This document shows positions 1 to 64,000 of a stretch of 64,000 nucleotides of DNA, in pieces (the stretch's first letter is position 1; every line of letters starts with the position of its first letter). The translations under genes were made by a program, and so were the position numbers. The DNA is from Saccharothrix syringae (GTDB taxonomy: Bacteria > Actinomycetota > Actinomycetes > Mycobacteriales > Pseudonocardiaceae), in contig NZ_CP034550.1 in assembly GCF_009498035.1 (NCBI RefSeq), forward strand, positions 9,300,001 through 9,364,000. The letters run 5' to 3'. The notes beneath the pieces were generated by a model. It searched no databases. It was given only the letters and a program-made list of their open reading frames with translations, and was not told where the DNA came from.

Positions 1-301
1 CGACCACGCCCAGCGAGGTGGTCAGCATCAGCACCAGCAGGCCGGACGCGCTGGGCGTCTGGTCCTGCGCGGACGCCGACATCGAGTTGACCAGGTGCGC
101 GCCGAGGTAGCCGGCCCACATCGCGACCAGGATGGCCACGCCGCCCATGGTGGGCGTGCCGCGCTTGGTCTTGTGGTGCTGCGGGCCCTCCTCGCGGATC
201 TCCTGGCCGAAGCCCTGGCGGGAGAAGATCTTGATCAGGTACGGCGTCAGCATGATCGACGCGATCAGCGCGATGGCCGCCGCGATGAGGATGCTCTTCA
301 C
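1..301 (-). CDS. mraY: MraY, phospho-N-acetylmuramoyl-pentapeptide transferase (N-terminal part, cut by the window edge)
   Basis: Makes lipid I: moves phospho-MurNAc-pentapeptide from UDP onto undecaprenyl phosphate at the inner face of the membrane. Only the first 100 codons are present; the rest lies beyond base 1. The protein opens with a hydrophobic helix (about residues 3-20) and then carries HHKTKRGTPTMGG, the conserved first cytoplasmic loop of the family. GTG start at 301 overlaps the murF stop in a GTGA tetranucleotide, so translation is probably coupled to murF. The order murE-murF-mraY is that of the actinobacterial dcw cluster. Identity is firm despite the truncation. Confidence 0.95.
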   Translation of the reverse strand, partial: MKSILIAAAIALIASIMLTPYLIKIFSRQGFGQEIREEGPQHHKTKRGTPTMGGVAILVAMWAGYLGAHLVNSMSASAQDQTPSASGLLVLMLTTSLGVV

Positions 302-1767
302 TTGCTGACCGCCTCCAGGAGGGCCTCGGCAACCCGCCACAGGCCGTATGAGTTGGATGCCTTCACCAGCACGACGTCACCCGGTCGCACCTCGGCGCGC
401 AGCAGCTCCGCGGCCGCCGCCACGTCCGGCACCAGAATCGCTTCTTCGCCCCATGATCCTTCCAGGTGCGCGCCCTGGTGCATCGCGCGGGCGTCGTCGC
501 CGACCACGACCAGCTTGTTGATGTCCAGGCGGACCGCGAGCCTGCCGATCTCGTCGTGCGCGCGGACCGCGTCCGCGCCCAGCTCGGCCATCGGGCCCAG
601 CACGGCCCAGCTGCGGCGCGCCGGGGTGGTGGCGCGGGAGATGGTGGCCAGCGACTTCAGCGCCGCGCGCACCGATTCGGGGTTGGCGTTGTACGCGTCG
701 TTGATGACCGTCACGCCGTCAGGACGTTCGGAGACCGCCATGCGATGCGCGGAGACCCGCTCCGCCCGGCCGAGGGCCTCGGCCACCTGCTCCGGGGTGG
801 CGCCCAGCTCCAGCGCGATCGCGGCGGCGGTCAGGGCGTTGCCGACCTGGTGCGCGCCGTGCACGGCGAGCCGGACGCGGGCCTGCCCCTGCGGCGCGAC
901 CAGCGTGAACGAGGCGCGGGCCTGCTCGTCGAGGGCGATGTCGGTGGCGCGCACGGCCGCGTTCGGGCTCTCGCCGACCAGGACGACCCGGGCCCGGGTG
1001 CGCCCGGCCATGCCGGCCACCAGCGGGTCGTCGGCGTTGAGCACGGCCACGCCGTCGGCGGGCAGGGCCTCGACCAGCTCGCCCTTGGCCTGCGCGATGC
1101 CCTCGCGGGAGCCGAACTCGCCGACGTGGGCGCTGCCGACGTTGAGCACGGCGCCGACGCGCGGCGGGGCGACCCGGCACAGCGCGGCGATGTGCCCGCG
1201 GCCGCGGGCGCTCAGCTCCAGCACCAGGAAGCGGGTGTCCGCGGTGGCGCGCAGCGCGGTCCACGGGTGCCCCAGCTCGTTGTTGAACGACCCGGGCGGC
1301 GCGATGGTCGGGCCCAGCGGGGCCAGCACCTGCGCGATGAGGTCCTTGGTGGAGGTCTTGCCGGACGAGCCGGTCACGCCGACGACGGTCAGCCCGGTCT
1401 GCGCGGCGAGCCGGTCGGTGACGTGGCGGGCCAGCCTGGCCAGGGCGGCGAGCACGGCCGCGCCCGCGCCGTCGGTGTCGCCGGACAGCACGTAGGCGTT
1501 GCCGCCGGCAGCGGTGACCGGCGGCGCGATGACGGCGGGCGCGTCGACGGGGCGGCCCGCGAGCACGCCGGCCGCGCCCCGTGCCACGGCCTGGGCGGCG
1601 AAGTCGTGGCCGTCGACCCGTTCGCCGGGCAGGGCCAGGAACAGCCCGCCCTCGGTGACCTCGCGGGTGTCGAACTCGACGGAGCCGGTCACCACCTCGT
1701 CGCCGGTGGCGTTGTGCAGGGTGCCGCCGACGACCTCGGCGATCTCGGCCAGGCTCAGCGGGATCAC
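298..1767 (-). CDS. murF: MurF, UDP-MurNAc-tripeptide--D-Ala-D-Ala ligase
   Basis: ATP-dependent cytoplasmic ligase that adds D-Ala-D-Ala to UDP-MurNAc-tripeptide, the last step of the soluble peptidoglycan precursor. 489 aa, normal length. A MurF N-terminal uridine-nucleotide domain (about 1-110) is followed by the Mur ligase P-loop TGSSGKT (residues 132-138), the central ATPase domain with NDAYNANP, and the C-terminal substrate domain ending VLVKASNSYGLW. The GTG start at 1767 overlaps the murE stop (GTGA), which fixes it; longer in-frame reading upstream lies over murE and is spurious. Co-transcribed with murE and mraY. Confidence 0.96.
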   Translation of the reverse strand: MIPLSLAEIAEVVGGTLHNATGDEVVTGSVEFDTREVTEGGLFLALPGERVDGHDFAAQAVARGAAGVLAGRPVDAPAVIAPPVTAAGGNAYVLSGDTDGAGAAVLAALARLARHVTDRLAAQTGLTVVGVTGSSGKTSTKDLIAQVLAPLGPTIAPPGSFNNELGHPWTALRATADTRFLVLELSARGRGHIAALCRVAPPRVGAVLNVGSAHVGEFGSREGIAQAKGELVEALPADGVAVLNADDPLVAGMAGRTRARVVLVGESPNAAVRATDIALDEQARASFTLVAPQGQARVRLAVHGAHQVGNALTAAAIALELGATPEQVAEALGRAERVSAHRMAVSERPDGVTVINDAYNANPESVRAALKSLATISRATTPARRSWAVLGPMAELGADAVRAHDEIGRLAVRLDINKLVVVGDDARAMHQGAHLEGSWGEEAILVPDVAAAAELLRAEVRPGDVVLVKASNSYGLWRVAEALLEAVSK

Positions 1768-3293
1768 TGGAGAACTCCCCGGATGGCGGTGGTCAGTGCC
1801 TCGACGTCGGAGAACGGGTGGACCACACCCGCGACCTCCTGGCCGGTCTCGTGGCCCTTGCCCGCGACGACGACCACGTCGCCGGGGCGCGCGAGGGACA
1901 CGGCGTGCTCGATGGCGCGGCGGCGGTCGCCGATCTCGACGACCTCGCCCCGCTGGTCGGCGGGGACGTCCAGGGCGCCGCGCACCATGGCCTCCCGGAT
2001 CGCCGCTGGGTCCTCGCTGCGGGGGTTGTCGTCGGTCACGACCAGCACGTCGCTGCGCCGGGCGGCCTCTTGGCCCATCAGCGGGCGCTTGGCGGTGTCG
2101 CGGTCGCCGCCGCAGCCCAGCACGGTGATGACGCGGCCGGTGGCGCGGGCCCGCACGGCCCGGAGCGCCAGCGCGACGGCGGCGGGCTTGTGGGAGTAGT
2201 CGACCACGGCGGTGAAGTCCTGGCCCTCGTCCACGCGCTGCATCCGGCCCGGCACCCGGACCTCGCGCAGGCCGGTGCGGACGGCGTCGAGCGGGACGCC
2301 CCTGGCGTGCAGGCAGGCGATGGCCAGCAGGGCGTTGGCCACGTTGAAGTCGCCGGGCAGGCCCAGTTCGACGTCGAGCCGGGCGCCGCCGGGGCCGTGC
2401 GCGGTGAAGGACTGCTCGCCGGTGGCGGTGACGGTGGGGTCCGACGCGGTCCAGTCGGCGTCGCGGGTGGTGGCGACCGTGACGGTGCTGTCCTTGACCA
2501 GCCGCGGCCCCCACTCGCCGTCGACGCACACCACCTCCAGCCGGGCCCGGCCGTCGAACAGGCGGGCCTTGGTCTGGAAGTAGTCCTCCATGTCCGGGTG
2601 GAAGTCCAGGTGGTCCTGGGAGAGGTTGGTGAACGCGCCGACCGCGAAGCCGACGCCGCCGACGCGCCCGAGGCCCAGGGCGTGGCTGGAGACCTCCATG
2701 GTGACGTCGGTGGTGCCGCGCTCGTGCATGACGGCCAGCAGGGCCTGGAGGTCGGGCGCCTCGGGCGTGGTGAGCGCGCTGTCGAGCCGGTCGGTGCCGA
2801 TGCGGGTCTCGACCGTGCCGATCAGGCCGGTGGCGCGACCGGCGGCCCGCAGCGCCGACTCGATCATGTAGGTGGTGGTGGTCTTGCCGGACGTGCCGGT
2901 CACGCCCCAGACGTCCAGCCGCGCGGACGGGTCGCCGTAGACGCGCGAGGCCAGCACCCCCAGCACCGCGCGCGGGTCGGGGTGCACCAGCACCGGCACG
3001 TCGCGCACCTTGGCCGCGCCGGCCGCGTCGGTCAGCACCGCGACCGCACCGCCCGCCACGGCCTGGTCGGCGAAGTCGGCGCCGTGCGCCCGGGTCCCGG
3101 GCAGGGCGGCGAACAGGTCGCCCGCGCGCACGTGCTGGGCGCGCAGCGTGGCGCCGGTGACCTGGACGTGCGCCCGGTCGGGAGCGGTCAGGTGGGCGCC
3201 GACGGCCGCGGCGAGCTCGGCCACGGCAACGGGGTGGGTGCGGGAAGGGCGAGGCGGGGCGGTCGCGACCTTGCCCTCTAGCTTGGCAGGCAC
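1764..3293 (-). CDS. murE: MurE, UDP-MurNAc-L-Ala-D-Glu--meso-DAP ligase
   Basis: Adds the third stem-peptide residue. 509 aa from the chosen start. The P-loop TGTSGKTTT covers residues 132-140; DNPR at about 422-425 is the meso-diaminopimelate specificity signature, so the wall is expected to be DAP-type. I chose GTG at 3293 because TAGCCT lies exactly 7 nt upstream, the leaderless arrangement repeated throughout this window; a GTG at 3341 would give 16 more residues of poor character and no better ribosome site. The gene therefore seems to have its own promoter, independent of pbpB, from which it is separated by a repeat array and an insertion sequence. Confidence 0.94.
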   Translation of the reverse strand: MPAKLEGKVATAPPRPSRTHPVAVAELAAAVGAHLTAPDRAHVQVTGATLRAQHVRAGDLFAALPGTRAHGADFADQAVAGGAVAVLTDAAGAAKVRDVPVLVHPDPRAVLGVLASRVYGDPSARLDVWGVTGTSGKTTTTYMIESALRAAGRATGLIGTVETRIGTDRLDSALTTPEAPDLQALLAVMHERGTTDVTMEVSSHALGLGRVGGVGFAVGAFTNLSQDHLDFHPDMEDYFQTKARLFDGRARLEVVCVDGEWGPRLVKDSTVTVATTRDADWTASDPTVTATGEQSFTAHGPGGARLDVELGLPGDFNVANALLAIACLHARGVPLDAVRTGLREVRVPGRMQRVDEGQDFTAVVDYSHKPAAVALALRAVRARATGRVITVLGCGGDRDTAKRPLMGQEAARRSDVLVVTDDNPRSEDPAAIREAMVRGALDVPADQRGEVVEIGDRRRAIEHAVSLARPGDVVVVAGKGHETGQEVAGVVHPFSDVEALTTAIRGVLQ

Positions 3294-3300
3294 GCGCGGA

Positions 3301-3306
3301 AGGCTA
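3301..3306 (-). promoter_or_regulatory. -10 element of a leaderless murE promoter
   Basis: TAGCCT on the minus strand, 7 nt before the murE GTG, with no Shine-Dalgarno sequence. No convincing -35 hexamer is seen. It would let murE-murF-mraY be transcribed although repeats and an IS lie between them and the upstream part of the dcw cluster. Confidence 0.5.
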
Positions 3307-3362
3307 CCGGCGCACGCAGAGTGGTCGTCCGGCACGTCCACTCCGGACCCGCCCCACCCCGC

Positions 3363-3561
3363 GAGTCATGCACTCAACACCCGCGTGTCATGCATCCAGC
3401 CCCCGCGTGTCATGCGCTCAAGCCGGGCGAGTCGTGCACTCGGTACCGGTGAGTTCGACGTTCAGCCGGTTCGTGCCGCAGGGCTGAATGTCGAACTCGG
3501 GAGGTCTGAGCGCATGACACGCCGGGTCTGAATGCATGACACGCCGGGTCTGAGCGCATGA
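3363..3561. repeat. Array of 22-bp units around a central palindrome (locus 1)
   Basis: Four 22-bp units run forward from 3363 (3363, 3385, 3407, 3429), each beginning GAGTC or GTGTC and mostly continuing ATGC. A central inverted repeat follows: GAGTTCGACGTTCAGCC at 3451-3467 against the complement of 3482-3498, one mismatch in 17. Then units run in the opposite orientation (3499-3520, 3521-3542, and one cut at 3561), ending GCATGACAC. The last unit is interrupted by the left end of the IS. Unit-like sequence (GAGGACTC then GCGCGGGTT) resumes just right of the IS. The same family occurs near 36.8 kb and 42.6 kb. Confidence 0.85.
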
Positions 3562-3613
3562 GCGTTATTCAGAACTGCTGGCTGGGGTGGCCGGTGGTGA
3601 TGCCTGGGCTGAC

Positions 3614-3688
3614 AGCGCAACAGCCCTGCCCGGATAGGGTCGGTTTCCTCTCACAGAAGCACGACCACCAGGACAGGGCTGTTGCGCT
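3614..3688 (+). promoter_or_regulatory. Inverted repeat that buries the transposase start codon
   Basis: A perfect 15-bp inverted repeat: AGCGCAACAGCCCTG at 3614-3628 pairs with 3674-3688. The presumed TTG start codon (3682-3684) lies in the second arm. An mRNA started outside the element would contain both arms and hide the start; one started between the arms would not. This is the logic known from IS10 and IS50 for blocking read-through expression; its use here is inferred. Confidence 0.6.
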
Positions 3689-4491
3689 ACCACTCTACGA
3701 CCGGGCTGTCCCCTGCCCAGCTGCGGGAGCTGACCACCCGGATCCGCCAGGTCGTCCCCGATCCCGACCTGCGACGGGGACGACCGCCCGCGCTCAGCCT
3801 GCACCGTTGTGTGCTGCTCACGCTGGTGCTGCTGCGCCACAACCTGTCCCAGACCCTCGCGGCCGACCTGTTCGGCGTCTCCCAACCCACCGTCTCCCGG
3901 ATCTTCCGTCGCTTCACGCCCCTGATCGGCCAGGTCCTCTGTCTGCACACCCCGCGCCTGCCCGACCTGCCGGCCCGCCTGACCACGGTGCTGGTCGACG
4001 GCACCCTGATCCCCACCGGCACACGCGCCCACCCCGACCCGCACCCCACCGACGCGCCACGGCGCGGCCCGCACCCCAACCACAACGGCAAACACCGCAA
4101 ACAAGGACTCTCGATCCAGGTCCTGACCGACCGGCGAGGCCGACTGCTCGCCGTCCTCCCACCCCTGCCCGGCCGCACCCACGACAGCCGCGCCTACCGC
4201 CTCTCCGGCCTGGCCGACCTGCTGGCCACCACCGTCGTGATCGGCGATCTGGGCTACCAGGGCACCGGCGTGACCACCCCACGCCGCAAACGCCCCGGCC
4301 ACACCCGCCACACCCCCACAGACCAGGCATGGAACACCCTGCTCGCCCGGCACCGGTGGCCCGTCGAACGCGCCATCGCCCACCTGAAGAACTGGAAAAT
4401 CCTCGCCACCGGCTACCGCGCCCGCCTGGCCGAACTCCCCACCATCATCCGCATCGTCACCAACCTCGAGCACTACCGCCTGAGCCGATGA
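3682..4491 (+). CDS. IS5-family DDE transposase
   Basis: 269 aa, full length for the group with a helix-turn-helix plus DDE_Tnp_4 endonuclease domain. The HTH is at about residues 45-77 (LFGVSQPTVSRIF). The catalytic acids are D106 (VDGTLI), D189 (IGDLGYQG) and E229 (VERAIAHLKNW). Start TTG at 3682 gives RYHSTTGLSPAQL, the usual N-terminus of these proteins; no earlier ATG/GTG fits better. Codon use is as GC-rich as the host, so the element has long resided in high-GC actinobacteria. Confidence 0.92.
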   Translation: MRYHSTTGLSPAQLRELTTRIRQVVPDPDLRRGRPPALSLHRCVLLTLVLLRHNLSQTLAADLFGVSQPTVSRIFRRFTPLIGQVLCLHTPRLPDLPARLTTVLVDGTLIPTGTRAHPDPHPTDAPRRGPHPNHNGKHRKQGLSIQVLTDRRGRLLAVLPPLPGRTHDSRAYRLSGLADLLATTVVIGDLGYQGTGVTTPRRKRPGHTRHTPTDQAWNTLLARHRWPVERAIAHLKNWKILATGYRARLAELPTIIRIVTNLEHYRLSR

Positions 4492-4522
4492 CTTCTGAAT
4501 AACGCTCGAGGACTCGCGCGGG

Positions 4523-6424
4523 TTAGTTGGAGGTGAGGATCAGGGGGGTGAAGGGGGTTTGGTCGGCGGACATGGGGACCTGGAAGCGTTGGGCCAGGTA
4601 GGAGGCGATGTCGTGGAAGAGGGGGGCCGCGGTCATGCCGCCCTTGGTGGGGCGGTCGAGCATGATGCCCACCACGAAGCGCGGGTTGTCGGCGGGGAAG
4701 ATGCCCGCGAAGGTGATCCAGTGGTCGGAGTAGGAGTAGCAGCTGCACTTGGGGTCGACCTGCTGCGCCGTGCCGGTCTTGCCGCTGACCTGGTAGCCCG
4801 GCAGCGCGGCCTGCCAGCCCGTCCCGCTCTGCTGCTGCGGCGCCTTCTGCACCACGGCCCGGAACATGTCGCGCACGGTCTTGGCCGTCTGCGGTGAGAC
4901 CACCTGCACGCTCTCCGGCCGCGGCGTCTCCTTGCGGGTGCCGTCGGCCGACACCTCGGCCCGGATGACCCTCGGCGGGATGCGCACGCCGTCGTTGGCG
5001 ATGGCCTGGTACATGCCGGTCATCTGCAACAGCGTCATGCTCAGGCCCTGGCCGATCGGCAGGTTGCCGAACGTCGAGCCGGACCACTGGTTGCGCGGCG
5101 GCACGTAGCCGGGCTCCTCGCCGGGCAGCCCCGACTGCGTGCGCTTGCCCAGGCCGAACTTGCGCAGCATGTCCGAGAACCGGTCCGGCCCCACCTGCTG
5201 GGCGGTCATCAGGGTGCCGACGTTGGACGACTTGGCGAACACGCCGGTGAAGGTCATGTCCAGCACCTCGTGCTCGGTGGCGTCCTTGATCAACCGGTCC
5301 GCGACCTTGATCCGGTCGTCGACCTGGAGCACGCTGTCCGGCTGGTAGATCCCGTCCTCGATGGCCGCCGCCGCGGTCACCACCTTGTTCACCGACCCGG
5401 GCTCGAACACCGACGAGACCGCGACGTTCCGCATCTGCTCCTCGGTGGCCTTGCCGAAGTCGTTCGGGTCGAACGTCTTGTCGTTGGCCATCGCCAGGAC
5501 CTCGCCGGTCCGGCTGTCCAGCACCACCGCGGAACCGGTGCGCGCGCCCGTGTCCTGCGTGTACCGGGTGACCATGCGCTGCAACGCGTACTGCGTGTCC
5601 ACGTCCAGCGTCAGCTCCAGGCTCTTGCCGGGCGTGGCCGCGGCCAGCTCGCGCGAGCGGTCCGGGCCGGGGATGACCACGTCGTCGTTGCCCTGCATGG
5701 TGTCGACGATGCGCCGCCCGTTCTTGCCGGCCAGCAGGTTGTCCTGCGAGTTCTCCAACCCCATCAGGCCGTGCGTGGCGGGCGGCTCCTCGTTCTTGCG
5801 CCAGTTCGCCGCGCCGATGATGTTCGACGCCAGGTCGCCGTTGGGGTACACGCGCACCGCCCGGTACTCCGAGCCGATGTCGTCGTACTTGTCGGTGATG
5901 ACCGCGGCCTTGGCGGGCTCGACGTTGTCCACCAGCTCCACGTAGGTGGTGTCGCGGGACAGCTTGGCGAAGACGGTGTCGCGGTCGGTCTTCTGACCGC
6001 CGACCTCCTTGCCCAGCGTCTGCTCGACGAACGCGGCGATGTCGGCGATGCGCTGCTCGAAGCTGCCGATCTTCGGGTTGTCCTCCATCGCCTTGGCCCA
6101 GTTCGAGCGCATGATCCGCGGCACGGCGTACAGGGCGCGCGCCTCGACGCTGAACGCGAGCTGGTTGCCGTTGCGGTCCAGGATCGAGCCGCGCTCGGCC
6201 GGGATGTCGATGGGCGTGGCGCGCTGCTGCTCGGCCTGCGCGGACAGCGCCTCGGCCTGGAAGCCCTGCACCTGCACCAGCTTCACGCCCGCCGCGAGCA
6301 GCGCGCCGACCAGCAGCAGCCGGCCGACCGCCAGGCGCACCCGGCTGTTGCCCCGCCGCTTGGGTGCCGCACCGCGCACGGACAACGGGCGTCGTGCGGG
6401 TCTGCCCCGGCTGGGCCCCGGCAT
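4523..6424 (-). CDS. pbpB: PbpB (FtsI/PBP3-type), septal class B penicillin-binding protein
   Basis: Transpeptidase that cross-links septal peptidoglycan as partner of FtsW. 633 aa. Basic cytoplasmic tail, one membrane anchor (about residues 33-52), PBP dimerisation domain with RGSILDRNG, then the transpeptidase domain with all three motifs: S344-V-N-K (after FEPG), S399-S-N and K549-T-G. ATG start at 6424 shares one base with the ftsL stop (TGATG), which fixes it. Downstream, the insertion sequence and repeat array separate it from murE, so read-through into murE is doubtful. Confidence 0.96.
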   Translation of the reverse strand: MPGPSRGRPARRPLSVRGAAPKRRGNSRVRLAVGRLLLVGALLAAGVKLVQVQGFQAEALSAQAEQQRATPIDIPAERGSILDRNGNQLAFSVEARALYAVPRIMRSNWAKAMEDNPKIGSFEQRIADIAAFVEQTLGKEVGGQKTDRDTVFAKLSRDTTYVELVDNVEPAKAAVITDKYDDIGSEYRAVRVYPNGDLASNIIGAANWRKNEEPPATHGLMGLENSQDNLLAGKNGRRIVDTMQGNDDVVIPGPDRSRELAAATPGKSLELTLDVDTQYALQRMVTRYTQDTGARTGSAVVLDSRTGEVLAMANDKTFDPNDFGKATEEQMRNVAVSSVFEPGSVNKVVTAAAAIEDGIYQPDSVLQVDDRIKVADRLIKDATEHEVLDMTFTGVFAKSSNVGTLMTAQQVGPDRFSDMLRKFGLGKRTQSGLPGEEPGYVPPRNQWSGSTFGNLPIGQGLSMTLLQMTGMYQAIANDGVRIPPRVIRAEVSADGTRKETPRPESVQVVSPQTAKTVRDMFRAVVQKAPQQQSGTGWQAALPGYQVSGKTGTAQQVDPKCSCYSYSDHWITFAGIFPADNPRFVVGIMLDRPTKGGMTAAPLFHDIASYLAQRFQVPMSADQTPFTPLILTSN

Positions 6425-7071
6425 CACTGACCTCCTGGTACCGACTGCTCCGTCTGCTGCCCCGAGGCGGGCGGCTGCCCCGAAGTGGGCTGCTGGCCCG
6501 ACGCGGGCGGGGTGGTCGTCTGCTGCGCCGCGGTCGTGGTGGGCGGCGCGGACGAGGTGCTGGGCGGCGGGGGCGGCTCGACCGCCGACGGCGTGCCGTG
6601 CACCTCCACCGTGCCGTCCGGCAGTTGGCGCAGCCACGCCGGGTCGCCGGCGGGCAGCATCCCGAGCTTCGCCGCGGCCGCGGCCAGCTCCAGCGGCGAC
6701 TCCGCCATGGCCACCTCGCGCCGCAGCTGCTCGACCTGCCGCGCCAGCCTGGTCTCCTCGGCCCGCGCGTCCTGGAGCCGGTAGGAGTCCGCGGTCGCCT
6801 GGGTGGACAGCCACATGATCGCCGCGATGCCCACGCCGAGCACGACCATCACCATCACCACGAACGGCGCCTTGGGCGCGGGCGCGGACTGCCGCGTCAC
6901 CGCCGGCCCGCGCCGGGGCGAGGTGCGCTGCGCCCGCCGCGCGTAGGCCCGCTCGACGGCCGCCGAGCGGCGCCGCTCCGGCGGCACCGCGCGCAGCGCG
7001 CGTTCCCGCGGCTTCGCGGACCTGCCCGGCTTCGGCGACGCGCCGCCGCCGGTTCGTGCCGGCGCGGTCAC
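6424..7071 (-). CDS. ftsL: FtsL-like septum protein
   Basis: Small bitopic division protein. 215 aa: Arg/Pro-rich cytoplasmic N-terminus (1-67), one membrane helix (about 68-90, [20 protein letters not shown]), a short coiled coil ([20 protein letters not shown]) and a long periplasmic tail rich in Pro, Thr, Ser and Gln. By family knowledge FtsL bridges FtsQ-DivIC to the FtsW-PBP3 pair. The GTG start overlaps the rsmH stop (GTGA). The low-complexity tail of about 70 residues is longer than in enteric FtsL; such tails occur in actinobacteria. Identification rests on topology and position more than sequence motifs. Confidence 0.85.
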
Positions 7072-8015
7072 GTCGCCTCCCGGATGCGTTCCGCCGCCCG
7101 CAGCCGGACCGGGGCGGACCTGGGGTTCTCCTCGACCTCCCGCTCGGTCGCCTGCTCGGCGCCGCGCGTCACCAGCCGCAGCTCCGGTCCGTGACCGGGC
7201 AGCTCGACCGGCAGGTCCTGGGGTGTCCTCGAGGCGGCCAGCGCGGCGAACGCGCGCTTGACCATCCGGTCCTCCAGGGACTGGTAGGACTCCACCACGA
7301 TGCGGCCGCCGACGGCCAGCACCGACAGCGCCGCGGGCAGCGCGCGCCGCAGCGACTCCAGCTCCTCGTTGACCTCGATGCGCAGCGCCTGGAACGTCCG
7401 CTTGGCCGGGTGGCCGCCGGTGCGCCGGGTCGCCGCGGGCACCACCGCGTACAGCAGCTCGACCAGCCGCCCGCTGGTGGTGAACGGCTCGCGCGCCCGC
7501 TCCCGCACCACGGCCGAGGCGATCTTGCGGGCGAACCGCTCCTCGCCGTAGTCGCGCAGGATCCGGGCCAGGTCGTCGGCGGAGTAGGTGTTGAGCACGT
7601 CGGCCGCGGTCGGCCCGGTGCCCGCGCTCATCCGCATGTCCAGCGGCGCGTCCTTGGCGTAGGCGAACCCGCGCTCCTGCGCGTCGAGCTGGAGGGAGGA
7701 CACGCCGAGGTCCATCAGGATGCCGTCGACCCTGGCGCCGCCGACCGCCTCGGCGATGCCGTCGTAGGTGGTCTGCACGAACGTCACCCGGTCGCCGAAG
7801 GGCGCCAGCCGCCGCCTGGACAGCTCGATGGCCTGCGGGTCGCGGTCCAGGCCGATCAGCCGCACCCGCGGGTGGGCGCGCAGGACCGCCTCGGAGTGCC
7901 CGCCCAGGCCGAGCGTGCAGTCGACGAACAGCGCGTCCCGGTCGGCCAGCGCGGGGGCCAGCAGGTCGAGGACGCGGTCGAGCAGCACAGGCACGTGCCG
8001 CGCCCGCTCCACCAC
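7068..8015 (-). CDS. rsmH: RsmH (MraW), 16S rRNA C1402 N4-methyltransferase
   Basis: SAM-dependent enzyme that methylates N4 of C1402 in the ribosomal P site. 315 aa, usual length. Opens with [13 protein letters not shown], then the SAM-binding motif [14 protein letters not shown] (about 32-45), GLDRDPQAI, and the family signature [22 protein letters not shown] ribosome site precedes the GTG start at 8015. It sits between mraZ and ftsL as in most dcw clusters, and its stop overlaps the ftsL start. Confidence 0.97.
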
Positions 8016-8218
8016 GAACCCTCCCTGGATCGGTCCCCCTCCTCACGTCAAGCCAAGACGAAAATTCGGGTGCAGTCAGGTCCCCGCCCGCCCGTCGGAC
8101 CTGGCGCCGGGGAAGGTGCGCCAGGGCCGAAAGCCGAGCGGACCGAGGCCAAACGGCACCCGAAACCTCGAACGAACGACCGTGCTGAAACCACAGCCGG
8201 GCTGAACCCGCAACCGGG

Positions 8219-8650
8219 CTAGAACAGCCCCGGGAACACCTCCTCGCGCGTCTCCGCGTACCGCTGCTCGTGCTCGTCCATGTAGCGCTGCCATGCCTGG
8301 GCGTCCCAGATCTCCAGCCGGTTGATCGCGCCGATGACCACGCACTCCTTGGTCAGCCCCGCGTACCGGCGCAGCTCCGGGGCGATCAGGACCCGGCCCT
8401 GGCCGTCCGGCCGCTGCTCGTCGGTCCCGGAGAACAGGTAGCGCTGGTAGGCGCGGACCGCCTCGTTGGTGAACGGAGCCTCCGCCACCTTGCGCGCCAT
8501 CTGCTCGAACTCGGCCCGGGGGAACACGTAGAGGCAGTGGTCCTGGCCCTTGGTGACCATCAGACCCCCCGCTAGCGCGTCCCGGTACTTGGCAGGCAGC
8601 GTCAGCCGGCCCTTGTCGTCCAGCCTCGGGTGGTGCGTGCCCAGGAACAC
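8219..8650 (-). CDS. mraZ: MraZ, transcriptional regulator of the dcw cluster
   Basis: DNA-binding protein of the AbrB-like double-barrel fold that controls its own operon. 143 aa with the two family repeats, each marked Dxx[12 protein letters not shown] (10-19) and [10 protein letters not shown] (81-90). GTG start at 8650 chosen for the GGGAGG site and the typical opening [14 protein letters not shown]; longer in-frame reading upstream runs through the promoter. About 200 bp separate it from rsmH. Its probable operator lies 60-84 bp upstream. Confidence 0.97.
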
Positions 8651-8709
8651 GGCGACCCACCTCCCGGTGCCGGAACGCATGTCCGAACCGGCGGCGGGGC
8701 CCCCGTCTG

Positions 8710-8752
8710 CCCCACCGGCCGCCACAGTACCCCACTTTTCACCACAGTCAAC
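8710..8752 (-). promoter_or_regulatory. mraZ promoter with three overlapping MraZ boxes
   Basis: On the minus strand: -35 TTGACT (8747-8752), 16-bp spacer, -10 TACTGT (8724-8729). Three pentamers TGGGG (8730-8734), TGGCG (8720-8724), TGGGG (8710-8714) repeat every 10 bp, matching the TGGGN-N5 arrays known to bind MraZ. The -10 hexamer falls between the first two boxes, so MraZ bound there should block RNA polymerase. Both pattern and position are read directly; repression is inferred from the family. Confidence 0.8.
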
Positions 8753-9315
8753 GCTGAACCGGGTGGTTGATCGACCCGCCGCTCGACGTTTCCGCAGGTA
8801 GAGCGAAGATGGCGGCGGTGGAGGGCGGTGGGGGAAGTTGACCGGCACCACCTCGCCGAGTGAGCCGAACCGGGCCGAAATCCACCCGAACAGCCCAACG
8901 AAATCGGGCAAAACAGCGTCTTCGGGGACTCGGGTGGGGGATCGTGGCGGGGCGGTGGTGGAAGGTGGTGGGGCGGCGGCGAGGCGACGGTGGGACGGTA
9001 GCCGGGCCGGCGGCGGAGGGCAGTCCGGGCGGGTGTCGCGGCGGCCGGGTCGTGGCGGGCGGCGGGAGCCGTCGGCCGGGTCGTGACGGGTGGCGGGGAA
9101 TAGCGGCGGCCTCGGCGGCCGGATCGTGTCGAGTCGGTGGCGGAACGTGATAGAGCCGCCGGTGGACCGGGTATCCGCAGCATTCGTGGAAACCGGCAGC
9201 GCGAAACTGTTCAATCGGTGTGGGGCGCTTCGCCCCGGTTTGACACACTGCGTGAAACGCTCACCGCCACCGCGAACCGGTCGCGGGAGGGCCGCGCCCT
9301 GCTCCAGGAGGTCGA
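8753..9315. other. Spacer between the mraZ promoter and moxR
   Basis: About 560 bp. The middle (8930-9090) is strongly G-rich on the plus strand, with GTGGCGG-like runs and no convincing codon pattern. A hairpin GGGGCG-CTT-CGCCCC lies at 9222-9236, followed at once by a perfect TTGACA (9240-9245), but no fitting -10 hexamer was found. A 60-codon ORF (9137-9319) ends overlapping the moxR start; I see no homology that I recognise and do not call it a gene. Confidence 0.5.
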
Positions 9316-10446
<1,131 letters not shown>

Positions 10447-10447
10447 C

Positions 10448-11710
10448 GTGCGGGGCGCCCTGTCCGGCCTGACCACCAGGGGCCGGTGCCTGCTCGCGGC
10501 CGGGTTCGCGGCCGGCCTCTGCGCGATCGTGCTCAACGAGCGCGACCTGCTGCGCGTGGCGGTCTTCGTGGTGGCCCTGCCGCTGCTGGCGGCGTGGCTG
10601 GCGCAGCGGGCCCGGGTGGGCCTGCACGCGAACCGGCAGCTGCACCCGAGCCGGGTCCAGGTGGGCTCGGCGGCGGACGTGCGGGTCGAGCTGCGCAGCG
10701 CCGGCCGGCTGCCCACGGGCGGCCTGCTGCTGGAGGACGCGGTGCCGTACGCGCTGGGCGCGCGCCCGCGGTTCGTGGTGGAGCGGCTGCCGCGCAACAC
10801 GGTGACCGCGCTGCGCTACCAGCTCAAGCCGGTCATGCGCGGTGTCCAGCAGGTCGGGCCGCTGCTGGCGCGGATCACCGACCCGTTCGGGCTGGCCGAG
10901 TTCGACCGGGAGATGGCCGGTCGCAGCCGGCTGGTCGTGGTGCCGCGGGTGGTGCCGCTCAACGGGCTGCCCGGCGGTTCCGGCATGGGCTCCGGCGACG
11001 ACGGCTCGATCCGGCTGCGCGCCGGGCAGGGCGAGGACGACGCCGTGGTGCGCCCGTACCGGCACGGCGACGACCTGCGGAAGGTGCACTGGCGCTCGAC
11101 CGCGCGGCGCGACGAGCTGATGGTGCGCGTGGAGGAGCGGCCGTGGCGCGGCGGCACGACCGTGCTGCTGGACCACCGGCTGGCCGCGCACCGCGGCGGC
11201 GGGCCCGGCGCGAGCCTGGAGTGGGCGGTGTCGTTCGCCGCGTCCGTCTGCCTGCACCTGCACCGGTACGGCCACCAGGTGCGCCTGGTCGGCGACGACG
11301 GCCGGGTGCTGGCGGGCGGTCCGGGCGACTCCGGGTACAGCGACGCGGTGGTGCTCGACGCGCTGGCCGCGCTCCAGCCCTCGCACCGGCGCGAACCGGC
11401 GGTGGGCGACCCCGGCGCGGGTCAGGAGGTCATCGCGGTGCTGGGCGGCTGCACACCGGCGGCGGTCGACGCGCTGGTGCGCAACCGGCCGCGCGGGATG
11501 CGCAGCCTGGCGGTGGTGCTGGACGTGGCGGCGTGGGCGTCGTCGTCGGAGGACCCGGCGCCGAGCGCGGACGACGCGCGGCAGCTGCTCGCCACCGCCG
11601 GGTGGGGCGTGGTCGTGGCGCGACCGAACACGCCGATGGGTCAGGTCTGGCAGGAGCTGTGCCACAGCGCGGGCAACCGCGGCCCGGTGGTGCGCACGGA
11701 GGTGGGCTGA
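10448..11710 (+). CDS. DUF58 domain protein (membrane-anchored, MoxR partner)
   Basis: 420 aa. Two N-terminal hydrophobic helices (about 14-32 and 36-52) and a cytoplasmic DUF58 domain whose signature VRPYRHGDDLRKVHWRSTAR occupies residues 201-220. DUF58 resembles a VWA fold; the protein is a plausible MoxR client, but its activity is not established. GTG start one base after the moxR stop; the gene is followed after 2 bp by the transglutaminase, so the three are one operon. Confidence 0.88.
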   Translation: MRGALSGLTTRGRCLLAAGFAAGLCAIVLNERDLLRVAVFVVALPLLAAWLAQRARVGLHANRQLHPSRVQVGSAADVRVELRSAGRLPTGGLLLEDAVPYALGARPRFVVERLPRNTVTALRYQLKPVMRGVQQVGPLLARITDPFGLAEFDREMAGRSRLVVVPRVVPLNGLPGGSGMGSGDDGSIRLRAGQGEDDAVVRPYRHGDDLRKVHWRSTARRDELMVRVEERPWRGGTTVLLDHRLAAHRGGGPGASLEWAVSFAASVCLHLHRYGHQVRLVGDDGRVLAGGPGDSGYSDAVVLDALAALQPSHRREPAVGDPGAGQEVIAVLGGCTPAAVDALVRNRPRGMRSLAVVLDVAAWASSSEDPAPSADDARQLLATAGWGVVVARPNTPMGQVWQELCHSAGNRGPVVRTEVG

Positions 11711-11712
11711 AG

Positions 11713-14154
11713 GTGACCGGCAGGACCGCGGTGCGACCGGGCGGCAACTGGGTGGTGAGCAGGACGCCCGCCGTCGCCGGCCTGGCGACCCTGTGCGCCG
11801 CGACCGCGCTGACGAGCGTGATCTCGGGCGTGCTGTGGCTGGTGTACCTGGCGGTGACGGTCGCCGTGGTCGGCGGGGCGGGCGTGCTGCTGCGCGCCAC
11901 CCGCAGGCTGCCGGGGCCGCTGGTGGTGGCGGGCCAGGTGTTCGCGCTGCTGTGCCTGCTGGTGACGATCTTCACGCGCAGCGGCGTGCTGGTGTTCCTG
12001 CCGGGTGCGCAGTCGCTGTCCGACCTGTTCGGCGTGCTCGGGCGGGCGCTGGAGGAGGTGCAGACCGGTGTGCCGCCGGTGCCGGACAGCCCGGCGATGC
12101 GGTGCCTGGTGATGCTGGCCATCGGCGTGGTGGCGATCGTGGTGGACGGGCTGGCCGTCGGCGCGTCGGCGCCCGCGGCGTCCGGCCTGGTGCTGCTGTG
12201 CGTGTTCGCGGTGCCGGCGTCGCTGGCCGAGGAGATGCTGCCGGCGTGGACGTTCGTGTTCGGCGCGGCCGCGTTCGCGCTGCTGCTGGCCGTGGACGGG
12301 CAGCACCGGCACGAGGCGTGGCGGGGCAGGTTGCCGGGCGGCGGGCAGAACGGCTCCGGTCCGGCGGCGACCGCGGTGGGCGCGCTGGCCGTGGTGGTCG
12401 CGCTGGTGCTCGGCGGCAGCATGACGCTGGTCGGCACGGTCGGGCGGCTGCCCGGCACCGGTGACGAGATCGGCGGCGGTTCCGGCGCGCTGGGGCTGGA
12501 CCCGATGACCGAGCTGCGCGGCATGCTGAACCAGGGTGCGACGCGGGAGATGTTCCGGGTGCGCGGGCTGCCCAGCTCGGCGTACCTGCGGGCGATGACG
12601 TTGCGCGAGTACGTGCCGAACGAGGGCTGGCAGCTCGGCGACAACCTGCCGGAGGGCGTGGCGGCGCTGGGCGCGCTGCCCGAGCAGCCGGGCGACCCCG
12701 GTGACGGCGAGGTGACCGAGGTCCAGGTCGAGCCGGTGAACTGGGTGGACAACTGGCTGCCGGTGTACGGCAGGCCGCGCGCGATCCAGGACGTGGACGA
12801 GAACTGGCGGTACGACCCCGGGCGCGGGATGGTCTACAGCGTCCGGGCGCGCAAGGCCGGGCAGTACCGGCTGGAGACGGTGCTGTCGACGCCGTCGGCG
12901 GACACGCTGCGCGGCGCGCGGGGCGACTACGACGTCGACCCGGTGTACCTGGAGGCGCCGGGCGTACCGCCGCGGGTGGCCGAGCTGGCGCGGTCGCTCG
13001 TGAACGGGTCCGGCAACCAGTTCGACCGGGCGACCGCGCTGTACCGGTACTTCACCGACGGCACGCAGGGCTTCAGCTACACCACGGAGACCGCGGAAGG
13101 CCAGGGCGTGGACGCGCTGGAGGACTTCCTGTTCAACGGCAAGCGCGGGTACTGCGAGCAGTACGCGTCGGCGATGGCGATCATGGCGCGGTCGGTCGGC
13201 ATGCCCGCGCGGGTGGCGCTCGGCTTCACCGCCGGGTTCCCGACGGAGGACTTCCAGACGATCACCACGCAGGACGCGCACGCGTGGGTGGAGATCTACT
13301 TCCCCGGCTACGGCTGGATGACCTTCGACCCGACCCCGCTGTCGGACGGCCGGGGCGTGACCCCGCCGTACATCTCGGGCCTGGAGGCCGACGACGAGGA
13401 GGACGGCTCCAGCGCCACCGCGACCACGACGACCACCACCACGGCGGCGCCGGGTGCGTCGACGTCGGCGTCGGTGCTGCCGGACGCCCAGGCCGGCGAC
13501 GGGACGGCGGACGGCGGGACGACGATCCCCGCGTGGCACCTGGTGCTGCTGGGGGTGGTGGCGGTGCTCGCGGCGCTGCTGACGTGGTTGGCGCTGGTGG
13601 GCGGCCGGGCCGGGTGGCTGATGCGCCTGCCCTGGCTGCGGCCCGCCGTGGCGGCCGCGGCGGTGGTGGCGTGGGCGGTGGTGCTGGCGCTGCTGGTGGC
13701 GCTGCTGTGGTGGCCCGCGGCGATCGCGCTGCTGGTGCTGCTGGCCGCGGCGGCGCCCGCCGGGCTGCGCGAGTGGCGGCGGCGGGTGCGGTTGCGGGCG
13801 GTGGCCGGGTTGGGGCCGGACGCCGCGGGGGCGGCCTGGCAGGAGCTGGTGGCCGAGTCGGTGGACCGCGGGACGCGGGTGCCGGGCACGGAGACCGTTC
13901 GGGTGGCCGCTCGGCGGTTGGTCAAGGCGCACAACCTGGACGAGCAGGGGCGGGACGGGTTGCGCGCGGTGGTCGGTGCGGTGGAGCGGGCCTGGTACAG
14001 CGCTCGGGCGGAGGCGGACCCTGCTCTGCCCCGGGCTGTGGCGGACGTGCGGGCCAGTTTGAGCCGGAACGCGCCGTTGGCCTTGCGGGCGAAGGTGTTG
14101 CCGCGGTCGGTGCTGCAGCCCCGGGCTCCGGGGGAGAACGACACCAACGAGTGA
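11713..14154 (+). CDS. TgpA-like membrane transglutaminase
   Basis: 813 aa. N-terminal DUF3488-type region with several membrane helices (about 20-260), an extracytoplasmic transglutaminase-like domain, a Thr-rich linker (TTTTTTT near 575), another membrane helix pair (about 605-690) and a cytoplasmic tail. The Cys-His-Asp triad is visible: C481 in KRGYCEQYASAMA, H523 in DAHAWVEIYFPG, D539 in MTFDPTP. It likely acts on or outside the cell surface; the true reaction is not known for this group. GTG start 2 bp after the DUF58 stop. Last gene of the moxR operon. Confidence 0.9.
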   Translation: MTGRTAVRPGGNWVVSRTPAVAGLATLCAATALTSVISGVLWLVYLAVTVAVVGGAGVLLRATRRLPGPLVVAGQVFALLCLLVTIFTRSGVLVFLPGAQSLSDLFGVLGRALEEVQTGVPPVPDSPAMRCLVMLAIGVVAIVVDGLAVGASAPAASGLVLLCVFAVPASLAEEMLPAWTFVFGAAAFALLLAVDGQHRHEAWRGRLPGGGQNGSGPAATAVGALAVVVALVLGGSMTLVGTVGRLPGTGDEIGGGSGALGLDPMTELRGMLNQGATREMFRVRGLPSSAYLRAMTLREYVPNEGWQLGDNLPEGVAALGALPEQPGDPGDGEVTEVQVEPVNWVDNWLPVYGRPRAIQDVDENWRYDPGRGMVYSVRARKAGQYRLETVLSTPSADTLRGARGDYDVDPVYLEAPGVPPRVAELARSLVNGSGNQFDRATALYRYFTDGTQGFSYTTETAEGQGVDALEDFLFNGKRGYCEQYASAMAIMARSVGMPARVALGFTAGFPTEDFQTITTQDAHAWVEIYFPGYGWMTFDPTPLSDGRGVTPPYISGLEADDEEDGSSATATTTTTTTAAPGASTSASVLPDAQAGDGTADGGTTIPAWHLVLLGVVAVLAALLTWLALVGGRAGWLMRLPWLRPAVAAAAVVAWAVVLALLVALLWWPAAIALLVLLAAAAPAGLREWRRRVRLRAVAGLGPDAAGAAWQELVAESVDRGTRVPGTETVRVAARRLVKAHNLDEQGRDGLRAVVGAVERAWYSARAEADPALPRAVADVRASLSRNAPLALRAKVLPRSVLQPRAPGENDTNE

Positions 14155-14169
14155 TTTTGGGAAGTGGGT

Positions 14170-14203
14170 CGGCCCCCGGTGCCCTGGTGGGTGGCGGGGG
14201 CCG
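14170..14203 (+). terminator. Hairpin ending the moxR operon
   Basis: CGGCCCCCG (14170-14178) pairs with CGGGGGCCG (14195-14203), 16-nt loop, starting 16 bp after the transglutaminase stop. No U-tract, as usual in high-GC actinobacteria. Confidence 0.55.
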
Positions 14204-14690
14204 GTTCAGTTTCGGGTGGTGCTGCGGGGCGCGGGAGCCTGGTCGCGGGGACGGCTGACGGGCGGCAGCTCACGAACGGCAGCTCACGGACGGCGGCTCA
14301 CGGACGGCCGGTGGTGGCTGGCCGGTGATGGCTGGCGGCTCGCGGGAGGTGGGTCGCCGCTGCCCGGTGGCGGCTGGCAAGTGGCAGCTCACGCGGGCGG
14401 CGGGCGGCGGCCGGCCACTGGCAGGCGGCGGCTCTCGGGAGGCAGGCAGTGCCTAGCCGGTGGCGGGCGGCGGCTCACGGGCGGCGGGCGGCCAGTGGCA
14501 GGTAGCGGCTCTCGGGAGGCAGGCAACGGCTAGCAGATGGCGGGAGGCGGCTCTCGGACGACCGGGCGGCGGGCGGCCAGTGGCAGGCGGCGGCTCCCAG
14601 GAGGCGGGCAGCGGCCAGCCGGTGGCGGGAGGCGGCTCACGGGTGGTGGCGGCTCGCGGGTCACCGGAGTGGCCGGCAGGCGGCGCACAA
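14204..14690. repeat. GC-rich imperfect tandem repeats, no gene
   Basis: About 490 bp of degenerate repeats built from GCGGCTCACGG, GGCGGGCGGCCAGTGGCAGG and GCGGCTCTCGGGAGGCAGGC, recurring roughly every 25-60 bp. ORFs cross it in several frames on both strands only because stops are rare. I see no codon bias, ribosome site or known motif. It lies between convergent transcription units. Confidence 0.65.
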
Positions 14691-14695
14691 CACCG

Positions 14696-14731
14696 CACGG
14701 CCCGCCCCGTGGTGCTCGGGGGCGGGCCGTG
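14696..14731. terminator. Strong bidirectional hairpin before DUF3040
   Basis: Perfect 13-bp stem: CACGGCCCGCCCC (14696-14708) and GGGGCGGGCCGTG (14719-14731), 10-nt loop. It lies 30 bp beyond the stop of the minus-strand DUF3040 gene and downstream of the plus-strand operon, so it can end transcripts from both sides. Confidence 0.7.
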
Positions 14732-14761
14732 TGCGTTGTTCTGATCGGGCTGTTACGCGGA

Positions 14762-15145
14762 CTACTCGTCCTCGAAACGGCGACGGAAACGTTCTTCCAT
14801 CTTCTGTGAGAACGAGCTGCGGCTGTGCCGGCTCCCCTCCTCGCTGGGCTCCTCGGCACCCTGGTCACCACGACGCAGCGTCGTCACGGTGAGCAGCACG
14901 CCGAAGAACATCAACAGGAAGCCGACGACGCTCACCACCGGGATACCAGCGAGCTTCGGCAACATCACACCTGTCACCAGCAACGCCACACCCACGGCGA
15001 ACAACGCGATGCCCTGGATGCGACGACGACGGGACGGTTTGCGCAACTTGGCGCCGCGCACGGTGGATGCGAACTTCGGGTCCTCGGCGTAGAGCGCGCG
15101 CTCGATCTGGTCGAGCAGTCGCTGCTCGTGCTCGGAGAGTGGCAT
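14762..15145 (-). CDS. DUF3040 membrane protein
   Basis: 127 aa, a small actinobacterial family (M. tuberculosis has one, Rv2169c, near its own dcw cluster). Opens with the family hallmark MPLSEHEQRLLDQIERALYAEDPKFAS, followed by a basic patch and two membrane helices (about 46-60 and 68-88), then a charged tail. GGAGGAGG ribosome site in front of ATG. Function unknown. It probably has its own promoter; the 450 bp upstream carry hairpins but no clear hexamers. Confidence 0.9.
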   Translation of the reverse strand: MPLSEHEQRLLDQIERALYAEDPKFASTVRGAKLRKPSRRRRIQGIALFAVGVALLVTGVMLPKLAGIPVVSVVGFLLMFFGVLLTVTTLRRGDQGAEEPSEEGSRHSRSSFSQKMEERFRRRFEDE

Positions 15146-15696
15146 GGCTCCTCCTCCGGCACAGCGGTCGCGGGCGCCGGGTAATCACGGTTGCCGCCGG
15201 TCCCGGCGGACGCCCCGCCCGGGGGGCGTCACAACCAGGATACGATTTGGGAGGCTCGCCGACTACCCAGTCCGTGCCCCTAAGCGGTTCGTTAGGTCAC
15301 CATCATCCTCACGGGTCAACGGTCAGACCTTCGTGAGGTCGTACATCCCTCCTCCTCGTGCCACCCGCCAGATCAACTGTCAAGAGGCCGTGAGGGGCCT
15401 CGGTGGTGCTCCGGGCGCCCGGCATCCCGTGTTCCCGAGCCGTTCACCTGCGGGTTCGGGATCACGTACGGTCCGGCCCGGTGCGGCGGGACGGGGGGCG
15501 CGTCGGTGCTGCCGCCGGGTCGGGGCGGTCGCCGGGCCGGCTGGGGCCGCCGCTAACTCCGCTCGGTTGTCGACTCCTCCCGATCGCTAAATTCGCCCGA
15601 TAGCTGAACCGGTCCCGGGCTGCCGGCTCGGTCCGGTCGTGGAACCGGCCCCGGAGGTCGGTTCAACGCGGTCGTGGAACCGGCGCCGGAGCCGGC
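15146..15696. other. Spacer upstream of DUF3040 and downstream of the AbiEi-like gene
   Basis: About 550 bp. Two adjacent GC hairpins lie at 15194-15230 (CCGCCGG/CCGGCGG, then GACGCCCC/GGGGCGTC) and a small palindrome GACCTTCGTGAGGTC near 15327. The stretch 15240-15370 is less GC-rich than its surroundings and probably contains the DUF3040 promoter, which I cannot place. No coding region is supported. Confidence 0.5.
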
Positions 15697-16659
15697 TCAA
15701 TCCGGTCGCCAACCCGCAACCGCCGCCAATGCGAGGCCGCCGACGCGGGTGGGGCGCGCTCGGGCTGTCGCAAGCCTGAGCCCGCCGCCGGCTCGGTCCC
15801 GCTGCCGGTCCAGGGCCGTTGTCAGGGCGGGGTCGCTGACGGTTCGGTCCCGCCGCCAACCCAGGGCCGCTGTCGGGGCGGGGTCGCTGACGGCTCGGTC
15901 CCGCCGCCAACCCAGGGCCGTTGTCGAGGCGGGGCCGCTGCCGGTTCGGTCCCGCCGCCAACCCAGGACCGCTGTCGGAGTGGGATCGCTTCCGGCTCGG
16001 TCCCGCTGCCGGGTGGGGGTGGTCATCGGGGTGGCTGAACCGGTTGAGCCGGGCGGCTTGACCACACCGGTTGAGCCGGGCGGCCTGGCCAGTTCGGCCA
16101 GGGCCTGCCTGGCCGGCTCCGGGCCCCTGGACAGCAGCAGCCTCAGTTCGGCGACCCTCGCACCGCCCCGGTGGACGGCCTCCGCCAGGACCGCCCGGAT
16201 CTCGTCCGGGCGGTCCAGCAACCTGACCGCGTCGGCGGCCGCCCGGGCCGGGGGTGCCACCGGGAAGCCCCCGCGCAGTTCCGGTACGGGCGGGTACCGG
16301 GTTCGGGTCACTCGTACGCGTGATGTCGACTCGACCTGCCGGTCGGCCAGGACGTGGACCGGGCCGGTGGCGGTGAGGACGCGCATCCCGTGCAGTTGGA
16401 GCGCGTCCCGGCCCGTCAGCACGGCTCCGGCTCCCGCGTAGCGCAGTGCCGCCTGCACGAGTTGCGCCCTTGTCGGTGGTGCGCTGGACAGGAGGAGCAC
16501 GCCGGGCAGCAGGGGTCGCCACAGTCCGCGAGGGCGGCAGCGGGTGATCAGGTCTTCGCTGGTCAGGCCCAGGGCGAGCAGGTCGGAGGTGGTGGTCACC
16601 CGGTGTGGGAGGAGGGTGGCCAGGGCGGTCAGGTCGATGGTGGCGCGGTCGGTGTTCAT
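15697..16659 (-). CDS. AbiEi-like winged-helix protein with a tandem-repeat C-terminus
   Basis: 320 aa from ATG at 16659. The N-terminal 200 residues look like the AbiEi-type antitoxin/DUF559-associated proteins common in actinobacteria: LLPHRVTTTSDLLALGLT, then CRPRGLWRPLLPGVLL, then GAVLTGRDALQLHGMR. Many relatives end in a DUF559 (Vsr-like) nuclease domain. Here that region is replaced by about five copies of a 17-residue unit GWRRDRxxSxPAxTxAL encoded by 51-bp tandem repeats. No AbiEii-type toxin gene is adjacent, so it is not a recognisable toxin-antitoxin pair. It may be an eroded gene; frame is kept through the repeats. Confidence 0.6.
   Translation of the reverse strand: MNTDRATIDLTALATLLPHRVTTTSDLLALGLTSEDLITRCRPRGLWRPLLPGVLLLSSAPPTRAQLVQAALRYAGAGAVLTGRDALQLHGMRVLTATGPVHVLADRQVESTSRVRVTRTRYPPVPELRGGFPVAPPARAAADAVRLLDRPDEIRAVLAEAVHRGGARVAELRLLLSRGPEPARQALAELARPPGSTGVVKPPGSTGSATPMTTPTRQRDRAGSDPTPTAVLGWRRDRTGSGPASTTALGWRRDRAVSDPAPTAALGWRRDRTVSDPALTTALDRQRDRAGGGLRLATARARPTRVGGLALAAVAGWRPD
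15812..16015. repeat. 51-bp in-frame tandem repeat
   Basis: Units start at 15812, 15863, 15914 and 15965 (the last partial), each about 90% alike, with a weaker copy before 15812. 51 bp is 17 codons, so copy-number change would keep the reading frame of the minus-strand gene. Confidence 0.85.
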
Positions 16660-16816
16660 GTCTTCACGATCGACCTTCCGAGGGCTTTGGTCGACCGTCG
16701 GATCGGGATCTGTGGACAACTCGGAAAAGGCCCCCTGCGGACCCCGGTCGGGATCCACAGGGGGCCGGTCCGCGGTGGGCACCCCTCGCTGTCCACCGCC
16801 GTCCTTCAGCGCCCCG

Positions 16817-17098
16817 TCACCGTGCCGCGTGCGCTACTGGCGGACTGGGCTCTTCCCGGCGCCGGCGCTCCACCTCCCGTGAGCGGTGGGCGGAGCGCAC
16901 GTCGTGCCACGCGTCGTACATCGCGATCACGCCTCCCGCCAGCACCAGGGCCACGGCGGCGGCCAGCGGGCCGCGGGCGTCCGTCTCGACGAGCACCACG
17001 ACCGCCGCCCACAGCTGGACCGCGGTGAAGACCAGCGTGCAGGCGAGGCGTTCGGCGAACCGTCGGCGGGACTTGGCGGGTTCCTCGTTCTGGTTCAT
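16817..17098 (-). CDS. Small two-helix membrane protein
   Basis: 93 aa. Charged N-terminus (1-16), two membrane helices (about 19-37 and 44-60) joined by VETDARG, and a strongly basic C-terminal tail (HRSREVERRRREEP). GAGGGGG ribosome site before ATG at 17098. Not recognised beyond 'DUF-like small membrane protein'. It lies downstream of the Crp/Fnr-type gene on the same strand with a 95-bp gap, so co-expression is possible. Confidence 0.6.
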   Translation of the reverse strand: MNQNEEPAKSRRRFAERLACTLVFTAVQLWAAVVVLVETDARGPLAAAVALVLAGGVIAMYDAWHDVRSAHRSREVERRRREEPSPPVAHAAR

Positions 17099-17193
17099 CT
17101 TTCCCCCTCTGAGCAGGTCCGACAGCTCATTTGTAGGGGGTTCGCCGCCGGAGTTCTGCGTCAGATGACGCACAACGGGAATTCGGGCGGGAA

Positions 17194-17835
17194 TCAGTTG
17201 GTGAAGTCGTAGAGCCGGCTCACGTGGTGTATCTCGATCTTCCGCCGGCCGGTGCTGATGATGCCCTCCTCGCGCAGCGAGCGCAGCACCCTGACCAGCG
17301 ACTCGCGGGACGTCCCGGCGATCCCGGCCAGCTCCTCCTGGCTCAGCGCGATCGCGCCCTGGTCGGCGATGCCGCGCCGCAGCGCCACGTCGATCAGGAC
17401 GGCGGCCACCCGCTGGGTCGCGGTGCCGCTGATCTGCACCCGCTGCCGGTCGGTGTCGCGCTGACGGGACACCACCACGGTCAGCACCGCCCACGCGATG
17501 CGCGGGTAGCGCTGGCACAGGGTGGCGAACGACGGCGCCGACAGGACCAGCGCCCGCACCCCGCCCAGGGCCCGGACGGTCGCCGAGCGCGGTCGGCCGT
17601 CCACGGCGGAGCGCTCGCCCACGATGTCACCGGCGCCGCGGACCGCCAGCACCTTCTCGTGCCCGCCCGCGGTCGTGGCGGTCACGCGGAGCAGGCCGCG
17701 GCGGATCACCAGCACGTGGCGGGTGACCTCGCCCTCCAGGCACACCACGGCGCCGGGCGGGTAGTCGCGTTCCGCGCCCGTGTCGACGAGCACCTCGTGC
17801 TCGGCGGGCGTGAGGAGGCCCCAGAACCGGTCCAC
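17194..17835 (-). CDS. Crp/Fnr-family transcriptional regulator
   Basis: 213 aa. N-terminal cyclic-nucleotide-binding fold (about 5-115) with DIVGERSAVDGRPRSATVRAL, close to the cAMP-pocket consensus GExxx..RxAxV; C-terminal winged helix (about 135-213) with LSQEELAGIAGTSRESLVRVLRSL as the HTH. No Cys cluster for an Fe-S centre, so it is Crp-like more than Fnr-like. GTG at 17835 chosen because the protein then begins at the domain; upstream in-frame sequence is low complexity. No target can be named. Confidence 0.88.
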   Translation of the reverse strand: MDRFWGLLTPAEHEVLVDTGAERDYPPGAVVCLEGEVTRHVLVIRRGLLRVTATTAGGHEKVLAVRGAGDIVGERSAVDGRPRSATVRALGGVRALVLSAPSFATLCQRYPRIAWAVLTVVVSRQRDTDRQRVQISGTATQRVAAVLIDVALRRGIADQGAIALSQEELAGIAGTSRESLVRVLRSLREEGIISTGRRKIEIHHVSRLYDFTN

Positions 17836-17939
17836 GCGACCAGCGTGCCCAAAGATCGTCGGCGGCGGGGTGAACCGGCCCCCCAACCACCCGAACGGCC
17901 CGGTCAGTGGCGTCCCCGAGGTGCGCCGGAGGGTGACTG

Positions 17940-18135
17940 CCCGGTGACGGAGGACAGGAGGACAGAGGGCGGAGGGCGGAGGGCGGAGGGCGGAGGTTGG
18001 CTGCGGGCCGGCGGGGGCGGCCGGCGGGGGCGGGGGTCGACTGGCGGGGTCGGGGGTCGACTGGCGGGGGCGGGGGGCGACTGGCGGGGTCGGGGGGCGA
18101 CTGGCGGGGTCGGCCGCGGGCTGCCAGGTGTCGGG
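17940..18135. repeat. G-rich tandem repeats
   Basis: Four or five copies of the heptamer GGCGGAG (about 17965-17998) followed by five to six copies of a unit close to GGGGTCGACTGGCGG (about 18030-18110). The plus strand carries many runs of four to six G. The spacer (17836-18241) lies between the 5' end of the Crp-like gene and the 3' end of dinB and holds no supported gene. Confidence 0.7.
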
Positions 18136-18241
18136 GTCGGCCGGCGGAGGGCGGCTGTGAAGGCTGGTCACCGTCGGCATCGGCCCCGCTGGACGGGCAC
18201 CGGGTCGCCGGACGCGCCAGGCCGAAAAAACGCTCCCCCGC

Positions 18242-19516
18242 TCACTCCGGCCGCGGCGCCCGCTCCCCCGACCTCGCCGGCCCACCGGTCAGCAACGACG
18301 CCGGCCGCACCGCCGCACGACCGAACCGCGACCTCGCCTGGTCCGCCGCCTGCTCCGCCTCACGCCACCCGCGCTCGGGCGCGTCGAACATCAACTGCTC
18401 ACCCCCGTCCCCCTCGACCAGCTGCTCGATCCGCACCCCGATCAACCGCACCGCCCCCGCCGGCACCTGCTCCGCCAGCAGCGCCGCCGCGGTCTGGTAC
18501 ACCTCCTGCGTCACGTCCGTGGCCACCCGCAGCGTCTTCGACCGGGTGATCGTGGTGAAGTCCGCGAACCTCACCTTGATCGACACCGTCCGCCCGCGCA
18601 GCCCCCGCGCCCGCAGGCTCGCCGCCGACCGCTCCGACAACCTCAGCAGCTCGCGCTTGAGCAGCTCCCGGTCGAAGTGGTCCACCTCGAACGTCTCCTC
18701 GGCGCCGATCGACTTCTCCCTGGTCGACGGCACCACCGGCCGGTCGTCGTGGCCCTGCGCGAGCGCGTGCAGGTGCTCGGCCAGCGCCACCCCGAGCACC
18801 CGGCGCAGCCTGGGCAGCGGCGTGGCGGCCACGTCGGCCACCGTCTCCAGGCCGACCCGCGCCAACTGCTCGGCCGTCCGCTTGCCCACCCCCCACAGCG
18901 CCGACACCGGCAGCGGGTGCAGGAACGTCAGCACCTCCGACCTCGGCACCACCATCAGCCCGTCCGGCTTGCACATCCCGGACGCCAGCTTGGCCAGGAA
19001 CTTCGTCGGCGCCACCCCGACCGAGCAGGTGATCCCGAACGCGGCCTCCACCTGCTCGCGCACCGACCGCGCCACCCCCGCCGGGGTCAGCCGCAGCCTG
19101 CGCAGGGCGCCGGAGACGTCCAGGAACGCCTCGTCCAGGCTCAGCGGCTCGACCAGCGGGGTGATGTCGCGGAAGATCGCCATCACCCCGCGCGAGACCT
19201 CCTGGTACCGGGTGAAGTTCGGGGGCACGAACACCGCGTGCGGCGCGAGCCTGCGCGCGTGCGCGGTGGGCATGGCCGAGCGCACGCCGAACTCGCGCGC
19301 CAGGTAGTTGGCCGACGCCACCACGCCCCGGTGCGCCGTGCCGCCCACGACCACCGGCCGGTCCACCAGCTCCGGCCGGTCGCGGATCTCGACCGAGGCG
19401 TAGAAGGCGTCCATGTCCACGTGCAGCATCGGGCAGCCGGTGTCGTCCGGCCACCGGTCGCCGCGCGCCAGGAAGCGGTCGACGAGACCGCGTGGCAGGT
19501 CCGCACTGCGGCCCAC
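18242..19516 (-). CDS. dinB: DNA polymerase IV (Y family)
   Basis: Error-prone translesion polymerase. 424 aa. Palm acids D34 and D36 in HVDMDAFYASVE and D128-E129 in SLDEAF are all present, with Y39 at the steric-gate position. A helix-hairpin-helix motif (ALWGVGKRTAEQLARVG) and little-finger domain follow. QLMFD near residue 383 resembles a beta-clamp binding peptide, so this copy may be clamp-dependent. About 25 residues precede the core, and a basic tail of some 35 follows the clamp peptide. GTG start with a GGGGGTGGG stretch upstream. No LexA box was noticed. Confidence 0.95.
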   Translation of the reverse strand: MGRSADLPRGLVDRFLARGDRWPDDTGCPMLHVDMDAFYASVEIRDRPELVDRPVVVGGTAHRGVVASANYLAREFGVRSAMPTAHARRLAPHAVFVPPNFTRYQEVSRGVMAIFRDITPLVEPLSLDEAFLDVSGALRRLRLTPAGVARSVREQVEAAFGITCSVGVAPTKFLAKLASGMCKPDGLMVVPRSEVLTFLHPLPVSALWGVGKRTAEQLARVGLETVADVAATPLPRLRRVLGVALAEHLHALAQGHDDRPVVPSTREKSIGAEETFEVDHFDRELLKRELLRLSERSAASLRARGLRGRTVSIKVRFADFTTITRSKTLRVATDVTQEVYQTAAALLAEQVPAGAVRLIGVRIEQLVEGDGGEQLMFDAPERGWREAEQAADQARSRFGRAAVRPASLLTGGPARSGERAPRPE

Positions 19517-19553
19517 GACCCACCCCCCACAAGCAGAACACCTGTTCGAAACA

Positions 19554-20651
19554 CTACTCCAGTTGGTAGACGCGGTGCGCGTTCTCCCACCCGATCAGGT
19601 GAGCGATCCGCTCCGCGTCCGCCTCGCCGAACGCATCCTCCCCCATCCCACCGACGAGGAACTCCGACAGCGCCCGGCGGAAGAACAGCGCCCCGAGGTA
19701 GTACAGCTCCGCCAGCGCGTAGGCGTCGGTGGAGAACAGGAACTTCCCGAACGGCACGACCTCCAGCGCCTCGGCCAGCACCCGCCCCGCCTGGTGCGCC
19801 ACCGCGTGCGTGGCCAGCCCCACGTCCGCGAACACGTGCGGGAACACCTGCGCGAGGTACCCGGCGTGCCGGTGGTACGGGTAGTTGTGCAGCAGCAGGA
19901 CCGGCACGCCCAGCGGCGCGGTCGCCCGCAGCAGGTCGGTCAGCAGCAGCGGGTCGCACCGGTGCAGCGCCAGGTCCGCGTCGCCGTAGCCGACGTGGAA
20001 CTGGACCGGCAGCCCCCGCTCCAGCGCCTCCCAGACCAGGAACCGCGACACCACCTCGTCGGCGCACCGCGGCGACCCGCCGCCCAGCCACCGGTCCACC
20101 GCCGCCACCACCGACGCGTCCGAGGGCCGCCCGGGCGCCAGGTCCAGCCCCACCCGGTAGGCCGCGATCGACTTGGCCGCGACCGCGGTGGTCGACGCCA
20201 GCGCCTCGCGCACGCGCGCCGGGAACCCCGCGGCACCCCCGGGCGCCACCTCCTCGGCCAGCCCCTCCAACCGCAGCACGCCCAGCTCGCGAGCCCCCAC
20301 GTGCGCCGACGGCGCGGTCAGCCCCTCCGGCCACAACCCGCCGTCCACCAGGAACACCTCGATCCCGGCCGCCGCCAGGAACACCCGGTTGACCTCGGCC
20401 GCGCCCAGCGACCGCCGCCGCGCCACGTACTCGTCCGCCGGCGCCATCGGGTCCAGGTCCAGCAGGGGCGCGCACCGCCGCCGCACGGCCAGCCCCAGCG
20501 AGGAGTCGAACAGCGAGGTGCCCAGCGGCGACACCGCCGACGCCTCGGTCAGCGCCGCCTCGAAGCCCTCCCGGTCCAGGTCGGTGCCCAGCACGCCGTG
20601 GCAGTGGTGGTCCACCAGGCGCGACGACGCCACGAACGGCAGCGGTTCCAC
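19554..20651 (-). CDS. Amidohydrolase-2 family protein, FluG N-domain type
   Basis: 365 aa, metal-dependent amidohydrolase fold. DHHCHG near the N-terminus is the metal-binding HxH; later VQFHVGYGDADL, VLLLHNYPYHRHAGYLAQ, FADVGLAT and FLFSTDAYALAELYYLG supply the remaining ligands typical of the family. It is divergent from, and 36 bp away from, a glutamine-synthetase-like gene. In fungal FluG the same two modules are fused, so the two proteins probably act together, for example making and cleaving a gamma-glutamyl amide; the substrate is unknown. GTG at 20651 is supported by TACCAT 7 nt upstream (leaderless). Confidence 0.85.
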   Translation of the reverse strand: MEPLPFVASSRLVDHHCHGVLGTDLDREGFEAALTEASAVSPLGTSLFDSSLGLAVRRRCAPLLDLDPMAPADEYVARRRSLGAAEVNRVFLAAAGIEVFLVDGGLWPEGLTAPSAHVGARELGVLRLEGLAEEVAPGGAAGFPARVREALASTTAVAAKSIAAYRVGLDLAPGRPSDASVVAAVDRWLGGGSPRCADEVVSRFLVWEALERGLPVQFHVGYGDADLALHRCDPLLLTDLLRATAPLGVPVLLLHNYPYHRHAGYLAQVFPHVFADVGLATHAVAHQAGRVLAEALEVVPFGKFLFSTDAYALAELYYLGALFFRRALSEFLVGGMGEDAFGEADAERIAHLIGWENAHRVYQLE

Positions 20652-20658
20652 TTGTTGG

Positions 20659-20664
20659 ATGGTA
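20659..20664 (-). promoter_or_regulatory. -10 element of the leaderless amidohydrolase promoter
   Basis: TACCAT on the minus strand, 7 nt before the GTG at 20651. The whole divergent spacer is only 36 bp, so polymerases for this gene and the GS-like gene should compete. Confidence 0.5.
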
Positions 20665-20687
20665 GAGACCTGGTGTAACCACGCACG

Positions 20688-22019
20688 GTGGACACAGCCG
20701 AGCGGGAGCACCGGCGGGCGCGGGCCGCGGAGCTCGTGGACGACCTGCTGGAGCGGGACGTGGTCGCGGTCGCGGTGACGTGGGTCGACCACAGCGGCAT
20801 CACCAGGGTGAAGTCCGTGCCGGTCGCGGGCCTGCCGCGGGCCGCGGCGGACGGGCTGGGCGCGTCACCGGTGTTCGACGCCTTCCTCCTCGACGACACG
20901 ATCGTCGCGGGCAGGCACGCGGGCGGCCCGGTCGGCGACCTGCGCCTGCACCCGGACCTGGACCGGCTCACCGTGCTGGCGGCCCAGCCGGGCTGGGCGT
21001 GGGCGCCCGCCGACCGGTACGACCGGGATGGCGCGCCGCACCCGCAGGACGAGCGGGGCCTGGCCCGCGCGGTCGCCGACCGCCTGGCCGTGCACGGCTA
21101 CGAGGTGCGGGCGGGCTTCGAGGTGGAGTGGGTGGTCGGCGCGGGCGGCACGGACGAGTTCCGGCCCGCCACCACCGGCCCCGCCTACGGCCACGCCCGC
21201 CAGGTCGAGCTGTCGGACTACACCGCCGACCTGATGTCCGCGCTGGCCGACCAGGACGTGGAGGTGCTGCAGTTCCACCCCGAGTACGCGCCGGGGCAGT
21301 TCGAGCTGTCCACCGCGCCGGAGGACCCGGTGCACGCGGCGGACACGTCGGTGCTGGTGCGCGAGACGGTCCGGGCCATCACCGCGCGCCACGGGATGCG
21401 CGCCTCGTTCTCCCCGAAGGTCACCGCGGAGGGCGTGGGCAACGGCGGCCACCTGCACCTGAGCCTGTGGCGGGACGGCCGGAACCTGTTCGGCGGCGGC
21501 GACGGCTGGTTCGGCATGACCGACGAGGCGGAGTGGTTCTCGGGTGGCGTGCTCGCCCGGCTGCCCGCGCTGTGCGCGATCGGCGCGCCGTCGGTGGCGG
21601 GCTACCTGCGGCTGGTGCCGCGGCACTGGGCGGCGCCGTACGCGGTGTGGGGCCTGGAGAACCGGGAGGCGGCGTTGCGCCTGGTCGCGGGCCGCGACCT
21701 GGAGGTGCGGTGCTTCGACCTGACGGCGAACCCGTACCTGGCGGTGGCCGCGACCATGGCGGCGGGCCTGGCCGGGCTGGTGGACCGGGTGCGGCTGCCC
21801 GAGCCGGTGGGCGTGGACCCGGCCGACCTGCCGGACGGGGTGCGGCTGCCCGCGAGCCTGGAGGAGGCGGTGGCGGCGTTCGAGGCGGACGAGGTGCTGG
21901 CCGAGGCGTTCGGCGCGGAGTTCGCCGCGACGATCGCGGACGTGCGGCGCGGCGAGATCGCCCGGTTCGCCGGCTGCTCGCCGGAGGAGGTCGCCGCGCT
22001 GACCCGCTGGCGTCACTGA
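20688..22019 (+). CDS. Glutamine synthetase-like gamma-glutamyl ligase
   Basis: 443 aa, glutamine synthetase catalytic fold. Visible family elements: GFEVEW (metal-binding Glu), FHPEYAPGQFELS in place of the canonical NPGQ-E stretch, NGGHLHLSLW (the N-x-G-H-H/L-type metal and ammonia region), and ENREAALRLV with the catalytic Arg. No adenylylation-site Tyr motif is evident. Such GlnA-like proteins in actinobacteria ligate glutamate to amines (polyamines, ethanolamine) more than to ammonia. The divergent amidohydrolase neighbour supports a FluG-like function. GTG at 20688 follows directly on promoter-like DNA; no Shine-Dalgarno site. Confidence 0.85.
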   Translation: MDTAEREHRRARAAELVDDLLERDVVAVAVTWVDHSGITRVKSVPVAGLPRAAADGLGASPVFDAFLLDDTIVAGRHAGGPVGDLRLHPDLDRLTVLAAQPGWAWAPADRYDRDGAPHPQDERGLARAVADRLAVHGYEVRAGFEVEWVVGAGGTDEFRPATTGPAYGHARQVELSDYTADLMSALADQDVEVLQFHPEYAPGQFELSTAPEDPVHAADTSVLVRETVRAITARHGMRASFSPKVTAEGVGNGGHLHLSLWRDGRNLFGGGDGWFGMTDEAEWFSGGVLARLPALCAIGAPSVAGYLRLVPRHWAAPYAVWGLENREAALRLVAGRDLEVRCFDLTANPYLAVAATMAAGLAGLVDRVRLPEPVGVDPADLPDGVRLPASLEEAVAAFEADEVLAEAFGAEFAATIADVRRGEIARFAGCSPEEVAALTRWRH

Positions 22020-22023
22020 GGCA

Positions 22024-22617
22024 CTACTCGCCCAGCGCCTTCCGCAGCCGTTGCAGCGCCCGGTGCTGGGCCACTCGCACGGCGCCGGGGGTCGAGCCCA
22101 CCACGTCCGCGGTCTCCTCCGCCGACATGCCCATGACCACGCGCAGCACCAGGATCTCGCGCTGCCGCTCGGGCAGCACGCCCAGCAGGCGCCCCATCCG
22201 GTCGGACAGCTCGCCGTGCAGCGCCCGCTGCTCCGGTCCCGGCGCGGTGCCCGCGCTGTCGGGCAGCTCCGGCACGGCGTCCGCGCGGTCCCGCGCCGCG
22301 GCCCGGTGCACGTCGGCCACCTTGTGCGCGGCGATGCCGTAGACGAACGCCAGGAACGGCCGCCCCTGGTCCCGGTAGGCCGGCAGCGCCTTGAGCACCG
22401 CCAGGCACACCTCCTGCGCCACGTCGTCGGCCGACGACCGCGACCGCTCGCCGCGGCCCACGCGGGCCCGGCAGTACCTCACGACCAGCGGCCGGATCAG
22501 CGCCAGCAGCGCCTCCACGGCCCTCCGGTCCCCCCGCACGGCCGGCTCGACCAGCGAGTCCGGCCCCCCTTCGGCACGCACCGCGTAGACCGGGACGTCC
22601 TCGCAGCTCACGGACAT
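22024..22617 (-). CDS. Sigma-70 family (ECF/SigD-ShbA-like) sigma factor, copy 1
   Basis: 197 aa. Region 2 at about 40-105 (VRYCRARVG...DDVAQEVCLAVLKALPAY) and region 4 at about 130-190 (LPERQREILVLRVVMGMSAEETADVVGSTPGAVRVAQHRALQRLRK). Very like ShbA/SigD-type sigma factors of actinobacteria, one of which drives the principal sigma gene in Streptomyces. ATG at 22617 has GGGGAGGG 6 nt upstream; a longer frame reaching 22776 lacks a site. Close paralogue of the next gene. No anti-sigma gene adjoins it. Confidence 0.9.
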   Translation of the reverse strand: MSVSCEDVPVYAVRAEGGPDSLVEPAVRGDRRAVEALLALIRPLVVRYCRARVGRGERSRSSADDVAQEVCLAVLKALPAYRDQGRPFLAFVYGIAAHKVADVHRAAARDRADAVPELPDSAGTAPGPEQRALHGELSDRMGRLLGVLPERQREILVLRVVMGMSAEETADVVGSTPGAVRVAQHRALQRLRKALGE

Positions 22618-22848
22618 CACCGCCCTCCCCGAGCGGACGGGCGCCCGCCCGCCAACCCCCGGCGTAAGACCGGCACCAACCACCACTGCCATCGCGTGCT
22701 CCTCGGCGTCCGCGCGCTGGACCACCCCTTGGGCCACATGCGAGAGCGACGTCGGCACCGCGCGAGGATGACGCAACTCACCGGAAGTTGCTCCGAATGG
22801 TGACGTTTGGAACTCTAACGGACTAACGAGCGTCCCCCAATGAACACG

Positions 22849-23433
22849 CTACGTGACCGCCATCCAGGCTGATCGTTCCACCTCACGGCGCAGCCGCGTC
22901 AGCGCGCGGTGCTGCGCGACCCGGACCGCGCCGGGCGAGGCGGCCACCGCGTCGGCGGTCTGCTCGGCCGAGAGCCCCACCACGACCCGCAGCAGCAGGA
23001 TCTCCTGCTGCTTGTCCGGCAGCACGCGCAGCAGCTCGCCGAGCTTGCGCGACAGCTCGCCGTGCAGGACGCGGCGCTCCGGGTCGGCCGACTCGTCGGG
23101 CGCGTCGGGGATCTCGGGCACGGGCTCGGCCCGGTTTCGCCGGTCCGCGCGGTGCGCGTCGGCCACCTTGTGCGCGGCGATGCCGTAGACGAACGCCAGG
23201 AACGGCCGGCCGTGGTCGCGGTAGGTCGGCAGGGCGGTCAGCACCGCCAGGCACACCTCCTGCGCCACGTCATCGGCGGAGGAGGACGAGCGCTCCTGGC
23301 GGCCCACGCGGGCCCGGCAGTAGCGCACCACGAGCGGCCGGACGGTGGCCAGCAGCTCCGCCACGGCGGCCCGGTCGCCGCCGACGGCCGCGCGCACGCG
23401 GGCCTCCAGCTCGTCGGCACCCGGGCCGGTCAT
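22849..23433 (-). CDS. Sigma-70 family (ECF/SigD-ShbA-like) sigma factor, copy 2
   Basis: 194 aa. Shares long blocks with the neighbouring sigma gene: RPLVVRYCRARVG, SADDVAQEVCLAVL, GRPFLAFVYGIAAHKVAD and SPGAVRVAQHRAL. Regions 2 and 4 complete; differences concentrate in the linker and at the C-terminus, which here extends to ERSAWMAVT. ATG at 23433 with GGAG upstream. The pair is a tandem duplication with 231 bp between coding regions, room for a promoter for copy 1. Which copy is the functional ShbA is open. Confidence 0.9.
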   Translation of the reverse strand: MTGPGADELEARVRAAVGGDRAAVAELLATVRPLVVRYCRARVGRQERSSSSADDVAQEVCLAVLTALPTYRDHGRPFLAFVYGIAAHKVADAHRADRRNRAEPVPEIPDAPDESADPERRVLHGELSRKLGELLRVLPDKQQEILLLRVVVGLSAEQTADAVAASPGAVRVAQHRALTRLRREVERSAWMAVT

Positions 23434-23514
23434 GCCCGGGCTCCGGGTAAGGGCGGGTCTCCCACGGCGGTGGTCCTCTGCGGTCGGCGGCGGATGCCTA
23501 CCGTTCTACCGCAC

Positions 23515-24237
23515 TCAGGCCGACTTGCGCGCCAGCACGTGCAGCCGCGCCGCCACGTCGCGCAGCGGCGACCGCGTCGCGGCGACCAGCTCCAGCTCGG
23601 CCAGCGCGTCGGCCGCGCCCGGGTTGGCGTCCAGCACCGAGCCCGGCACCAGGTCGGACACCACGCCGTGGCCCTGCACCAGCTCGACCTTCAGGCCCGC
23701 GGCGGGCACCAGCGCCTCCAGCGCGGCCACGTCGAACCGGCGCAGCAGCGGGTCCCTGGTGCCGGCGAGCCGACCGGCCTCGTCGTCCAGCAGCCGCCGC
23801 GCCTCCACCAGCCGGCCGGCGATGGCCCGGTGCAGCACGGCCGCGAACCTGTTCGCCACCAGCACCGACACCGCGCCGCCCGGTGCCGCGGCCGCCGCCA
23901 GCGCGCCCAGGGCGGCGGTGACGTCGTCCACGACCTCCAGCAGCCCGTGCCCGAGCACCAGGTCGGCCGCGCCGTCCTGGTCGAGCACGTCGGTGTCGCC
24001 CTGCACGGCGGTCACCCGGTCCAGCACGCCCGCCTCGGCCGCCCGGCGGTGCAGCGTGGCCAGCGCGTCCGGGCTGGGGTCGACCACGGTCACCGCGCAC
24101 CCGGCCACGGCCAGCGGCACGGCCCACACGCCGCTGCCGCCGCCGACGTCGAGCACCCTGGGCGGTTCCCCGCCCCGGCGGTCCCGCGCGGCGGCGAGCT
24201 CCGTGTCGAGCACCCTGTGTACGGCGTCCGGTCGCAT
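23515..24237 (-). CDS. SAM-dependent methyltransferase, class I
   Basis: 240 aa. Rossmann-type methyltransferase: motif I VLDVGGGSGVWAVPLA (about 26-41), acidic motif II VVDPSPDAL, and motif IV/V DLVLGHGLLEVVDD. C-terminal third is typical of the group called 'methyltransferase domain-containing protein' next to ParA in Pseudonocardiales; substrate unknown. ATG at 24237 was chosen because upstream in-frame sequence crosses the divergent parA start. A TACGCT hexamer sits 8 nt upstream, so it may be leaderless. Confidence 0.82.
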   Translation of the reverse strand: MRPDAVHRVLDTELAAARDRRGGEPPRVLDVGGGSGVWAVPLAVAGCAVTVVDPSPDALATLHRRAAEAGVLDRVTAVQGDTDVLDQDGAADLVLGHGLLEVVDDVTAALGALAAAAAPGGAVSVLVANRFAAVLHRAIAGRLVEARRLLDDEAGRLAGTRDPLLRRFDVAALEALVPAAGLKVELVQGHGVVSDLVPGSVLDANPGAADALAELELVAATRSPLRDVAARLHVLARKSA

Positions 24238-24271
24238 GGCCCCAGAGCGTAAGGGTCGTAGGCTGCACGTT

Positions 24272-25108
24272 GTGCATACGGTGGCGGTGCTCAGCCTCAA
24301 GGGTGGCGTGGGCAAGACGACGGTCGCGTTGGGTCTCGCGTCGGCCGCGCTGCGGCGCGGGGTCCGGACACTGGTCATCGACCTGGACCCGCAGTGCAAC
24401 GCCACCTCGACCCTGGAGCCCGAGGAGACCGGGGCCAGCATCTACGACGTGCTGCGGGAACCCACCGAGGAGAACCTGCGCAACGCCATCGCGCCCAGCG
24501 GGTGGGGCGAGGGCGTGGACGTGCTGGCCGGCTCGGAGGACGCGGAGTCGCTGAACCACCCCGACCCGGGCGAGACCCGCCTGGGCCGGCTGCGCGAGGC
24601 GCTGGCGCTGCTGCGCGGCGACGAGGAGCCCTACCAGCTCGTGCTGCTGGACTGCCCGCCGTCGCTGGGCCAGCTGACCCGGTCGGCGCTGGTCGCGGCC
24701 GACCGCGCGCTGCTGGTGACCGAGCCCACCATGTTCGCGGTGGCGGGCGTGCAGCGGGCGTTCGAGGCGGTGCAGGCCGAGCGCGAGCACAACTCGGCGC
24801 TCCAGCCGCTGGGCGTGGTGGTCAACCGGGTCCGGCCGCGGTCGCACGAGCACCAGTTCCGCATCGACGAGCTGCGCGACATCTTCGGCCCGCTGGTGAT
24901 GCCGGTCGCGCTGCCCGACCGGCTGGCCGTGCAGCAGGCCCAGGGCGCGTGCATGCCCATCCACGAGTGGGGTACCCCCGGCGCGCGCGAGGTGGCGCTG
25001 GCGTTCAACCTGCTGCTGGCCCGCGTCCTGCGGGTGAGCCGCAGCCGCAGGCGGCCCTCGCACCAGGACTTCGACGACGAGGAGATCCAGGAGGCCGTGG
25101 AGGCGTGA
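24272..25108 (+). CDS. Orphan ParA-family ATPase
   Basis: 278 aa. Deviant Walker A KGGVGKTT (10-17), the switch VIDLDPQCNATSTL and LLDCPPSLGQLT identify a ParA/Soj-type partitioning ATPase. No parB or centromere-like repeats lie nearby, so its cargo is something other than the chromosome, or unknown. The GTG at 24272 is preceded by TAGGCT 7 nt upstream and no Shine-Dalgarno site; leaderless transcription is likely. Stop overlaps the lysE-like start (GTGA). The C-terminus is basic then acidic (SRSRRRPSHQDFDDEEIQEAVEA). Confidence 0.9.
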   Translation: MHTVAVLSLKGGVGKTTVALGLASAALRRGVRTLVIDLDPQCNATSTLEPEETGASIYDVLREPTEENLRNAIAPSGWGEGVDVLAGSEDAESLNHPDPGETRLGRLREALALLRGDEEPYQLVLLDCPPSLGQLTRSALVAADRALLVTEPTMFAVAGVQRAFEAVQAEREHNSALQPLGVVVNRVRPRSHEHQFRIDELRDIFGPLVMPVALPDRLAVQQAQGACMPIHEWGTPGAREVALAFNLLLARVLRVSRSRRRPSHQDFDDEEIQEAVEA

Positions 25109-25737
25109 GCACGACGTCCCTGCTCGCGTTCACCGCGACCGCGCTCCTGCTGGTCGTCACGCCCGGCCTCGACACGATGGTGTTGTTGCGCACCGTGCTC
25201 GGCGGCGGTCGCCGGGCCGGGCTGTTCGGCGGCTTCGGCACCACGCTGGGCTGCCTGGTCTGGGGCTGCGCGGGCATCGCCGGGCTGACCGCGCTGCTGG
25301 TGGCCTCGCGCCTGGCCTACGACGCGGTGCGCTGGGCGGGCGCGGCCTACCTGCTGTGGCTGGGCGTCTCGGCGCTGCGCGCCTCCTGGCGCGGGCGGTC
25401 GGCCGCACCGGTCGACGTGCCGGTGGTCACGCCCGCGGCCGCGCTGCGGATCGGCTTCACCACGAACCTGCTCAACCCCAAGATCGGCGTGTTCTACCTG
25501 AGCCTGCTCCCCCAGTTCCTGCCCGCCGACCACTCGTCGGCCGCCTGGGGCGCGGCGCTGGTCGGCATCCACGTCGCGCTGGGCCAGCTGTGGCAGCTGG
25601 TCGTGGTGTGGCTGGCCGCGCGGGCCGCGGTGGTGCTCGGCTCGCCCCGCGTGCGGGCGTGGACCGAGCGGCTGACCGCGTCCGTGCTGATCGGGTTCGG
25701 CCTGAAGGTCGCCTGGGACAGCGGTGCCCGAGGGTGA
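25105..25737 (+). CDS. LysE/RhtB family amino-acid exporter
   Basis: 210 aa, normal length, six hydrophobic segments. The family start LLVVTPGLDTMVLLRTVLGGGRRAGL and the mid-protein FTTNLLNPKIGVFYLSLLPQFL are both clear. Exports an amino acid or derivative; the substrate is not predictable. GTG start overlaps the parA stop and the 3' end overlaps the glycosylase start by 14 bp, so the three genes are probably one transcript. Confidence 0.9.
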   Translation: MSTTSLLAFTATALLLVVTPGLDTMVLLRTVLGGGRRAGLFGGFGTTLGCLVWGCAGIAGLTALLVASRLAYDAVRWAGAAYLLWLGVSALRASWRGRSAAPVDVPVVTPAAALRIGFTTNLLNPKIGVFYLSLLPQFLPADHSSAAWGAALVGIHVALGQLWQLVVVWLAARAAVVLGSPRVRAWTERLTASVLIGFGLKVAWDSGARG

Positions 25738-26521
25738 CACGGTCTTCCTGGCCGGCCACCGCCTGGACGAGGCGCTGGCCGGTCGGACGCTGCTGCGCGG
25801 GCAGCTGCGCCACCCCCGGCTGGCCACCGCCGACCTCAAGGGCCGCGACGTGCTCGGCGTGCGGTCGGTCGGCAAGCACCTGTTCACCCGGTTCTCCGGC
25901 GACCTGAGCCTGCACAGCCACCTCCGGATGGACGGCGCGTGGCACCTCTACCGGCCCGGCGAGCGCTGGCGGCGCCCCGGCCACCAGGTGCGGGCGGTGC
26001 TGGAGGTGCCCGACCGGGTCGCGGTGGGGTTCTCGCTGCACGACCTGGAGCTGCTGCCCACCGACCAGGAGTCCCGGCTGGTCGGCCACCTCGGGCCCGA
26101 CCTGCTGGCCGCGGACTGGGACGACGGGCACGAGGCCGAGGCGGTGCGCAGGCTCGCCGCCGACCCCGACCGCGAGCTGGGCCTGGCGCTGCTCGACCAG
26201 CGCGTGATGGCGGGTGTGGGCAACCTCTACAAGGCCGAGGTGTGCTTCCTGCTGCGCGTCTCGCCGTGGAGCCCGGTGGCCGCGGTGGACCCGGCCGAGG
26301 CGGTGCGGCTGTCGCGGAAGCTGCTGCTGGCCAACGCCTGGCGCCCGGAGCAGAGCACCACCGGCGAGCTGGCCCGGGGGCGGCAGCACTGGGTGTTCGA
26401 GCGGACCGGCCGGCCGTGCTTCCGGTGCGGGGCGCGGGTGCGGGCCGGCGGGCAGGGCGCGGGGGTGCTGGAGCGGCCCGCGTACTGGTGCCCGCGCTGC
26501 CAACCAGGACCGATCGCTTAG
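25724..26521 (+). CDS. Fpg/Nei-family DNA glycosylase (Nei2-like)
   Basis: 265 aa. Bifunctional glycosylase/AP lyase for oxidised bases. After removal of the initiator, P2-E3 ([13 protein letters not shown]) gives the catalytic N-terminal proline and glutamate. H2TH domain with [21 protein letters not shown] and a C-terminal zinc finger CFRC...WCPRC (about 230-258). The sequence is nearer to endonuclease VIII-type Nei2 of actinobacteria than to MutM. Reads into the lysE-like gene by 14 bp at its 5' end; start GTG. Confidence 0.92.
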
Positions 26522-26531
26522 GGTAGTCGCC

Positions 26532-27557
26532 GTGGTCTACAAGAGCGTGGTGCGCAGGGCGTTGTTCCGGATGCACGGCGGTGACGCGGAGCGGGTCCAC
26601 GAGACCACCCTCGGCGCGCTGGCGGCGGTGAGCCCGGCGGCGAAGCTCGTGCGGCGCGCACCCGCGCCGGGGCGCACGGTGTTCGGCGTGCGGTTCCCCA
26701 ACCCGGTCGGCCTGGCCGCCGGGCTGGACAAGAACGGCCGGGCGCTGCCCGCGTGGGGCGCGCTCGGGTTCGGGTTCGTCGAGGTCGGCACGGTCACCCG
26801 GCACCCGCAGCCGGGCAACCCGAAGCCGCGGCTGTTCCGGCTGCGCGCCAGCGAGGCGATCATCAACCGGATGGGCTTCAACAACGACGGGGCCCAGGCG
26901 CTGGCCGACCGGCTGGCCCGCCTCGGGCCGCTGTCCGTGCCGCTGGGCATCAGCCTCGGCAAGTCCAAGGTCACGCCGGTGGAGGAGGCCGTCGAGGACT
27001 ACCAGGTCTCGCTGCGCGCGCTCTACCGGTTCGGCGACTACTTCGCGGTCAACATCAGCTCGCCCAACACGCCGGGGCTGCGCAGCCTCCAGGACCGGGG
27101 CGCGCTGACCGAGCTGCTGGGCGGGCTCAACGCCACGGCGCGCGAGCTGGCCGGCGGCGCGGCGCCCAAGCCGATCCTGGTCAAGATCGCCCCCGACCTG
27201 ACCGACGAGGCCATCGGCGAGCTGCTGGAGGTGTGCGCGGAGCACGGCGTCAGCGGGCTGATCGCGACCAACACCACGCTGTCGCGCGACGGGCTGGCCT
27301 ACGCCGACCAGGGGCTGGCGGGCGAGGCGGGCGGGTTGAGCGGCCGGCCGCTGGCCGCGCGGGCGCGCGAGGTGGTGCGGTTCGTCAGCAGGCAGACCGA
27401 CGGCGCGCTGCCGATCATCGGCGTGGGCGGCATCGCGAGCGCCGACGACGCCAAGCGGATGCTGGACGCCGGCGCGAGCCTGCTCCAGGTCTACACCGGG
27501 TTCATCTACGAGGGGCCGGGGCTGGTGCGGCGGATCAACCGGTCGTTGCGCGGCTAG
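26532..27557 (+). CDS. pyrD: Dihydroorotate dehydrogenase (quinone), class 2
   Basis: Oxidises dihydroorotate to orotate with FMN and passes electrons to quinone, at the inner membrane. 341 aa. An N-terminal helical extension (about 1-45) marks the membrane-associated class 2; FMN-binding [13 protein letters not shown], substrate-loop [14 protein letters not shown] with the catalytic Ser, and [15 protein letters not shown] follow. GTG at 26532 with TAGGGT 7 nt before it and no ribosome site: leaderless. Its stop codon overlaps that of the convergent NCS2 permease, a possible functional pairing in pyrimidine supply. Confidence 0.96.
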
Positions 27558-28798
27558 GCGCCGCGGGCGGCGCGCAGCCAGCGCAGCACCGGGTGCAGGA
27601 TCACCACCAGCAGCGGGCCCCACACCAGGCCGCCCAGCTCCATGTCCCCGACCTCCAGGGTCAGGTCGCCCACGCCCGCGACCAGGGCCGCGCCGCCGAC
27701 CAGGGCGTTGGCGGGGTTGGTCAGGTCGACCCGGTTCTCCGTCCACACGCGCACGCCGACCAGGCTGATCAGGCCGAACAGCACCAGGGTCGCGCCGCCG
27801 ACCACGCCCGCGGGCACGGTGCCGAACACCGCGGTGACCTTCGGTGAGAAGGACAGCAGCGCGGCGGCCACCCCGGTCACCGCGAACGCGGCGGTGGAGT
27901 AGACCTTCGTCACGCCCATCACGCCGATGTTCTCGGAGTAGGTGGTGGTGCCGGAGCCGCCGCCGAGGCCGCCCAGCGTGGTGGACAGGCCGTTGGCGAT
28001 GATCGAGTCGCCCACGCTGCCGTCCAGGTTGCGGCCGGTCAGCGCGGCGACCGCCTTGACGTGGCCGACGTTCTCCGCGACCAGCACGAGCACCACCGGC
28101 AGCACCAGCAGGGTGACCGACGGGCGCAGCTGCGGCGAGTGGAACTCGGGCAGGCCGAACCAGTCCGCCCGCGCGACCGCGGCCGTGTCGACCAGGCCGG
28201 TGGAGAAGCCGAGCAGCCACCCGCCGACCACGCCGGCGAGCACGGAGAACCGGAACGTCGTGCCGCGGCCGAGCACCCCGCACAGCAGGATGATCGCCAT
28301 GGTGACCACGGCGGGCAGCGGTTGCTCGGCGAAGGGCTCGGTGGCCCGCCCGGACAGGTTGAGCCCGATGATGATCACCACGGCGCCGGTGACGACCGGC
28401 GGCATCACCGACTCCAGCATCCGCACGCCCAGCGCCTTGACCGCCACGCCGATGATCAGCACCAGCAGGCCGGCCGCGAGCACGCCGCCGAGCTGGGCGG
28501 CGATACCCTCGTCGCGGGCGGCCCACAGCGGTGCGATGAACGCGAACGACGGGCCGAGGTAGCTGGGCACCCGGTTGCGGGTGATGACCAGGAACAGCAG
28601 GGTGCCCACGCCGGAGACCAGCAGGGTGGTGCTGACCGGGAGGCCCGTGGTGGCGGGGACGTAGATCGTGGCACCGGCCATCGCGACGAGGTGCTGGGCG
28701 CCGAAGCCGATGGTGAGCGGCCAGCTCAGTCGCTCCTGCGGGGCGATGGCGTCACCGTCTGCGGTGCGGCCATCGCCGTGCACGGTCCACAACGCCAC
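27554..28798 (-). CDS. NCS2 uracil/xanthine permease
   Basis: 414 aa with about 12-14 membrane segments. Nucleobase transporter of the UraA type: [13 protein letters not shown] in helix 8 and [20 protein letters not shown], the family signature, in helix 10. Uracil is the likeliest substrate given the convergent pyrD, but xanthine cannot be excluded. GTG at 28798 has GGGGAGG upstream; the longer frame to 28897 is AT-richer and lies in the promoter region. Its TAG stop and that of pyrD share the palindrome CTAG. Confidence 0.92.
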
Positions 28799-29136
28799 GC
28801 AACGACCTCCCCGGCGACCAGGCCGAACCACGCTGTTCGACAAGGGATACTGCCACGCCACGTAGTGGCTCGGGCTATGTAACAGTCTGATAATCACACG
28901 ATCGCAGCAGCGTACGCCACTGATCTGATCATGTCAGCCCAGGTCGGCTACGTAACGTGAGGTAACGGGGGTTCGTGCAGATGGCCTCGCGGCGACCCGC
29001 GCGGAGCTTCGGGTGACCGCAGGGTGGTGGCACAGCGCGACCGCCCACGGGCTCAGCGCGACAACCCGCGAGCACAGCGCGACCGCCCACAGGCACAGCG
29101 CGACAACCCACAGGCACAGCGCGACAGCTCACGGGC
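28799..29136. other. Spacer with permease promoter region and repeats
   Basis: The first 150 bp (28799-28950) upstream of the permease include a relatively AT-rich stretch (TGTAACAGTCTGATAATCACACGATC near 28878, shown only in part) that probably holds its promoter. From 29034 onward a 21-bp tandem repeat runs into the 3' end of pspM. No gene is supported here. Confidence 0.5.
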
Positions 29137-29155
29137 TCAGCGCGACAGCTCGCGC
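29034..29155. repeat. 21-bp tandem repeat running into the pspM 3' end
   Basis: Almost six units of CAGCGCGACnnCnCnCnnGCn (21 bp, starting at 29034, 29055, 29076, 29097, 29118, 29139). The last, partial unit encodes the final residues RELSR of pspM on the minus strand; the others lie beyond its stop codon. It looks like amplification of the gene's 3' end. Confidence 0.8.
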
Positions 29156-29928
29156 AACCCGGCCGCGAGACCCGCGAGGTGGTCGGTCGCCTCGCCCAGC
29201 ACCTCGCGGGGGTTGGCCGCGGTGCTCTCGGCCAGCACCCGCCCCGCCGCGGCGACCAGGCCGCAGTACCCCTCCACGCCCTCGTCCAGCTGGGCCCGCA
29301 GCCTCCGCACGCCCTCCACCAGCGGCGCGCGGTCCAGCGGCGGCGCCGTGTCGCGGGCCCGCTCCACGGCCTGGAGCTGCAACGACACCGCGCGGATCGC
29401 GGCGGCCGCTTCCGCGCCGGTCGCGCGGGCCTGCTCGACCGAGTCCGACGGCACGGAGGTCAGCGCCGCCGAGTCGAGCTGGCGCAGCAGCTCCCGCAGG
29501 GTGTCCTCGGCCTCTTCGAGCCGTTCCATCGGCTGCCGCGCGGCCGAGGCCCGGGCGGGCAGCGGCGACCGCGCCGGGGCGGCCGCGAGCTGCTGCCTGG
29601 CCTGGTTGACCTGCCGCATCCGCACGCCGGTGCGCACGGCCAGCACCGAGGTGCCGGCGAGCCCGAGGGCCGCGCCGACCCCGACGCCCGGGGCCACCGC
29701 ACCCACCAGCGCCAGCGTGCCGACCGCGGCGAGCAGGGCCAGCACGATCAGCCAGAAGGTGAGCGCGCGGCTCGACCGGCGGTAGCGCCGGTCGAGCTTC
29801 GCGCGCGGGTCGTTCCACGCGGCGACCCGCCGCCGCACCTGGTCCGCGAGCTGCCCCTGGAGCTGACCGCCGACGAACTGGACGATCTCACCGGCCGCCT
29901 TCCGCCGGGGATCCATCGCGGACACCAT
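29137..29928 (-). CDS. pspM: PspM-like membrane protein
   Basis: 263 aa. Two membrane helices (about 55-75 and 79-97) between a basic N-terminal region and a helical, Glu/Ala-rich C-terminal domain. Sequence alone is weak, but topology, size and position right after pspA match PspM (Rv2743c) of mycobacteria, the membrane partner of PspA in the actinobacterial phage-shock response. ATG at 29928, 4 bp after the pspA stop, with GAGAGG upstream. No pspN follows; the next gene is on the far side of a repeat array. Confidence 0.8.
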   Translation of the reverse strand: MVSAMDPRRKAAGEIVQFVGGQLQGQLADQVRRRVAAWNDPRAKLDRRYRRSSRALTFWLIVLALLAAVGTLALVGAVAPGVGVGAALGLAGTSVLAVRTGVRMRQVNQARQQLAAAPARSPLPARASAARQPMERLEEAEDTLRELLRQLDSAALTSVPSDSVEQARATGAEAAAAIRAVSLQLQAVERARDTAPPLDRAPLVEGVRRLRAQLDEGVEGYCGLVAAAGRVLAESTAANPREVLGEATDHLAGLAAGLRELSR

Positions 29929-29932
29929 CCTC

Positions 29933-30808
29933 TCAGCCCTGGTTGGTCTGGGGGTTCTGCTGCTGGGCGGGTGCCTGCTGGACCTGCTGCGTCGGCTGGG
30001 CCTGGGCCTGCTGCACGCGCTGCTGGATCTCCTGCTGGATGCTCGCGGAGGCCGACCGGCCGCTGGTGACCTCGCCCGCGACCTTGCCGCCGGACAGGGA
30101 CGCCCGGATCTGCTCCAGCCGCGCCGAGCCCGCCATCTGCGTGGTCGACTGCTGGACCTCCAGCATCCGGCCCTGCACCGAGTTCTGCGCCAGCTCCGCG
30201 GAGCCGAGGGCGGTGGTGTACCGCTTCTCGATCTTGTCGCGGACCTCCTCCAGCGACGGCGTGTTGCCGGGGGCGGCCAGCTCGGTCATCTGGCGCAGCG
30301 AGTGGGAGACCTGCTCCTGCATCTTCGCCTGCTCCAGCTGGCTGAGCAGCTTGGTGCGCTCGGCGAGCTTGCCCTGGAGCACCATCGCGTTGCGCTCGAC
30401 GGCCTGCTTGGCCTGGCCGGCGGCCTGCAACGCCTGGTCGTGCAGGGTCTTGAGGTCCTCGATGCTCTGCTCGGCGGTCACCAGCTGGGTGGCGAACGAC
30501 TGCGCGGCGTTCTCGAACTCGGTCGCCCGCTGCTCCTCGCCCTTGGCGCGGGCCTCGTCGGCCAGCACGAGGGCCTGGCGCGCCGACGCCTGCAGCTTCT
30601 CCACCTCACCGAGCTGGCGGTTGAGCTTCATCTCCAGCTGGCGCTGGTTGCCGATCACCGCCGCGGCCTGCTGCGACAGCGCCTGGTGCTGGCGCTGGGC
30701 CTCCTCGATGGCCTGCTGGATCTGCACCTTCGGGTCGGCGTGCTCGTCGATCTTCGACGAAAAAGCCGCCATGAAGTACTTCCACGCCTTCGCGAAAGGG
30801 TTGGCCAT
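29933..30808 (-). CDS. pspA: PspA/IM30-family envelope-stress protein
   Basis: Peripheral membrane protein that stabilises damaged membranes and, in mycobacteria, binds ClgR. 291 aa. Amphipathic N-terminus ([20 protein letters not shown]), then long coiled coils over most of the protein (about 25-215), ending in a Gln/Pro-rich tail ([16 protein letters not shown]) that is longer than in E. coli PspA. TAGGAG ribosome site. An ECF-type promoter lies about 50 bp upstream and a terminator-like hairpin separates it from clgR, so it can be expressed both alone and by read-through. Confidence 0.94.
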
Positions 30809-30857
30809 CTCCTACGCCTGCCTTCTCCGCACGTCCTTGGCTCGCGCTCGTGATTGG

Positions 30858-30884
30858 CAACGACCCGGTGCTGTTGTTGGTTCC
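30858..30884 (-). promoter_or_regulatory. ECF-sigma (SigE-like) promoter of pspA
   Basis: On the minus strand GGAACC (30879-30884), 16-bp spacer, CGTTG (30858-30862). This matches the GGAAC...CGTT pattern of SigE-type extracytoplasmic sigma factors. It lies about 50 bp upstream of the pspA ATG. Confidence 0.65.
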
Positions 30885-31031
30885 ATCGTTCCAGTTGTCC
30901 CGCGCGGCTTCCACCGACCCCGGGAGATCTCCGGGATTCCCCTGAGGTACCCCGGACCCACCCCGGGCCTTCCGGCGCCGCCGTGCCCGTGTGACGCGCG
31001 GACCGGGCGCGGGGTTGCCACCCAACGCCGA

Positions 31032-31061
31032 GAGCCGAGCCGGGTGATCCCGGCTCGGCTC
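31032..31061 (-). terminator. Hairpin between clgR and pspA
   Basis: Perfect 13-bp stem, GAGCCGAGCCGGG (31032-31044) with CCCGGCTCGGCTC (31049-31061), loop TGAT, 20 bp beyond the clgR stop. No U-tract. It should end, or reduce, transcription from clgR into pspA. Confidence 0.7.
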
Positions 31062-31080
31062 GTCGCAGGTCCTCGATGTG

Positions 31081-31527
31081 CTACGCCGCCACCACGGCGC
31101 CGCGCGGCTTGGCGATCGACGTGGACAGCCGGTGCGAGAGCACGGGCTGCAGCCGCAGGTCGGACAGGTCGTTGCCGATCACGGCGGGCACGATCGCGCC
31201 GCCCTCCAGGCCGTCCAGACCCGCGCCGTCCAGCCCCGCCGCGGCGGGCGCCGGGCGCTCGGTCAGCTCGGCCGGGCTCGTGACGGGCTGCTGAACCGCG
31301 CCGATGTCCGAGGCCACCAGGTGCAGCAGCTCGGACAGGGGCAGGTCCAGCGCCTCGCAGATCGCGGCCAGCAGTTCGCTGGACGCCTCTTTGCGGCCAC
31401 GCTCCACCTCGGACAGGTACCCCAGGCTGACGCGGGCGGTCCTGGAGACCTCGCGCAGCGTGCGGCGCTGGGTGGTGCGGGCATGGCGGAGCCGATCACC
31501 GATCGCCTCGCGTAGCAGCACGGTCAT
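31081..31527 (-). CDS. clgR: ClgR, XRE-family regulator of proteolysis and envelope stress
   Basis: 148 aa. N-terminal helix-turn-helix (about 10-65: [40 protein letters not shown]), then [11 protein letters not shown] typical of ClgR, and a C-terminal tail ending AVVAA. In related actinobacteria ClgR activates clpP, lon, psp and its own gene, and is itself a Clp substrate; a hydrophobic AVVAA terminus fits such a degron. GGAAGGAGG before ATG at 31527. Upstream are a ClgR box and an ECF-type promoter. Confidence 0.93.
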
Positions 31528-31602
31528 CGCGCGCCTCCTTCCGGCCGGCCGTGCCACCACGTTACCGACCCGCCCCGTCGACGGGCAGTGAGTTCTGTGC
31601 AC

Positions 31603-31619
31603 GTCCGCCAAGGGCGAAC
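31603..31619. promoter_or_regulatory. ClgR operator upstream of clgR
   Basis: Minus-strand GTTCGC-N5-GCGGAC, one base from the perfect palindrome GTTCGC-N5-GCGAAC known for ClgR of Streptomyces and Corynebacterium. It ends 76 bp before the clgR start and overlaps the -10 of the ECF-type promoter, consistent with autoregulation. Confidence 0.65.
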
Positions 31620-31643
31620 GAGTGAACCGACGGGTAAGTTCCC
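31616..31643 (-). promoter_or_regulatory. ECF-sigma (SigE-like) promoter of clgR
   Basis: GGGAAC (31638-31643), 17-bp spacer, CGTTC (31616-31620) on the minus strand. In M. tuberculosis clgR is SigE-dependent; the same control seems present here. Confidence 0.55.
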
Positions 31644-31683
31644 GGGTTGTCCGCGTTGTGTGACGGAAAACTCGCTGGTCAGT

Positions 31684-32169
31684 TCACCTGATCGAGATCT
31701 TGAGGTGCTCACCGAGCAGATCAAGGGCCGCCGCGGCGGAGGCTGCGCGCACTTCGTGACGACCACCACCCAGAGTGAACGTTTGCACGGTCGAAACGGA
31801 TCTACCGGACAAACCGACGTGGACCGTGCCGGGTGGCACCCCGTCCTGCGGGTCGGGCCCGGCCACGCCGGTGAGGCCGAGGCCCCAGGTCGCGCCGCAC
31901 CGGGTGCGGGCGCCCTCGGCGAGCTGCCGTGCCACTTCCGGGTGAACCGCGCCGTGCTCGGCGAGCAGGTCCGCGTCCACGCCCGCGAGCGCGTGCTTGA
32001 GGTCCGTGGCGTAGACCACCAGGCCGCCGCGCACGACGGCGCTGGCGCCGGGCACGTCGGTCAGCGCGACCGCGACCAGGCCGGCGGTCAGCGACTCGGC
32101 GGTGGCCACGGTCTCGCCGCGCTCGCGCAGGGCCGCGACCACGTCCCGGGCGTCCACACCACCGCTCAC
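31684..32169 (-). CDS. CinA C-terminal domain protein, NMN amidohydrolase type
   Basis: 161 aa, the stand-alone CinA C-terminal (PncC) domain. Deamidates nicotinamide mononucleotide to NaMN in pyridine-nucleotide recycling in characterised members. TAESLTAGLV (23-32) carries the catalytic Ser, and GLTGVAGPD the second signature. GTG start overlaps the pgsA stop (GTGA). Operon rimO-pgsA-cinA precedes clgR, as in Streptomyces and relatives. Confidence 0.92.
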   Translation of the reverse strand: MSGGVDARDVVAALRERGETVATAESLTAGLVAVALTDVPGASAVVRGGLVVYATDLKHALAGVDADLLAEHGAVHPEVARQLAEGARTRCGATWGLGLTGVAGPDPQDGVPPGTVHVGLSGRSVSTVQTFTLGGGRHEVRAASAAAALDLLGEHLKISIR

Positions 32170-32750
32170 GCCCCGGCCACCGCCCGCTTGCCGCGCGCCC
32201 GCAGCCTGACCGCGCGGATGACGTAGTCCACGCCCGTCACCACCGTCAGCACCACGGCCGCACCCATGGTGACCTGCGCCAACGGCTCCAGGTAGGCGGG
32301 CAGCGGCAGCAGGTAGAGCCCGATGGCCACGATCTGCACCAGCGTCTTGGCCTTGCCGCCCCGGCTGGCCGGGATCACCCCGTGGCGGATCACCCAGAAG
32401 CGCAGCAGCGTCACGCCCAGCTCGCGCACCGCGATGACCACCGTCACCCACCAGGGCAGCTCGCCGAGCAGGCTCAGGCCCACCAGCGCGGCACCGGTGA
32501 GCGCCTTGTCCGCGATCGGGTCGGCGATCTTGCCGAAGTCGGTGATCAGCCCGAGCTTGCGGGCCAGGTTGCCGTCGACGTGGTCGGTCACCGAGGCGAC
32601 CGCGAACACGCCGAACGCGCCCAGCCGCCACCAGAACTGCCTGCCGTCCTCGGCGAACAGCAGGTAGAGGAACACCGGCACGAGCACCAGCCGGGACATC
32701 GTCAGCACGTTGGCGATGTTCAGCACCGGCACGCGCGCGGGTTCGGTCAC
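32166..32750 (-). CDS. pgsA: PgsA, CDP-diacylglycerol--glycerol-3-phosphate phosphatidyltransferase
   Basis: Integral membrane enzyme of phosphatidylglycerol synthesis. 194 aa with four or more membrane helices. The CDP-alcohol phosphotransferase signature DG-x2-AR-x8-G-x3-D-x3-D is complete in [16 protein letters not shown] followed by [11 protein letters not shown] start overlaps the rimO stop; stop overlaps the cinA start. The position matches pgsA3 (Rv2746c) upstream of clgR in mycobacteria. Confidence 0.94.
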
Positions 32751-34156
32751 CTGGCGAGCACCTCGACGGCGGAGACCACCAGGTCCACGCCCTCGGCCGC
32801 GTCGACGCGGCAGCGCACCAGGTCCCCGACGCGCAGCCCGTCGGCGTTGGTGATCACGCACTCGCCGTCGACCTCGGGCGCCTGGTGCGCGGCGCGGCCG
32901 ACGCAGTCGTTCTCGTCGTCCTCCTCGGTCTCGACCAGGACGACGACCTCCTCGCCCACGCGCTCCTCGGCGCGCTGCGCGGTCAGCTCCTCGACCAGGT
33001 TGGAGATCCGCGCGACGCGCTCGGCGACGGTGTCGGCGTCCAGCTTGCCGGGCAGGCCCTCGGCCTCGGTGCCGTCCTCGTCGGAGTAGCCGAACACGCC
33101 CACCGCGTCCAGCCGGGCCTCGGTGAGGAACCGCTCCAGCTCGGCCACGTCCTCCTCGGTCTCGCCGGGGAAGCCGACGATGACGTTGCTCCGGATGCCC
33201 GCGCGCGGCGCCAGCGACCGGATCTGCGCGATCAGGGCCAGGAACGACTCGGTCGAGCCGAACCGGCGCATCCGCCGCAGCACCGGCTCGCTGGAGTGCT
33301 GGAAGGACATGTCGAAGTAGTCGGCCACGCCCTCGGTGGTCGCGATGGCCCGGACCAGCGTCGGCTTGGTCTCCGCGGGCTGGAGGTAGGACACCCGCAC
33401 GCGGTCGATGCCGGGCACGGCGGCCAGCCTGGGCAGCAGCTGCTCCAGGCCGCCCAGCTCGCGCGGCAGGTCCTTGGCGTAGGAGGTGGAGTTCTCCGAG
33501 ACCAGGAACACCTCGCGGACGCCCTGCTCGGCCAGCCACATCGCCTCGGCGACCACCTCGTCGGGGTGGCGGGAGACGAAGGCGCCGCGGAAGGAGGGGA
33601 TCGCGCAGAACGAGCAGCGCCGGTCGCAGCCCGAGGCGATCTTCAGCGGGGCGACGGGCGTGTCCTCCAGGCGGGTCCGCAGCACGCGCGGCCCCCAGCC
33701 GTGGCCCGGGACCTGCACCTCCTCGGCGGCCTTGGGCCGCTGCACGGGCGTGAGCGGGAGCAGGGTGCGCCGGTCGACGGGCTTGTGGGACTCCACGGCC
33801 CGGCCCGCCAGCACGTCGTCCAGCCGCTCGGCGAGGGTGCCGTAGTGGTCGAACCCGAGCACGGCGTGCGCCTCGGGCAGGCTGTCGGCCAGCTCGGTGC
33901 CGTAGCGCTCGGCCATGCACCCGACCGCGACCACCTTGGCGCCGCTGTCGGCGGCGGCCAGCAGGGTGTCCACGGAGTCCTTCTTGGCCGACTCCACGAA
34001 GCCGCACGTGTTCACCACGACCACGTCGGCGTCGTCGTCGACCAGCTCCCAGCCGTCGGCGGTCAGCCGGCCGGCCAGCTCCTCGGAGTCGACCTCGTTG
34101 CGGGCGCACCCGAGGGTCAGCATGGCGACGCGCTTGGACGTGGTGGGGGAAGACAC
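32747..34156 (-). CDS. rimO: RimO, ribosomal protein S12 Asp methylthiotransferase
   Basis: Radical SAM enzyme with two 4Fe-4S clusters that adds a methylthio group to the conserved aspartate of S12. 469 aa. N-terminal UPF0004 domain with cluster cysteines in [17 protein letters not shown] and VGCMAE; radical SAM motif CDRRCSFC; C-terminal TRAM domain (about 400-469). GTG at 34156 was chosen because TACCCT lies 7 nt upstream without a ribosome site; the longer frame to 34249 would run into the argA promoter. Confidence 0.95.
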
Positions 34157-34163
34157 GGTGCTC

Positions 34164-34169
34164 AGGGTA
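34164..34169 (-). promoter_or_regulatory. -10 element of the leaderless rimO promoter
   Basis: TACCCT on the minus strand, 7 nt before the GTG of rimO. Drives rimO-pgsA-cinA. Confidence 0.5.
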
Positions 34170-34325
34170 ACCGGCGCCGCCGCGGACCAGCGCCGGCCGG
34201 TCGGCGGGTGCCCGGGGACGGCGAAACGAGGCGGTAAGAAATCAGGCATATGCGCCCGAAGGATCGTTAGGGCACACCCACGTGCCGTAAGGGCCTCTGA
34301 CCGCTCGCCCGCCGACGCCGCGGGT

Positions 34326-34331
34326 TACTTT
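34326..34331 (+). promoter_or_regulatory. -10 element of the leaderless argA promoter
   Basis: TACTTT, 6 nt before the GTG at 34338, with no ribosome site. No clear ARG box was identified in the 150-bp divergent spacer. Confidence 0.5.
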
Positions 34332-34337
34332 TGCACC

Positions 34338-34838
34338 GTGACCGACCGGATCAACGTCCGTCGCGCCCGCACCGGTGACGTGCGCGCGATGAAAAGCCTC
34401 ATCGACCAGTACGCCGGCAAGGTGCTGCTCGCGAAACCGCTGGTGACGCTGTTCGAGGACATCCAGGAGTTCTGGGTGGCGGAGGAGGACGGGCAGGTCC
34501 TCGGCTGCGGTGCCCTTCATGTCCTCTGGGAGGACCTGGCCGAGATCCGGACGGTCGCGGTCGAGCCGGCGCAGAGCGGGCGCGGGATCGGTCACCGGAT
34601 CGTCGGCAAGCTGATCGAGACGGCGCGCGAACTCCAGTTGGAACGCCTGTTCGTGTTGACCTTCGAGACCGCCTTCTTCAACCGGCACGGTTTCGTGGAG
34701 ATCGACGGCACGCCCGTCTCCCCCGAGGTCTACGAGGAGATCATGCGGTCGGCCGACGAAGGGGTGGCGGAGTTCCTGGACCTCTCCTACGTCAAGCCCA
34801 ACACCCTGGGCAACTCGCGGATGCTGCTGCACCTCTGA
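34338..34838 (+). CDS. argA: ArgA, single-domain N-acetylglutamate synthase (GNAT)
   Basis: 166 aa GNAT acetyltransferase. First step of arginine synthesis by N-acetylation of glutamate; this short GNAT-only form is the one found in actinobacteria (Rv2747 in M. tuberculosis). VRRARTGDVRAMKSLIDQYAGKVLL at the start and the acetyl-CoA loop VEPAQSGRGIGHRIVGKLI are visible. It lies between rimO-pgsA-cinA-clgR and ftsK as in mycobacteria, which supports the name. GTG start set by the leaderless promoter. Confidence 0.9.
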   Translation: MTDRINVRRARTGDVRAMKSLIDQYAGKVLLAKPLVTLFEDIQEFWVAEEDGQVLGCGALHVLWEDLAEIRTVAVEPAQSGRGIGHRIVGKLIETARELQLERLFVLTFETAFFNRHGFVEIDGTPVSPEVYEEIMRSADEGVAEFLDLSYVKPNTLGNSRMLLHL

Positions 34839-34864
34839 CCATTCGAGCTTGAACTAGAATAGTG

Positions 34865-34893
34865 TTGACTCGACGATACCGGCGGGCCAGGCT
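34865..34893 (+). promoter_or_regulatory. Promoter of the MerR-type gene
   Basis: -35 TTGACT (34865-34870), 17-bp spacer, -10 CAGGCT (34888-34893), then 6 nt to GTG at 34900: a leaderless start with a good -35. The next upstream bases (TAGAATAGTG) are unusually AT-rich for this genome. Confidence 0.6.
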
Positions 34894-34899
34894 GGGCCC

Positions 34900-35751
34900 G
34901 TGGAGCAGTTGACGGTCGACGAGCTGGCGGTCCGCGTGGGCCTGCCCGGCAGCACCATCCGCATGTACCAGACCAAGGGCGTGCTGCACCCGCCGCGCCG
35001 CCAGGGCCGCGTCGCCCACTACGACGCCTCCCACGTCGAACGCCTCACCCTGGTCGGGCGCCTCCAGTCCCGCGGCTTCTCGCTGCCCGCCATCGCCGAG
35101 CTGGTGAAGGCCCGCGAGAGGGGCGCGAGCGTGGCGTCCGTGCTGGGCGTCGGCGAGGCCGAGGGGCCCGACGACTGGGTGCGGATCAGGGTGCGCGACA
35201 TCCGGCGGCTGGTCCCGCTCGGCGACGTGCGGCCGAGCCTGGTGGCCAGGGCCTCGCAGCTCGGGCTGATCCGCTGGCGCCGGGGCTGGCCGCACGCCCG
35301 CCGGTGGGCGCTGGAGGCGGGCAACCGGCTCGCCGCGCTGATGGTGCCCAGCGACGACGTGCTCGACAGCTTCACCGACCTGCGGCGCGCCACCGACGCC
35401 ATCGCGGCCAACTTCGTGGACGTGTTCGAGCGCCGGCTGTGGCCGCAGCTCGCGGACAACGCCGACCAGGAGGACCAGCTCGACCGGGTGCGGGCCCTGC
35501 TGGTCGAGCTGACCTACACCGCCGAGACGGCCGTGGTCGGCACGCTGCGCGAGTCGATCCGCGACGCGGCCGAGGAGTTCGCCCGCCGCCACGGGCTGGT
35601 GCCCGGGGACGACTTCCGGCCCGCCTGGTTCGAGGAGCCGGTGCCGATCGCCGAGCGGCTGGTGGAGGGGCCCGGCGACGACGAGGTGCCCGACGAGCCC
35701 GCGATCCGGCGGTTCCTCGACCGGGACGACCACGACGAGCCGGGCCGGTGA
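34900..35751 (+). CDS. MerR-family transcriptional regulator
   Basis: 283 aa. Winged-helix MerR DNA-binding domain (about 1-72): VDELAVRVGLPGSTIRMYQTKGVLHPP and the wing GRVAHYDASHVERL. The remaining 200 residues are helical and differ from metal-sensing MerR proteins: no Cys pair. Effector unknown; the long C-terminal domain suggests a small-molecule or protein ligand. Its own promoter is leaderless. A small membrane-protein gene follows on the same strand after 70 bp. Confidence 0.85.
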   Translation: MEQLTVDELAVRVGLPGSTIRMYQTKGVLHPPRRQGRVAHYDASHVERLTLVGRLQSRGFSLPAIAELVKARERGASVASVLGVGEAEGPDDWVRIRVRDIRRLVPLGDVRPSLVARASQLGLIRWRRGWPHARRWALEAGNRLAALMVPSDDVLDSFTDLRRATDAIAANFVDVFERRLWPQLADNADQEDQLDRVRALLVELTYTAETAVVGTLRESIRDAAEEFARRHGLVPGDDFRPAWFEEPVPIAERLVEGPGDDEVPDEPAIRRFLDRDDHDEPGR

Positions 35752-35821
35752 GGGGGTTGCGGCCCGCGCCGGCCGTGACCGCCGGCGTGGTCGTGCACCG
35801 CGTCCTCACCAGGCGGCCGTC

Positions 35822-36079
35822 GTGATCGCGCTGGTGGGCGCGCTGGTCGGGTTGCGCGCGGGCTACCGCTACGACCGCTCGATCAACCGCCACCCGATGC
35901 GCTCGGGCGTCAAGCGGCTGGTGTTCTGGCTGCTGCTGCTCCTCGTCGAGTGCCTGACCGTGCCGTCCGCGTTCGCCTCGGCGGGACCGCTGATCGGGCC
36001 GCTGGTGTTCGGGTACGTGCTGGCGGTCGGGCTGATCGGCCCGTGGGTGGCGGAGTACTACCGCAGGCGGTCGGCGTGA
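35822..36079 (+). CDS. Small membrane protein
   Basis: 85 aa. Two or three hydrophobic segments (about 1-11, 32-52, 56-76) and a basic end YYRRRSA. Not recognised. No strong ribosome site; a 25-residue ORF (35748-35825) bridges the MerR-type stop and this start with GTGA-like overlaps, so translation may be coupled. Moderate confidence from topology and GC-rich third positions. Confidence 0.5.
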   Translation: MIALVGALVGLRAGYRYDRSINRHPMRSGVKRLVFWLLLLLVECLTVPSAFASAGPLIGPLVFGYVLAVGLIGPWVAEYYRRRSA

Positions 36080-36118
36080 CCGCACCTCCTCCGCGCTGCC
36101 CGGGCCGTCGACGACTTC

Positions 36119-36146
36119 CGGGCCGCCGGGTCCGCGGGGCGGCCCG
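36119..36146. terminator. Hairpin after the MerR-type operon
   Basis: CGGGCCGCC (36119-36127) pairs with GGCGGCCCG (36138-36146), 10-nt loop, 40 bp beyond the small membrane-protein gene. Confidence 0.5.
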
Positions 36147-36272
36147 GCCGCGACCACCGCGTGCGGGCGCGGGTTCACCCGTCTTCGCCGCGGCGTGAGC
36201 CGTTCGGGGCTGTCACCGGTCGGGCGCACGGGGTAGTAACCCCTCAAGCCCGTACCACGAGGGGAAACGACC

Positions 36273-36749
36273 GTGAGAACCCTGCGCGACGCCCTGGCCG
36301 GCGTGCTCGCCTCGCTCGCCCTGCTGGCCGGTTCCGGTGTCGGCCACGCGACCGTCGACGCACCGGCCGTGACCGACGAGTACCTGTTCCGCACGGCGCT
36401 GGCGGAGTTCACCGCCATCCGGGCCCAGGCGCCGTACGCCGACCAGCTCGACTGGTCGTCCGACGGCTGCTCCTGGTCGCCGGACAACCCGTTCGGCTTC
36501 AAGTTCCTCCCGGCCTGCCACCGGCACGACTTCGGGTACCGGAACTACAAGCGGCAGGGGCGGTTCGACGAGTCGACCCGGCTGGCGATCGACAACAACT
36601 TCAAGGCGGACCTGTACTTCCAGTGCGCCGGGAACTGGGCGTGCAACCGGACCGCGGACCTGTACTACGCGGCCGTGCGCGAGTTCGGGGCCAGCGCGAC
36701 GCAGGCGCAGGTGGAGCAGGTGCTCGACCGCATGGCTCGCGGGGTCTGA
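36273..36749 (+). CDS. Secreted prokaryotic phospholipase A2
   Basis: 158 aa precursor. Signal peptide about 1-27 (LASLALLAGSGVGHA). The mature enzyme has the bacterial PLA2 core: CSWSPDNPFGFKFLPACHRHDFGYRN, with the catalytic H85-D86 dyad, and further cysteines for two disulfides (C66/C82, and QCAGNWAC). Hydrolyses the sn-2 ester of phospholipids, calcium-dependent in Streptomyces homologues. GAGGGGAAA ribosome site before GTG. The stop codon lies within the first unit of a 22-bp repeat array. Confidence 0.93.
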   Translation: MRTLRDALAGVLASLALLAGSGVGHATVDAPAVTDEYLFRTALAEFTAIRAQAPYADQLDWSSDGCSWSPDNPFGFKFLPACHRHDFGYRNYKRQGRFDESTRLAIDNNFKADLYFQCAGNWACNRTADLYYAAVREFGASATQAQVEQVLDRMARGV

Positions 36750-36860
36750 ACGCATGACACGCCCGACCTGAACGCATGACACGCCGGGTCTGGATGCATG
36801 ACACGCGCGGTCTGAGTGGAGGACACGCGGTGTCCGAGTGGAGGACACGCGCGGGTTCGG
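36742..36860. repeat. Array of 22-bp units, direct orientation only (locus 2)
   Basis: Five consecutive units end ACACGC: boundaries at 36742, 36763, 36785, 36807 and 36829, then a partial sixth. The first three carry GCATGACACGC, the last two GGAGGACACGC; unit length is 22 bp (21 for the first). It begins inside the last codons of the phospholipase gene and lies between it and convergent ftsK. Unlike loci 1 and 3 it has no central palindrome. Confidence 0.85.
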
Positions 36861-36895
36861 GGGGGTGTGCGGGGTGGGCGGCCGGGGGTGGGCGG

Positions 36896-39442
36896 TTAGT
36901 CCTCGGGGTCGTCCACCGGGCCGCCGCCTCGGATGATGTGGACCACCGATGGTAGTTCGTCCGGTTTGATCAGGACCTCGCGGGCCTTGGAGCCTTCCGA
37001 GGGGCCCACGACGCCGCGCGTCTCCAGCAGGTCCATCAGCCGGCCGGCCTTGGCGAAGCCCACGCGCAGCTTGCGCTGGAGCATGGACGTGGAGCCGAAC
37101 TGGGAGGTCACGATCAGCTCGGCCGCCTGGATCAGCAGCTCCAGGTCGTCGCCGATGTCCGGGTCGATCTCCTTCTTCTCGCCCGCCTTCGCCGCGGTGA
37201 CGCCGTCGGTGTAGTCCGGCTGCGCCTGGTCCTTGACGAAGTTGACGATCTCGGAGATCTCCTCGTCGGCGACGAACGCGCCCTGCACGCGCACCGGCTT
37301 CGACGCGCCCATCGGCAGGTACAGGCCGTCGCCCATGCCGATCAGCTTCTCCGCGCCCGGCTGGTCCAGGATGACCCGCGAGTCGGTCAGCGACGACGTG
37401 GCGAAGGCCAGGCGCGACGGCACGTTGGTCTTGATCAGGCCGGTCACCACGTCCACCGAGGGCCGCTGCGTGGCCAGCACCAGGTGGATGCCCGCGGCGC
37501 GCGCCTTCTGCGTGATGCGGACGATGGCGTCCTCCACGTCGCGGGGCGCGGTCATCATCAGGTCGGCCAGCTCGTCGACGATGGCCATGATGTACGGGTA
37601 CGGCCGGTACACCCGCTCGCTGCCCGGCGGCGCGGTGATCTCGCCCGACCGCACCTTCCGGTTGAAGTCGTCGATGTGCCGCACCCGGTTGACCTGCATG
37701 TCCTGGTAGCGCTGCTCCATCTCCTCCACCAGCCAGGCCAGCGCGGCGGCGGCCTTCTTCGGCTGGGTGATGATGGGCGTGATCAGGTGCGGGATGCCCT
37801 CGTACGGGGTCAGCTCGACCATCTTCGGGTCGATGAGGATCATCCGGACCTCGTCCGGCGTGGCCCGCGCCAGCAGCGACACCAGCATCGAGTTGACGAA
37901 GCTCGACTTGCCCGAACCCGTGGAGCCGGCGACCAGCAGGTGCGGCATCTTGGTCAGGTTCGCGGTGACGAAGTGGCCCTCGATGTCCTTGCCCAGCCCG
38001 ATGACCATGGGGTGCGCGTCCTTGACCGTGGACGGCGCGCGCAGCACGTCGCCCAGCCGCACCATCTCGCGGTCGCTGTTGGGCACCTCGATGCCCACCG
38101 CGGACTTGCCCGGGATCGGCGCGAGCAGCCGCACGTTGTCCGTGGCCACGGCGTAGGCGATGTTCTTGGTCAGCGCGGTGATCTTCTCGACCTTCACGCC
38201 GGGGCCCAGCTCCACCTCGTACCGGGTCACCGTCGGGCCGCGGGTGAAGCCGGTGACCTGCGCGTCGATGGAGAACTGGTCGAGCACCCCGGTGATGGCC
38301 TCGATCATCTGGTCGTTGGCCTTGCTGCGGGCCTTGGGCGCGTCGCCGTCCTTGAGGATCGTCGGCGGCGGGAGCTGGTAGTCGCCCTCCACCGCGCGCA
38401 CCACCAGCGGCGCGGCCCTCGTCTCCGGCTTCGGCTCGGGCGTCGCCTTGGCCTTGACCTTGGGCGCGACCGGCGGCGGTGGCGGTGGCGGTGGCGGCGG
38501 GGGTTCCTCCTCCAGCGGCAGCTCCGGCTGTTCGTCGGGCTCGACCGCGGCCGCGCGCCTGCTGCGCGAGGGGCGGCGGAGCTTGACCGGCTTCTCCGGT
38601 TCCTCCTCGGCGGCCTCGGCGAAGTCCTCCGGGTCGTCGGTGAAGCCGTCGAGCCGGTCGCCGCGGCGGTTGAGCAGCCCGCCGAGCCGCGCGGGCACCT
38701 GGCGGACCGGCACGTGCAGCAGGAGCAGCAGGCCGTAGGCGAAGATCAGCACCAGCAGGGGCCCCGCCACCCACGGCGTCAGGCCCTGCGCCAGGAACCC
38801 GCCGGCGAGGTAGCCGAGCGCGCCACCGGCGTCCCGCCGCGCCACCGGGTCCATCGGCAGCCCGCCGACGAGGTGGAACATGCCGAGGAAGCCGACGCCC
38901 ACCAGGACCGCGCCGATCACCAGCCGGGGCCGGGCCTCCGGGTCGGGGTCGCTGCGCATCAGCGCCACGCCGACGGCCAGCAGCACCACGGGCACGATCA
39001 CCGCGGGCCCGCCGACCGAGCTGCGCACGGCCACGTCGACCCACTGCCCCACCGGTCCGCCGGCCTGCCACCACACGCCGGCCGCGGCGATCACGGACAG
39101 CGCGATGAGGCCGAGCGCGATGCCGTCGCGGCGGTGCTCGGGGTCCAGCTCCTTGCCCCGGCCGACCGCGCGCACCACGCCCCCGGTGCCGCGGCTGAGC
39201 CAGCCCCACAGCATGCCGAACGAGCCACCCGGGGGGCCGGACCTGCGGGCGGGCGCCCTCCTGGCCGCGGGCCTCTTCGGGGCCCGGGACGACTTGGCCC
39301 GCGAACCACCGGACCGGGAGGCGGTGGAGCGGGAGGCGGTGGAGCGGGACGCGCCGGCGCGGGACGAGCTCGCACGGGGCTTCGACCCGGTTCCGGTGCT
39401 GCGGGTCGTGCCCTTGCGCGAGGTCCCAGATCGGCCGGCCAT
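36896..39442 (-). CDS. ftsK: FtsK/SpoIIIE DNA translocase
   Basis: Pumps chromosomal DNA through the closing septum. 848 aa. Basic Ser/Arg/Thr-rich start (1-90), four membrane helices (about 105-255), a linker with 11 consecutive prolines (coded by GGT/GGC repeats), then the motor: Walker A GSTGSGKS with K512, Walker [14 protein letters not shown], and the C-terminal gamma winged helix ([21 protein letters not shown]) that reads KOPS-like sites. ATG at 39442 follows TACGGT by 7 nt: leaderless. Synteny with Rv2748c. Confidence 0.96.
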
Positions 39443-39449
39443 GGTGTAT

Positions 39450-39455
39450 ACCGTA
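39450..39455 (-). promoter_or_regulatory. -10 element of the leaderless ftsK promoter
   Basis: TACGGT on the minus strand, 7 nt before the ATG of ftsK; no ribosome site. Confidence 0.5.
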
Positions 39456-39559
39456 GTCCCTCAAGCCCCGGGTGCCCCACGTGTCACGTGGGACGTGACG
39501 TGCGCTGCCAGTCGTCCATGGTTGCCCCGAACCCGGTGCGCCGGCACGTCGACACGCCG

Positions 39560-39565
39560 TAGCCT
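39560..39565 (+). promoter_or_regulatory. -10 element of the leaderless plsC-like promoter
   Basis: TAGCCT, 7 nt before GTG at 39573; no ribosome site. Divergent from the ftsK promoter 105 bp away. Confidence 0.5.
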
Positions 39566-39572
39566 GCCCGCT

Positions 39573-40343
39573 GTGTCCACACCACTGCTGTGGCGCGTGC
39601 TGACCGCCGTCGACGAAGCCGTCGTCGCCCTCAGCGGACGACTCGAAGTCACCGGCGACGTCCCGGCGGACCTGAGGGGCCGTCCCCTGCTGCTCGCGTC
39701 CAACCACATCGGCAACCTCGACCCGTTCGTGCTCATCGCGGCGTGCCGGCGGCTCGGCGTCGCCCCCCGCTTCCTGCTCGCGGGCGGCCTGCTCGACGCG
39801 CCGGTCCTGGGGCCGGCCCTGCGGGCGTCGGGGCACCTGCGCGTCGACCGCGCCTCGGCCGACGTCGGCGAGGCGTACCACCGCACGGTGGAGGCCCTCA
39901 AGCGCGGCGGCGACCCGATCGCCATGTACCCGGAGGGCCGGATCAGCCTCGACCCGGGGCTGTGGCCGGAGCGCGGCAAGACCGGCGCGGCGCGGCTGGC
40001 GCTCAGCGGTGGCATCCCGGTCGTGCCGGTGAGCCAGTGGGGCGCGCACGAGGCCGTGTACTGGGGCAACCTGAAGGTGCAGGGGTGGGCGGACGCCAAG
40101 CCCTACCTGACCTCCTACCTGCGGGGGCTGCGGAACCGGCCGACGTTCAAGGTGCACTTCGGCAAGCCCGTGGACCTGTCCGGCCTGGTGGACGGCAAGC
40201 CGGGTGACGCGCGGCGCGCGCACGAGCGGATCATGCGCGCGATCACCGAGGGCCTGGTGCCGCTGCGCGTCGACGAACCGGACCTGCCGAAGTTCCACGA
40301 CCCCACGCGGCCGACGACCGGTTCCAGCCCCTGGCGGCCCTGA
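39573..40343 (+). CDS. 1-acyl-glycerol-3-phosphate acyltransferase (PlsC family)
   Basis: 256 aa. Acyl-transfer enzyme of phospholipid synthesis. Catalytic HX4D motif NHIGNLDP (H45, D50), glycerol-phosphate pocket motif YPEGRIS (about 113-119) and VVPVSQWG all conserved. No strong membrane helix; peripheral association likely. In actinobacteria this gene often neighbours ftsK. GTG start from the leaderless promoter. Confidence 0.92.
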   Translation: MSTPLLWRVLTAVDEAVVALSGRLEVTGDVPADLRGRPLLLASNHIGNLDPFVLIAACRRLGVAPRFLLAGGLLDAPVLGPALRASGHLRVDRASADVGEAYHRTVEALKRGGDPIAMYPEGRISLDPGLWPERGKTGAARLALSGGIPVVPVSQWGAHEAVYWGNLKVQGWADAKPYLTSYLRGLRNRPTFKVHFGKPVDLSGLVDGKPGDARRAHERIMRAITEGLVPLRVDEPDLPKFHDPTRPTTGSSPWRP

Positions 40344-40455
40344 CCGGGCCTGGTCGAAAAAACTCCGGCACGCGTGTCGATCCGGCGGGCCCCCGTTCGA
40401 CGCCCTGGTGACGGCACGGAGCACAACCGCACCGAGCACGACCGAGGAGCACCTG

Positions 40456-41031
40456 ATGCGCACCCTGATCTCGACCGCGTTCGTCTCGCTCGACGGCGTC
40501 GTGGAAGCCCCCGGCGGGGAGCCGGGCTACCGCAACACGGGCTGGACCTTCAACGGCATCGAGTTCGACGAGGCCGCCTACGAGCTCAAGGCCCGCGAGC
40601 AGGACGAGGCCGCCGCCATGATGATGGGCCGCGTCAGCTACGAGGCGTTCTCGCCGGTGTGGCCGGGCATGACCGAGGAGTTCCCCGGCTACAACGCGAT
40701 GCCGAAGTACGTCGTGTCGACCACGCTGCGGGAGGAGGACCTGGTCACCAACTGGGGTGAGATCACCGTCCTGCGGTCGACGGACGAGGTGGCCGAGGTC
40801 AAGGGGGGCGAGGGCGGCCCGATCATCATCCACGGCAGCGCCGCCCTCAACCGCTCCCTGTCCGACGCCGGCCTGATCGACCGCTACCACCTGCTCGTCT
40901 TCCCGGTCCTGCTCGGCGCGGGCAAGCGGCTGTTCAGCGACACCGACAAGGACAAGCAGGACCTCGCGCTGGTCGAGAGCCGGTCCTACGGCAACGGCAT
41001 CCAGAAGCTGGTCTACGACGTCCGCCGCTGA
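40456..41031 (+). CDS. RibD C-terminal/dihydrofolate-reductase-fold protein
   Basis: 191 aa. Stand-alone NADPH-binding domain of the 'dihydrofolate reductase family protein' group: FVSLDGVVEAPGG at the start, MMMGRVSYEAF, IIIHGSAALNRSLSDAGLIDRYHLLVFPVLLGAGKRLF at the end. These accessory proteins are not FolA and their substrates are mostly unknown. GAGGAG ribosome site, ATG at 40456. Monocistronic by appearance. Confidence 0.88.
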   Translation: MRTLISTAFVSLDGVVEAPGGEPGYRNTGWTFNGIEFDEAAYELKAREQDEAAAMMMGRVSYEAFSPVWPGMTEEFPGYNAMPKYVVSTTLREEDLVTNWGEITVLRSTDEVAEVKGGEGGPIIIHGSAALNRSLSDAGLIDRYHLLVFPVLLGAGKRLFSDTDKDKQDLALVESRSYGNGIQKLVYDVRR

Positions 41032-41156
41032 CGGGGTGCGCCGGTCCGGGTGCCCGCGTCCGGTACCGGCCACCCCCGGCGGCGGACCGGCGCGCGGCCC
41101 GACACCCGGTCCCCGCCGGGCACCCCGCCCGGCCGGGTGACCGAGAGGAGGTCGGG

Positions 41157-41231
41157 ATGCGCGACAGGGACTGGACCGCGCGCCCGGAGAGCCGGGACTG
41201 GACCTGGCTCGCCGTCAACAAGACGTGGTGA
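41157..41231 (+). CDS. 24-residue Trp-rich peptide ORF
   Basis: GAGAGGAGG lies 6 nt before ATG at 41157. The peptide has 24 residues, four of them Trp, with an internal echo: RDWTARPES then RDWTWLAVNKTW. A 15-bp perfect hairpin follows 9 bp after the stop. Ribosome site, short ORF and immediate terminator make a compact gene. Function unknown: a leader peptide, a secreted-signal or RiPP-like precursor are all open; no modifying enzyme gene (P450, cyclase, dehydratase) is close. It lies opposite the degraded end of an MFS pseudogene, so chance is possible. Confidence 0.4.
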   Translation: MRDRDWTARPESRDWTWLAVNKTW

Positions 41232-41239
41232 CGACCTGA

Positions 41240-42455
41240 TCGGCCGCTCGCCGGCGGTGTGCCGGCGAGCGGCCGGTCGGCCCGCCGCCACGCCACCGCG
41301 CAGCCCGGGCACAGCAGCGCGCCCACCCCGCCGGCCACCGCGACCGCCGTGGCCGGGTCCCACGCGTCGGCCCACAGCCCGCCGACGAGGACGGCCACGC
41401 CCTGCGACGCGACCACCCCGACGCCGCCACCCCGACCGCCCGCTCCCGCTCCCCCTCCGGCGTGGCCCGCACGAACCCCGCCTGCGCCTGGAGCAGGTAC
41501 GCGGTGGACGCCGCCCCGGACAAGCCCCACAGCACGAGCGTCACCACCAGGCCGGGCCGCACCGCGCACGGCACCAGCGGCAGCCCCGCGCCCACCGCCA
41601 CGACACCCACCAGCCGCTGCCGCAGCGCGGCGGGCACGAACCGCACGAACAGCCACGCGCCCACCACGCTGCCCAGCGGGTCGGCCGCCATCAGCACCCC
41701 GACCGCGGTCGGCCCCGCGCCGAGCCCGTCGGCGTACGGGGCGGCCAGCGCCTCGGGCACCACGTACCAGCCGACCAGCCACGCCGGCAGCACCAGCACC
41801 CGCCGCCGGGGGTCGCGGGCGACCGAGGCGGCCACCCGCCCCGACGACCCGCCGGACCGCTCCGCCGCCCCGACGACCGCCCGGTCCACCAGACCGACCC
41901 GGAGCAGCAGCGCGGACAGCAGGAACGTGACCGCGTCACCGACCAGCGCCACCTCCGGGCTCACGGCGGCGATCAACACGCCCCCGCCCGCGAAGCCCAG
42001 CAGCTTCGCGGTCTGCCCGGTCATCTGCCGCACCGCCGGCCCCTGGTCGTACCGGTCGCCCAGGACGTCCGGCAGCACCGCCCCCCGGGCGGCGGCGAAC
42101 GGCGCCCCCAGCAGCACCACGACCACCAGCAGCGCGCACAGCGCCCACAGCGGCAGCCCTGGCCACGCCATCGCGGCGACGAGCGGGGCCCGCACCAGGT
42201 CGCACCCGACCATGACCTCCCGCCGCCGGTACCGGTCGGCGAGCCAGGACAGCAGCACCCCGCCCAGCAGCGCGGGCAGGAAGGTCAGCGCGTAGACGAC
42301 CGCCGCCCACAGCGCCTCCCCGTCCGCCCGTGCACCAGCACCGCCAGCGCGACCCGCGCCAACTGGTCGCCCAGCACCGAGCACACGTCGGCCGCCCACA
42401 GGAACCGGAACTCCCGCACGCCGAACACCGCGACCAGCCCGTCCCCGCTGCGCAT
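41240..42455 (-). pseudogene. MFS transporter, two frameshifts
   Basis: A former MFS exporter of about 400 codons. It starts MRSGDGLVAVFGVREFRFLWAADV at 42455; near 42335 one base is missing and the reading shifts into GEALWAAVVYALTFLPALLGG; near 41415 another base is missing (four Gs where five are needed) and the frame shifts again into VVASQGVAVLVGGLWADAWDPATAV. All segments align with one intact MFS topology. Either the gene is dead or the sequence has two errors. CAGGCT lies 6 nt upstream of the ATG, a possible -10. The next gene upstream is an intact MFS relative. Confidence 0.8.
41241..41275. terminator. Strong hairpin terminator
   Basis: Perfect 15-bp stem CGGCCGCTCGCCGGC (41241-41255) and its complement (41261-41275), loop GGTGT. 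Ends the small Trp-rich ORF on the plus strand and the MFS pseudogene on the minus strand. Confidence 0.8.
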
Positions 42456-42520
42456 CCGGCCAGCCTGCCGCCCGCCGCGCCCCTCCCCCGCGCCTGTCAC
42501 CAACCGGCCATCACCCGCGC

Positions 42521-42655
42521 GAGTCGAACCCCCAGCCCCCTCGTGTCGAACCTCCAGCCCCCCCGAGTTCCACATTCGAGCCCACGCCGGGGGTGCGCGA
42601 ACGTGGAACTCGGGGGTCCGGAAGGTTCGACACTACGGGCGGGAAGGTTCGACTC
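42521..42655. repeat. Array of 22-bp units around a central palindrome (locus 3)
   Basis: Two forward units (42521, 42543; G(A/T)GTCGAACCnCCAGCCCCC), a central inverted repeat GAGTTCCACATTCG (42565-42578) against the complement of 42598-42611 with one mismatch, then two reversed units (42612-42633, 42634-42655) ending GGTTCGACAC and GGTTCGACTC. The stop codon and last codons of the flanking MFS gene lie inside the final unit. Same architecture as locus 1 with GTCGAAC replacing GTCATGC. Confidence 0.85.
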
Positions 42656-43844
42656 GCGCGGTTCGGAGGGGGTGCCAGGCCAGGGCGGTGACGGCGGCCA
42701 CTGCGGCGCCGGCCAGCCAGAACGGGGCCAGTAGGCCCAGGTGGCGGGCCAGGAGGCCGCCGCCGAGGGCGCCCAGGGCCGAGCCGCCGACCGAGGCCAG
42801 CTGGTAGGTGCTGCCCACCCGGCCGCGCAGGTGGTCGGGGGTCAGGGTCTGCCGGACGGTGGTCGACACCGAGCCCCAGACCACGGCGTGCACGCCGAAC
42901 AGGGCCATGACCGCGCCGGCGAGCCACGGGTCCCGCAGCAGGGCCAGCACCGGGTAGGTCAGGGACTCCAGGACGAGACCGGCGCGCAGCAGCAGGACGT
43001 GGCCGAACCGGCGTTCCAGGAAGCCGTAGGCCCCCGAACCGACCACGCCGCCGACCGCGCCCGCCGCGATGAACAGGCCGAAGCCGAAGCCGGTCAGGCC
43101 CAGGCGCTGCTCGGCGTAGAGCACCCACAGCGCGAACGCGCCGACGCCGGTCAGGTTCATCACGAGGATGCACAGCGCCAGCACGCGCAGCGCCGGGTTG
43201 CCCAGCAGCCACCGCACGCCCTCGCGCACGTCGGCGATCAGGGTCGCGGGCTCCCGCGCCACGACCGGTGTGCCGGCGACCCTGGTGACCAGGACCGCGC
43301 CGAGCGCGTAGACCAGCGCGTGGAACCCGAACGGCAGCGCCGCCACCGCCGCGAACATCACCGCGCCCAGCGGCGGGCCGACGAGCTGGTTGCCGATGGT
43401 GCCGGTGAGGTTCAACCGGGCGTAGGCGCGGCCGAGGAGGTCGCGCGGCACGCTGTTGGCCACCAGCGCGCCGTAGGCCGTGTCGGCCAGGGTCTCGCCG
43501 GTCCCGAGCAGGAACGACACGAGGTAGACCAGCCACAGCTGCGCGGCGTCGAGCAGCAGGGCGACCGCGAGCCCGCCGAGGACGGCGGCGCGCAGCGAGT
43601 TCACCACCGCGACCAGCGCCCGGCGCGGCAGGCGGTCGACCAGCGCCCCGCTGGTCAGGGCGAACAGCAACCACGGCACCTGCTGGGCGAACGCCGCGCC
43701 GGCCACCGCGACCGGGTCCCCGGTCAGCGACGCGACCAGCAGCGGACCGGCGGCCAGCAGCGCGCCGTCACCGAGGTTGGTGATCGCGGACAACCACCAC
43801 AGGCGCCGGAAGTCGAGATGATCTTGGAAGGTAGTCCTGGGCAT
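42633..43844 (-). CDS. MFS exporter (MFS_3-like)
   Basis: 403 aa, about 12 membrane helices, of the enterobactin-exporter-like MFS_3 group. Motif-A-like loop SGALVDRLPRRALVAVVN after helix 2 and the symmetric YGFLERRFGHVLLLR in the second half. Substrate unknown (drug or siderophore export are common). AGGAGC ribosome site before ATG. Intact relative of the frameshifted MFS gene downstream, possibly a tandem duplication in which one copy decayed. Its last codons (VEPSRP) are encoded by a 22-bp repeat unit. Confidence 0.88.
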   Translation of the reverse strand: MPRTTFQDHLDFRRLWWLSAITNLGDGALLAAGPLLVASLTGDPVAVAGAAFAQQVPWLLFALTSGALVDRLPRRALVAVVNSLRAAVLGGLAVALLLDAAQLWLVYLVSFLLGTGETLADTAYGALVANSVPRDLLGRAYARLNLTGTIGNQLVGPPLGAVMFAAVAALPFGFHALVYALGAVLVTRVAGTPVVAREPATLIADVREGVRWLLGNPALRVLALCILVMNLTGVGAFALWVLYAEQRLGLTGFGFGLFIAAGAVGGVVGSGAYGFLERRFGHVLLLRAGLVLESLTYPVLALLRDPWLAGAVMALFGVHAVVWGSVSTTVRQTLTPDHLRGRVGSTYQLASVGGSALGALGGGLLARHLGLLAPFWLAGAAVAAVTALAWHPLRTARVEPSRP

Positions 43845-44021
43845 GCCAAAGCTCCTGATGAGTGCGGACGCGTGTCGTCTCGGGACAGCGCCTCACCAGG
43901 AGCCGGGAATCGGGAACCGGGGAACTACGACCTCAGCGAGGGGACTCCTGGGAGGCGAGCGCACCAACCAGGTCTGCGGACGTCTGCGGCATCAGCCTCC
44001 CCTTCCGTGATCGAGTACTGA

Positions 44022-44195
44022 TCAGAGCTTAGCGACGAACGCCCGCCACGCGGCGGGGGTGAAGGCCAACTGCGGAGTGGTGTTCTTGGAGTCCCTGACG
44101 CCCACGGCTTCGGACGCAAACGCCACTTCGACGCAGTCTGTGCCCACCCCCTCGCTGTAGCTGCTCTTACGCCACAGCATCGCCTCCTGGTACAT
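44022..44195 (-). CDS. DUF397 protein
   Basis: 57 aa. The compact DUF397 fold is unmistakable: LWRKSSYSEGVGTDCVEVA then VGVRDSKN and FTPAAWRAFVAKL. In actinomycetes DUF397 proteins pair with WhiJ-like XRE regulators and act as partner or antitoxin-like proteins (the Scr1/Scr2 pair of Streptomyces). The start is 44195 or 44180; either overlaps the XRE gene's end, so the pair is translationally coupled. Confidence 0.88.
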   Translation of the reverse strand: MYQEAMLWRKSSYSEGVGTDCVEVAFASEAVGVRDSKNTTPQLAFTPAAWRAFVAKL

Positions 44196-45027
44196 CTTCA
44201 GCCTCCCGCAGTCGGTCGAACCGGTCCGCCCACTTGGCGAACACCGACCGCGATTGTTCCTCACTCAGCGCCACTCGCGCGAGGTCGTTGCAGCTCTGCT
44301 GGGTCGCCTTGGTCGCCTCGAACGTGTCCAGGAACAGCGACACCGACCCGCACTCGACGTAGGTGAGCGGGAAATGGTCGTCGAAGGTCATGAAGGTGAA
44401 CGGCGAACTCAACGACCGCGGTAGGGCCGCAGCGAAGGGGATCAGTCGCACCCCGCCGCGGAACAACAACTGCAACATCTGCTCGTACATCACCTGCGGG
44501 CCGCCGATCATGCGGTGCAGCGCGGCCTCGTAGATGAAGAACCGGGCCTTCGGAGGAAGTGGCTTGTCGAAGATCCCCTGCCTGGTCATCCGGTCGTTCA
44601 CCGCCAGGTCGGCGTCCAGACCATCCCCCATCAACGCCTGGGCGTAGTCCGCCGTCTGAAGCAGCCCCGGGATCACGATGGTCTGGTAGGAGCGGATCGT
44701 CTTGGCCATCTGCTCGTGGAGGATGAGCATCCGCAGGCTGTCCGGCATGGCGACACCGTGGGGCCGGACGTAGTGTCCGCTGTTCGGCTCGTGGGCCAAG
44801 GCCATGATCTTGTCGTAAGTCCCGATGTCGACGTGGATGTGCCCGGCCAGGCGGGCGACGTCGTCCGGGCTGGTGCCGCGCATCCCGATCTCCAGTTTGG
44901 ACAACTTGCCGGCGGACCAGCTCAGTTCCTCCAACAAAGTCTTGGTCCTGACCTTCGCCCGGCGTCGGGCCTGGCGCAGTGCATCTCCGAGTTCGCGACT
45001 GAGCGCGTTGGACGTCCTGTACTCCAT
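44167..45027 (-). CDS. WhiJ-like XRE regulator with DUF5753
   Basis: 286 aa. Helix-turn-helix (about 8-60: LGDALRQARRRAKVRTKTLLEELSWSAGKLSKLEIGMRG) followed by the DUF5753 effector domain with IPGLLQTADYAQALM and GGPQVMYEQM. Typical of developmental or toxin-linked regulators paired with DUF397. ATG at 45027 with TAGCTT 6 nt upstream and no ribosome site: leaderless. The pair forms one of many such modules expected in this lineage; its target is unknown. Confidence 0.9.
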   Translation of the reverse strand: MEYRTSNALSRELGDALRQARRRAKVRTKTLLEELSWSAGKLSKLEIGMRGTSPDDVARLAGHIHVDIGTYDKIMALAHEPNSGHYVRPHGVAMPDSLRMLILHEQMAKTIRSYQTIVIPGLLQTADYAQALMGDGLDADLAVNDRMTRQGIFDKPLPPKARFFIYEAALHRMIGGPQVMYEQMLQLLFRGGVRLIPFAAALPRSLSSPFTFMTFDDHFPLTYVECGSVSLFLDTFEATKATQQSCNDLARVALSEEQSRSVFAKWADRFDRLREAEDVPGGDAVA

Positions 45028-45133
45028 GCAGGCAAGCTAGGGCGGGCTGATCAGGGGATTCCAGCCAATCGCGCCGAATCCACCCCAAGGGATCACGTGG
45101 GGACCAACGGTCCCGAACCGGTTCTCGACATCG

Positions 45134-45379
45134 GTGAACGCCTTGCCAATGTTGCGCACGCACAACAGCGAAAGTCGACGACGTGCAACTGCACTCCACC
45201 CCGGACGGCCTGACCGGCCCCCCGGCCCCCACGTCCTCAGCGACGCCCGGTGGCGGGACGGGCCGCTGCGGGTCGGGTACGGCGGGTCCACCCGGCGCCA
45301 CCACCGGACGTTCGACGGCGAGCGGGTCCCGGCCGCCGCTCCGGTTCTTCCGCACAAGAGCGGAAAGCCATTCCGGTAG
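45134..45379 (+). CDS. Possible small basic protein, unrecognised
   Basis: 81 codons, divergent from the XRE gene. The second half (PPGPHVLSDARWRDGPLRVGYGGSTRRHHRTFDGERVP, given here only for description of its Gly/Arg/His-rich character) has strong GC at third positions, as in real genes of this genome, but the first 25 codons do not. No ribosome site at GTG 45134 or ATG 45149. Uncertain; if real, the start is probably internal. Confidence 0.3.
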   Translation: MNALPMLRTHNSESRRRATALHPGRPDRPPGPHVLSDARWRDGPLRVGYGGSTRRHHRTFDGERVPAAAPVLPHKSGKPFR

Positions 45380-45816
45380 AGCCACCCGCCGTGACGGCGC
45401 AGGCGGATGACATCACCTGGACCGGACTGTCGGCGCAGTGCCGCGTCACCCGGATCGCCGCGCACGGCACCTGCCGGTGCCCAGGAGGACGGAGAACCGG
45501 GTACTGGTCCACCTCTGTGGACTGATATTTCCGGATAGCGGTTTCCCGGCGCACGTGACCACGCGTCGCCAACGGGCCACTCGGACGTGGGTGGAATTCC
45601 GGTGAACCGCTCTCCCCGGGCAGGTCCCCACCGACCGGGAAAGCCCGATGTGACACTGCGGAATTCACCCCTGCGGGCCCCTGCCACCCGCTGGCGATCA
45701 AGCAGAACGCGTGTTGTGCTTTATCCGCACCTCCTCGCCGCGGGGCGACGCCCCGGGCACGAGGTTGTTCAGGCCCGCGAAAAATCGGGCAAATTCGACC
45801 GAAGGAGTTTTTCAGG
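45380..45816. other. Spacer upstream of the secreted-protein genes
   Basis: About 440 bp with lower GC than average and mixed base use, no supported gene. The last 60 bp (GCGAAAAATCGGGCAAATTC region near 45778) are AT-rich and end in GAAGGAG, the ribosome site of the next gene, so the promoter is probably there. Relative AT-richness of this spacer and the next two genes suggests acquisition from elsewhere. Confidence 0.45.
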
Positions 45817-46302
45817 ATGAACCTCGTCCGTTCGATGTCGATCGCGGTCGCGTCGGTCGCACTCGTCGCCTCAGCCGTGCTGACAGCAGGAACGGCTTCG
45901 GCCGACTACGTGTACTACGAGTTCAAGACCGATTCCGGACTTTGCATGGACACCGGGGACCACGATGTACCCCCGGTGGGAACGATCCTCCGCGGGTACG
46001 AGTGCAACAGGTCCAACGCGCAGAAGTTCCGCACCGGCTACATCAACGACGACTACTTCAGGATCATCCACAAGACCACGGGCCTATGCGTCACGGCCAA
46101 CAAGGACAAGGTCTCCTTGGAAAAGTGCAGCCTGAAGACCGACGCCAAGGAGCAATGGGACCACCAGAAGGACAAGACCTTGAAGAACGGCGACCTGGCC
46201 CGCCTCCTCAAGGAAAACGGTTACAACAAGCCCCTCACCGCAGAAAAGAAGCCCTCCGGCATCACCAACGATTACCGGTGGAACCTCAACCCCATCGCAT
46301 AG
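45817..46302 (+). CDS. Secreted protein with beta-trefoil (ricin-B-like) features
   Basis: 161 aa precursor. Signal peptide 1-30 (VASVALVASAVLTAGTASA then D). The mature part has GLCMDTGD and GLCVTANKDKVSLEKC, which resemble ricin-type lectin repeats, and ends in a Lys-rich, AT-richer stretch. A sugar-binding or antimicrobial extracellular role is plausible but unproven. GAAGGAG ribosome site. GC content and codon use are visibly lower than in neighbours (AAG/AAC and GAA codons frequent). The following gene is a second secreted protein of like design. Confidence 0.65.
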   Translation: MNLVRSMSIAVASVALVASAVLTAGTASADYVYYEFKTDSGLCMDTGDHDVPPVGTILRGYECNRSNAQKFRTGYINDDYFRIIHKTTGLCVTANKDKVSLEKCSLKTDAKEQWDHQKDKTLKNGDLARLLKENGYNKPLTAEKKPSGITNDYRWNLNPIA

Positions 46303-46373
46303 AGGCTTTCCGGCGGTCCCGTCCCCACCGGCCGCTCGCGGCACCGAACCGAACACCAGCACCAGGAGGACCC

Positions 46374-46898
46374 ATGCCGTCAGTCCGGAGGGTCGGCCCG
46401 AGGATCGCGACCGCCGTGTGCCTCACCGCCGGTTCCGTGATCACCGGGGTCACGGTCCCCACGGCGACCGCCGCCCCCGCGCGCATCGCCAGCGCGAACT
46501 ACATCAGCAACGGGTCCGGCGACTGCCTCACCACCGAGGGCACCAAACCCGAGGTCAACAGCCTGATCACGACCTCGGAGTGCGAGCGGAAGGCCCCTCA
46601 GCGCTGGACGCTCGAACCCCACCCCGACGGCGGGTTCGCCATCGTCCACAACAGCTCCGGGCTCTGCGCGGAGAGCGTCGCCGGCCTGGCGGCGGCCACC
46701 GCGGTCAAGGTCTCCATCTGCGGCCTGGGCCCCTACGGCAGCCAGCGCTGGTACTACCTGAACGACCGGCGCATCCGCAACTACCAGCAGGCCCGCGACC
46801 TCACCCGCACGGGGACCGACGAGCCCGCGATGGCCGTCATGGGCCAGGAACCCGGGGCGGAGAACAAGTGGACGTTCGATCCCGTCCCGCTCGGGTGA
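46374..46898 (+). CDS. Secreted ricin-type beta-trefoil protein
   Basis: 174 aa precursor. Signal peptide about 1-34 (VCLTAGSVITGVTVPTATAA). Mature region with trefoil repeats GSGDCLTTEG, SGLCAESVAG and QRWTLEPHPDGGFAIVHN, where the QxW motif is plain. Likely a carbohydrate-binding extracellular protein without a catalytic domain. AGGAGG site before ATG at 46374. It follows the previous secreted gene on the same strand with a 71-bp gap and may be its diverged paralogue. Confidence 0.75.
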   Translation: MPSVRRVGPRIATAVCLTAGSVITGVTVPTATAAPARIASANYISNGSGDCLTTEGTKPEVNSLITTSECERKAPQRWTLEPHPDGGFAIVHNSSGLCAESVAGLAAATAVKVSICGLGPYGSQRWYYLNDRRIRNYQQARDLTRTGTDEPAMAVMGQEPGAENKWTFDPVPLG

Positions 46899-46908
46899 GC
46901 TGCTGAGC

Positions 46909-46951
46909 GGGTCCGGTCGGGGCCGCCGCGCGGGGGCGCCCGACCGGACCC
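46909..46951. terminator. Bidirectional hairpin between the lectin and rnj
   Basis: Perfect 13-bp stem GGGTCCGGTCGGG (46909-46921) and CCCGACCGGACCC (46939-46951), 17-nt loop, 11 bp past the plus-strand stop and 7 bp before the minus-strand rnj stop. Confidence 0.75.
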
Positions 46952-46957
46952 GTCGGC

Positions 46958-49551
<2,594 letters not shown>

Positions 49552-49571
49552 TCACCCTCGGCAACCTGCGA

Positions 49572-50189
49572 CTACACACCCCGGTCGAGGCCCCGCACCA
49601 CGCGCACGTCCGCCTCGGCGCCGTCGTAGTCCACGCGCGCGGCGTCGCGGCCGAAGGCGTGCATCAGCAGCTCCGAGACCTGGCCGGTCAGCACGACGGG
49701 GTTCGCGCCGGGCCTGGCCGTGACCGACTGTCCGTCCGGGCGCCGCAACACCACACCTACGGGTGATTTCCGGTAGGTGAGCCGGGCGATGCCGGCCAGC
49801 CGCCGCCACAGCTGGTCGTCACGCACCGGATCGGGTGACCGCGGCTCCCAGCCGTCGCGGGCCCGGCGCACGTCCTCGTGGTGCACGAAGTACTCCACCG
49901 CGTTGGCCAGGTCGCCCGCCAGCGACACCGGCGAGAGCCGCGGCGGGTTGCGGACCAGGTCCACCAGCTCGGCCCACGGCTTGGCCGCGTAGGAGTCCTG
50001 GACCTTCTGCGTGTGCCCGGCCAGCGGCTTGAGCAGGATGCCGGCGGCCGCGTCCGGGCGGCGCTCGCGCAGCGCGAGGTGCGCGGCCAGGTCGCGGGTG
50101 CGCCACGGGTCGCACAGCGTCGGCGCGTCGGGTCCCACTTCGAGGAACAGGTCGGTCAGCTGTCTGCGTTCGTCGTCGGCGACACCCAT
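49572..50189 (-). CDS. DinB-like metal-binding protein (TIGR03085-type)
   Basis: 205 aa. Resembles the mycothiol-dependent/DinB four-helix superfamily in the actinobacterial form TIGR03085: TLCDPWRTRDLAAHLALRERRPDAAAG near the start, and VEYFVHHEDVRRA and SGELLMHAFGRD-like VSELLMHAFGRDAARV for the metal site. Role unknown. ATG at 50189 is 6 nt after TAGCGT: leaderless. Downstream of the kinase gene on the same strand, with a separate promoter. Confidence 0.82.
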   Translation of the reverse strand: MGVADDERRQLTDLFLEVGPDAPTLCDPWRTRDLAAHLALRERRPDAAAGILLKPLAGHTQKVQDSYAAKPWAELVDLVRNPPRLSPVSLAGDLANAVEYFVHHEDVRRARDGWEPRSPDPVRDDQLWRRLAGIARLTYRKSPVGVVLRRPDGQSVTARPGANPVVLTGQVSELLMHAFGRDAARVDYDGAEADVRVVRGLDRGV

Positions 50190-50202
50190 GTCGCCACGCT
50201 AC

Positions 50203-51642
50203 TCACTCCGCGGACACCTGGCTGGCGAGCTCGGTCTTGTCCTTGTTCCACAGCGCGCACGCGACCTCGCGGGTGCCCTCGTCGGACTTGGCCGGGTCGG
50301 CCCGCCACTCGCCCTCGGTGGGCACCACGGCGGCGTAGGCGAGCTTGTCCTCCTTGTCCTCCACCGGCACCGTGTCGGACATGAAGTGCAGCGTGCAGAA
50401 GTCCTCGGCGTAGTTGCGCAGCCACTCCCGCCCCGGGTAGGCGCGCTTGTCCGAGGAGCCGAACGGGGTGCCGACGGCGAAGAACTCCACCCGGTGGCCC
50501 TTCGCGCAGTCGGCGTAGTTGACCGTGGTGTTGGGCTCCAGGTAGTTGTCGCCGCACCGGCCGCTGCTGATCTTGAGCTGGTCGGCCGACATCGAGCCGC
50601 CGGGGCCGAAGAAGATCGCCTCGGCCATGGCCGCGGGCGGCTGCTCGGTGAACAGCCAGCGGCCCAGGAACGCGCCCGCGACCAGCAGGGCGACCGCGGC
50701 CAGCGCGCCCGCGGTGACCAGCAGGGGCTTGAGCCTGGAATTCTTCCGCGCCTGCGTCAGCTGGGTGTGCAGCACGGTCTGCTGGGGCGCGCCGAAGCCC
50801 GTGGGCGGGGTGGGCTGGGCGGCGGCGCGTTCGAGCATGGCGCGGGCCTGCGGGCCGGTGAGCCGGGCGTTCGGGTCGGGCATCAGCAGGCCGGTGATCA
50901 CCGCGCCGAGCGCGCCGTGCGCCCTGGTCAGGCGGGGCGGCTCGTTCATGATCGCGTGCAGCGTGGCCGCCGTGGTCGACCGCTCGTAGGGGTTCACGCC
51001 CTCCACCGCGTAGGCCAGCGTGGCGCCCAGCGCCCACAGGTCCGCGGCCGGGGACGCCTCGTGGCCGTGGATGCGCTCGGGCGACATGTAGGCGGGCGAG
51101 CCGATCAGGCTGCCGCTGGTGGTCAGGCGCGGGTCGTCCACGGCCTGGGCGATGCCGAAGTCGGTGAGCTTGACCCGGCCGTTCGGGGTGACCATGAGGT
51201 TGCCGGGCTTGACGTCGCGGTGCACCACGCCCGCCTGGTGGGCGGACTCCAGCGCGGACAGCGACTGGAGCGCGATCGAGACGACCCGGTCCGGCGGCAT
51301 CGGGCCGTGCCGGCTGATCAGCGCGGACAGCGTGGTCGCCTCGACCAGCTCCATCACGATGTAGGTCATGCCGCCCTCGACGACCACGTCGAACACGGTG
51401 ACCACGCCGGGGTCGTTGAGCCGGCCCGCGGTGCGCGCCTCGCGCAGCACCCGCTCCTCCAGCACCCGGCGCTCCTCGTGCGCGATGCCGTCGGGCAGGT
51501 GCAGCTCCTTGATCGCGACCTGGCGGCCGATCACGTTGTCCTGGGCGCGCCAGACCACGCCCATGCCGCCGCGCCCCAGTTCGGCGAGCAGGGTGTAGCG
51601 GCCCGCGATGACGCGTGGTTGCACGCTCTGTGGACTGTTCAC
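50203..51642 (-). CDS. Membrane Ser/Thr protein kinase (PknB-like fold)
   Basis: 479 aa. Cytoplasmic Hanks-type kinase (about 14-270): GRGGMGVVW, VAIKELH (K45), HRDVKPGNLMVT, DFGIAQ and SPERIHG. One membrane helix (about 315-337) after a basic stretch, then an extracytoplasmic domain of about 130 residues with four Cys (GRCGDNYLEP, YADCAKGH, DFCTLHF, VACAL), not PASTA; the sensed ligand is unknown. GTG at 51642 has GAGGAG upstream. No phosphatase gene adjoins. Confidence 0.93.
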   Translation of the reverse strand: MNSPQSVQPRVIAGRYTLLAELGRGGMGVVWRAQDNVIGRQVAIKELHLPDGIAHEERRVLEERVLREARTAGRLNDPGVVTVFDVVVEGGMTYIVMELVEATTLSALISRHGPMPPDRVVSIALQSLSALESAHQAGVVHRDVKPGNLMVTPNGRVKLTDFGIAQAVDDPRLTTSGSLIGSPAYMSPERIHGHEASPAADLWALGATLAYAVEGVNPYERSTTAATLHAIMNEPPRLTRAHGALGAVITGLLMPDPNARLTGPQARAMLERAAAQPTPPTGFGAPQQTVLHTQLTQARKNSRLKPLLVTAGALAAVALLVAGAFLGRWLFTEQPPAAMAEAIFFGPGGSMSADQLKISSGRCGDNYLEPNTTVNYADCAKGHRVEFFAVGTPFGSSDKRAYPGREWLRNYAEDFCTLHFMSDTVPVEDKEDKLAYAAVVPTEGEWRADPAKSDEGTREVACALWNKDKTELASQVSAE

Positions 51643-51714
51643 CGCGACTCCTCGACACACCGGCCCCGAACGGGCGCACACGCTAGCTCAGACCGCGCAC
51701 GGCCCGAACCGGTT

Positions 51715-52104
51715 TCACGGTTTCGTGACTTCGTGCCCCGAGTTGCGCAGCGCCTGCACGGCGCGGCCGAGGTCGGTGGCCTTCACCAGCAGGTGGTCGG
51801 TGTCGTAAGTGGACAGGGCGAACAGGGTCACGCCCGCCGCGGCCAGCTCGCCGGACAGCGCGGCCATGATGCCGGTGAGGGTGAACTCCAGCGGGCCGCG
51901 CACGGTGAGCAGGCGCCAGCCGGGCTGGACCTCGTCCGTGCGCGGCGCGTGCTCGCTCGGGCACACGATCGACAGCTCGGCGGGCGTGCGCGTGACGCAG
52001 ACCAGGCCGGGGCCGTCGAGCAGTCCGGGAGGGACGGACGCGTCGGCCGGCAGGCGGGCGATCGTGTACTCGCCCGGGCGCACGTCGACGACGAGCCGCC
52101 TCAT
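51715..52104 (-). CDS. ACT-domain protein
   Basis: 129 aa. Ligand-binding protein of the tandem-ACT 'ACT domain-containing protein' group: [11 protein letters not shown] at the start, ELSIVCPSE in the middle, [39 protein letters not shown] at the end. Possibly an amino-acid sensor; partner unknown. ATG overlaps the thyX stop (ATGA), hence translational coupling with thyX. Confidence 0.85.
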
Positions 52105-52853
52105 CCTTCGGTGACGAGCGGGCTGGAGGCCACCTCCGTGCCGTCGGGCAGGGTGGAGACGGTGAAGTCCGCGAAGGCGTTCGCGGCGGCCTTCTGGAGC
52201 TGGCGCAGGCACTCCACGGCCAGGGCGCGGATCTCCACGTCGGCGTGCTCGGTGGCGCGCATGGCGATGAAGTGCCGCCAGGCGCGGTAGTTGCCGGTGA
52301 CCACGATGCGGGTCTCGGTGGCGTTGGGCAGGACCGCGCGGGCGGCCTGGCGGGCCTGCTTGCGGCGCAGGGTGGCGCTCGGCGCGTCGGAGAACTTGGT
52401 CTCCAGGCCCTTGAGCAGGTCGTTGTAGGCGTCGACGCTCGCCTGGGCGGCCTTCATGAACAGCTCGTGCAGCTCGGGGTCGTTCGCGATGACGTCCGGC
52501 TCGACCATGGCGGCGTCGCGCTCGGGCACGTAGCGCTGGGAGAGCTGGCTGTAGGAGAAGTGGCGGTGCCGGATCAGCTCGTGGGTGAGCGAGCGGGACA
52601 CGCCGGAGATGTAGAAGCTCACCGAGCCGTGCTCCAGCACCGACAGGTGGCCGACCTCGATGATGTGCTTGATGTAGCCGGCGTTGGTGGCCGTGGCCGG
52701 GTTGGGCTTGCCCCAGGACTGGTAGCACGCGCGACCGGCGAACTCGGCCAGCGCCTCGCCGCCGTCGGCGTCGGTGGACCACGGGACGTCCTCCGGCGGG
52801 AAGAACTCCGTCTTCGCGATCAACTGCACCTTGGGCGACGCGGTCTCGGCCAT
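52101..52853 (-). CDS. thyX: ThyX, flavin-dependent thymidylate synthase
   Basis: Makes dTMP from dUMP with FAD and methylene-THF. 250 aa. The ThyX signature RHR-x7-S is at 95-105 ([14 protein letters not shown]), with [20 protein letters not shown] before it and [37 protein letters not shown] binding nucleotide after it. ATG at 52853 is 6 nt after TAGGGT, no ribosome site: leaderless. Syntenic with Rv2754c near dapA. Confidence 0.96.
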
Positions 52854-53004
52854 GCCCGAACCCTAACCGACGGCAAATCCTCCAGTTGTACCACCGCTGG
52901 GTACCGCGATTCAGAGCATCGCTCCAGCGGTGACGCACGCGTGACGTCATGCCTGGCGTCATCTTGTCCTTGACCGATGTCGTTCGTGGTGTCATGGTGA
53001 TGTC

Positions 53005-53511
53005 ATGGATCTGTCGCCGTACATCGCAGCGCTGCGCGAAGACCTCGCGACAGCCGCCTCCGCCGGGGACGAGGGCACCCGGCGGACCGCCGCCACGCTG
53101 GCCGCGGCCCTGGAGCCGGCCGCCCGGCTGGCACTCATGAACGCCCTGTCCGACCTGGCCGCCGAGGTCACCGCCGCCCTGGGCGGGCCGGTGGTGGACG
53201 TGCGGCTGGACGGGCGCGACGTGAAGGTCGTCGTCACCGGCGCCCCCGAGGAGCACCCCGGACCGGAACCGCAGGAGGTCCCCCGGCCCACCGCCGGGGA
53301 CGCCACGCGCATCACCCTGCGCCTGCTCGACGAGCTGAAGAGCAAGGCCGAGCAGGCCGCGGCCGCGCAGGGCATGTCGCTGAACACGTTCGTCGCGCAG
53401 GCCGTCCAGGGGGCGGTCGGCGGGCGGCGCGGGCACCACAAGTCGTGGGGCCCGCCGAAGGACCGGCAGGGCGACCCCGGGTCGCGCGTGCGCGGCTGGG
53501 TGCAGGGCTGA
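53005..53511 (+). CDS. Ribbon-helix-helix (HicB/CopG-like) protein
   Basis: 168 aa. The C-terminal third has a RHH DNA-binding motif: TRITLRLLDELKSKAEQAAAAQGMSLNTFVAQAVQGAV (about 105-140). The N-terminal half may be a HicB-like fold (ALMNALSDLAAEVTAALGG). It is paired with the DUF4097 gene 11 bp downstream, a common actinobacterial two-gene unit. No ribosome site; TTGACC at 52970, 17 bp, CATGGT, then 6 nt to the ATG suggest a leaderless promoter. Confidence 0.8.
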   Translation: MDLSPYIAALREDLATAASAGDEGTRRTAATLAAALEPAARLALMNALSDLAAEVTAALGGPVVDVRLDGRDVKVVVTGAPEEHPGPEPQEVPRPTAGDATRITLRLLDELKSKAEQAAAAQGMSLNTFVAQAVQGAVGGRRGHHKSWGPPKDRQGDPGSRVRGWVQG

Positions 53512-53522
53512 AGGGGGAGGAC

Positions 53523-54413
53523 GTGGAGTCCGACGTGGTGCGGCGGCAGAGCTTCGACGAGGTGACCGGGGCGGTCGAGGTCGACGTGGCGTTGCTGGCC
53601 GGAGGGGTCCGGGTGCACCTGGTGGACGAGCCGGGGGTGCACGTCGAGGTCCGGCACGAACCCGCCCCGGGTGCCGAGCCGTGGACGGCGGGGCTGTCCA
53701 ACCTGCTGAGCTGGGTCAACGACCAGTTCGGCGACCGCACGCAGCCCACCGGGGCGGGCGAGGCGGTGCGCGACGCGCGGGTGGAGCTGGTGGACGGCCG
53801 GCTGACCGTGCGCTCGTCCAAGGCCCTGCCGCTGCGCGCCGTGCCGCTCGGGGTGACCGTGCGGGCGCCGGAGGGGTCGCACGTGATCGCCAAGGTGGGC
53901 ACCGCGGACGTCACGGTCACCGGCAGCGCGGGGCGGCTGGAGATCCGCACCGACACCGGCGACATCACCGCGGACCGCGCCGAGGACGAGTCCCGGGTGG
54001 ACTCGCGGTCGGGCAAGGTGCGGCTGGGCCCGATGCTCGGCGGGGTGCGGGCCAGGACCGGCAGCGGCGACATCGAGGTGTCCTCGATCGGCGGGAACAC
54101 GGTGCTCCACACCGGCACGGGCCACGTCTGGCTGGGCGCGGTGCAGGACGACGTGCAGGTGCGCACGGGCAGCGGTGACGTGACGGTCGCCGACGCGGCG
54201 GCGGGGCGGATCCAGATGGGCACGGGGTCCGGCGACGTGCGCGTGGGCGTGCGACCGGGGGTGGCCGCGGAGGTCGACCTGATGTCCACCTCGGGTGCGG
54301 CGCGCAGCGAGCTGGCGGTGTCGGACACGCCGCCGGACAACGCGCCGGAACTGTTCATCACCGGCCGGACCGGAACGGGCAGCGCCCTGGTGACCACGGC
54401 CACCACTGCTTAG
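53523..54413 (+). CDS. DUF4097 beta-helix protein
   Basis: 296 aa. DUF4097 repeats of short beta strands: VTVTGSAGRLEIRTDTGDITADRA, GGVRARTGSGDIEVSSIGG, VQVRTGSGDVTVAD, IQMGTGSGDVRVGV. Each has the TGSGD-type turn expected for a right-handed beta helix. No signal peptide. Function unknown; encoded with the RHH protein, which may regulate it. GTG at 53523 follows GGGGGAGG very closely; an earlier start in the overlap cannot be excluded. Confidence 0.82.
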   Translation: MESDVVRRQSFDEVTGAVEVDVALLAGGVRVHLVDEPGVHVEVRHEPAPGAEPWTAGLSNLLSWVNDQFGDRTQPTGAGEAVRDARVELVDGRLTVRSSKALPLRAVPLGVTVRAPEGSHVIAKVGTADVTVTGSAGRLEIRTDTGDITADRAEDESRVDSRSGKVRLGPMLGGVRARTGSGDIEVSSIGGNTVLHTGTGHVWLGAVQDDVQVRTGSGDVTVADAAAGRIQMGTGSGDVRVGVRPGVAAEVDLMSTSGAARSELAVSDTPPDNAPELFITGRTGTGSALVTTATTA

Positions 54414-54511
54414 TCCCCATTCCCGGTCGATCCACGAGAATTGTTCGGGTATTCCGGGTTTCGTCGAATTCGGTAGCCGTGGTGGTCCGTCGACCACCAC
54501 GGCACCCCTCG

Positions 54512-54931
54512 TCACACGATCGGCGGATTCACCGCCGGGACGATGACGACCGGGCAGGTCGCGTTCCGCAGGCAGTGCATGATCACCGACCCCATGACCG
54601 TCTCCGGGCCCCGCCGGTACCCGTGGCGGCCGAGCACCAGCCCGTCGGCCTCCTCGGCGAGCCGGACCAGCGCGGGCCCGGGCTCACCGTCGAGCACCGC
54701 CTCCTCCACGAGCACCCCGTCGTGCGCTCCGAGCCTGGCCAGGGCGTCGCGCAGGATGCGCAGGCGGGCGCCGTGGAAGGCGTCCCGGCCGCCGTTGGAC
54801 CCGACCATCCCGCACACCGACGCCGCCACCACGGTGCCGCCGTCCCGCGTGTGCCGCACCGCCCACTCCAGAGCCGCCGCCCCCGCAGGCGAGCTGTCCA
54901 TGCCGACCACGATCTGCTTGGCATCCACCAC
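54512..54931 (-). CDS. Universal stress protein (UspA family)
   Basis: 139 aa single-domain UspA protein. IVVGMDSSPAGAAALEWAVRH at the start and the ATP-binding GRHGYRRGPETVMGSV (G-x2-G-x9-G-S/T) near the end, so a nucleotide-binding member. GGGAGG ribosome site before GTG. In related bacteria such genes respond to hypoxia or stationary phase; the Crp-like or DosR control was not detectable here. Confidence 0.92.
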   Translation of the reverse strand: MVDAKQIVVGMDSSPAGAAALEWAVRHTRDGGTVVAASVCGMVGSNGGRDAFHGARLRILRDALARLGAHDGVLVEEAVLDGEPGPALVRLAEEADGLVLGRHGYRRGPETVMGSVIMHCLRNATCPVVIVPAVNPPIV

Positions 54932-55299
54932 GTGCCTCCCGCCGGTCGAACGTCACCGAGCAAGGTGAATGGTTCGTCAGCGATCCATTGCTGTCGAGGT
55001 GTCGGGGGCGGTCTTTACGTTTTGCTTATGCCCGAAATGTGCGGTCAATCAAGGAACGGCGGAGGGGGCTTTAACAGACCTTGACCCCGATTCCGGGAAT
55101 CCGCGACCACCACGACCGAGGCGGTTCGCGATCGGCCCGCCCGGCCGCCGGCCGCCCGATCGATCCGGTCACCGAGCGGTCCGACCCGCGGAGGTCCGCG
55201 GCGTTCCGGGACCCCCGATCGGCCCACCGCCCGTCAGCCGTCGGGCCGAGCGGCGTCACGCGTCGCCGACGCGCCGGGCGGTGACGCCCCGCCGCCCCG
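54932..55299. other. Spacer between the stress protein and TetR genes
   Basis: About 370 bp. The first 100 bp, upstream of the stress-protein gene, are AT-richer (TTTACGTTTTGCTTATGCCC near 55012) and probably hold its promoter. The rest is GC-rich with CGATCGATCCGGTCACCG-like palindromes and no supported gene. Confidence 0.5.
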
Positions 55300-55905
55300 T
55301 CACGCCCCCGACCGCAGCCCCGCGACCAGCAGCGACACCACGGCCTCGAACGCCGCGTCCACCCCCGGCTCCGACCACTCCCCCGCGTGCGCCGGGTCGT
55401 GGAACCGGGCCGTGGCGGCGAAGACCGCCCGCGCCGCCACCGCGGGGTCCGCGGCGGCGAACTCGCCCGCCGCGACCCCGTCGCGGACGATGCCGGTCAG
55501 GTCGTCCACCATCTCGGCGATGTGGGCGGCGACCACGGCGCTGCTCTCGCCCACCAGCACGGTGAAGGTGGCGAACAGCTCCGGGTCGCCCAGGGCCTTC
55601 TTCCGCTTGGCCTCGAACAGCGCCGCCAGCCAGGCGCGCAGGCGCTCGGGCGCCGGGGCGGGCGACGTCGCGATCTCGGCCAGGCCCGCGTGCGCGCGGT
55701 CGAGCCAGCGCTGGGTCACGGCCTCGCGCAGCGCGGCCTTGGTCGGGAAGTGCCGGTAGACGCTGCCGTGGCTCACGCCCAGCGCGCGGGCCACGTCCAC
55801 CACCGTCGCCTTGGCCGGGCCGTAGCGGCGCAGCACGTCCTCCGTGGTGCTGAGGATCGTCTCTGCGGTCAGTGCCTCGGCCACGGTGGTGCTCCTCGCG
55901 GTCAT
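55300..55905 (-). CDS. TetR-family repressor
   Basis: 201 aa. N-terminal HTH (about 15-62: ILSTTEDVLRRYGPAKATVVDVARALGVSHGSVYRHFPTKAALREAV) and a helical ligand domain. GGGGGA ribosome site. It is the second gene after an aldo-keto reductase on the same strand, 25 bp apart, so it likely represses that operon through the palindrome at the reductase start. The inducer is unknown. Confidence 0.9.
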   Translation of the reverse strand: MTARSTTVAEALTAETILSTTEDVLRRYGPAKATVVDVARALGVSHGSVYRHFPTKAALREAVTQRWLDRAHAGLAEIATSPAPAPERLRAWLAALFEAKRKKALGDPELFATFTVLVGESSAVVAAHIAEMVDDLTGIVRDGVAAGEFAAADPAVAARAVFAATARFHDPAHAGEWSEPGVDAAFEAVVSLLVAGLRSGA

Positions 55906-55930
55906 CGGGTGGTCCCCCGATTGTGCGTGA

Positions 55931-56923
55931 TCACCTCTCGCTGTCGAGGTGGGCCATCTGCGCGGTGGCGTAGCGGTCGCCGGCGGCCTCGGGGACGGTC
56001 TCGTCGATCCTGGCCAGGTCCTCGGCGGTCAGGGTGACGTCCAGGGCGCCCAGGGCCTCGGTCAGGCGGTCGCGGCGGCGGGCGCCGACCAGGGGGACGA
56101 CGTCCTCGCCCCGCGCCAGGACCCACGCGATGGCGAGCTGGGCCACGGAGACGCCCTTGTCGGCGGCGATCACCCGCAGCGTCTCGACCAGGTCGAGGTT
56201 GCGCTCCAGGTTCTCGCCCTGGAAGCGCGGGGAGGTCGCCCGGAAGTCGTCGGCCTGCCGCCCCGGCGTCCAGTGGCCCGAGATCAGGCCCCGGGACAGC
56301 ACGCCGTAGGCGGTGATGCCGATGCCCAGTTCGCGCGCGGTCGGCAGGATCTCCGCCTCGATGCCGCGCGTGACCAGGGCGTACTCGATCTGGAGATCCA
56401 CGATCGGGTGAACGGCGTGGGCGCGGCGCAGGGTGTCCGCGCCGACCTCGGACAGGCCGATGTACCGGACGTGGCCCTTCTCGACCTGCTCGGCGATGGC
56501 GCCGACGGTCTCCTCGATCGGCACCGCCGGGTCCAGGCGGGCCGGGCGGTAGACGTCGACGTGGTCGGTGCCCAGCCGGCGCAGGGTGTAGGCCAGGGAG
56601 TTGCGCACCGTCTCGGGGCGGCCGTCGTTGCCGTGCCAGCCGCCGTCCGGGTCGCGCAGGGCGCCGAACTTCACGCTGAGCAGCACGTCGTCGCGCTTGC
56701 GGTCGCGCAGGGCCTCGCGGATCAGCAGTTCGTTGTGGCCCATGCCGTAGAAGTCGCCGGTGTCGAGCAGGGTCACGCCGGCGTCGATCGCCGCGTGGAT
56801 GGTGGCGACGCCCTCGGCCTCGTCGGCCGGGCCGTACAGGTCGGACATGCCCATGCAGCCCAGGCCGAGGGCGGAGACGGCGGGACCGGACGCGCCCAGG
56901 CGCCGTTGGTTGATAGCGGTCAT
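55931..56923 (-). CDS. Aldo/keto reductase
   Basis: 330 aa. NADPH-dependent carbonyl reductase of the AKR superfamily (AKR11/13-like). LGASGPAVSALGLGCMGMSDLYG, catalytic Y in DTGDFYGMGHNELLIREAL, K in LLSVKFGALRDP, and IGLSEVGADTLRRAH. C-terminal coenzyme region LARGEDVVPLVGARRRDRLTEALGAL. ATG at 56923 follows a good leaderless promoter (TTGAAA-17-GATAGT, 6 nt). The start codon sits inside a 34-bp palindrome that is probably the operator for the downstream TetR. Confidence 0.92.
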   Translation of the reverse strand: MTAINQRRLGASGPAVSALGLGCMGMSDLYGPADEAEGVATIHAAIDAGVTLLDTGDFYGMGHNELLIREALRDRKRDDVLLSVKFGALRDPDGGWHGNDGRPETVRNSLAYTLRRLGTDHVDVYRPARLDPAVPIEETVGAIAEQVEKGHVRYIGLSEVGADTLRRAHAVHPIVDLQIEYALVTRGIEAEILPTARELGIGITAYGVLSRGLISGHWTPGRQADDFRATSPRFQGENLERNLDLVETLRVIAADKGVSVAQLAIAWVLARGEDVVPLVGARRRDRLTEALGALDVTLTAEDLARIDETVPEAAGDRYATAQMAHLDSER

Positions 56924-56958
56924 GAGACCACTATCAACCATCAGCTGACAGATTTCAA
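56907..56958 (-). promoter_or_regulatory. Promoter and palindromic operator of the AKR-tetR operon
   Basis: -35 TTGAAA (56953-56958), 17-bp spacer, -10 GATAGT (56930-56935), 6 nt to the ATG. Perfect 10-bp inverted repeat TGGTTGATAG (56907-56916) and CTATCAACCA (56931-56940) with 14 bp between; its arms cover the -10 and the first codons, so a bound repressor would block initiation. Confidence 0.75.
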
Positions 56959-56986
56959 TATTTGTTACCCCAAGAGGTGACTCCGG

Positions 56987-58192
56987 TCACCGCACCACCA
57001 CCGACAGCGCCGGCGCGAGGTCGCCCCGCGGCACCACCGCGACCTCGTCCAGCCCCAGCCACCCCGCCATCTCCCGCAGCTCCGCGGCCAGCTCGACCGC
57101 CACCCGGCCGTGGTCCACCCCGGGCTCCGCGTGCGCCGCCTGCACCCGCAGCACCCCGGCCGCCCGGTCCGCCTTCAGGTCCACCCGGCCCACCAGCCGC
57201 CCGTCCAGCAGGAACGGGAACACGTAGTACCCGTGCACCCGCTTGGCCGCCGGCACGTAGATCTCGATCCGGTAGAAGAAGTCGAAGATCCGCTCGGTCC
57301 GGGCCCGCTCCCAGATCAGCGGGTCGAACGGGCACAGCAGCGCCCGCCCCTCCACCCGCCGCGGGACGCGCGCCGCCGCGTGCTTGTACGCGGGCGCCTT
57401 CCACCCGCGCACCACCACCGGCTCCAGCACGCCCTCCTCCACCAGCTCCAGCACGGCCTGCCGGCTGCGCTCGGGCGCGAGCCGGTAGTAGTCGCGCAGG
57501 TCCGGTTCGGTCGCCACGCCCAGCGCCGTCGCCGCGCGGGCCACCAGCTCCCGCGCGCCCTCCTCGGCCGTCACCCGCCGGGCCAGCACCTCGGGCGGCA
57601 GCACGCGCTCGGTCAGGTCGTACAACCGCTCGAAGCCGCGCCGCGCCCCGGTGGTCAGCACGCCCTCGCCGAACAGGAACTCGCAGATCTTCTTGACCTC
57701 CGACCAGTTCCAGCCCCAGTGGTCCTTGCGCCGCGGCCCGCCGCCCTCCAGCGCCTTCTCGATCGCGCCCGCCCCGACCGGCCCCAGCTCCTTGACCACG
57801 GCCACGATGTCCTCGACCAGCCGCGGCGAGCGCGCGGCCAGCTCGGTGTGCCCCTTCCACCACCCCTGGCGCTTGGCGCCGGAGCGCAGCAGCGGCCAGT
57901 CCTCCACCGGCACCAGGCTCGCCTCGTGCGCCCAGGTCTCCACCAGCAGCCGCGGCCGGCGGGCGCTGTGCGACCACGCCGCCTCGTCCACCAGCTCCGG
58001 CGCGTACGGGCCGAGCCTGCTGAACAGCGGCGCGTAGTGCGCGCGGACCGCCACGTTCACCGAGTCCAGCTGCAACAGCCGCACGCGCGAGAGCACCTTC
58101 TGGAGGTGCCGCCTGGTCGGCTCGCCGACCGGTCGCGGGTCCGCGAAACCCTGCGCGCCCAGCGCGATCCGGCGGGCGACGTCTGCGCTCAT
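56987..58192 (-). CDS. YcaQ-family winged-helix DNA glycosylase
   Basis: 401 aa. HTH_42/YcaQ family of interstrand-crosslink glycosylases (AlkX in enterics). Family hallmarks: LLQLDSVNVAVRAHYAPLFSRLGPY, HSARRPRLLVETWAHEASLVP, and LLCPFDPLIWERARTERIFDFFYRIEIYVPAAKRVHGYYVFPFLLDGRLVGRVDLKADR. ATG at 58192 chosen; a TTG at 58231 would add 13 residues. Likely repairs alkylated or cross-linked DNA. Confidence 0.9.
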   Translation of the reverse strand: MSADVARRIALGAQGFADPRPVGEPTRRHLQKVLSRVRLLQLDSVNVAVRAHYAPLFSRLGPYAPELVDEAAWSHSARRPRLLVETWAHEASLVPVEDWPLLRSGAKRQGWWKGHTELAARSPRLVEDIVAVVKELGPVGAGAIEKALEGGGPRRKDHWGWNWSEVKKICEFLFGEGVLTTGARRGFERLYDLTERVLPPEVLARRVTAEEGARELVARAATALGVATEPDLRDYYRLAPERSRQAVLELVEEGVLEPVVVRGWKAPAYKHAAARVPRRVEGRALLCPFDPLIWERARTERIFDFFYRIEIYVPAAKRVHGYYVFPFLLDGRLVGRVDLKADRAAGVLRVQAAHAEPGVDHGRVAVELAAELREMAGWLGLDEVAVVPRGDLAPALSVVVR

Positions 58193-58234
58193 CGTCTGCA
58201 CGGGGCGAATGCTCCCACCCGGGTACGACAAAGA

Positions 58235-59128
58235 TCACCCCACCGGCGCGGGCCGGCGCTCCGCCCGGACCACCAGCACGACCGCGAGCACCACCAGCAG
58301 CCCGCCCACCGCCTGGAGCGCGCCGAACCGCTCGTCCGCCAGCCACACCCCGAGCACCACGGCGATCACCGGGTTCACGTACGCGTAGGTCGCCACGGTC
58401 GACACCGGCAACTGCCCCAGCACGTACACGTACGAGCTGAACGCCAGCAGCGACCCGATCACCACCAGGTACCCCCACGCCACCCACGACGACGCGGTGA
58501 CGGACCCGGGCGACACGCGCTCCCCGGCCAGCAGGCCCGCCACCGCCAGCACCGCCCCGCCGGCCAGCATCTCCACCGCCGACAGCGCGAACGGGTTCGC
58601 GGGCGCGGGCAGCCGGCCGCTCAGGAACGTGCCCAGGGCCCACCCGAACGCCGCCAGCAGCACCACCCACGGCCCCCACCACGACGACCCGCCCACGTCG
58701 TCCAGCAGCAGCACGGCCAACCCCACCAGCCCGACCAGCACACCGAGGTGGGTCACCGCGGGCGGCCGCTCGCCGGCGAAGCGCCGCATCAGCACCACGT
58801 ACAGCGGCACGGACGCCACCAGCAGCGCGGCCAGGCCCGAGGCCACGGACGCCTCGGCCAGCACCACCAGGCCGTTGCCCCACGCGGGCAGCAGCACACC
58901 CAGCAGCACGCCGGTGCCGAGCTGCCGCGCCGTCATCCGCATCCCGCCGCGCCAGGCCACCACCAGCGCCAGCACGGCGCCCGCCAGGAAGAACCTCAGC
59001 CCGGCCGACAGCAGCGGCGGCATCGACTCGATGGTGAACTTGATGGCCACGTAGGTGGAACCCCACACCACGTACACGACGCCCAGCGCTGCCCAACGCA
59101 CGACGGTGACGCTGTCATGCGAGACCAC
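58235..59128 (-). CDS. EamA-family (DMT) transporter
   Basis: 297 aa, ten predicted membrane helices as two EamA repeats. WGSTYVAIKFTIESMPPLLSAGLRFFLAG is the usual first repeat; the second repeat ends YAYVNPVIAVVLGVWLADERFG. Drug/metabolite exporter (YedA-like); substrate unknown. It is downstream of a plus-strand GNAT gene in divergent orientation, with a spacer of only 38 bp. Confidence 0.9.
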   Translation of the reverse strand: MVSHDSVTVVRWAALGVVYVVWGSTYVAIKFTIESMPPLLSAGLRFFLAGAVLALVVAWRGGMRMTARQLGTGVLLGVLLPAWGNGLVVLAEASVASGLAALLVASVPLYVVLMRRFAGERPPAVTHLGVLVGLVGLAVLLLDDVGGSSWWGPWVVLLAAFGWALGTFLSGRLPAPANPFALSAVEMLAGGAVLAVAGLLAGERVSPGSVTASSWVAWGYLVVIGSLLAFSSYVYVLGQLPVSTVATYAYVNPVIAVVLGVWLADERFGALQAVGGLLVVLAVVLVVRAERRPAPVG

Positions 59129-59166
59129 CCGGAATCACGCGGATTTCGGCCACTAGGGTTCCGGGC

Positions 59167-59709
59167 ATGGCCGACGCCGCAGTGCGCACCGCGACCCCCG
59201 ACGACGTCCCGGAGATCGCCCGCATCCACCGCGACACCTGGCGGACCGCGTACCGCGACCTGCTGCCCGAGGAGGTCCTGGCGGACCTCGACCCCGCGGC
59301 CGGGTGGGCCGAGGCCGTGGCGGCGGGCCAGGTGCTGGTGGCCACCGAGGGCCGCTGGCTGGTCGGGTACTGCTCGGTCGGCGCGGCGCCCGCGGACGAG
59401 GTGGCGCTCGCGAACGGCTCGCTGCCCGCCGACGCGGCCACGACGGCGCTGGTCAGCGTGCTCGTCGAGCCCCGCTGGGGTCGGCGCGGGCACGGCGGGC
59501 GGCTGCTGGCCGAGGCGTCCGGGCGGCTGCGCGACGCGGGGGCCACCCGGGCGATCGCCTGGGTGCCGGAGGCCGACAAGAGCTCCACCGCGTTCTACCG
59601 GAAGGCGGAGTGGGAGCCGGACGGCACCGTGCGGACCCTGGACGCCGGTGGGCGACCACTGCGGGAAATCAGGGTTTCCGGGGGGTTGACCCCACCTTCT
59701 CCGGGCTGA
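59167..59709 (+). CDS. GNAT acetyltransferase
   Basis: 180 aa single GNAT domain: VRTATPDDVPEIARIHRDTWRTAYRDLLPEEVL at the N-terminus, acetyl-CoA loop VEPRWGRRGHGGRLLAEA, and STAFYRKAEWEPDGTVR at the end. Substrate unknown. ATG at 59167 is 7 nt after TAGGGT without a ribosome site: leaderless. Confidence 0.88.
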   Translation: MADAAVRTATPDDVPEIARIHRDTWRTAYRDLLPEEVLADLDPAAGWAEAVAAGQVLVATEGRWLVGYCSVGAAPADEVALANGSLPADAATTALVSVLVEPRWGRRGHGGRLLAEASGRLRDAGATRAIAWVPEADKSSTAFYRKAEWEPDGTVRTLDAGGRPLREIRVSGGLTPPSPG

Positions 59710-59730
59710 TCCGTTGGTAGCCTCGGCCGG

Positions 59731-60228
59731 GTGCTTGGGTGGCTGTGCCTGACCTTCGGCGTCGCGTTCGGCTCGTCGCTGGTCCCGTTGATCAGCATCG
59801 AGTTATTCGTCATCGGCCTGGTGACGCAGCAGCCGCACCTGTCGTGGTGGTGGGTCGGGCTCGCCGTCGCCGTGGGCCAGATGCTGGGGAAGCTGTTCTA
59901 CTTCCTGGCCGCGCGCGGCTCGCTGCACCTGCCCGCGTTCCTGCGGCGCGCGGAGAAGCCGAAGAAGTCCTCGCCGTGGCGGCTGAGGTGGCGGGCGCGG
60001 ATGGAGCGGGTGCGCGACCGCTGCCACCGGCACCCGCACTGGATGCTCGGCACGCACGCGGTCAGCTCGGTGGTCGGGCTGCCGCCGTTCATGTTCACCA
60101 CCGTGCTGGCGGGGCTGGCGGGCATGTCGTCGTGGCTGTTCATGTCCACCGGCGTGGTCGGCCGGTTCGCCCGGTTCAGCGTGCTCGCTGCGTCACCCGC
60201 CGCGGTCGCGGGGTGGTGGGTGCACTGA
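59731..60228 (+). CDS. DedA/VTT-like small membrane protein
   Basis: 165 aa with three or four hydrophobic segments (about 1-30, 38-58, 105-125, 145-160) split by a basic loop (RAEKPKKSSPWRLRWRARMERVRDR). Resembles the DedA/SNARE-associated fold in its GxxxP-like VVGLPPFMFTTVLAGLAGM stretch, but the match is loose. GTG at 59731 is 7 nt after TAGCCT: leaderless. Its 3' end overlaps the convergent PRC-barrel gene by 53 bp. Confidence 0.7.
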   Translation: MLGWLCLTFGVAFGSSLVPLISIELFVIGLVTQQPHLSWWWVGLAVAVGQMLGKLFYFLAARGSLHLPAFLRRAEKPKKSSPWRLRWRARMERVRDRCHRHPHWMLGTHAVSSVVGLPPFMFTTVLAGLAGMSSWLFMSTGVVGRFARFSVLAASPAAVAGWWVH

Positions 60229-60553
60229 CCTCGCGCCGGTGGCGCACCAGGCGCTGCTCGGGCGGGGTCAGCCCGTAGTGGTCGTGGAACTCGGCCTGCT
60301 CGTCCTCGGACAGCTCCGGCCCGCCGACGCGCGGCGCGTCCTCGACCTCGCGCCGGTCGACGGGCACCACGAGCCCGCGGTCGCGGACCTGGGCGCCCCG
60401 GATGGGCACGAGGGTGGTGCCGCGCGGGCCGCGGACCGAGGCCCACAGGGGACGACCGCCGGCCAGCCACAGCTCCGCCACGGTGCCGATCGGCAGGCCG
60501 TGCCGGTCCAGCACGTCGCGGTCGTAGAGGTGGTCCACCGCTGATCGATCCAT
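60176..60553 (-). CDS. PRC-barrel domain protein
   Basis: 125 aa. An N-terminal PRC-barrel (about 8-70: LYDRDVLDRHGLPIGTVAELWLAGGRPLWASVRG) and a short HD-rich region SEDEQAEFHDHYGLTPPEQR typical of actinobacterial PRC-barrel proteins. GAGGG ribosome site before ATG at 60553. Function unknown. The C-terminal 17 codons lie opposite the end of the upstream membrane-protein gene. Confidence 0.78.
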   Translation of the reverse strand: MDRSAVDHLYDRDVLDRHGLPIGTVAELWLAGGRPLWASVRGPRGTTLVPIRGAQVRDRGLVVPVDRREVEDAPRVGGPELSEDEQAEFHDHYGLTPPEQRLVRHRREVSAPTTPRPRRVTQRAR

Positions 60554-60624
60554 GCCCTCGCGTCTACCCGACGCGCGGGTGATCTCACGCCGAACCACAC
60601 GTTCGTGTGACGTGGCTGGTCCGT

Positions 60625-60711
60625 TCAGGCAGCGGTCGCGGCCGCGCCCAGCGCGGTGAGGACGACGAGCAGGGCCACGAGCAGCCGGAGGTTCAGACAA
60701 GTCTTGACCAC
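60625..60711 (-). CDS. 28-residue hydrophobic peptide
   Basis: A short ORF missed by length filters. Nearly all of it is one membrane helix (LRLLVALLVVLTALGAAATAA) after VVKTCLN. GTG at 60711 is 7 nt after TATCGT, itself 16 bp after TTGATC: a leaderless promoter like many here. A GTG at 60720 would add three residues. An inverted repeat ATCAAAGG...CCTTTGAT (60742-60764) covers the -35 and may be an operator. Function unknown. Confidence 0.5.
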   Translation of the reverse strand: MVKTCLNLRLLVALLVVLTALGAAATAA

Positions 60712-60794
60712 GGCCTCCACGATACGAAGACTCGCCGCAAGATCAAAGGCGAAAGCCCTTTGATGCCGAATGAATCGTGTCTCACCCGACTGGC

Positions 60795-61250
60795 TCACAC
60801 CTGATTCGTCGGCTCCTGGAAGAGCGTGATGGCCTTGCGCATGGTCTCCCGGGCCCGTCCCCGGTCACCCGCCAGGTCGTACGCCTGGGCCAGCGCGAAC
60901 CACGCCCGCCAGTCGCCCGGCCGGTCCTCCACCTCGGCCCGCCGGCGCTCGAACCACTCGTCCGCGGCCTCCCGGTCCACCCGGCCGGACGGGCGGCGCG
61001 GCAGCCCGGAGGTGTCGGGCAGGGCGCCCTCCTCCGCGAGCCGCCGCGCCATCCGCTCCGTGGTGAAGCCGAAGCGCAGGTTCGTCCACGCGATCCAGGC
61101 GCCGATCACCGGCAGCAGCAGCACGCCCGCGCCGAGCCCGATCCCGACCGGGTCGCCGGTGCCCAGCAGCACCACCGCCCGGCCGCCGAGCAGCACGAAG
61201 TACACCACCAGCGCGGCGGTGACCAGGAACGCGGCGGAACGGGTCCTCAT
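60795..61250 (-). CDS. TPR-like membrane protein beside dapB
   Basis: 151 aa. Two membrane helices (about 5-30 and 38-58) followed by a TPR-like helix pair (DWRAWFALAQAYDLAGDRGRARETMRKAI). Conserved next to dapB in actinobacteria; unnamed. Starts 10 bp after the dapB stop, so it is the last gene of the pnp-pepR-dapB operon. Confidence 0.75.
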   Translation of the reverse strand: MRTRSAAFLVTAALVVYFVLLGGRAVVLLGTGDPVGIGLGAGVLLLPVIGAWIAWTNLRFGFTTERMARRLAEEGALPDTSGLPRRPSGRVDREAADEWFERRRAEVEDRPGDWRAWFALAQAYDLAGDRGRARETMRKAITLFQEPTNQV

Positions 61251-61260
61251 CGGGAGCGGC

Positions 61261-64000
<2,740 letters not shown>

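What the first reader, a model, noticed from the sequence alone, without database searches (positions are those of the whole stretch)
3363..42655. A family of 22-bp-unit repeat arrays at three loci, two of them arranged as mirror images around a palindrome
Loci at 3363-3561, 36742-36860 and 42521-42655 share unit length 22 bp and a layout of conserved half (for example GCATGACAC, GGAGGACAC or GGTTCGACAC) plus variable half. Loci 1 and 3 have forward units, a central 14-17 bp palindrome beginning GAGTTC, and reverse units. The variable heptamer switches in blocks (GTCATGC, GTCGAAC, GGAGGAC). Each locus sits in or after a gene 3' end. 22 bp is two helical turns, so every unit presents the same DNA face: this could be an ordered protein-binding array, a transcription end element or a nucleoid site. 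I know of no described element like it.
Basis: seen in the sequence. Interest (0 to 1): 0.72.

Follow-up and report, generated by a model that had tools for sequence, protein, structure and literature searches.

The report
Species-dialect 22-bp repeats at gene ends
Three odd repeat clusters in this stretch belong to a large, apparently undescribed family of 22-letter DNA repeats that sits right after the ends of genes in many actinobacteria, spells its repeats differently in different species, and often stands where other species keep a normal stop-transcription signal.

Summary
The genome holds at least 83 arrays (635 units) of a 22-bp unit GWGT-NNNNN-RYTCAG-RCCCNGC. Arrays follow a strict order of unit classes, abut stop codons, prefer convergent genes and are rare between divergent ones. 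Named Amycolatopsis, Labedaea, Lentzea, Saccharothrix, Pseudonocardia and Nocardioides records carry relatives. In 25 congeners the arrays mark one 14-species clade. At three of five genes compared, the array keeps its place and layout (upp, ftsZ mirrored; a thioesterase single-orientation antisense) while its pentamer follows the species' own dialect; at ftsI and ftsK only this species has one. Mirrored arrays stand where array-free species keep a hairpin terminator, and within the genome they rarely coexist with one, single-orientation arrays more often. Best reading: a dispersed, concertedly evolving gene-end repeat family whose mirrored copies form long RNA hairpins used as bidirectional 3' ends. 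Termination is inferred, not shown; no partner protein was found, and the REP transposase family has no match here. All five identical copies of one IS, one of them in locus 1, sit in these arrays.

The parts
3363..3472 (+). Locus 1, forward arm: five 22-bp units (GAGT-CATGC, GTGT-CATGC x2, GAGT-CGTGC, innermost GAGT-TCGAC)
3477..3560 (-). Locus 1, reverse arm: GAGT-TCGAC (3477-3498), GTGT-CATGC x2 (3499-3542), cut CATGC unit (3543-3560)
3560..4507 (+). IS5-like insertion sequence (ends approximate; transposase ORF 3811-4491, DDE_Tnp_4) inside the array; ends read AGCGTTATTCAGAA
4508..4522 (-). Rest of the array between the IS and the ftsI stop codon (TAA-CCCGCGC-GAGTCCTC)
36717..36738 (-). 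Decayed unit (score 14) that codes part of the C-terminus of the phospholipase A2-like gene 36273-36749
36739..36848 (-). Locus 2: five units in one orientation, CATGC x3 then CCTCC x2 along the + strand; supplies the TGA stop (36747-36749) of the + gene; convergent ftsK-like gene 36896-39214
42521..42586 (+). Locus 3, forward arm: the fixed triple GAGT-CGAAC, GTGT-CGAAC, GAGT-TCCAC
42590..42655 (-). Locus 3, reverse arm: GAGT-TCCAC, GTGT-CGAAC, GAGT-CGAAC; the outer unit codes the C-terminus and stop of MFS gene 42633-43793 (- strand)

Best explanation
The loci are three members of a dispersed, non-coding repeat family of actinobacterial gene ends. The unit is 22 bp; units join in a fixed class order into arrays placed directly against stop codons. 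SHOWN by comparison: at three genes arrays stay at the orthologous 3' end with the same layout while their sequence follows a species-wide dialect (concerted evolution), and arrays exist at two 3' ends in this species only among 25, best read as gains. INFERRED: mirrored arrays are read into RNA as long hairpins (innermost GAGTTCNAC pair as stem tip) that end transcription or fix and protect the mRNA 3' end on both strands, so the older intrinsic terminator becomes dispensable and is lost. Single-orientation arrays would be seeds, remnants or passengers of the same family. Homogenisation is probably by short-tract recombination between copies; the copying machinery is unknown.
For: Copy number: 92 strict units against 0 for the reversed pattern; 83 arrays and 635 units (lower bound). 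Position: convergent 35 of 83 against 166 of 928 adjacent gene pairs in the same regions (p 1e-6); divergent 6 of 83 against 172 of 928 (p 0.007). Of junctions within -40..60 nt of a stop, 28 of 55 sense ones lie at 5-9 nt, and 8 of 37 antisense ones at exactly -11, the unit's own TGA being the stop (counted from its lists). Order: GAGT-CGAAC is followed by GTGT-CGAAC in 69 of 77, and GTGT-CGAAC by a TCNNC unit in 64 of 77. Orthologs, arrays of >=3 units: upp mirrored in 14 of 14 clade species and 0 of 11 others; ftsZ mirrored in 12 of 14 and 0 of 11; thioesterase antisense single arrays in 9 of 14. Dialect similarity 0.47 within a species across genes (28 pairs) against 0.21 within a gene across species (193 pairs), 0 of 5000 permutations. 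Terminators: ftsZ has a compact hairpin scoring >=34 in 10 of 11 outgroup species; in the clade an ordinary one remains in G013, G015 and G020, which have no array near the stop. Within the genome an extra hairpin accompanies 1 of 30 mirrored arrays against 10 of 35 single ones (p 0.008) and 36 of 72 array-free convergent gaps. Pairing: 18 of 58 pairs change on both sides in six mirrored arrays; 84% of cells paired against 28-43% when slid.
Against: 44 of 83 arrays are single-orientation by my rule and cannot form the long hairpin. No U-tract follows the innermost hairpin (sequence read). The sense RNA is not more stable than the antisense: in the three codirectional groups mean differences are -0.5, +1.2 and -0.5 kcal/mol, p 0.53-0.85, so selection on one RNA strand is not seen. 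Arm-to-arm homogenisation alone could give the paired changes; letters shuffled between sequences still pair in 79% of cells. The hairpin comparison covers 70 of the 83 arrays (gaps of 40-700 bp), uses one score cut-off, and is confounded for convergent mirrored arrays, which leave a median of 22 bp outside the array. Five arrays lie between genes called divergent. At the thioesterase gene neither array-bearing nor most array-free species show a strong hairpin. No expression data were available.
Confidence: 0.55

Rival explanations
1. Selfish or neutral dispersed repeats (REP/BIME-like in ecology) that spread and homogenise by themselves, tolerated where they do least harm; the loss of terminators next to mirrored copies is a by-product.
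For: Arrays at ftsI and ftsK 3' ends in this species only among 25; closely similar ~200-bp copies at 14 loci of one relative, 11 of 14 with the same loop (median pairwise identity 78% with 35-bp flanks included); 44 of 83 copies single-orientation; arrays run into coding ends; an IS uses them as landing sites.
Against: Array kept at upp in 14 of 14 clade species, always mirrored there and at ftsZ, always antisense-single at the thioesterase gene in the clade; stop-codon register; hairpin absence linked to mirrored rather than single arrays.
Confidence: 0.28
2. Protein-binding array: a sequence-specific DNA-binding protein lines up on the 22-bp repeats and acts as a polar roadblock to transcription or forks, or as a nucleoid organiser; the dialects follow its changing specificity.
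For: Constant GWGT and RYTCAG around a variable pentamer; even 22-bp register; species-wide dialects; 77 of 83 arrays in the half of the chromosome around position 1; single-orientation arrays need an explanation without a hairpin.
Against: No candidate protein found; the spacer part of the unit also differs between species (read by eye), as expected of plain homogenisation; B-DNA at 10.5 bp per turn (recalled) would drift by 1 bp per unit.
Confidence: 0.12
3. REPIN/RAYT system: copies spread by a Y1 (REP-associated) transposase.
For: Small, intergenic, mirrored pairs, species-specific sequence, IS target, as described for REPs (PMC8049555 passages; PMC1525189 abstract).
Against: Y1_Tnp (PF01797) has no match in this genome, which has the most strict units among the 25 congeners, and matches 5 of 25 (three inside, two outside the array clade); a direct-repeat array does not fold.
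Confidence: 0.02

Closest known systems
REP / BIME / REPIN elements with RAYT transposase
   Same: Short intergenic repeats in many copies, often as inverted pairs, targets of particular ISs; REPs are reported to affect termination and mRNA half-life (passages of PMC8049555; abstract of PMC1525189).
   Different: Unit is 22 bp and does not fold by itself, stacked head to tail in a class order; no Y1 transposase match in this genome.
Intrinsic terminators of high-GC actinobacteria
   Same: Very stable GC-rich hairpin soon after the stop; Streptomyces terminators are reported as longer, more stable and poorer in U (passages of PMC12207403).
   Different: Built of tandem repeat units, stem of up to about 60 bp at locus 3, mirrored and so the same for both convergent genes, no U-tract, concerted evolution.
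Inverted DNA uptake sequences acting as terminators (Neisseria, Haemophilus)
   Same: A dispersed short word whose closely spaced complementary copies form terminator hairpins (passage of PMC2267715); species dialects (recalled).
   Different: 22-bp tandem arrays; a link to DNA uptake was not examined.
Tandem terminator-protein sites such as TTF-I Sal boxes (recalled, no call)
   Same: Tandem sites directly after genes.
   Different: Eukaryotic rDNA; no protein known here.

Membership tests
REP/BIME/REPIN | Unit is a short palindrome that folds by itself | tested here: not met
   Single-orientation locus 2 folds no better than shuffles: z +0.2 and -1.4; other single arrays not folded
REP/BIME/REPIN | Associated RAYT (Y1) transposase in the genome | tested here: not met
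   PF01797: 0 matches in G000; 5 of 25 congeners
REP/BIME/REPIN | Dispersed, intergenic, many copies, often mirrored | tested here: met
   83 arrays, 39 mirrored by my rule
REP/BIME/REPIN | Targets of specific insertion sequences | tested here: met
   All 5 full-length copies of one IS5-like element found by a whole-genome search lie in arrays
Intrinsic terminator | Stable hairpin shortly after the stop codon | tested here: met
   Mirrored arrays only: loci 1 and 3 z -9 to -13; 28 of 55 sense junctions at 5-9 nt
Intrinsic terminator | U-tract after the hairpin | tested here: not met
   Sequence after the innermost stem is G-rich (read)
Intrinsic terminator | Transcription ends there | not testable with these tools
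   No RNA data
MITE | Terminal inverted repeats with target-site duplication | tested here: inconclusive
   Empty relatives at ftsI and ftsK too diverged to place a duplication
Described RNA family | Match to Rfam 15 | tested here: not met
   At gathering score the six sources gave only mraW, away from the arrays; at locus 3 only microRNA models far below their cut-offs

The most novel reading that the evidence does not exclude
A genome-wide, species-specific 'gene-end code': ordered 22-bp words read by an unknown trans-acting factor that co-evolves with the pentamer, ends transcription from both sides, and has replaced intrinsic terminators in a whole clade.
Probability: 0.12. Interest if true: 0.9.

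Novelty: new variant of a known kind. Interest (0 to 1): 0.7.

Why it matters
It is a natural experiment. Orthologous genes such as ftsZ and upp end with an ordinary hairpin in most array-free species and with a repeat array in a sister clade, and the array sequence goes with the species, not with the gene. That makes two open questions testable: how U-poor, GC-rich actinobacteria end transcription between convergent genes, and how a bacterium keeps dozens of dispersed copies alike without a known transposase. The strict class order (GAGT-CGAAC, GTGT-CGAAC, GAGT-TCNAC) is unusual for a repeat.

Tried and rejected
REP/RAYT origin: no Y1 transposase match in G000. Plasmid origin: no match of one relative's array in PLSDB. 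Viral origin: two pattern matches in viral contigs, not followed. Known RNA family: none at gathering score in six sources, none convincing at locus 3. Selection on one RNA strand (G-U against A-C): no asymmetry. An autonomous element carrying the arrays at its ends: clustering 976 proteins of the fetched regions gave no cluster that lay near arrays throughout except the IS (clusters above 35% identity only). Sense-strand preference of single arrays: by eye about 9 sense to 14 antisense among codirectional cases, no rule. First unit pattern had a wrong spacing and found nothing. Literature searches, judged from titles and the starts of abstracts, listed no description of such arrays; a term search of the Saccharothrix espanaensis genome paper finds neither 'repeat' nor 'terminator'. 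An earlier count said upp arrays in 15 species; the correct count is 14. It also called the G015 copies near-identical; one search gave 78% median with flanks, so I write closely similar.
Full report
OBSERVATION. The three loci are as described, in a 22-bp register. The unit reads GWGT-NNNNN-RYTCAG-RCCCNGC. My unit finder (weights set by eye on this genome) calls only these three arrays of at least 3 units in the window; 40 dinucleotide shuffles gave 0.15 on average, at most 1.

GENOME-WIDE. The window lies at 9.30-9.36 Mb of a 10.93-Mb single-contig genome. A BLAST of locus 1 listed 106 matching places with only 40 of 198 candidates scored. The strict unit pattern GWGTNNNNNRYTCAGNCC has 92 matches against 0 for the reversed pattern. 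In the regions fetched around these hits, plus 15 further 20-kb regions, I count 83 arrays of at least 3 units with 635 units (one of 84 dropped because it lay inside a gene and did not look like an array). Twelve of the 15 further regions, from the array-poor half of the chromosome, hold none with at least 3 units (one, L085, has a two-unit match); one of the three from the other half (L086) holds an array that is in the count. The 83 is a lower bound.

GRAMMAR. In this genome units fall into classes by pentamer: CATGC, CCTCC, CGAAC and TCNNC. Read along the unit strand, GAGT-CGAAC is followed by GTGT-CGAAC in 69 of 77 cases, and GTGT-CGAAC by a TCNNC unit in 64 of 77. Runs start with CATGC (65 of 138), CCTCC (36) or GAGT-CGAAC (25), and 68 of 88 GAGT-TCNNC units end a run. 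Locus 3 is exactly this triple mirrored.

POSITION. With a codon-score gene caller of my own, arrays lie between convergent genes in 35 of 83 cases against 166 of 928 adjacent pairs in the same regions (pairs with arrays included), and between divergent genes in 6 of 83 against 172 of 928. One of the six is locus 1, which an IS has separated from ftsI; the other five are called divergent also on a second look. Sense junctions typically read stop-CCCCGCGC-GWGT; of 55 within -40..60 nt, 28 lie at 5-9 nt. In 8 of 37 antisense junctions the stop codon is the unit's own TGA, at exactly -11. At locus 2 the phospholipase A2-like gene runs on past the end seen in relatives (read by eye), and at locus 3 the MFS gene ends inside the outer unit, so the array supplies C-terminal codons and stop. 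Seventy-seven of 83 arrays lie in the half of the chromosome centred on position 1. I take position 1 as the origin because a pbpA-like hit lies at 26 kb (gene order recalled). In G015 the listed hits also lie around such a hit, but that listing was cut short.

OTHER TAXA. A two-unit pattern found 102 stretches in the genome collection, of which 80 became loci. Most are Amycolatopsis, Labedaea, Lentzea, Saccharothrix, Pseudonocardia and Nocardioides records, with single ones from Prauserella, Streptomyces and others. After leaving out five loci from non-actinobacterial records, 73 distinct arrays of at least 3 units remain in 69 loci; of the 65 with both neighbours, 35 are convergent and 0 divergent, against 98 and 80 of 515 pairs. 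The pattern selected for the unit, so shared unit letters are partly by construction; the placement is not. Pentamers differ between genera and species.

ORTHOLOGOUS ENDS. For five genes I compared 3' ends in 25 congeners, counting arrays of at least 3 units. upp: mirrored array in 14, none in 11. ftsZ: mirrored array in 12; G015 has it behind an ordinary hairpin; G013 has such a hairpin and two units behind it; none in G020 and the 11 others. Thioesterase: single-orientation antisense arrays in 9 of the 14, partly degenerate in G015, plus an irregular sense set in G019 outside. ftsI and ftsK: array only in G000 (for ftsI, G001 gave only about 90 nt before its contig ends; in G000 the ftsI array is cut by the IS). 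A tree of four proteins puts the 14 together, split support 0.997. So position and layout follow the gene, sequence follows the species: dialect similarity is 0.47 between genes of one species (28 pairs) and 0.21 between species at one gene (193 pairs); 0 of 5000 permutations reached it. In G015, 14 arrays chosen for one arm pattern align as closely similar copies about 200 bp long, 11 with the same loop (median pairwise identity 78%, range 67-86%, with 35-bp flanks included). Seven G000 array regions share a flanking ortholog with one of the sampled G015 array loci, three of them on both sides of one array (one 32% match left out).

TERMINATORS. At ftsZ, 10 of 11 outgroup species have a compact hairpin scoring 34 or more after the stop (one exactly 34; G016 has 24); in the clade an ordinary one remains in G013, G015 and G020, the three without an array near the stop, and the high scores of G001, G002, G007, G022 and G024 lie in the array itself. 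At upp, 8 of 11 outgroup species reach 34, but by eye two of these (G009, G011) probably lie in the neighbouring gene; the 14 clade species have the mirrored array instead. Within G000, for gaps of 40-700 bp (70 of the 83 arrays), a separate hairpin accompanies 36 of 72 array-free convergent gaps, 1 of 13 convergent mirrored, 5 of 16 convergent single, 45 of 254 array-free codirectional, 0 of 17 codirectional mirrored and 5 of 19 codirectional single arrays; the 5 divergent mirrored have none. Mirrored against single, divergent left out, is 1 of 30 against 10 of 35, p 0.008. The convergent mirrored class has little room outside the array, so the codirectional contrast (0 of 17 against 5 of 19, p 0.047; against array-free p 0.085) is the fairer one. 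Loci 1 and 3 fold with z -9 to -13; locus 2 does not. In six mirrored arrays of equal length (five upp arrays and locus 3), 18 of 58 pairs change on both sides and 84% of cells pair, against 28-43% when the partner is slid and 79% when letters are shuffled between sequences (0 of 500 shuffles reach 84%). Recombination between arms could do the same, and the sense strand is not favoured over the antisense.

MECHANISM. Shown: family, grammar, placement, conserved sites at three genes, dialects. Inferred: mirrored arrays work as U-poor, bidirectional hairpin ends. Long, stable, U-poor terminators are reported for Streptomyces (PMC12207403, passages), which makes this plausible. That 22 bp is two turns of A-form RNA is recalled knowledge and only suggestive. 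How copies spread is unknown: no Y1 transposase match in G000, no gene cluster near arrays throughout except the IS, no plasmid match.

INSERTION SEQUENCE. A whole-genome search with the transposase gene of the locus 1 IS finds five full-length copies, all 100% identical, and a 76-77% relative at 8.27 Mb that I did not examine (40 of 675 first-look candidates scored). All five full-length copies lie in arrays; four sit cleanly in CCTCC units (GTGTCCTC|CTCCACTC, apparent CTC duplication), the window copy has unlike flanks. ISs that target REPs are known (PMC1525189, abstract).

NOVELTY. Seven literature searches (titles and starts of abstracts) and passages of RepRanger and of a stem-loop survey show no such family; subscription papers were not searched. 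Nearest kind: REP/BIME elements, from which it differs by an ordered tandem unit that does not fold by itself and by no RAYT match. I file it as a new variant of dispersed gene-end repeats.

Noticed in passing
window 3560-4507; L009, L039, L041, L062: An IS5-like element (DDE_Tnp_4): a whole-genome search finds five full-length, 100% identical copies, all in arrays; four cleanly inside CCTCC units with an apparent CTC duplication, the window copy with unlike flanks.
   Followed up: yes
window 1764-8167: Locus 1 sits inside the division and cell-wall cluster between ftsI and a murE-like gene (names from my reading of the proteins); Rfam mraW RNA at 8058-8167.
   Followed up: partly
L090 3380-3500: A Jeotgalibacillus salarius contig carries GC-rich units that look like an actinobacterial array; contamination or transfer.
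   Followed up: no
G000 whole chromosome: 77 of 83 arrays lie within a quarter genome length of position 1; whether this exceeds the spread of core genes was not tested.
   Followed up: partly
L020 4736-5365: Two arrays between one convergent pair, separated by about 390 bp without a called gene; the relative G015 has one array there (L194).
   Followed up: no
L375, L376: Two viral-collection contigs match the two-unit pattern.
   Followed up: no
G000:10328505-10330445 and 10542312-10544267: Pairs of arrays in opposite orientation about 1.8 kb apart; the second pair is kept around the same genes in G013 (L227).
   Followed up: partly
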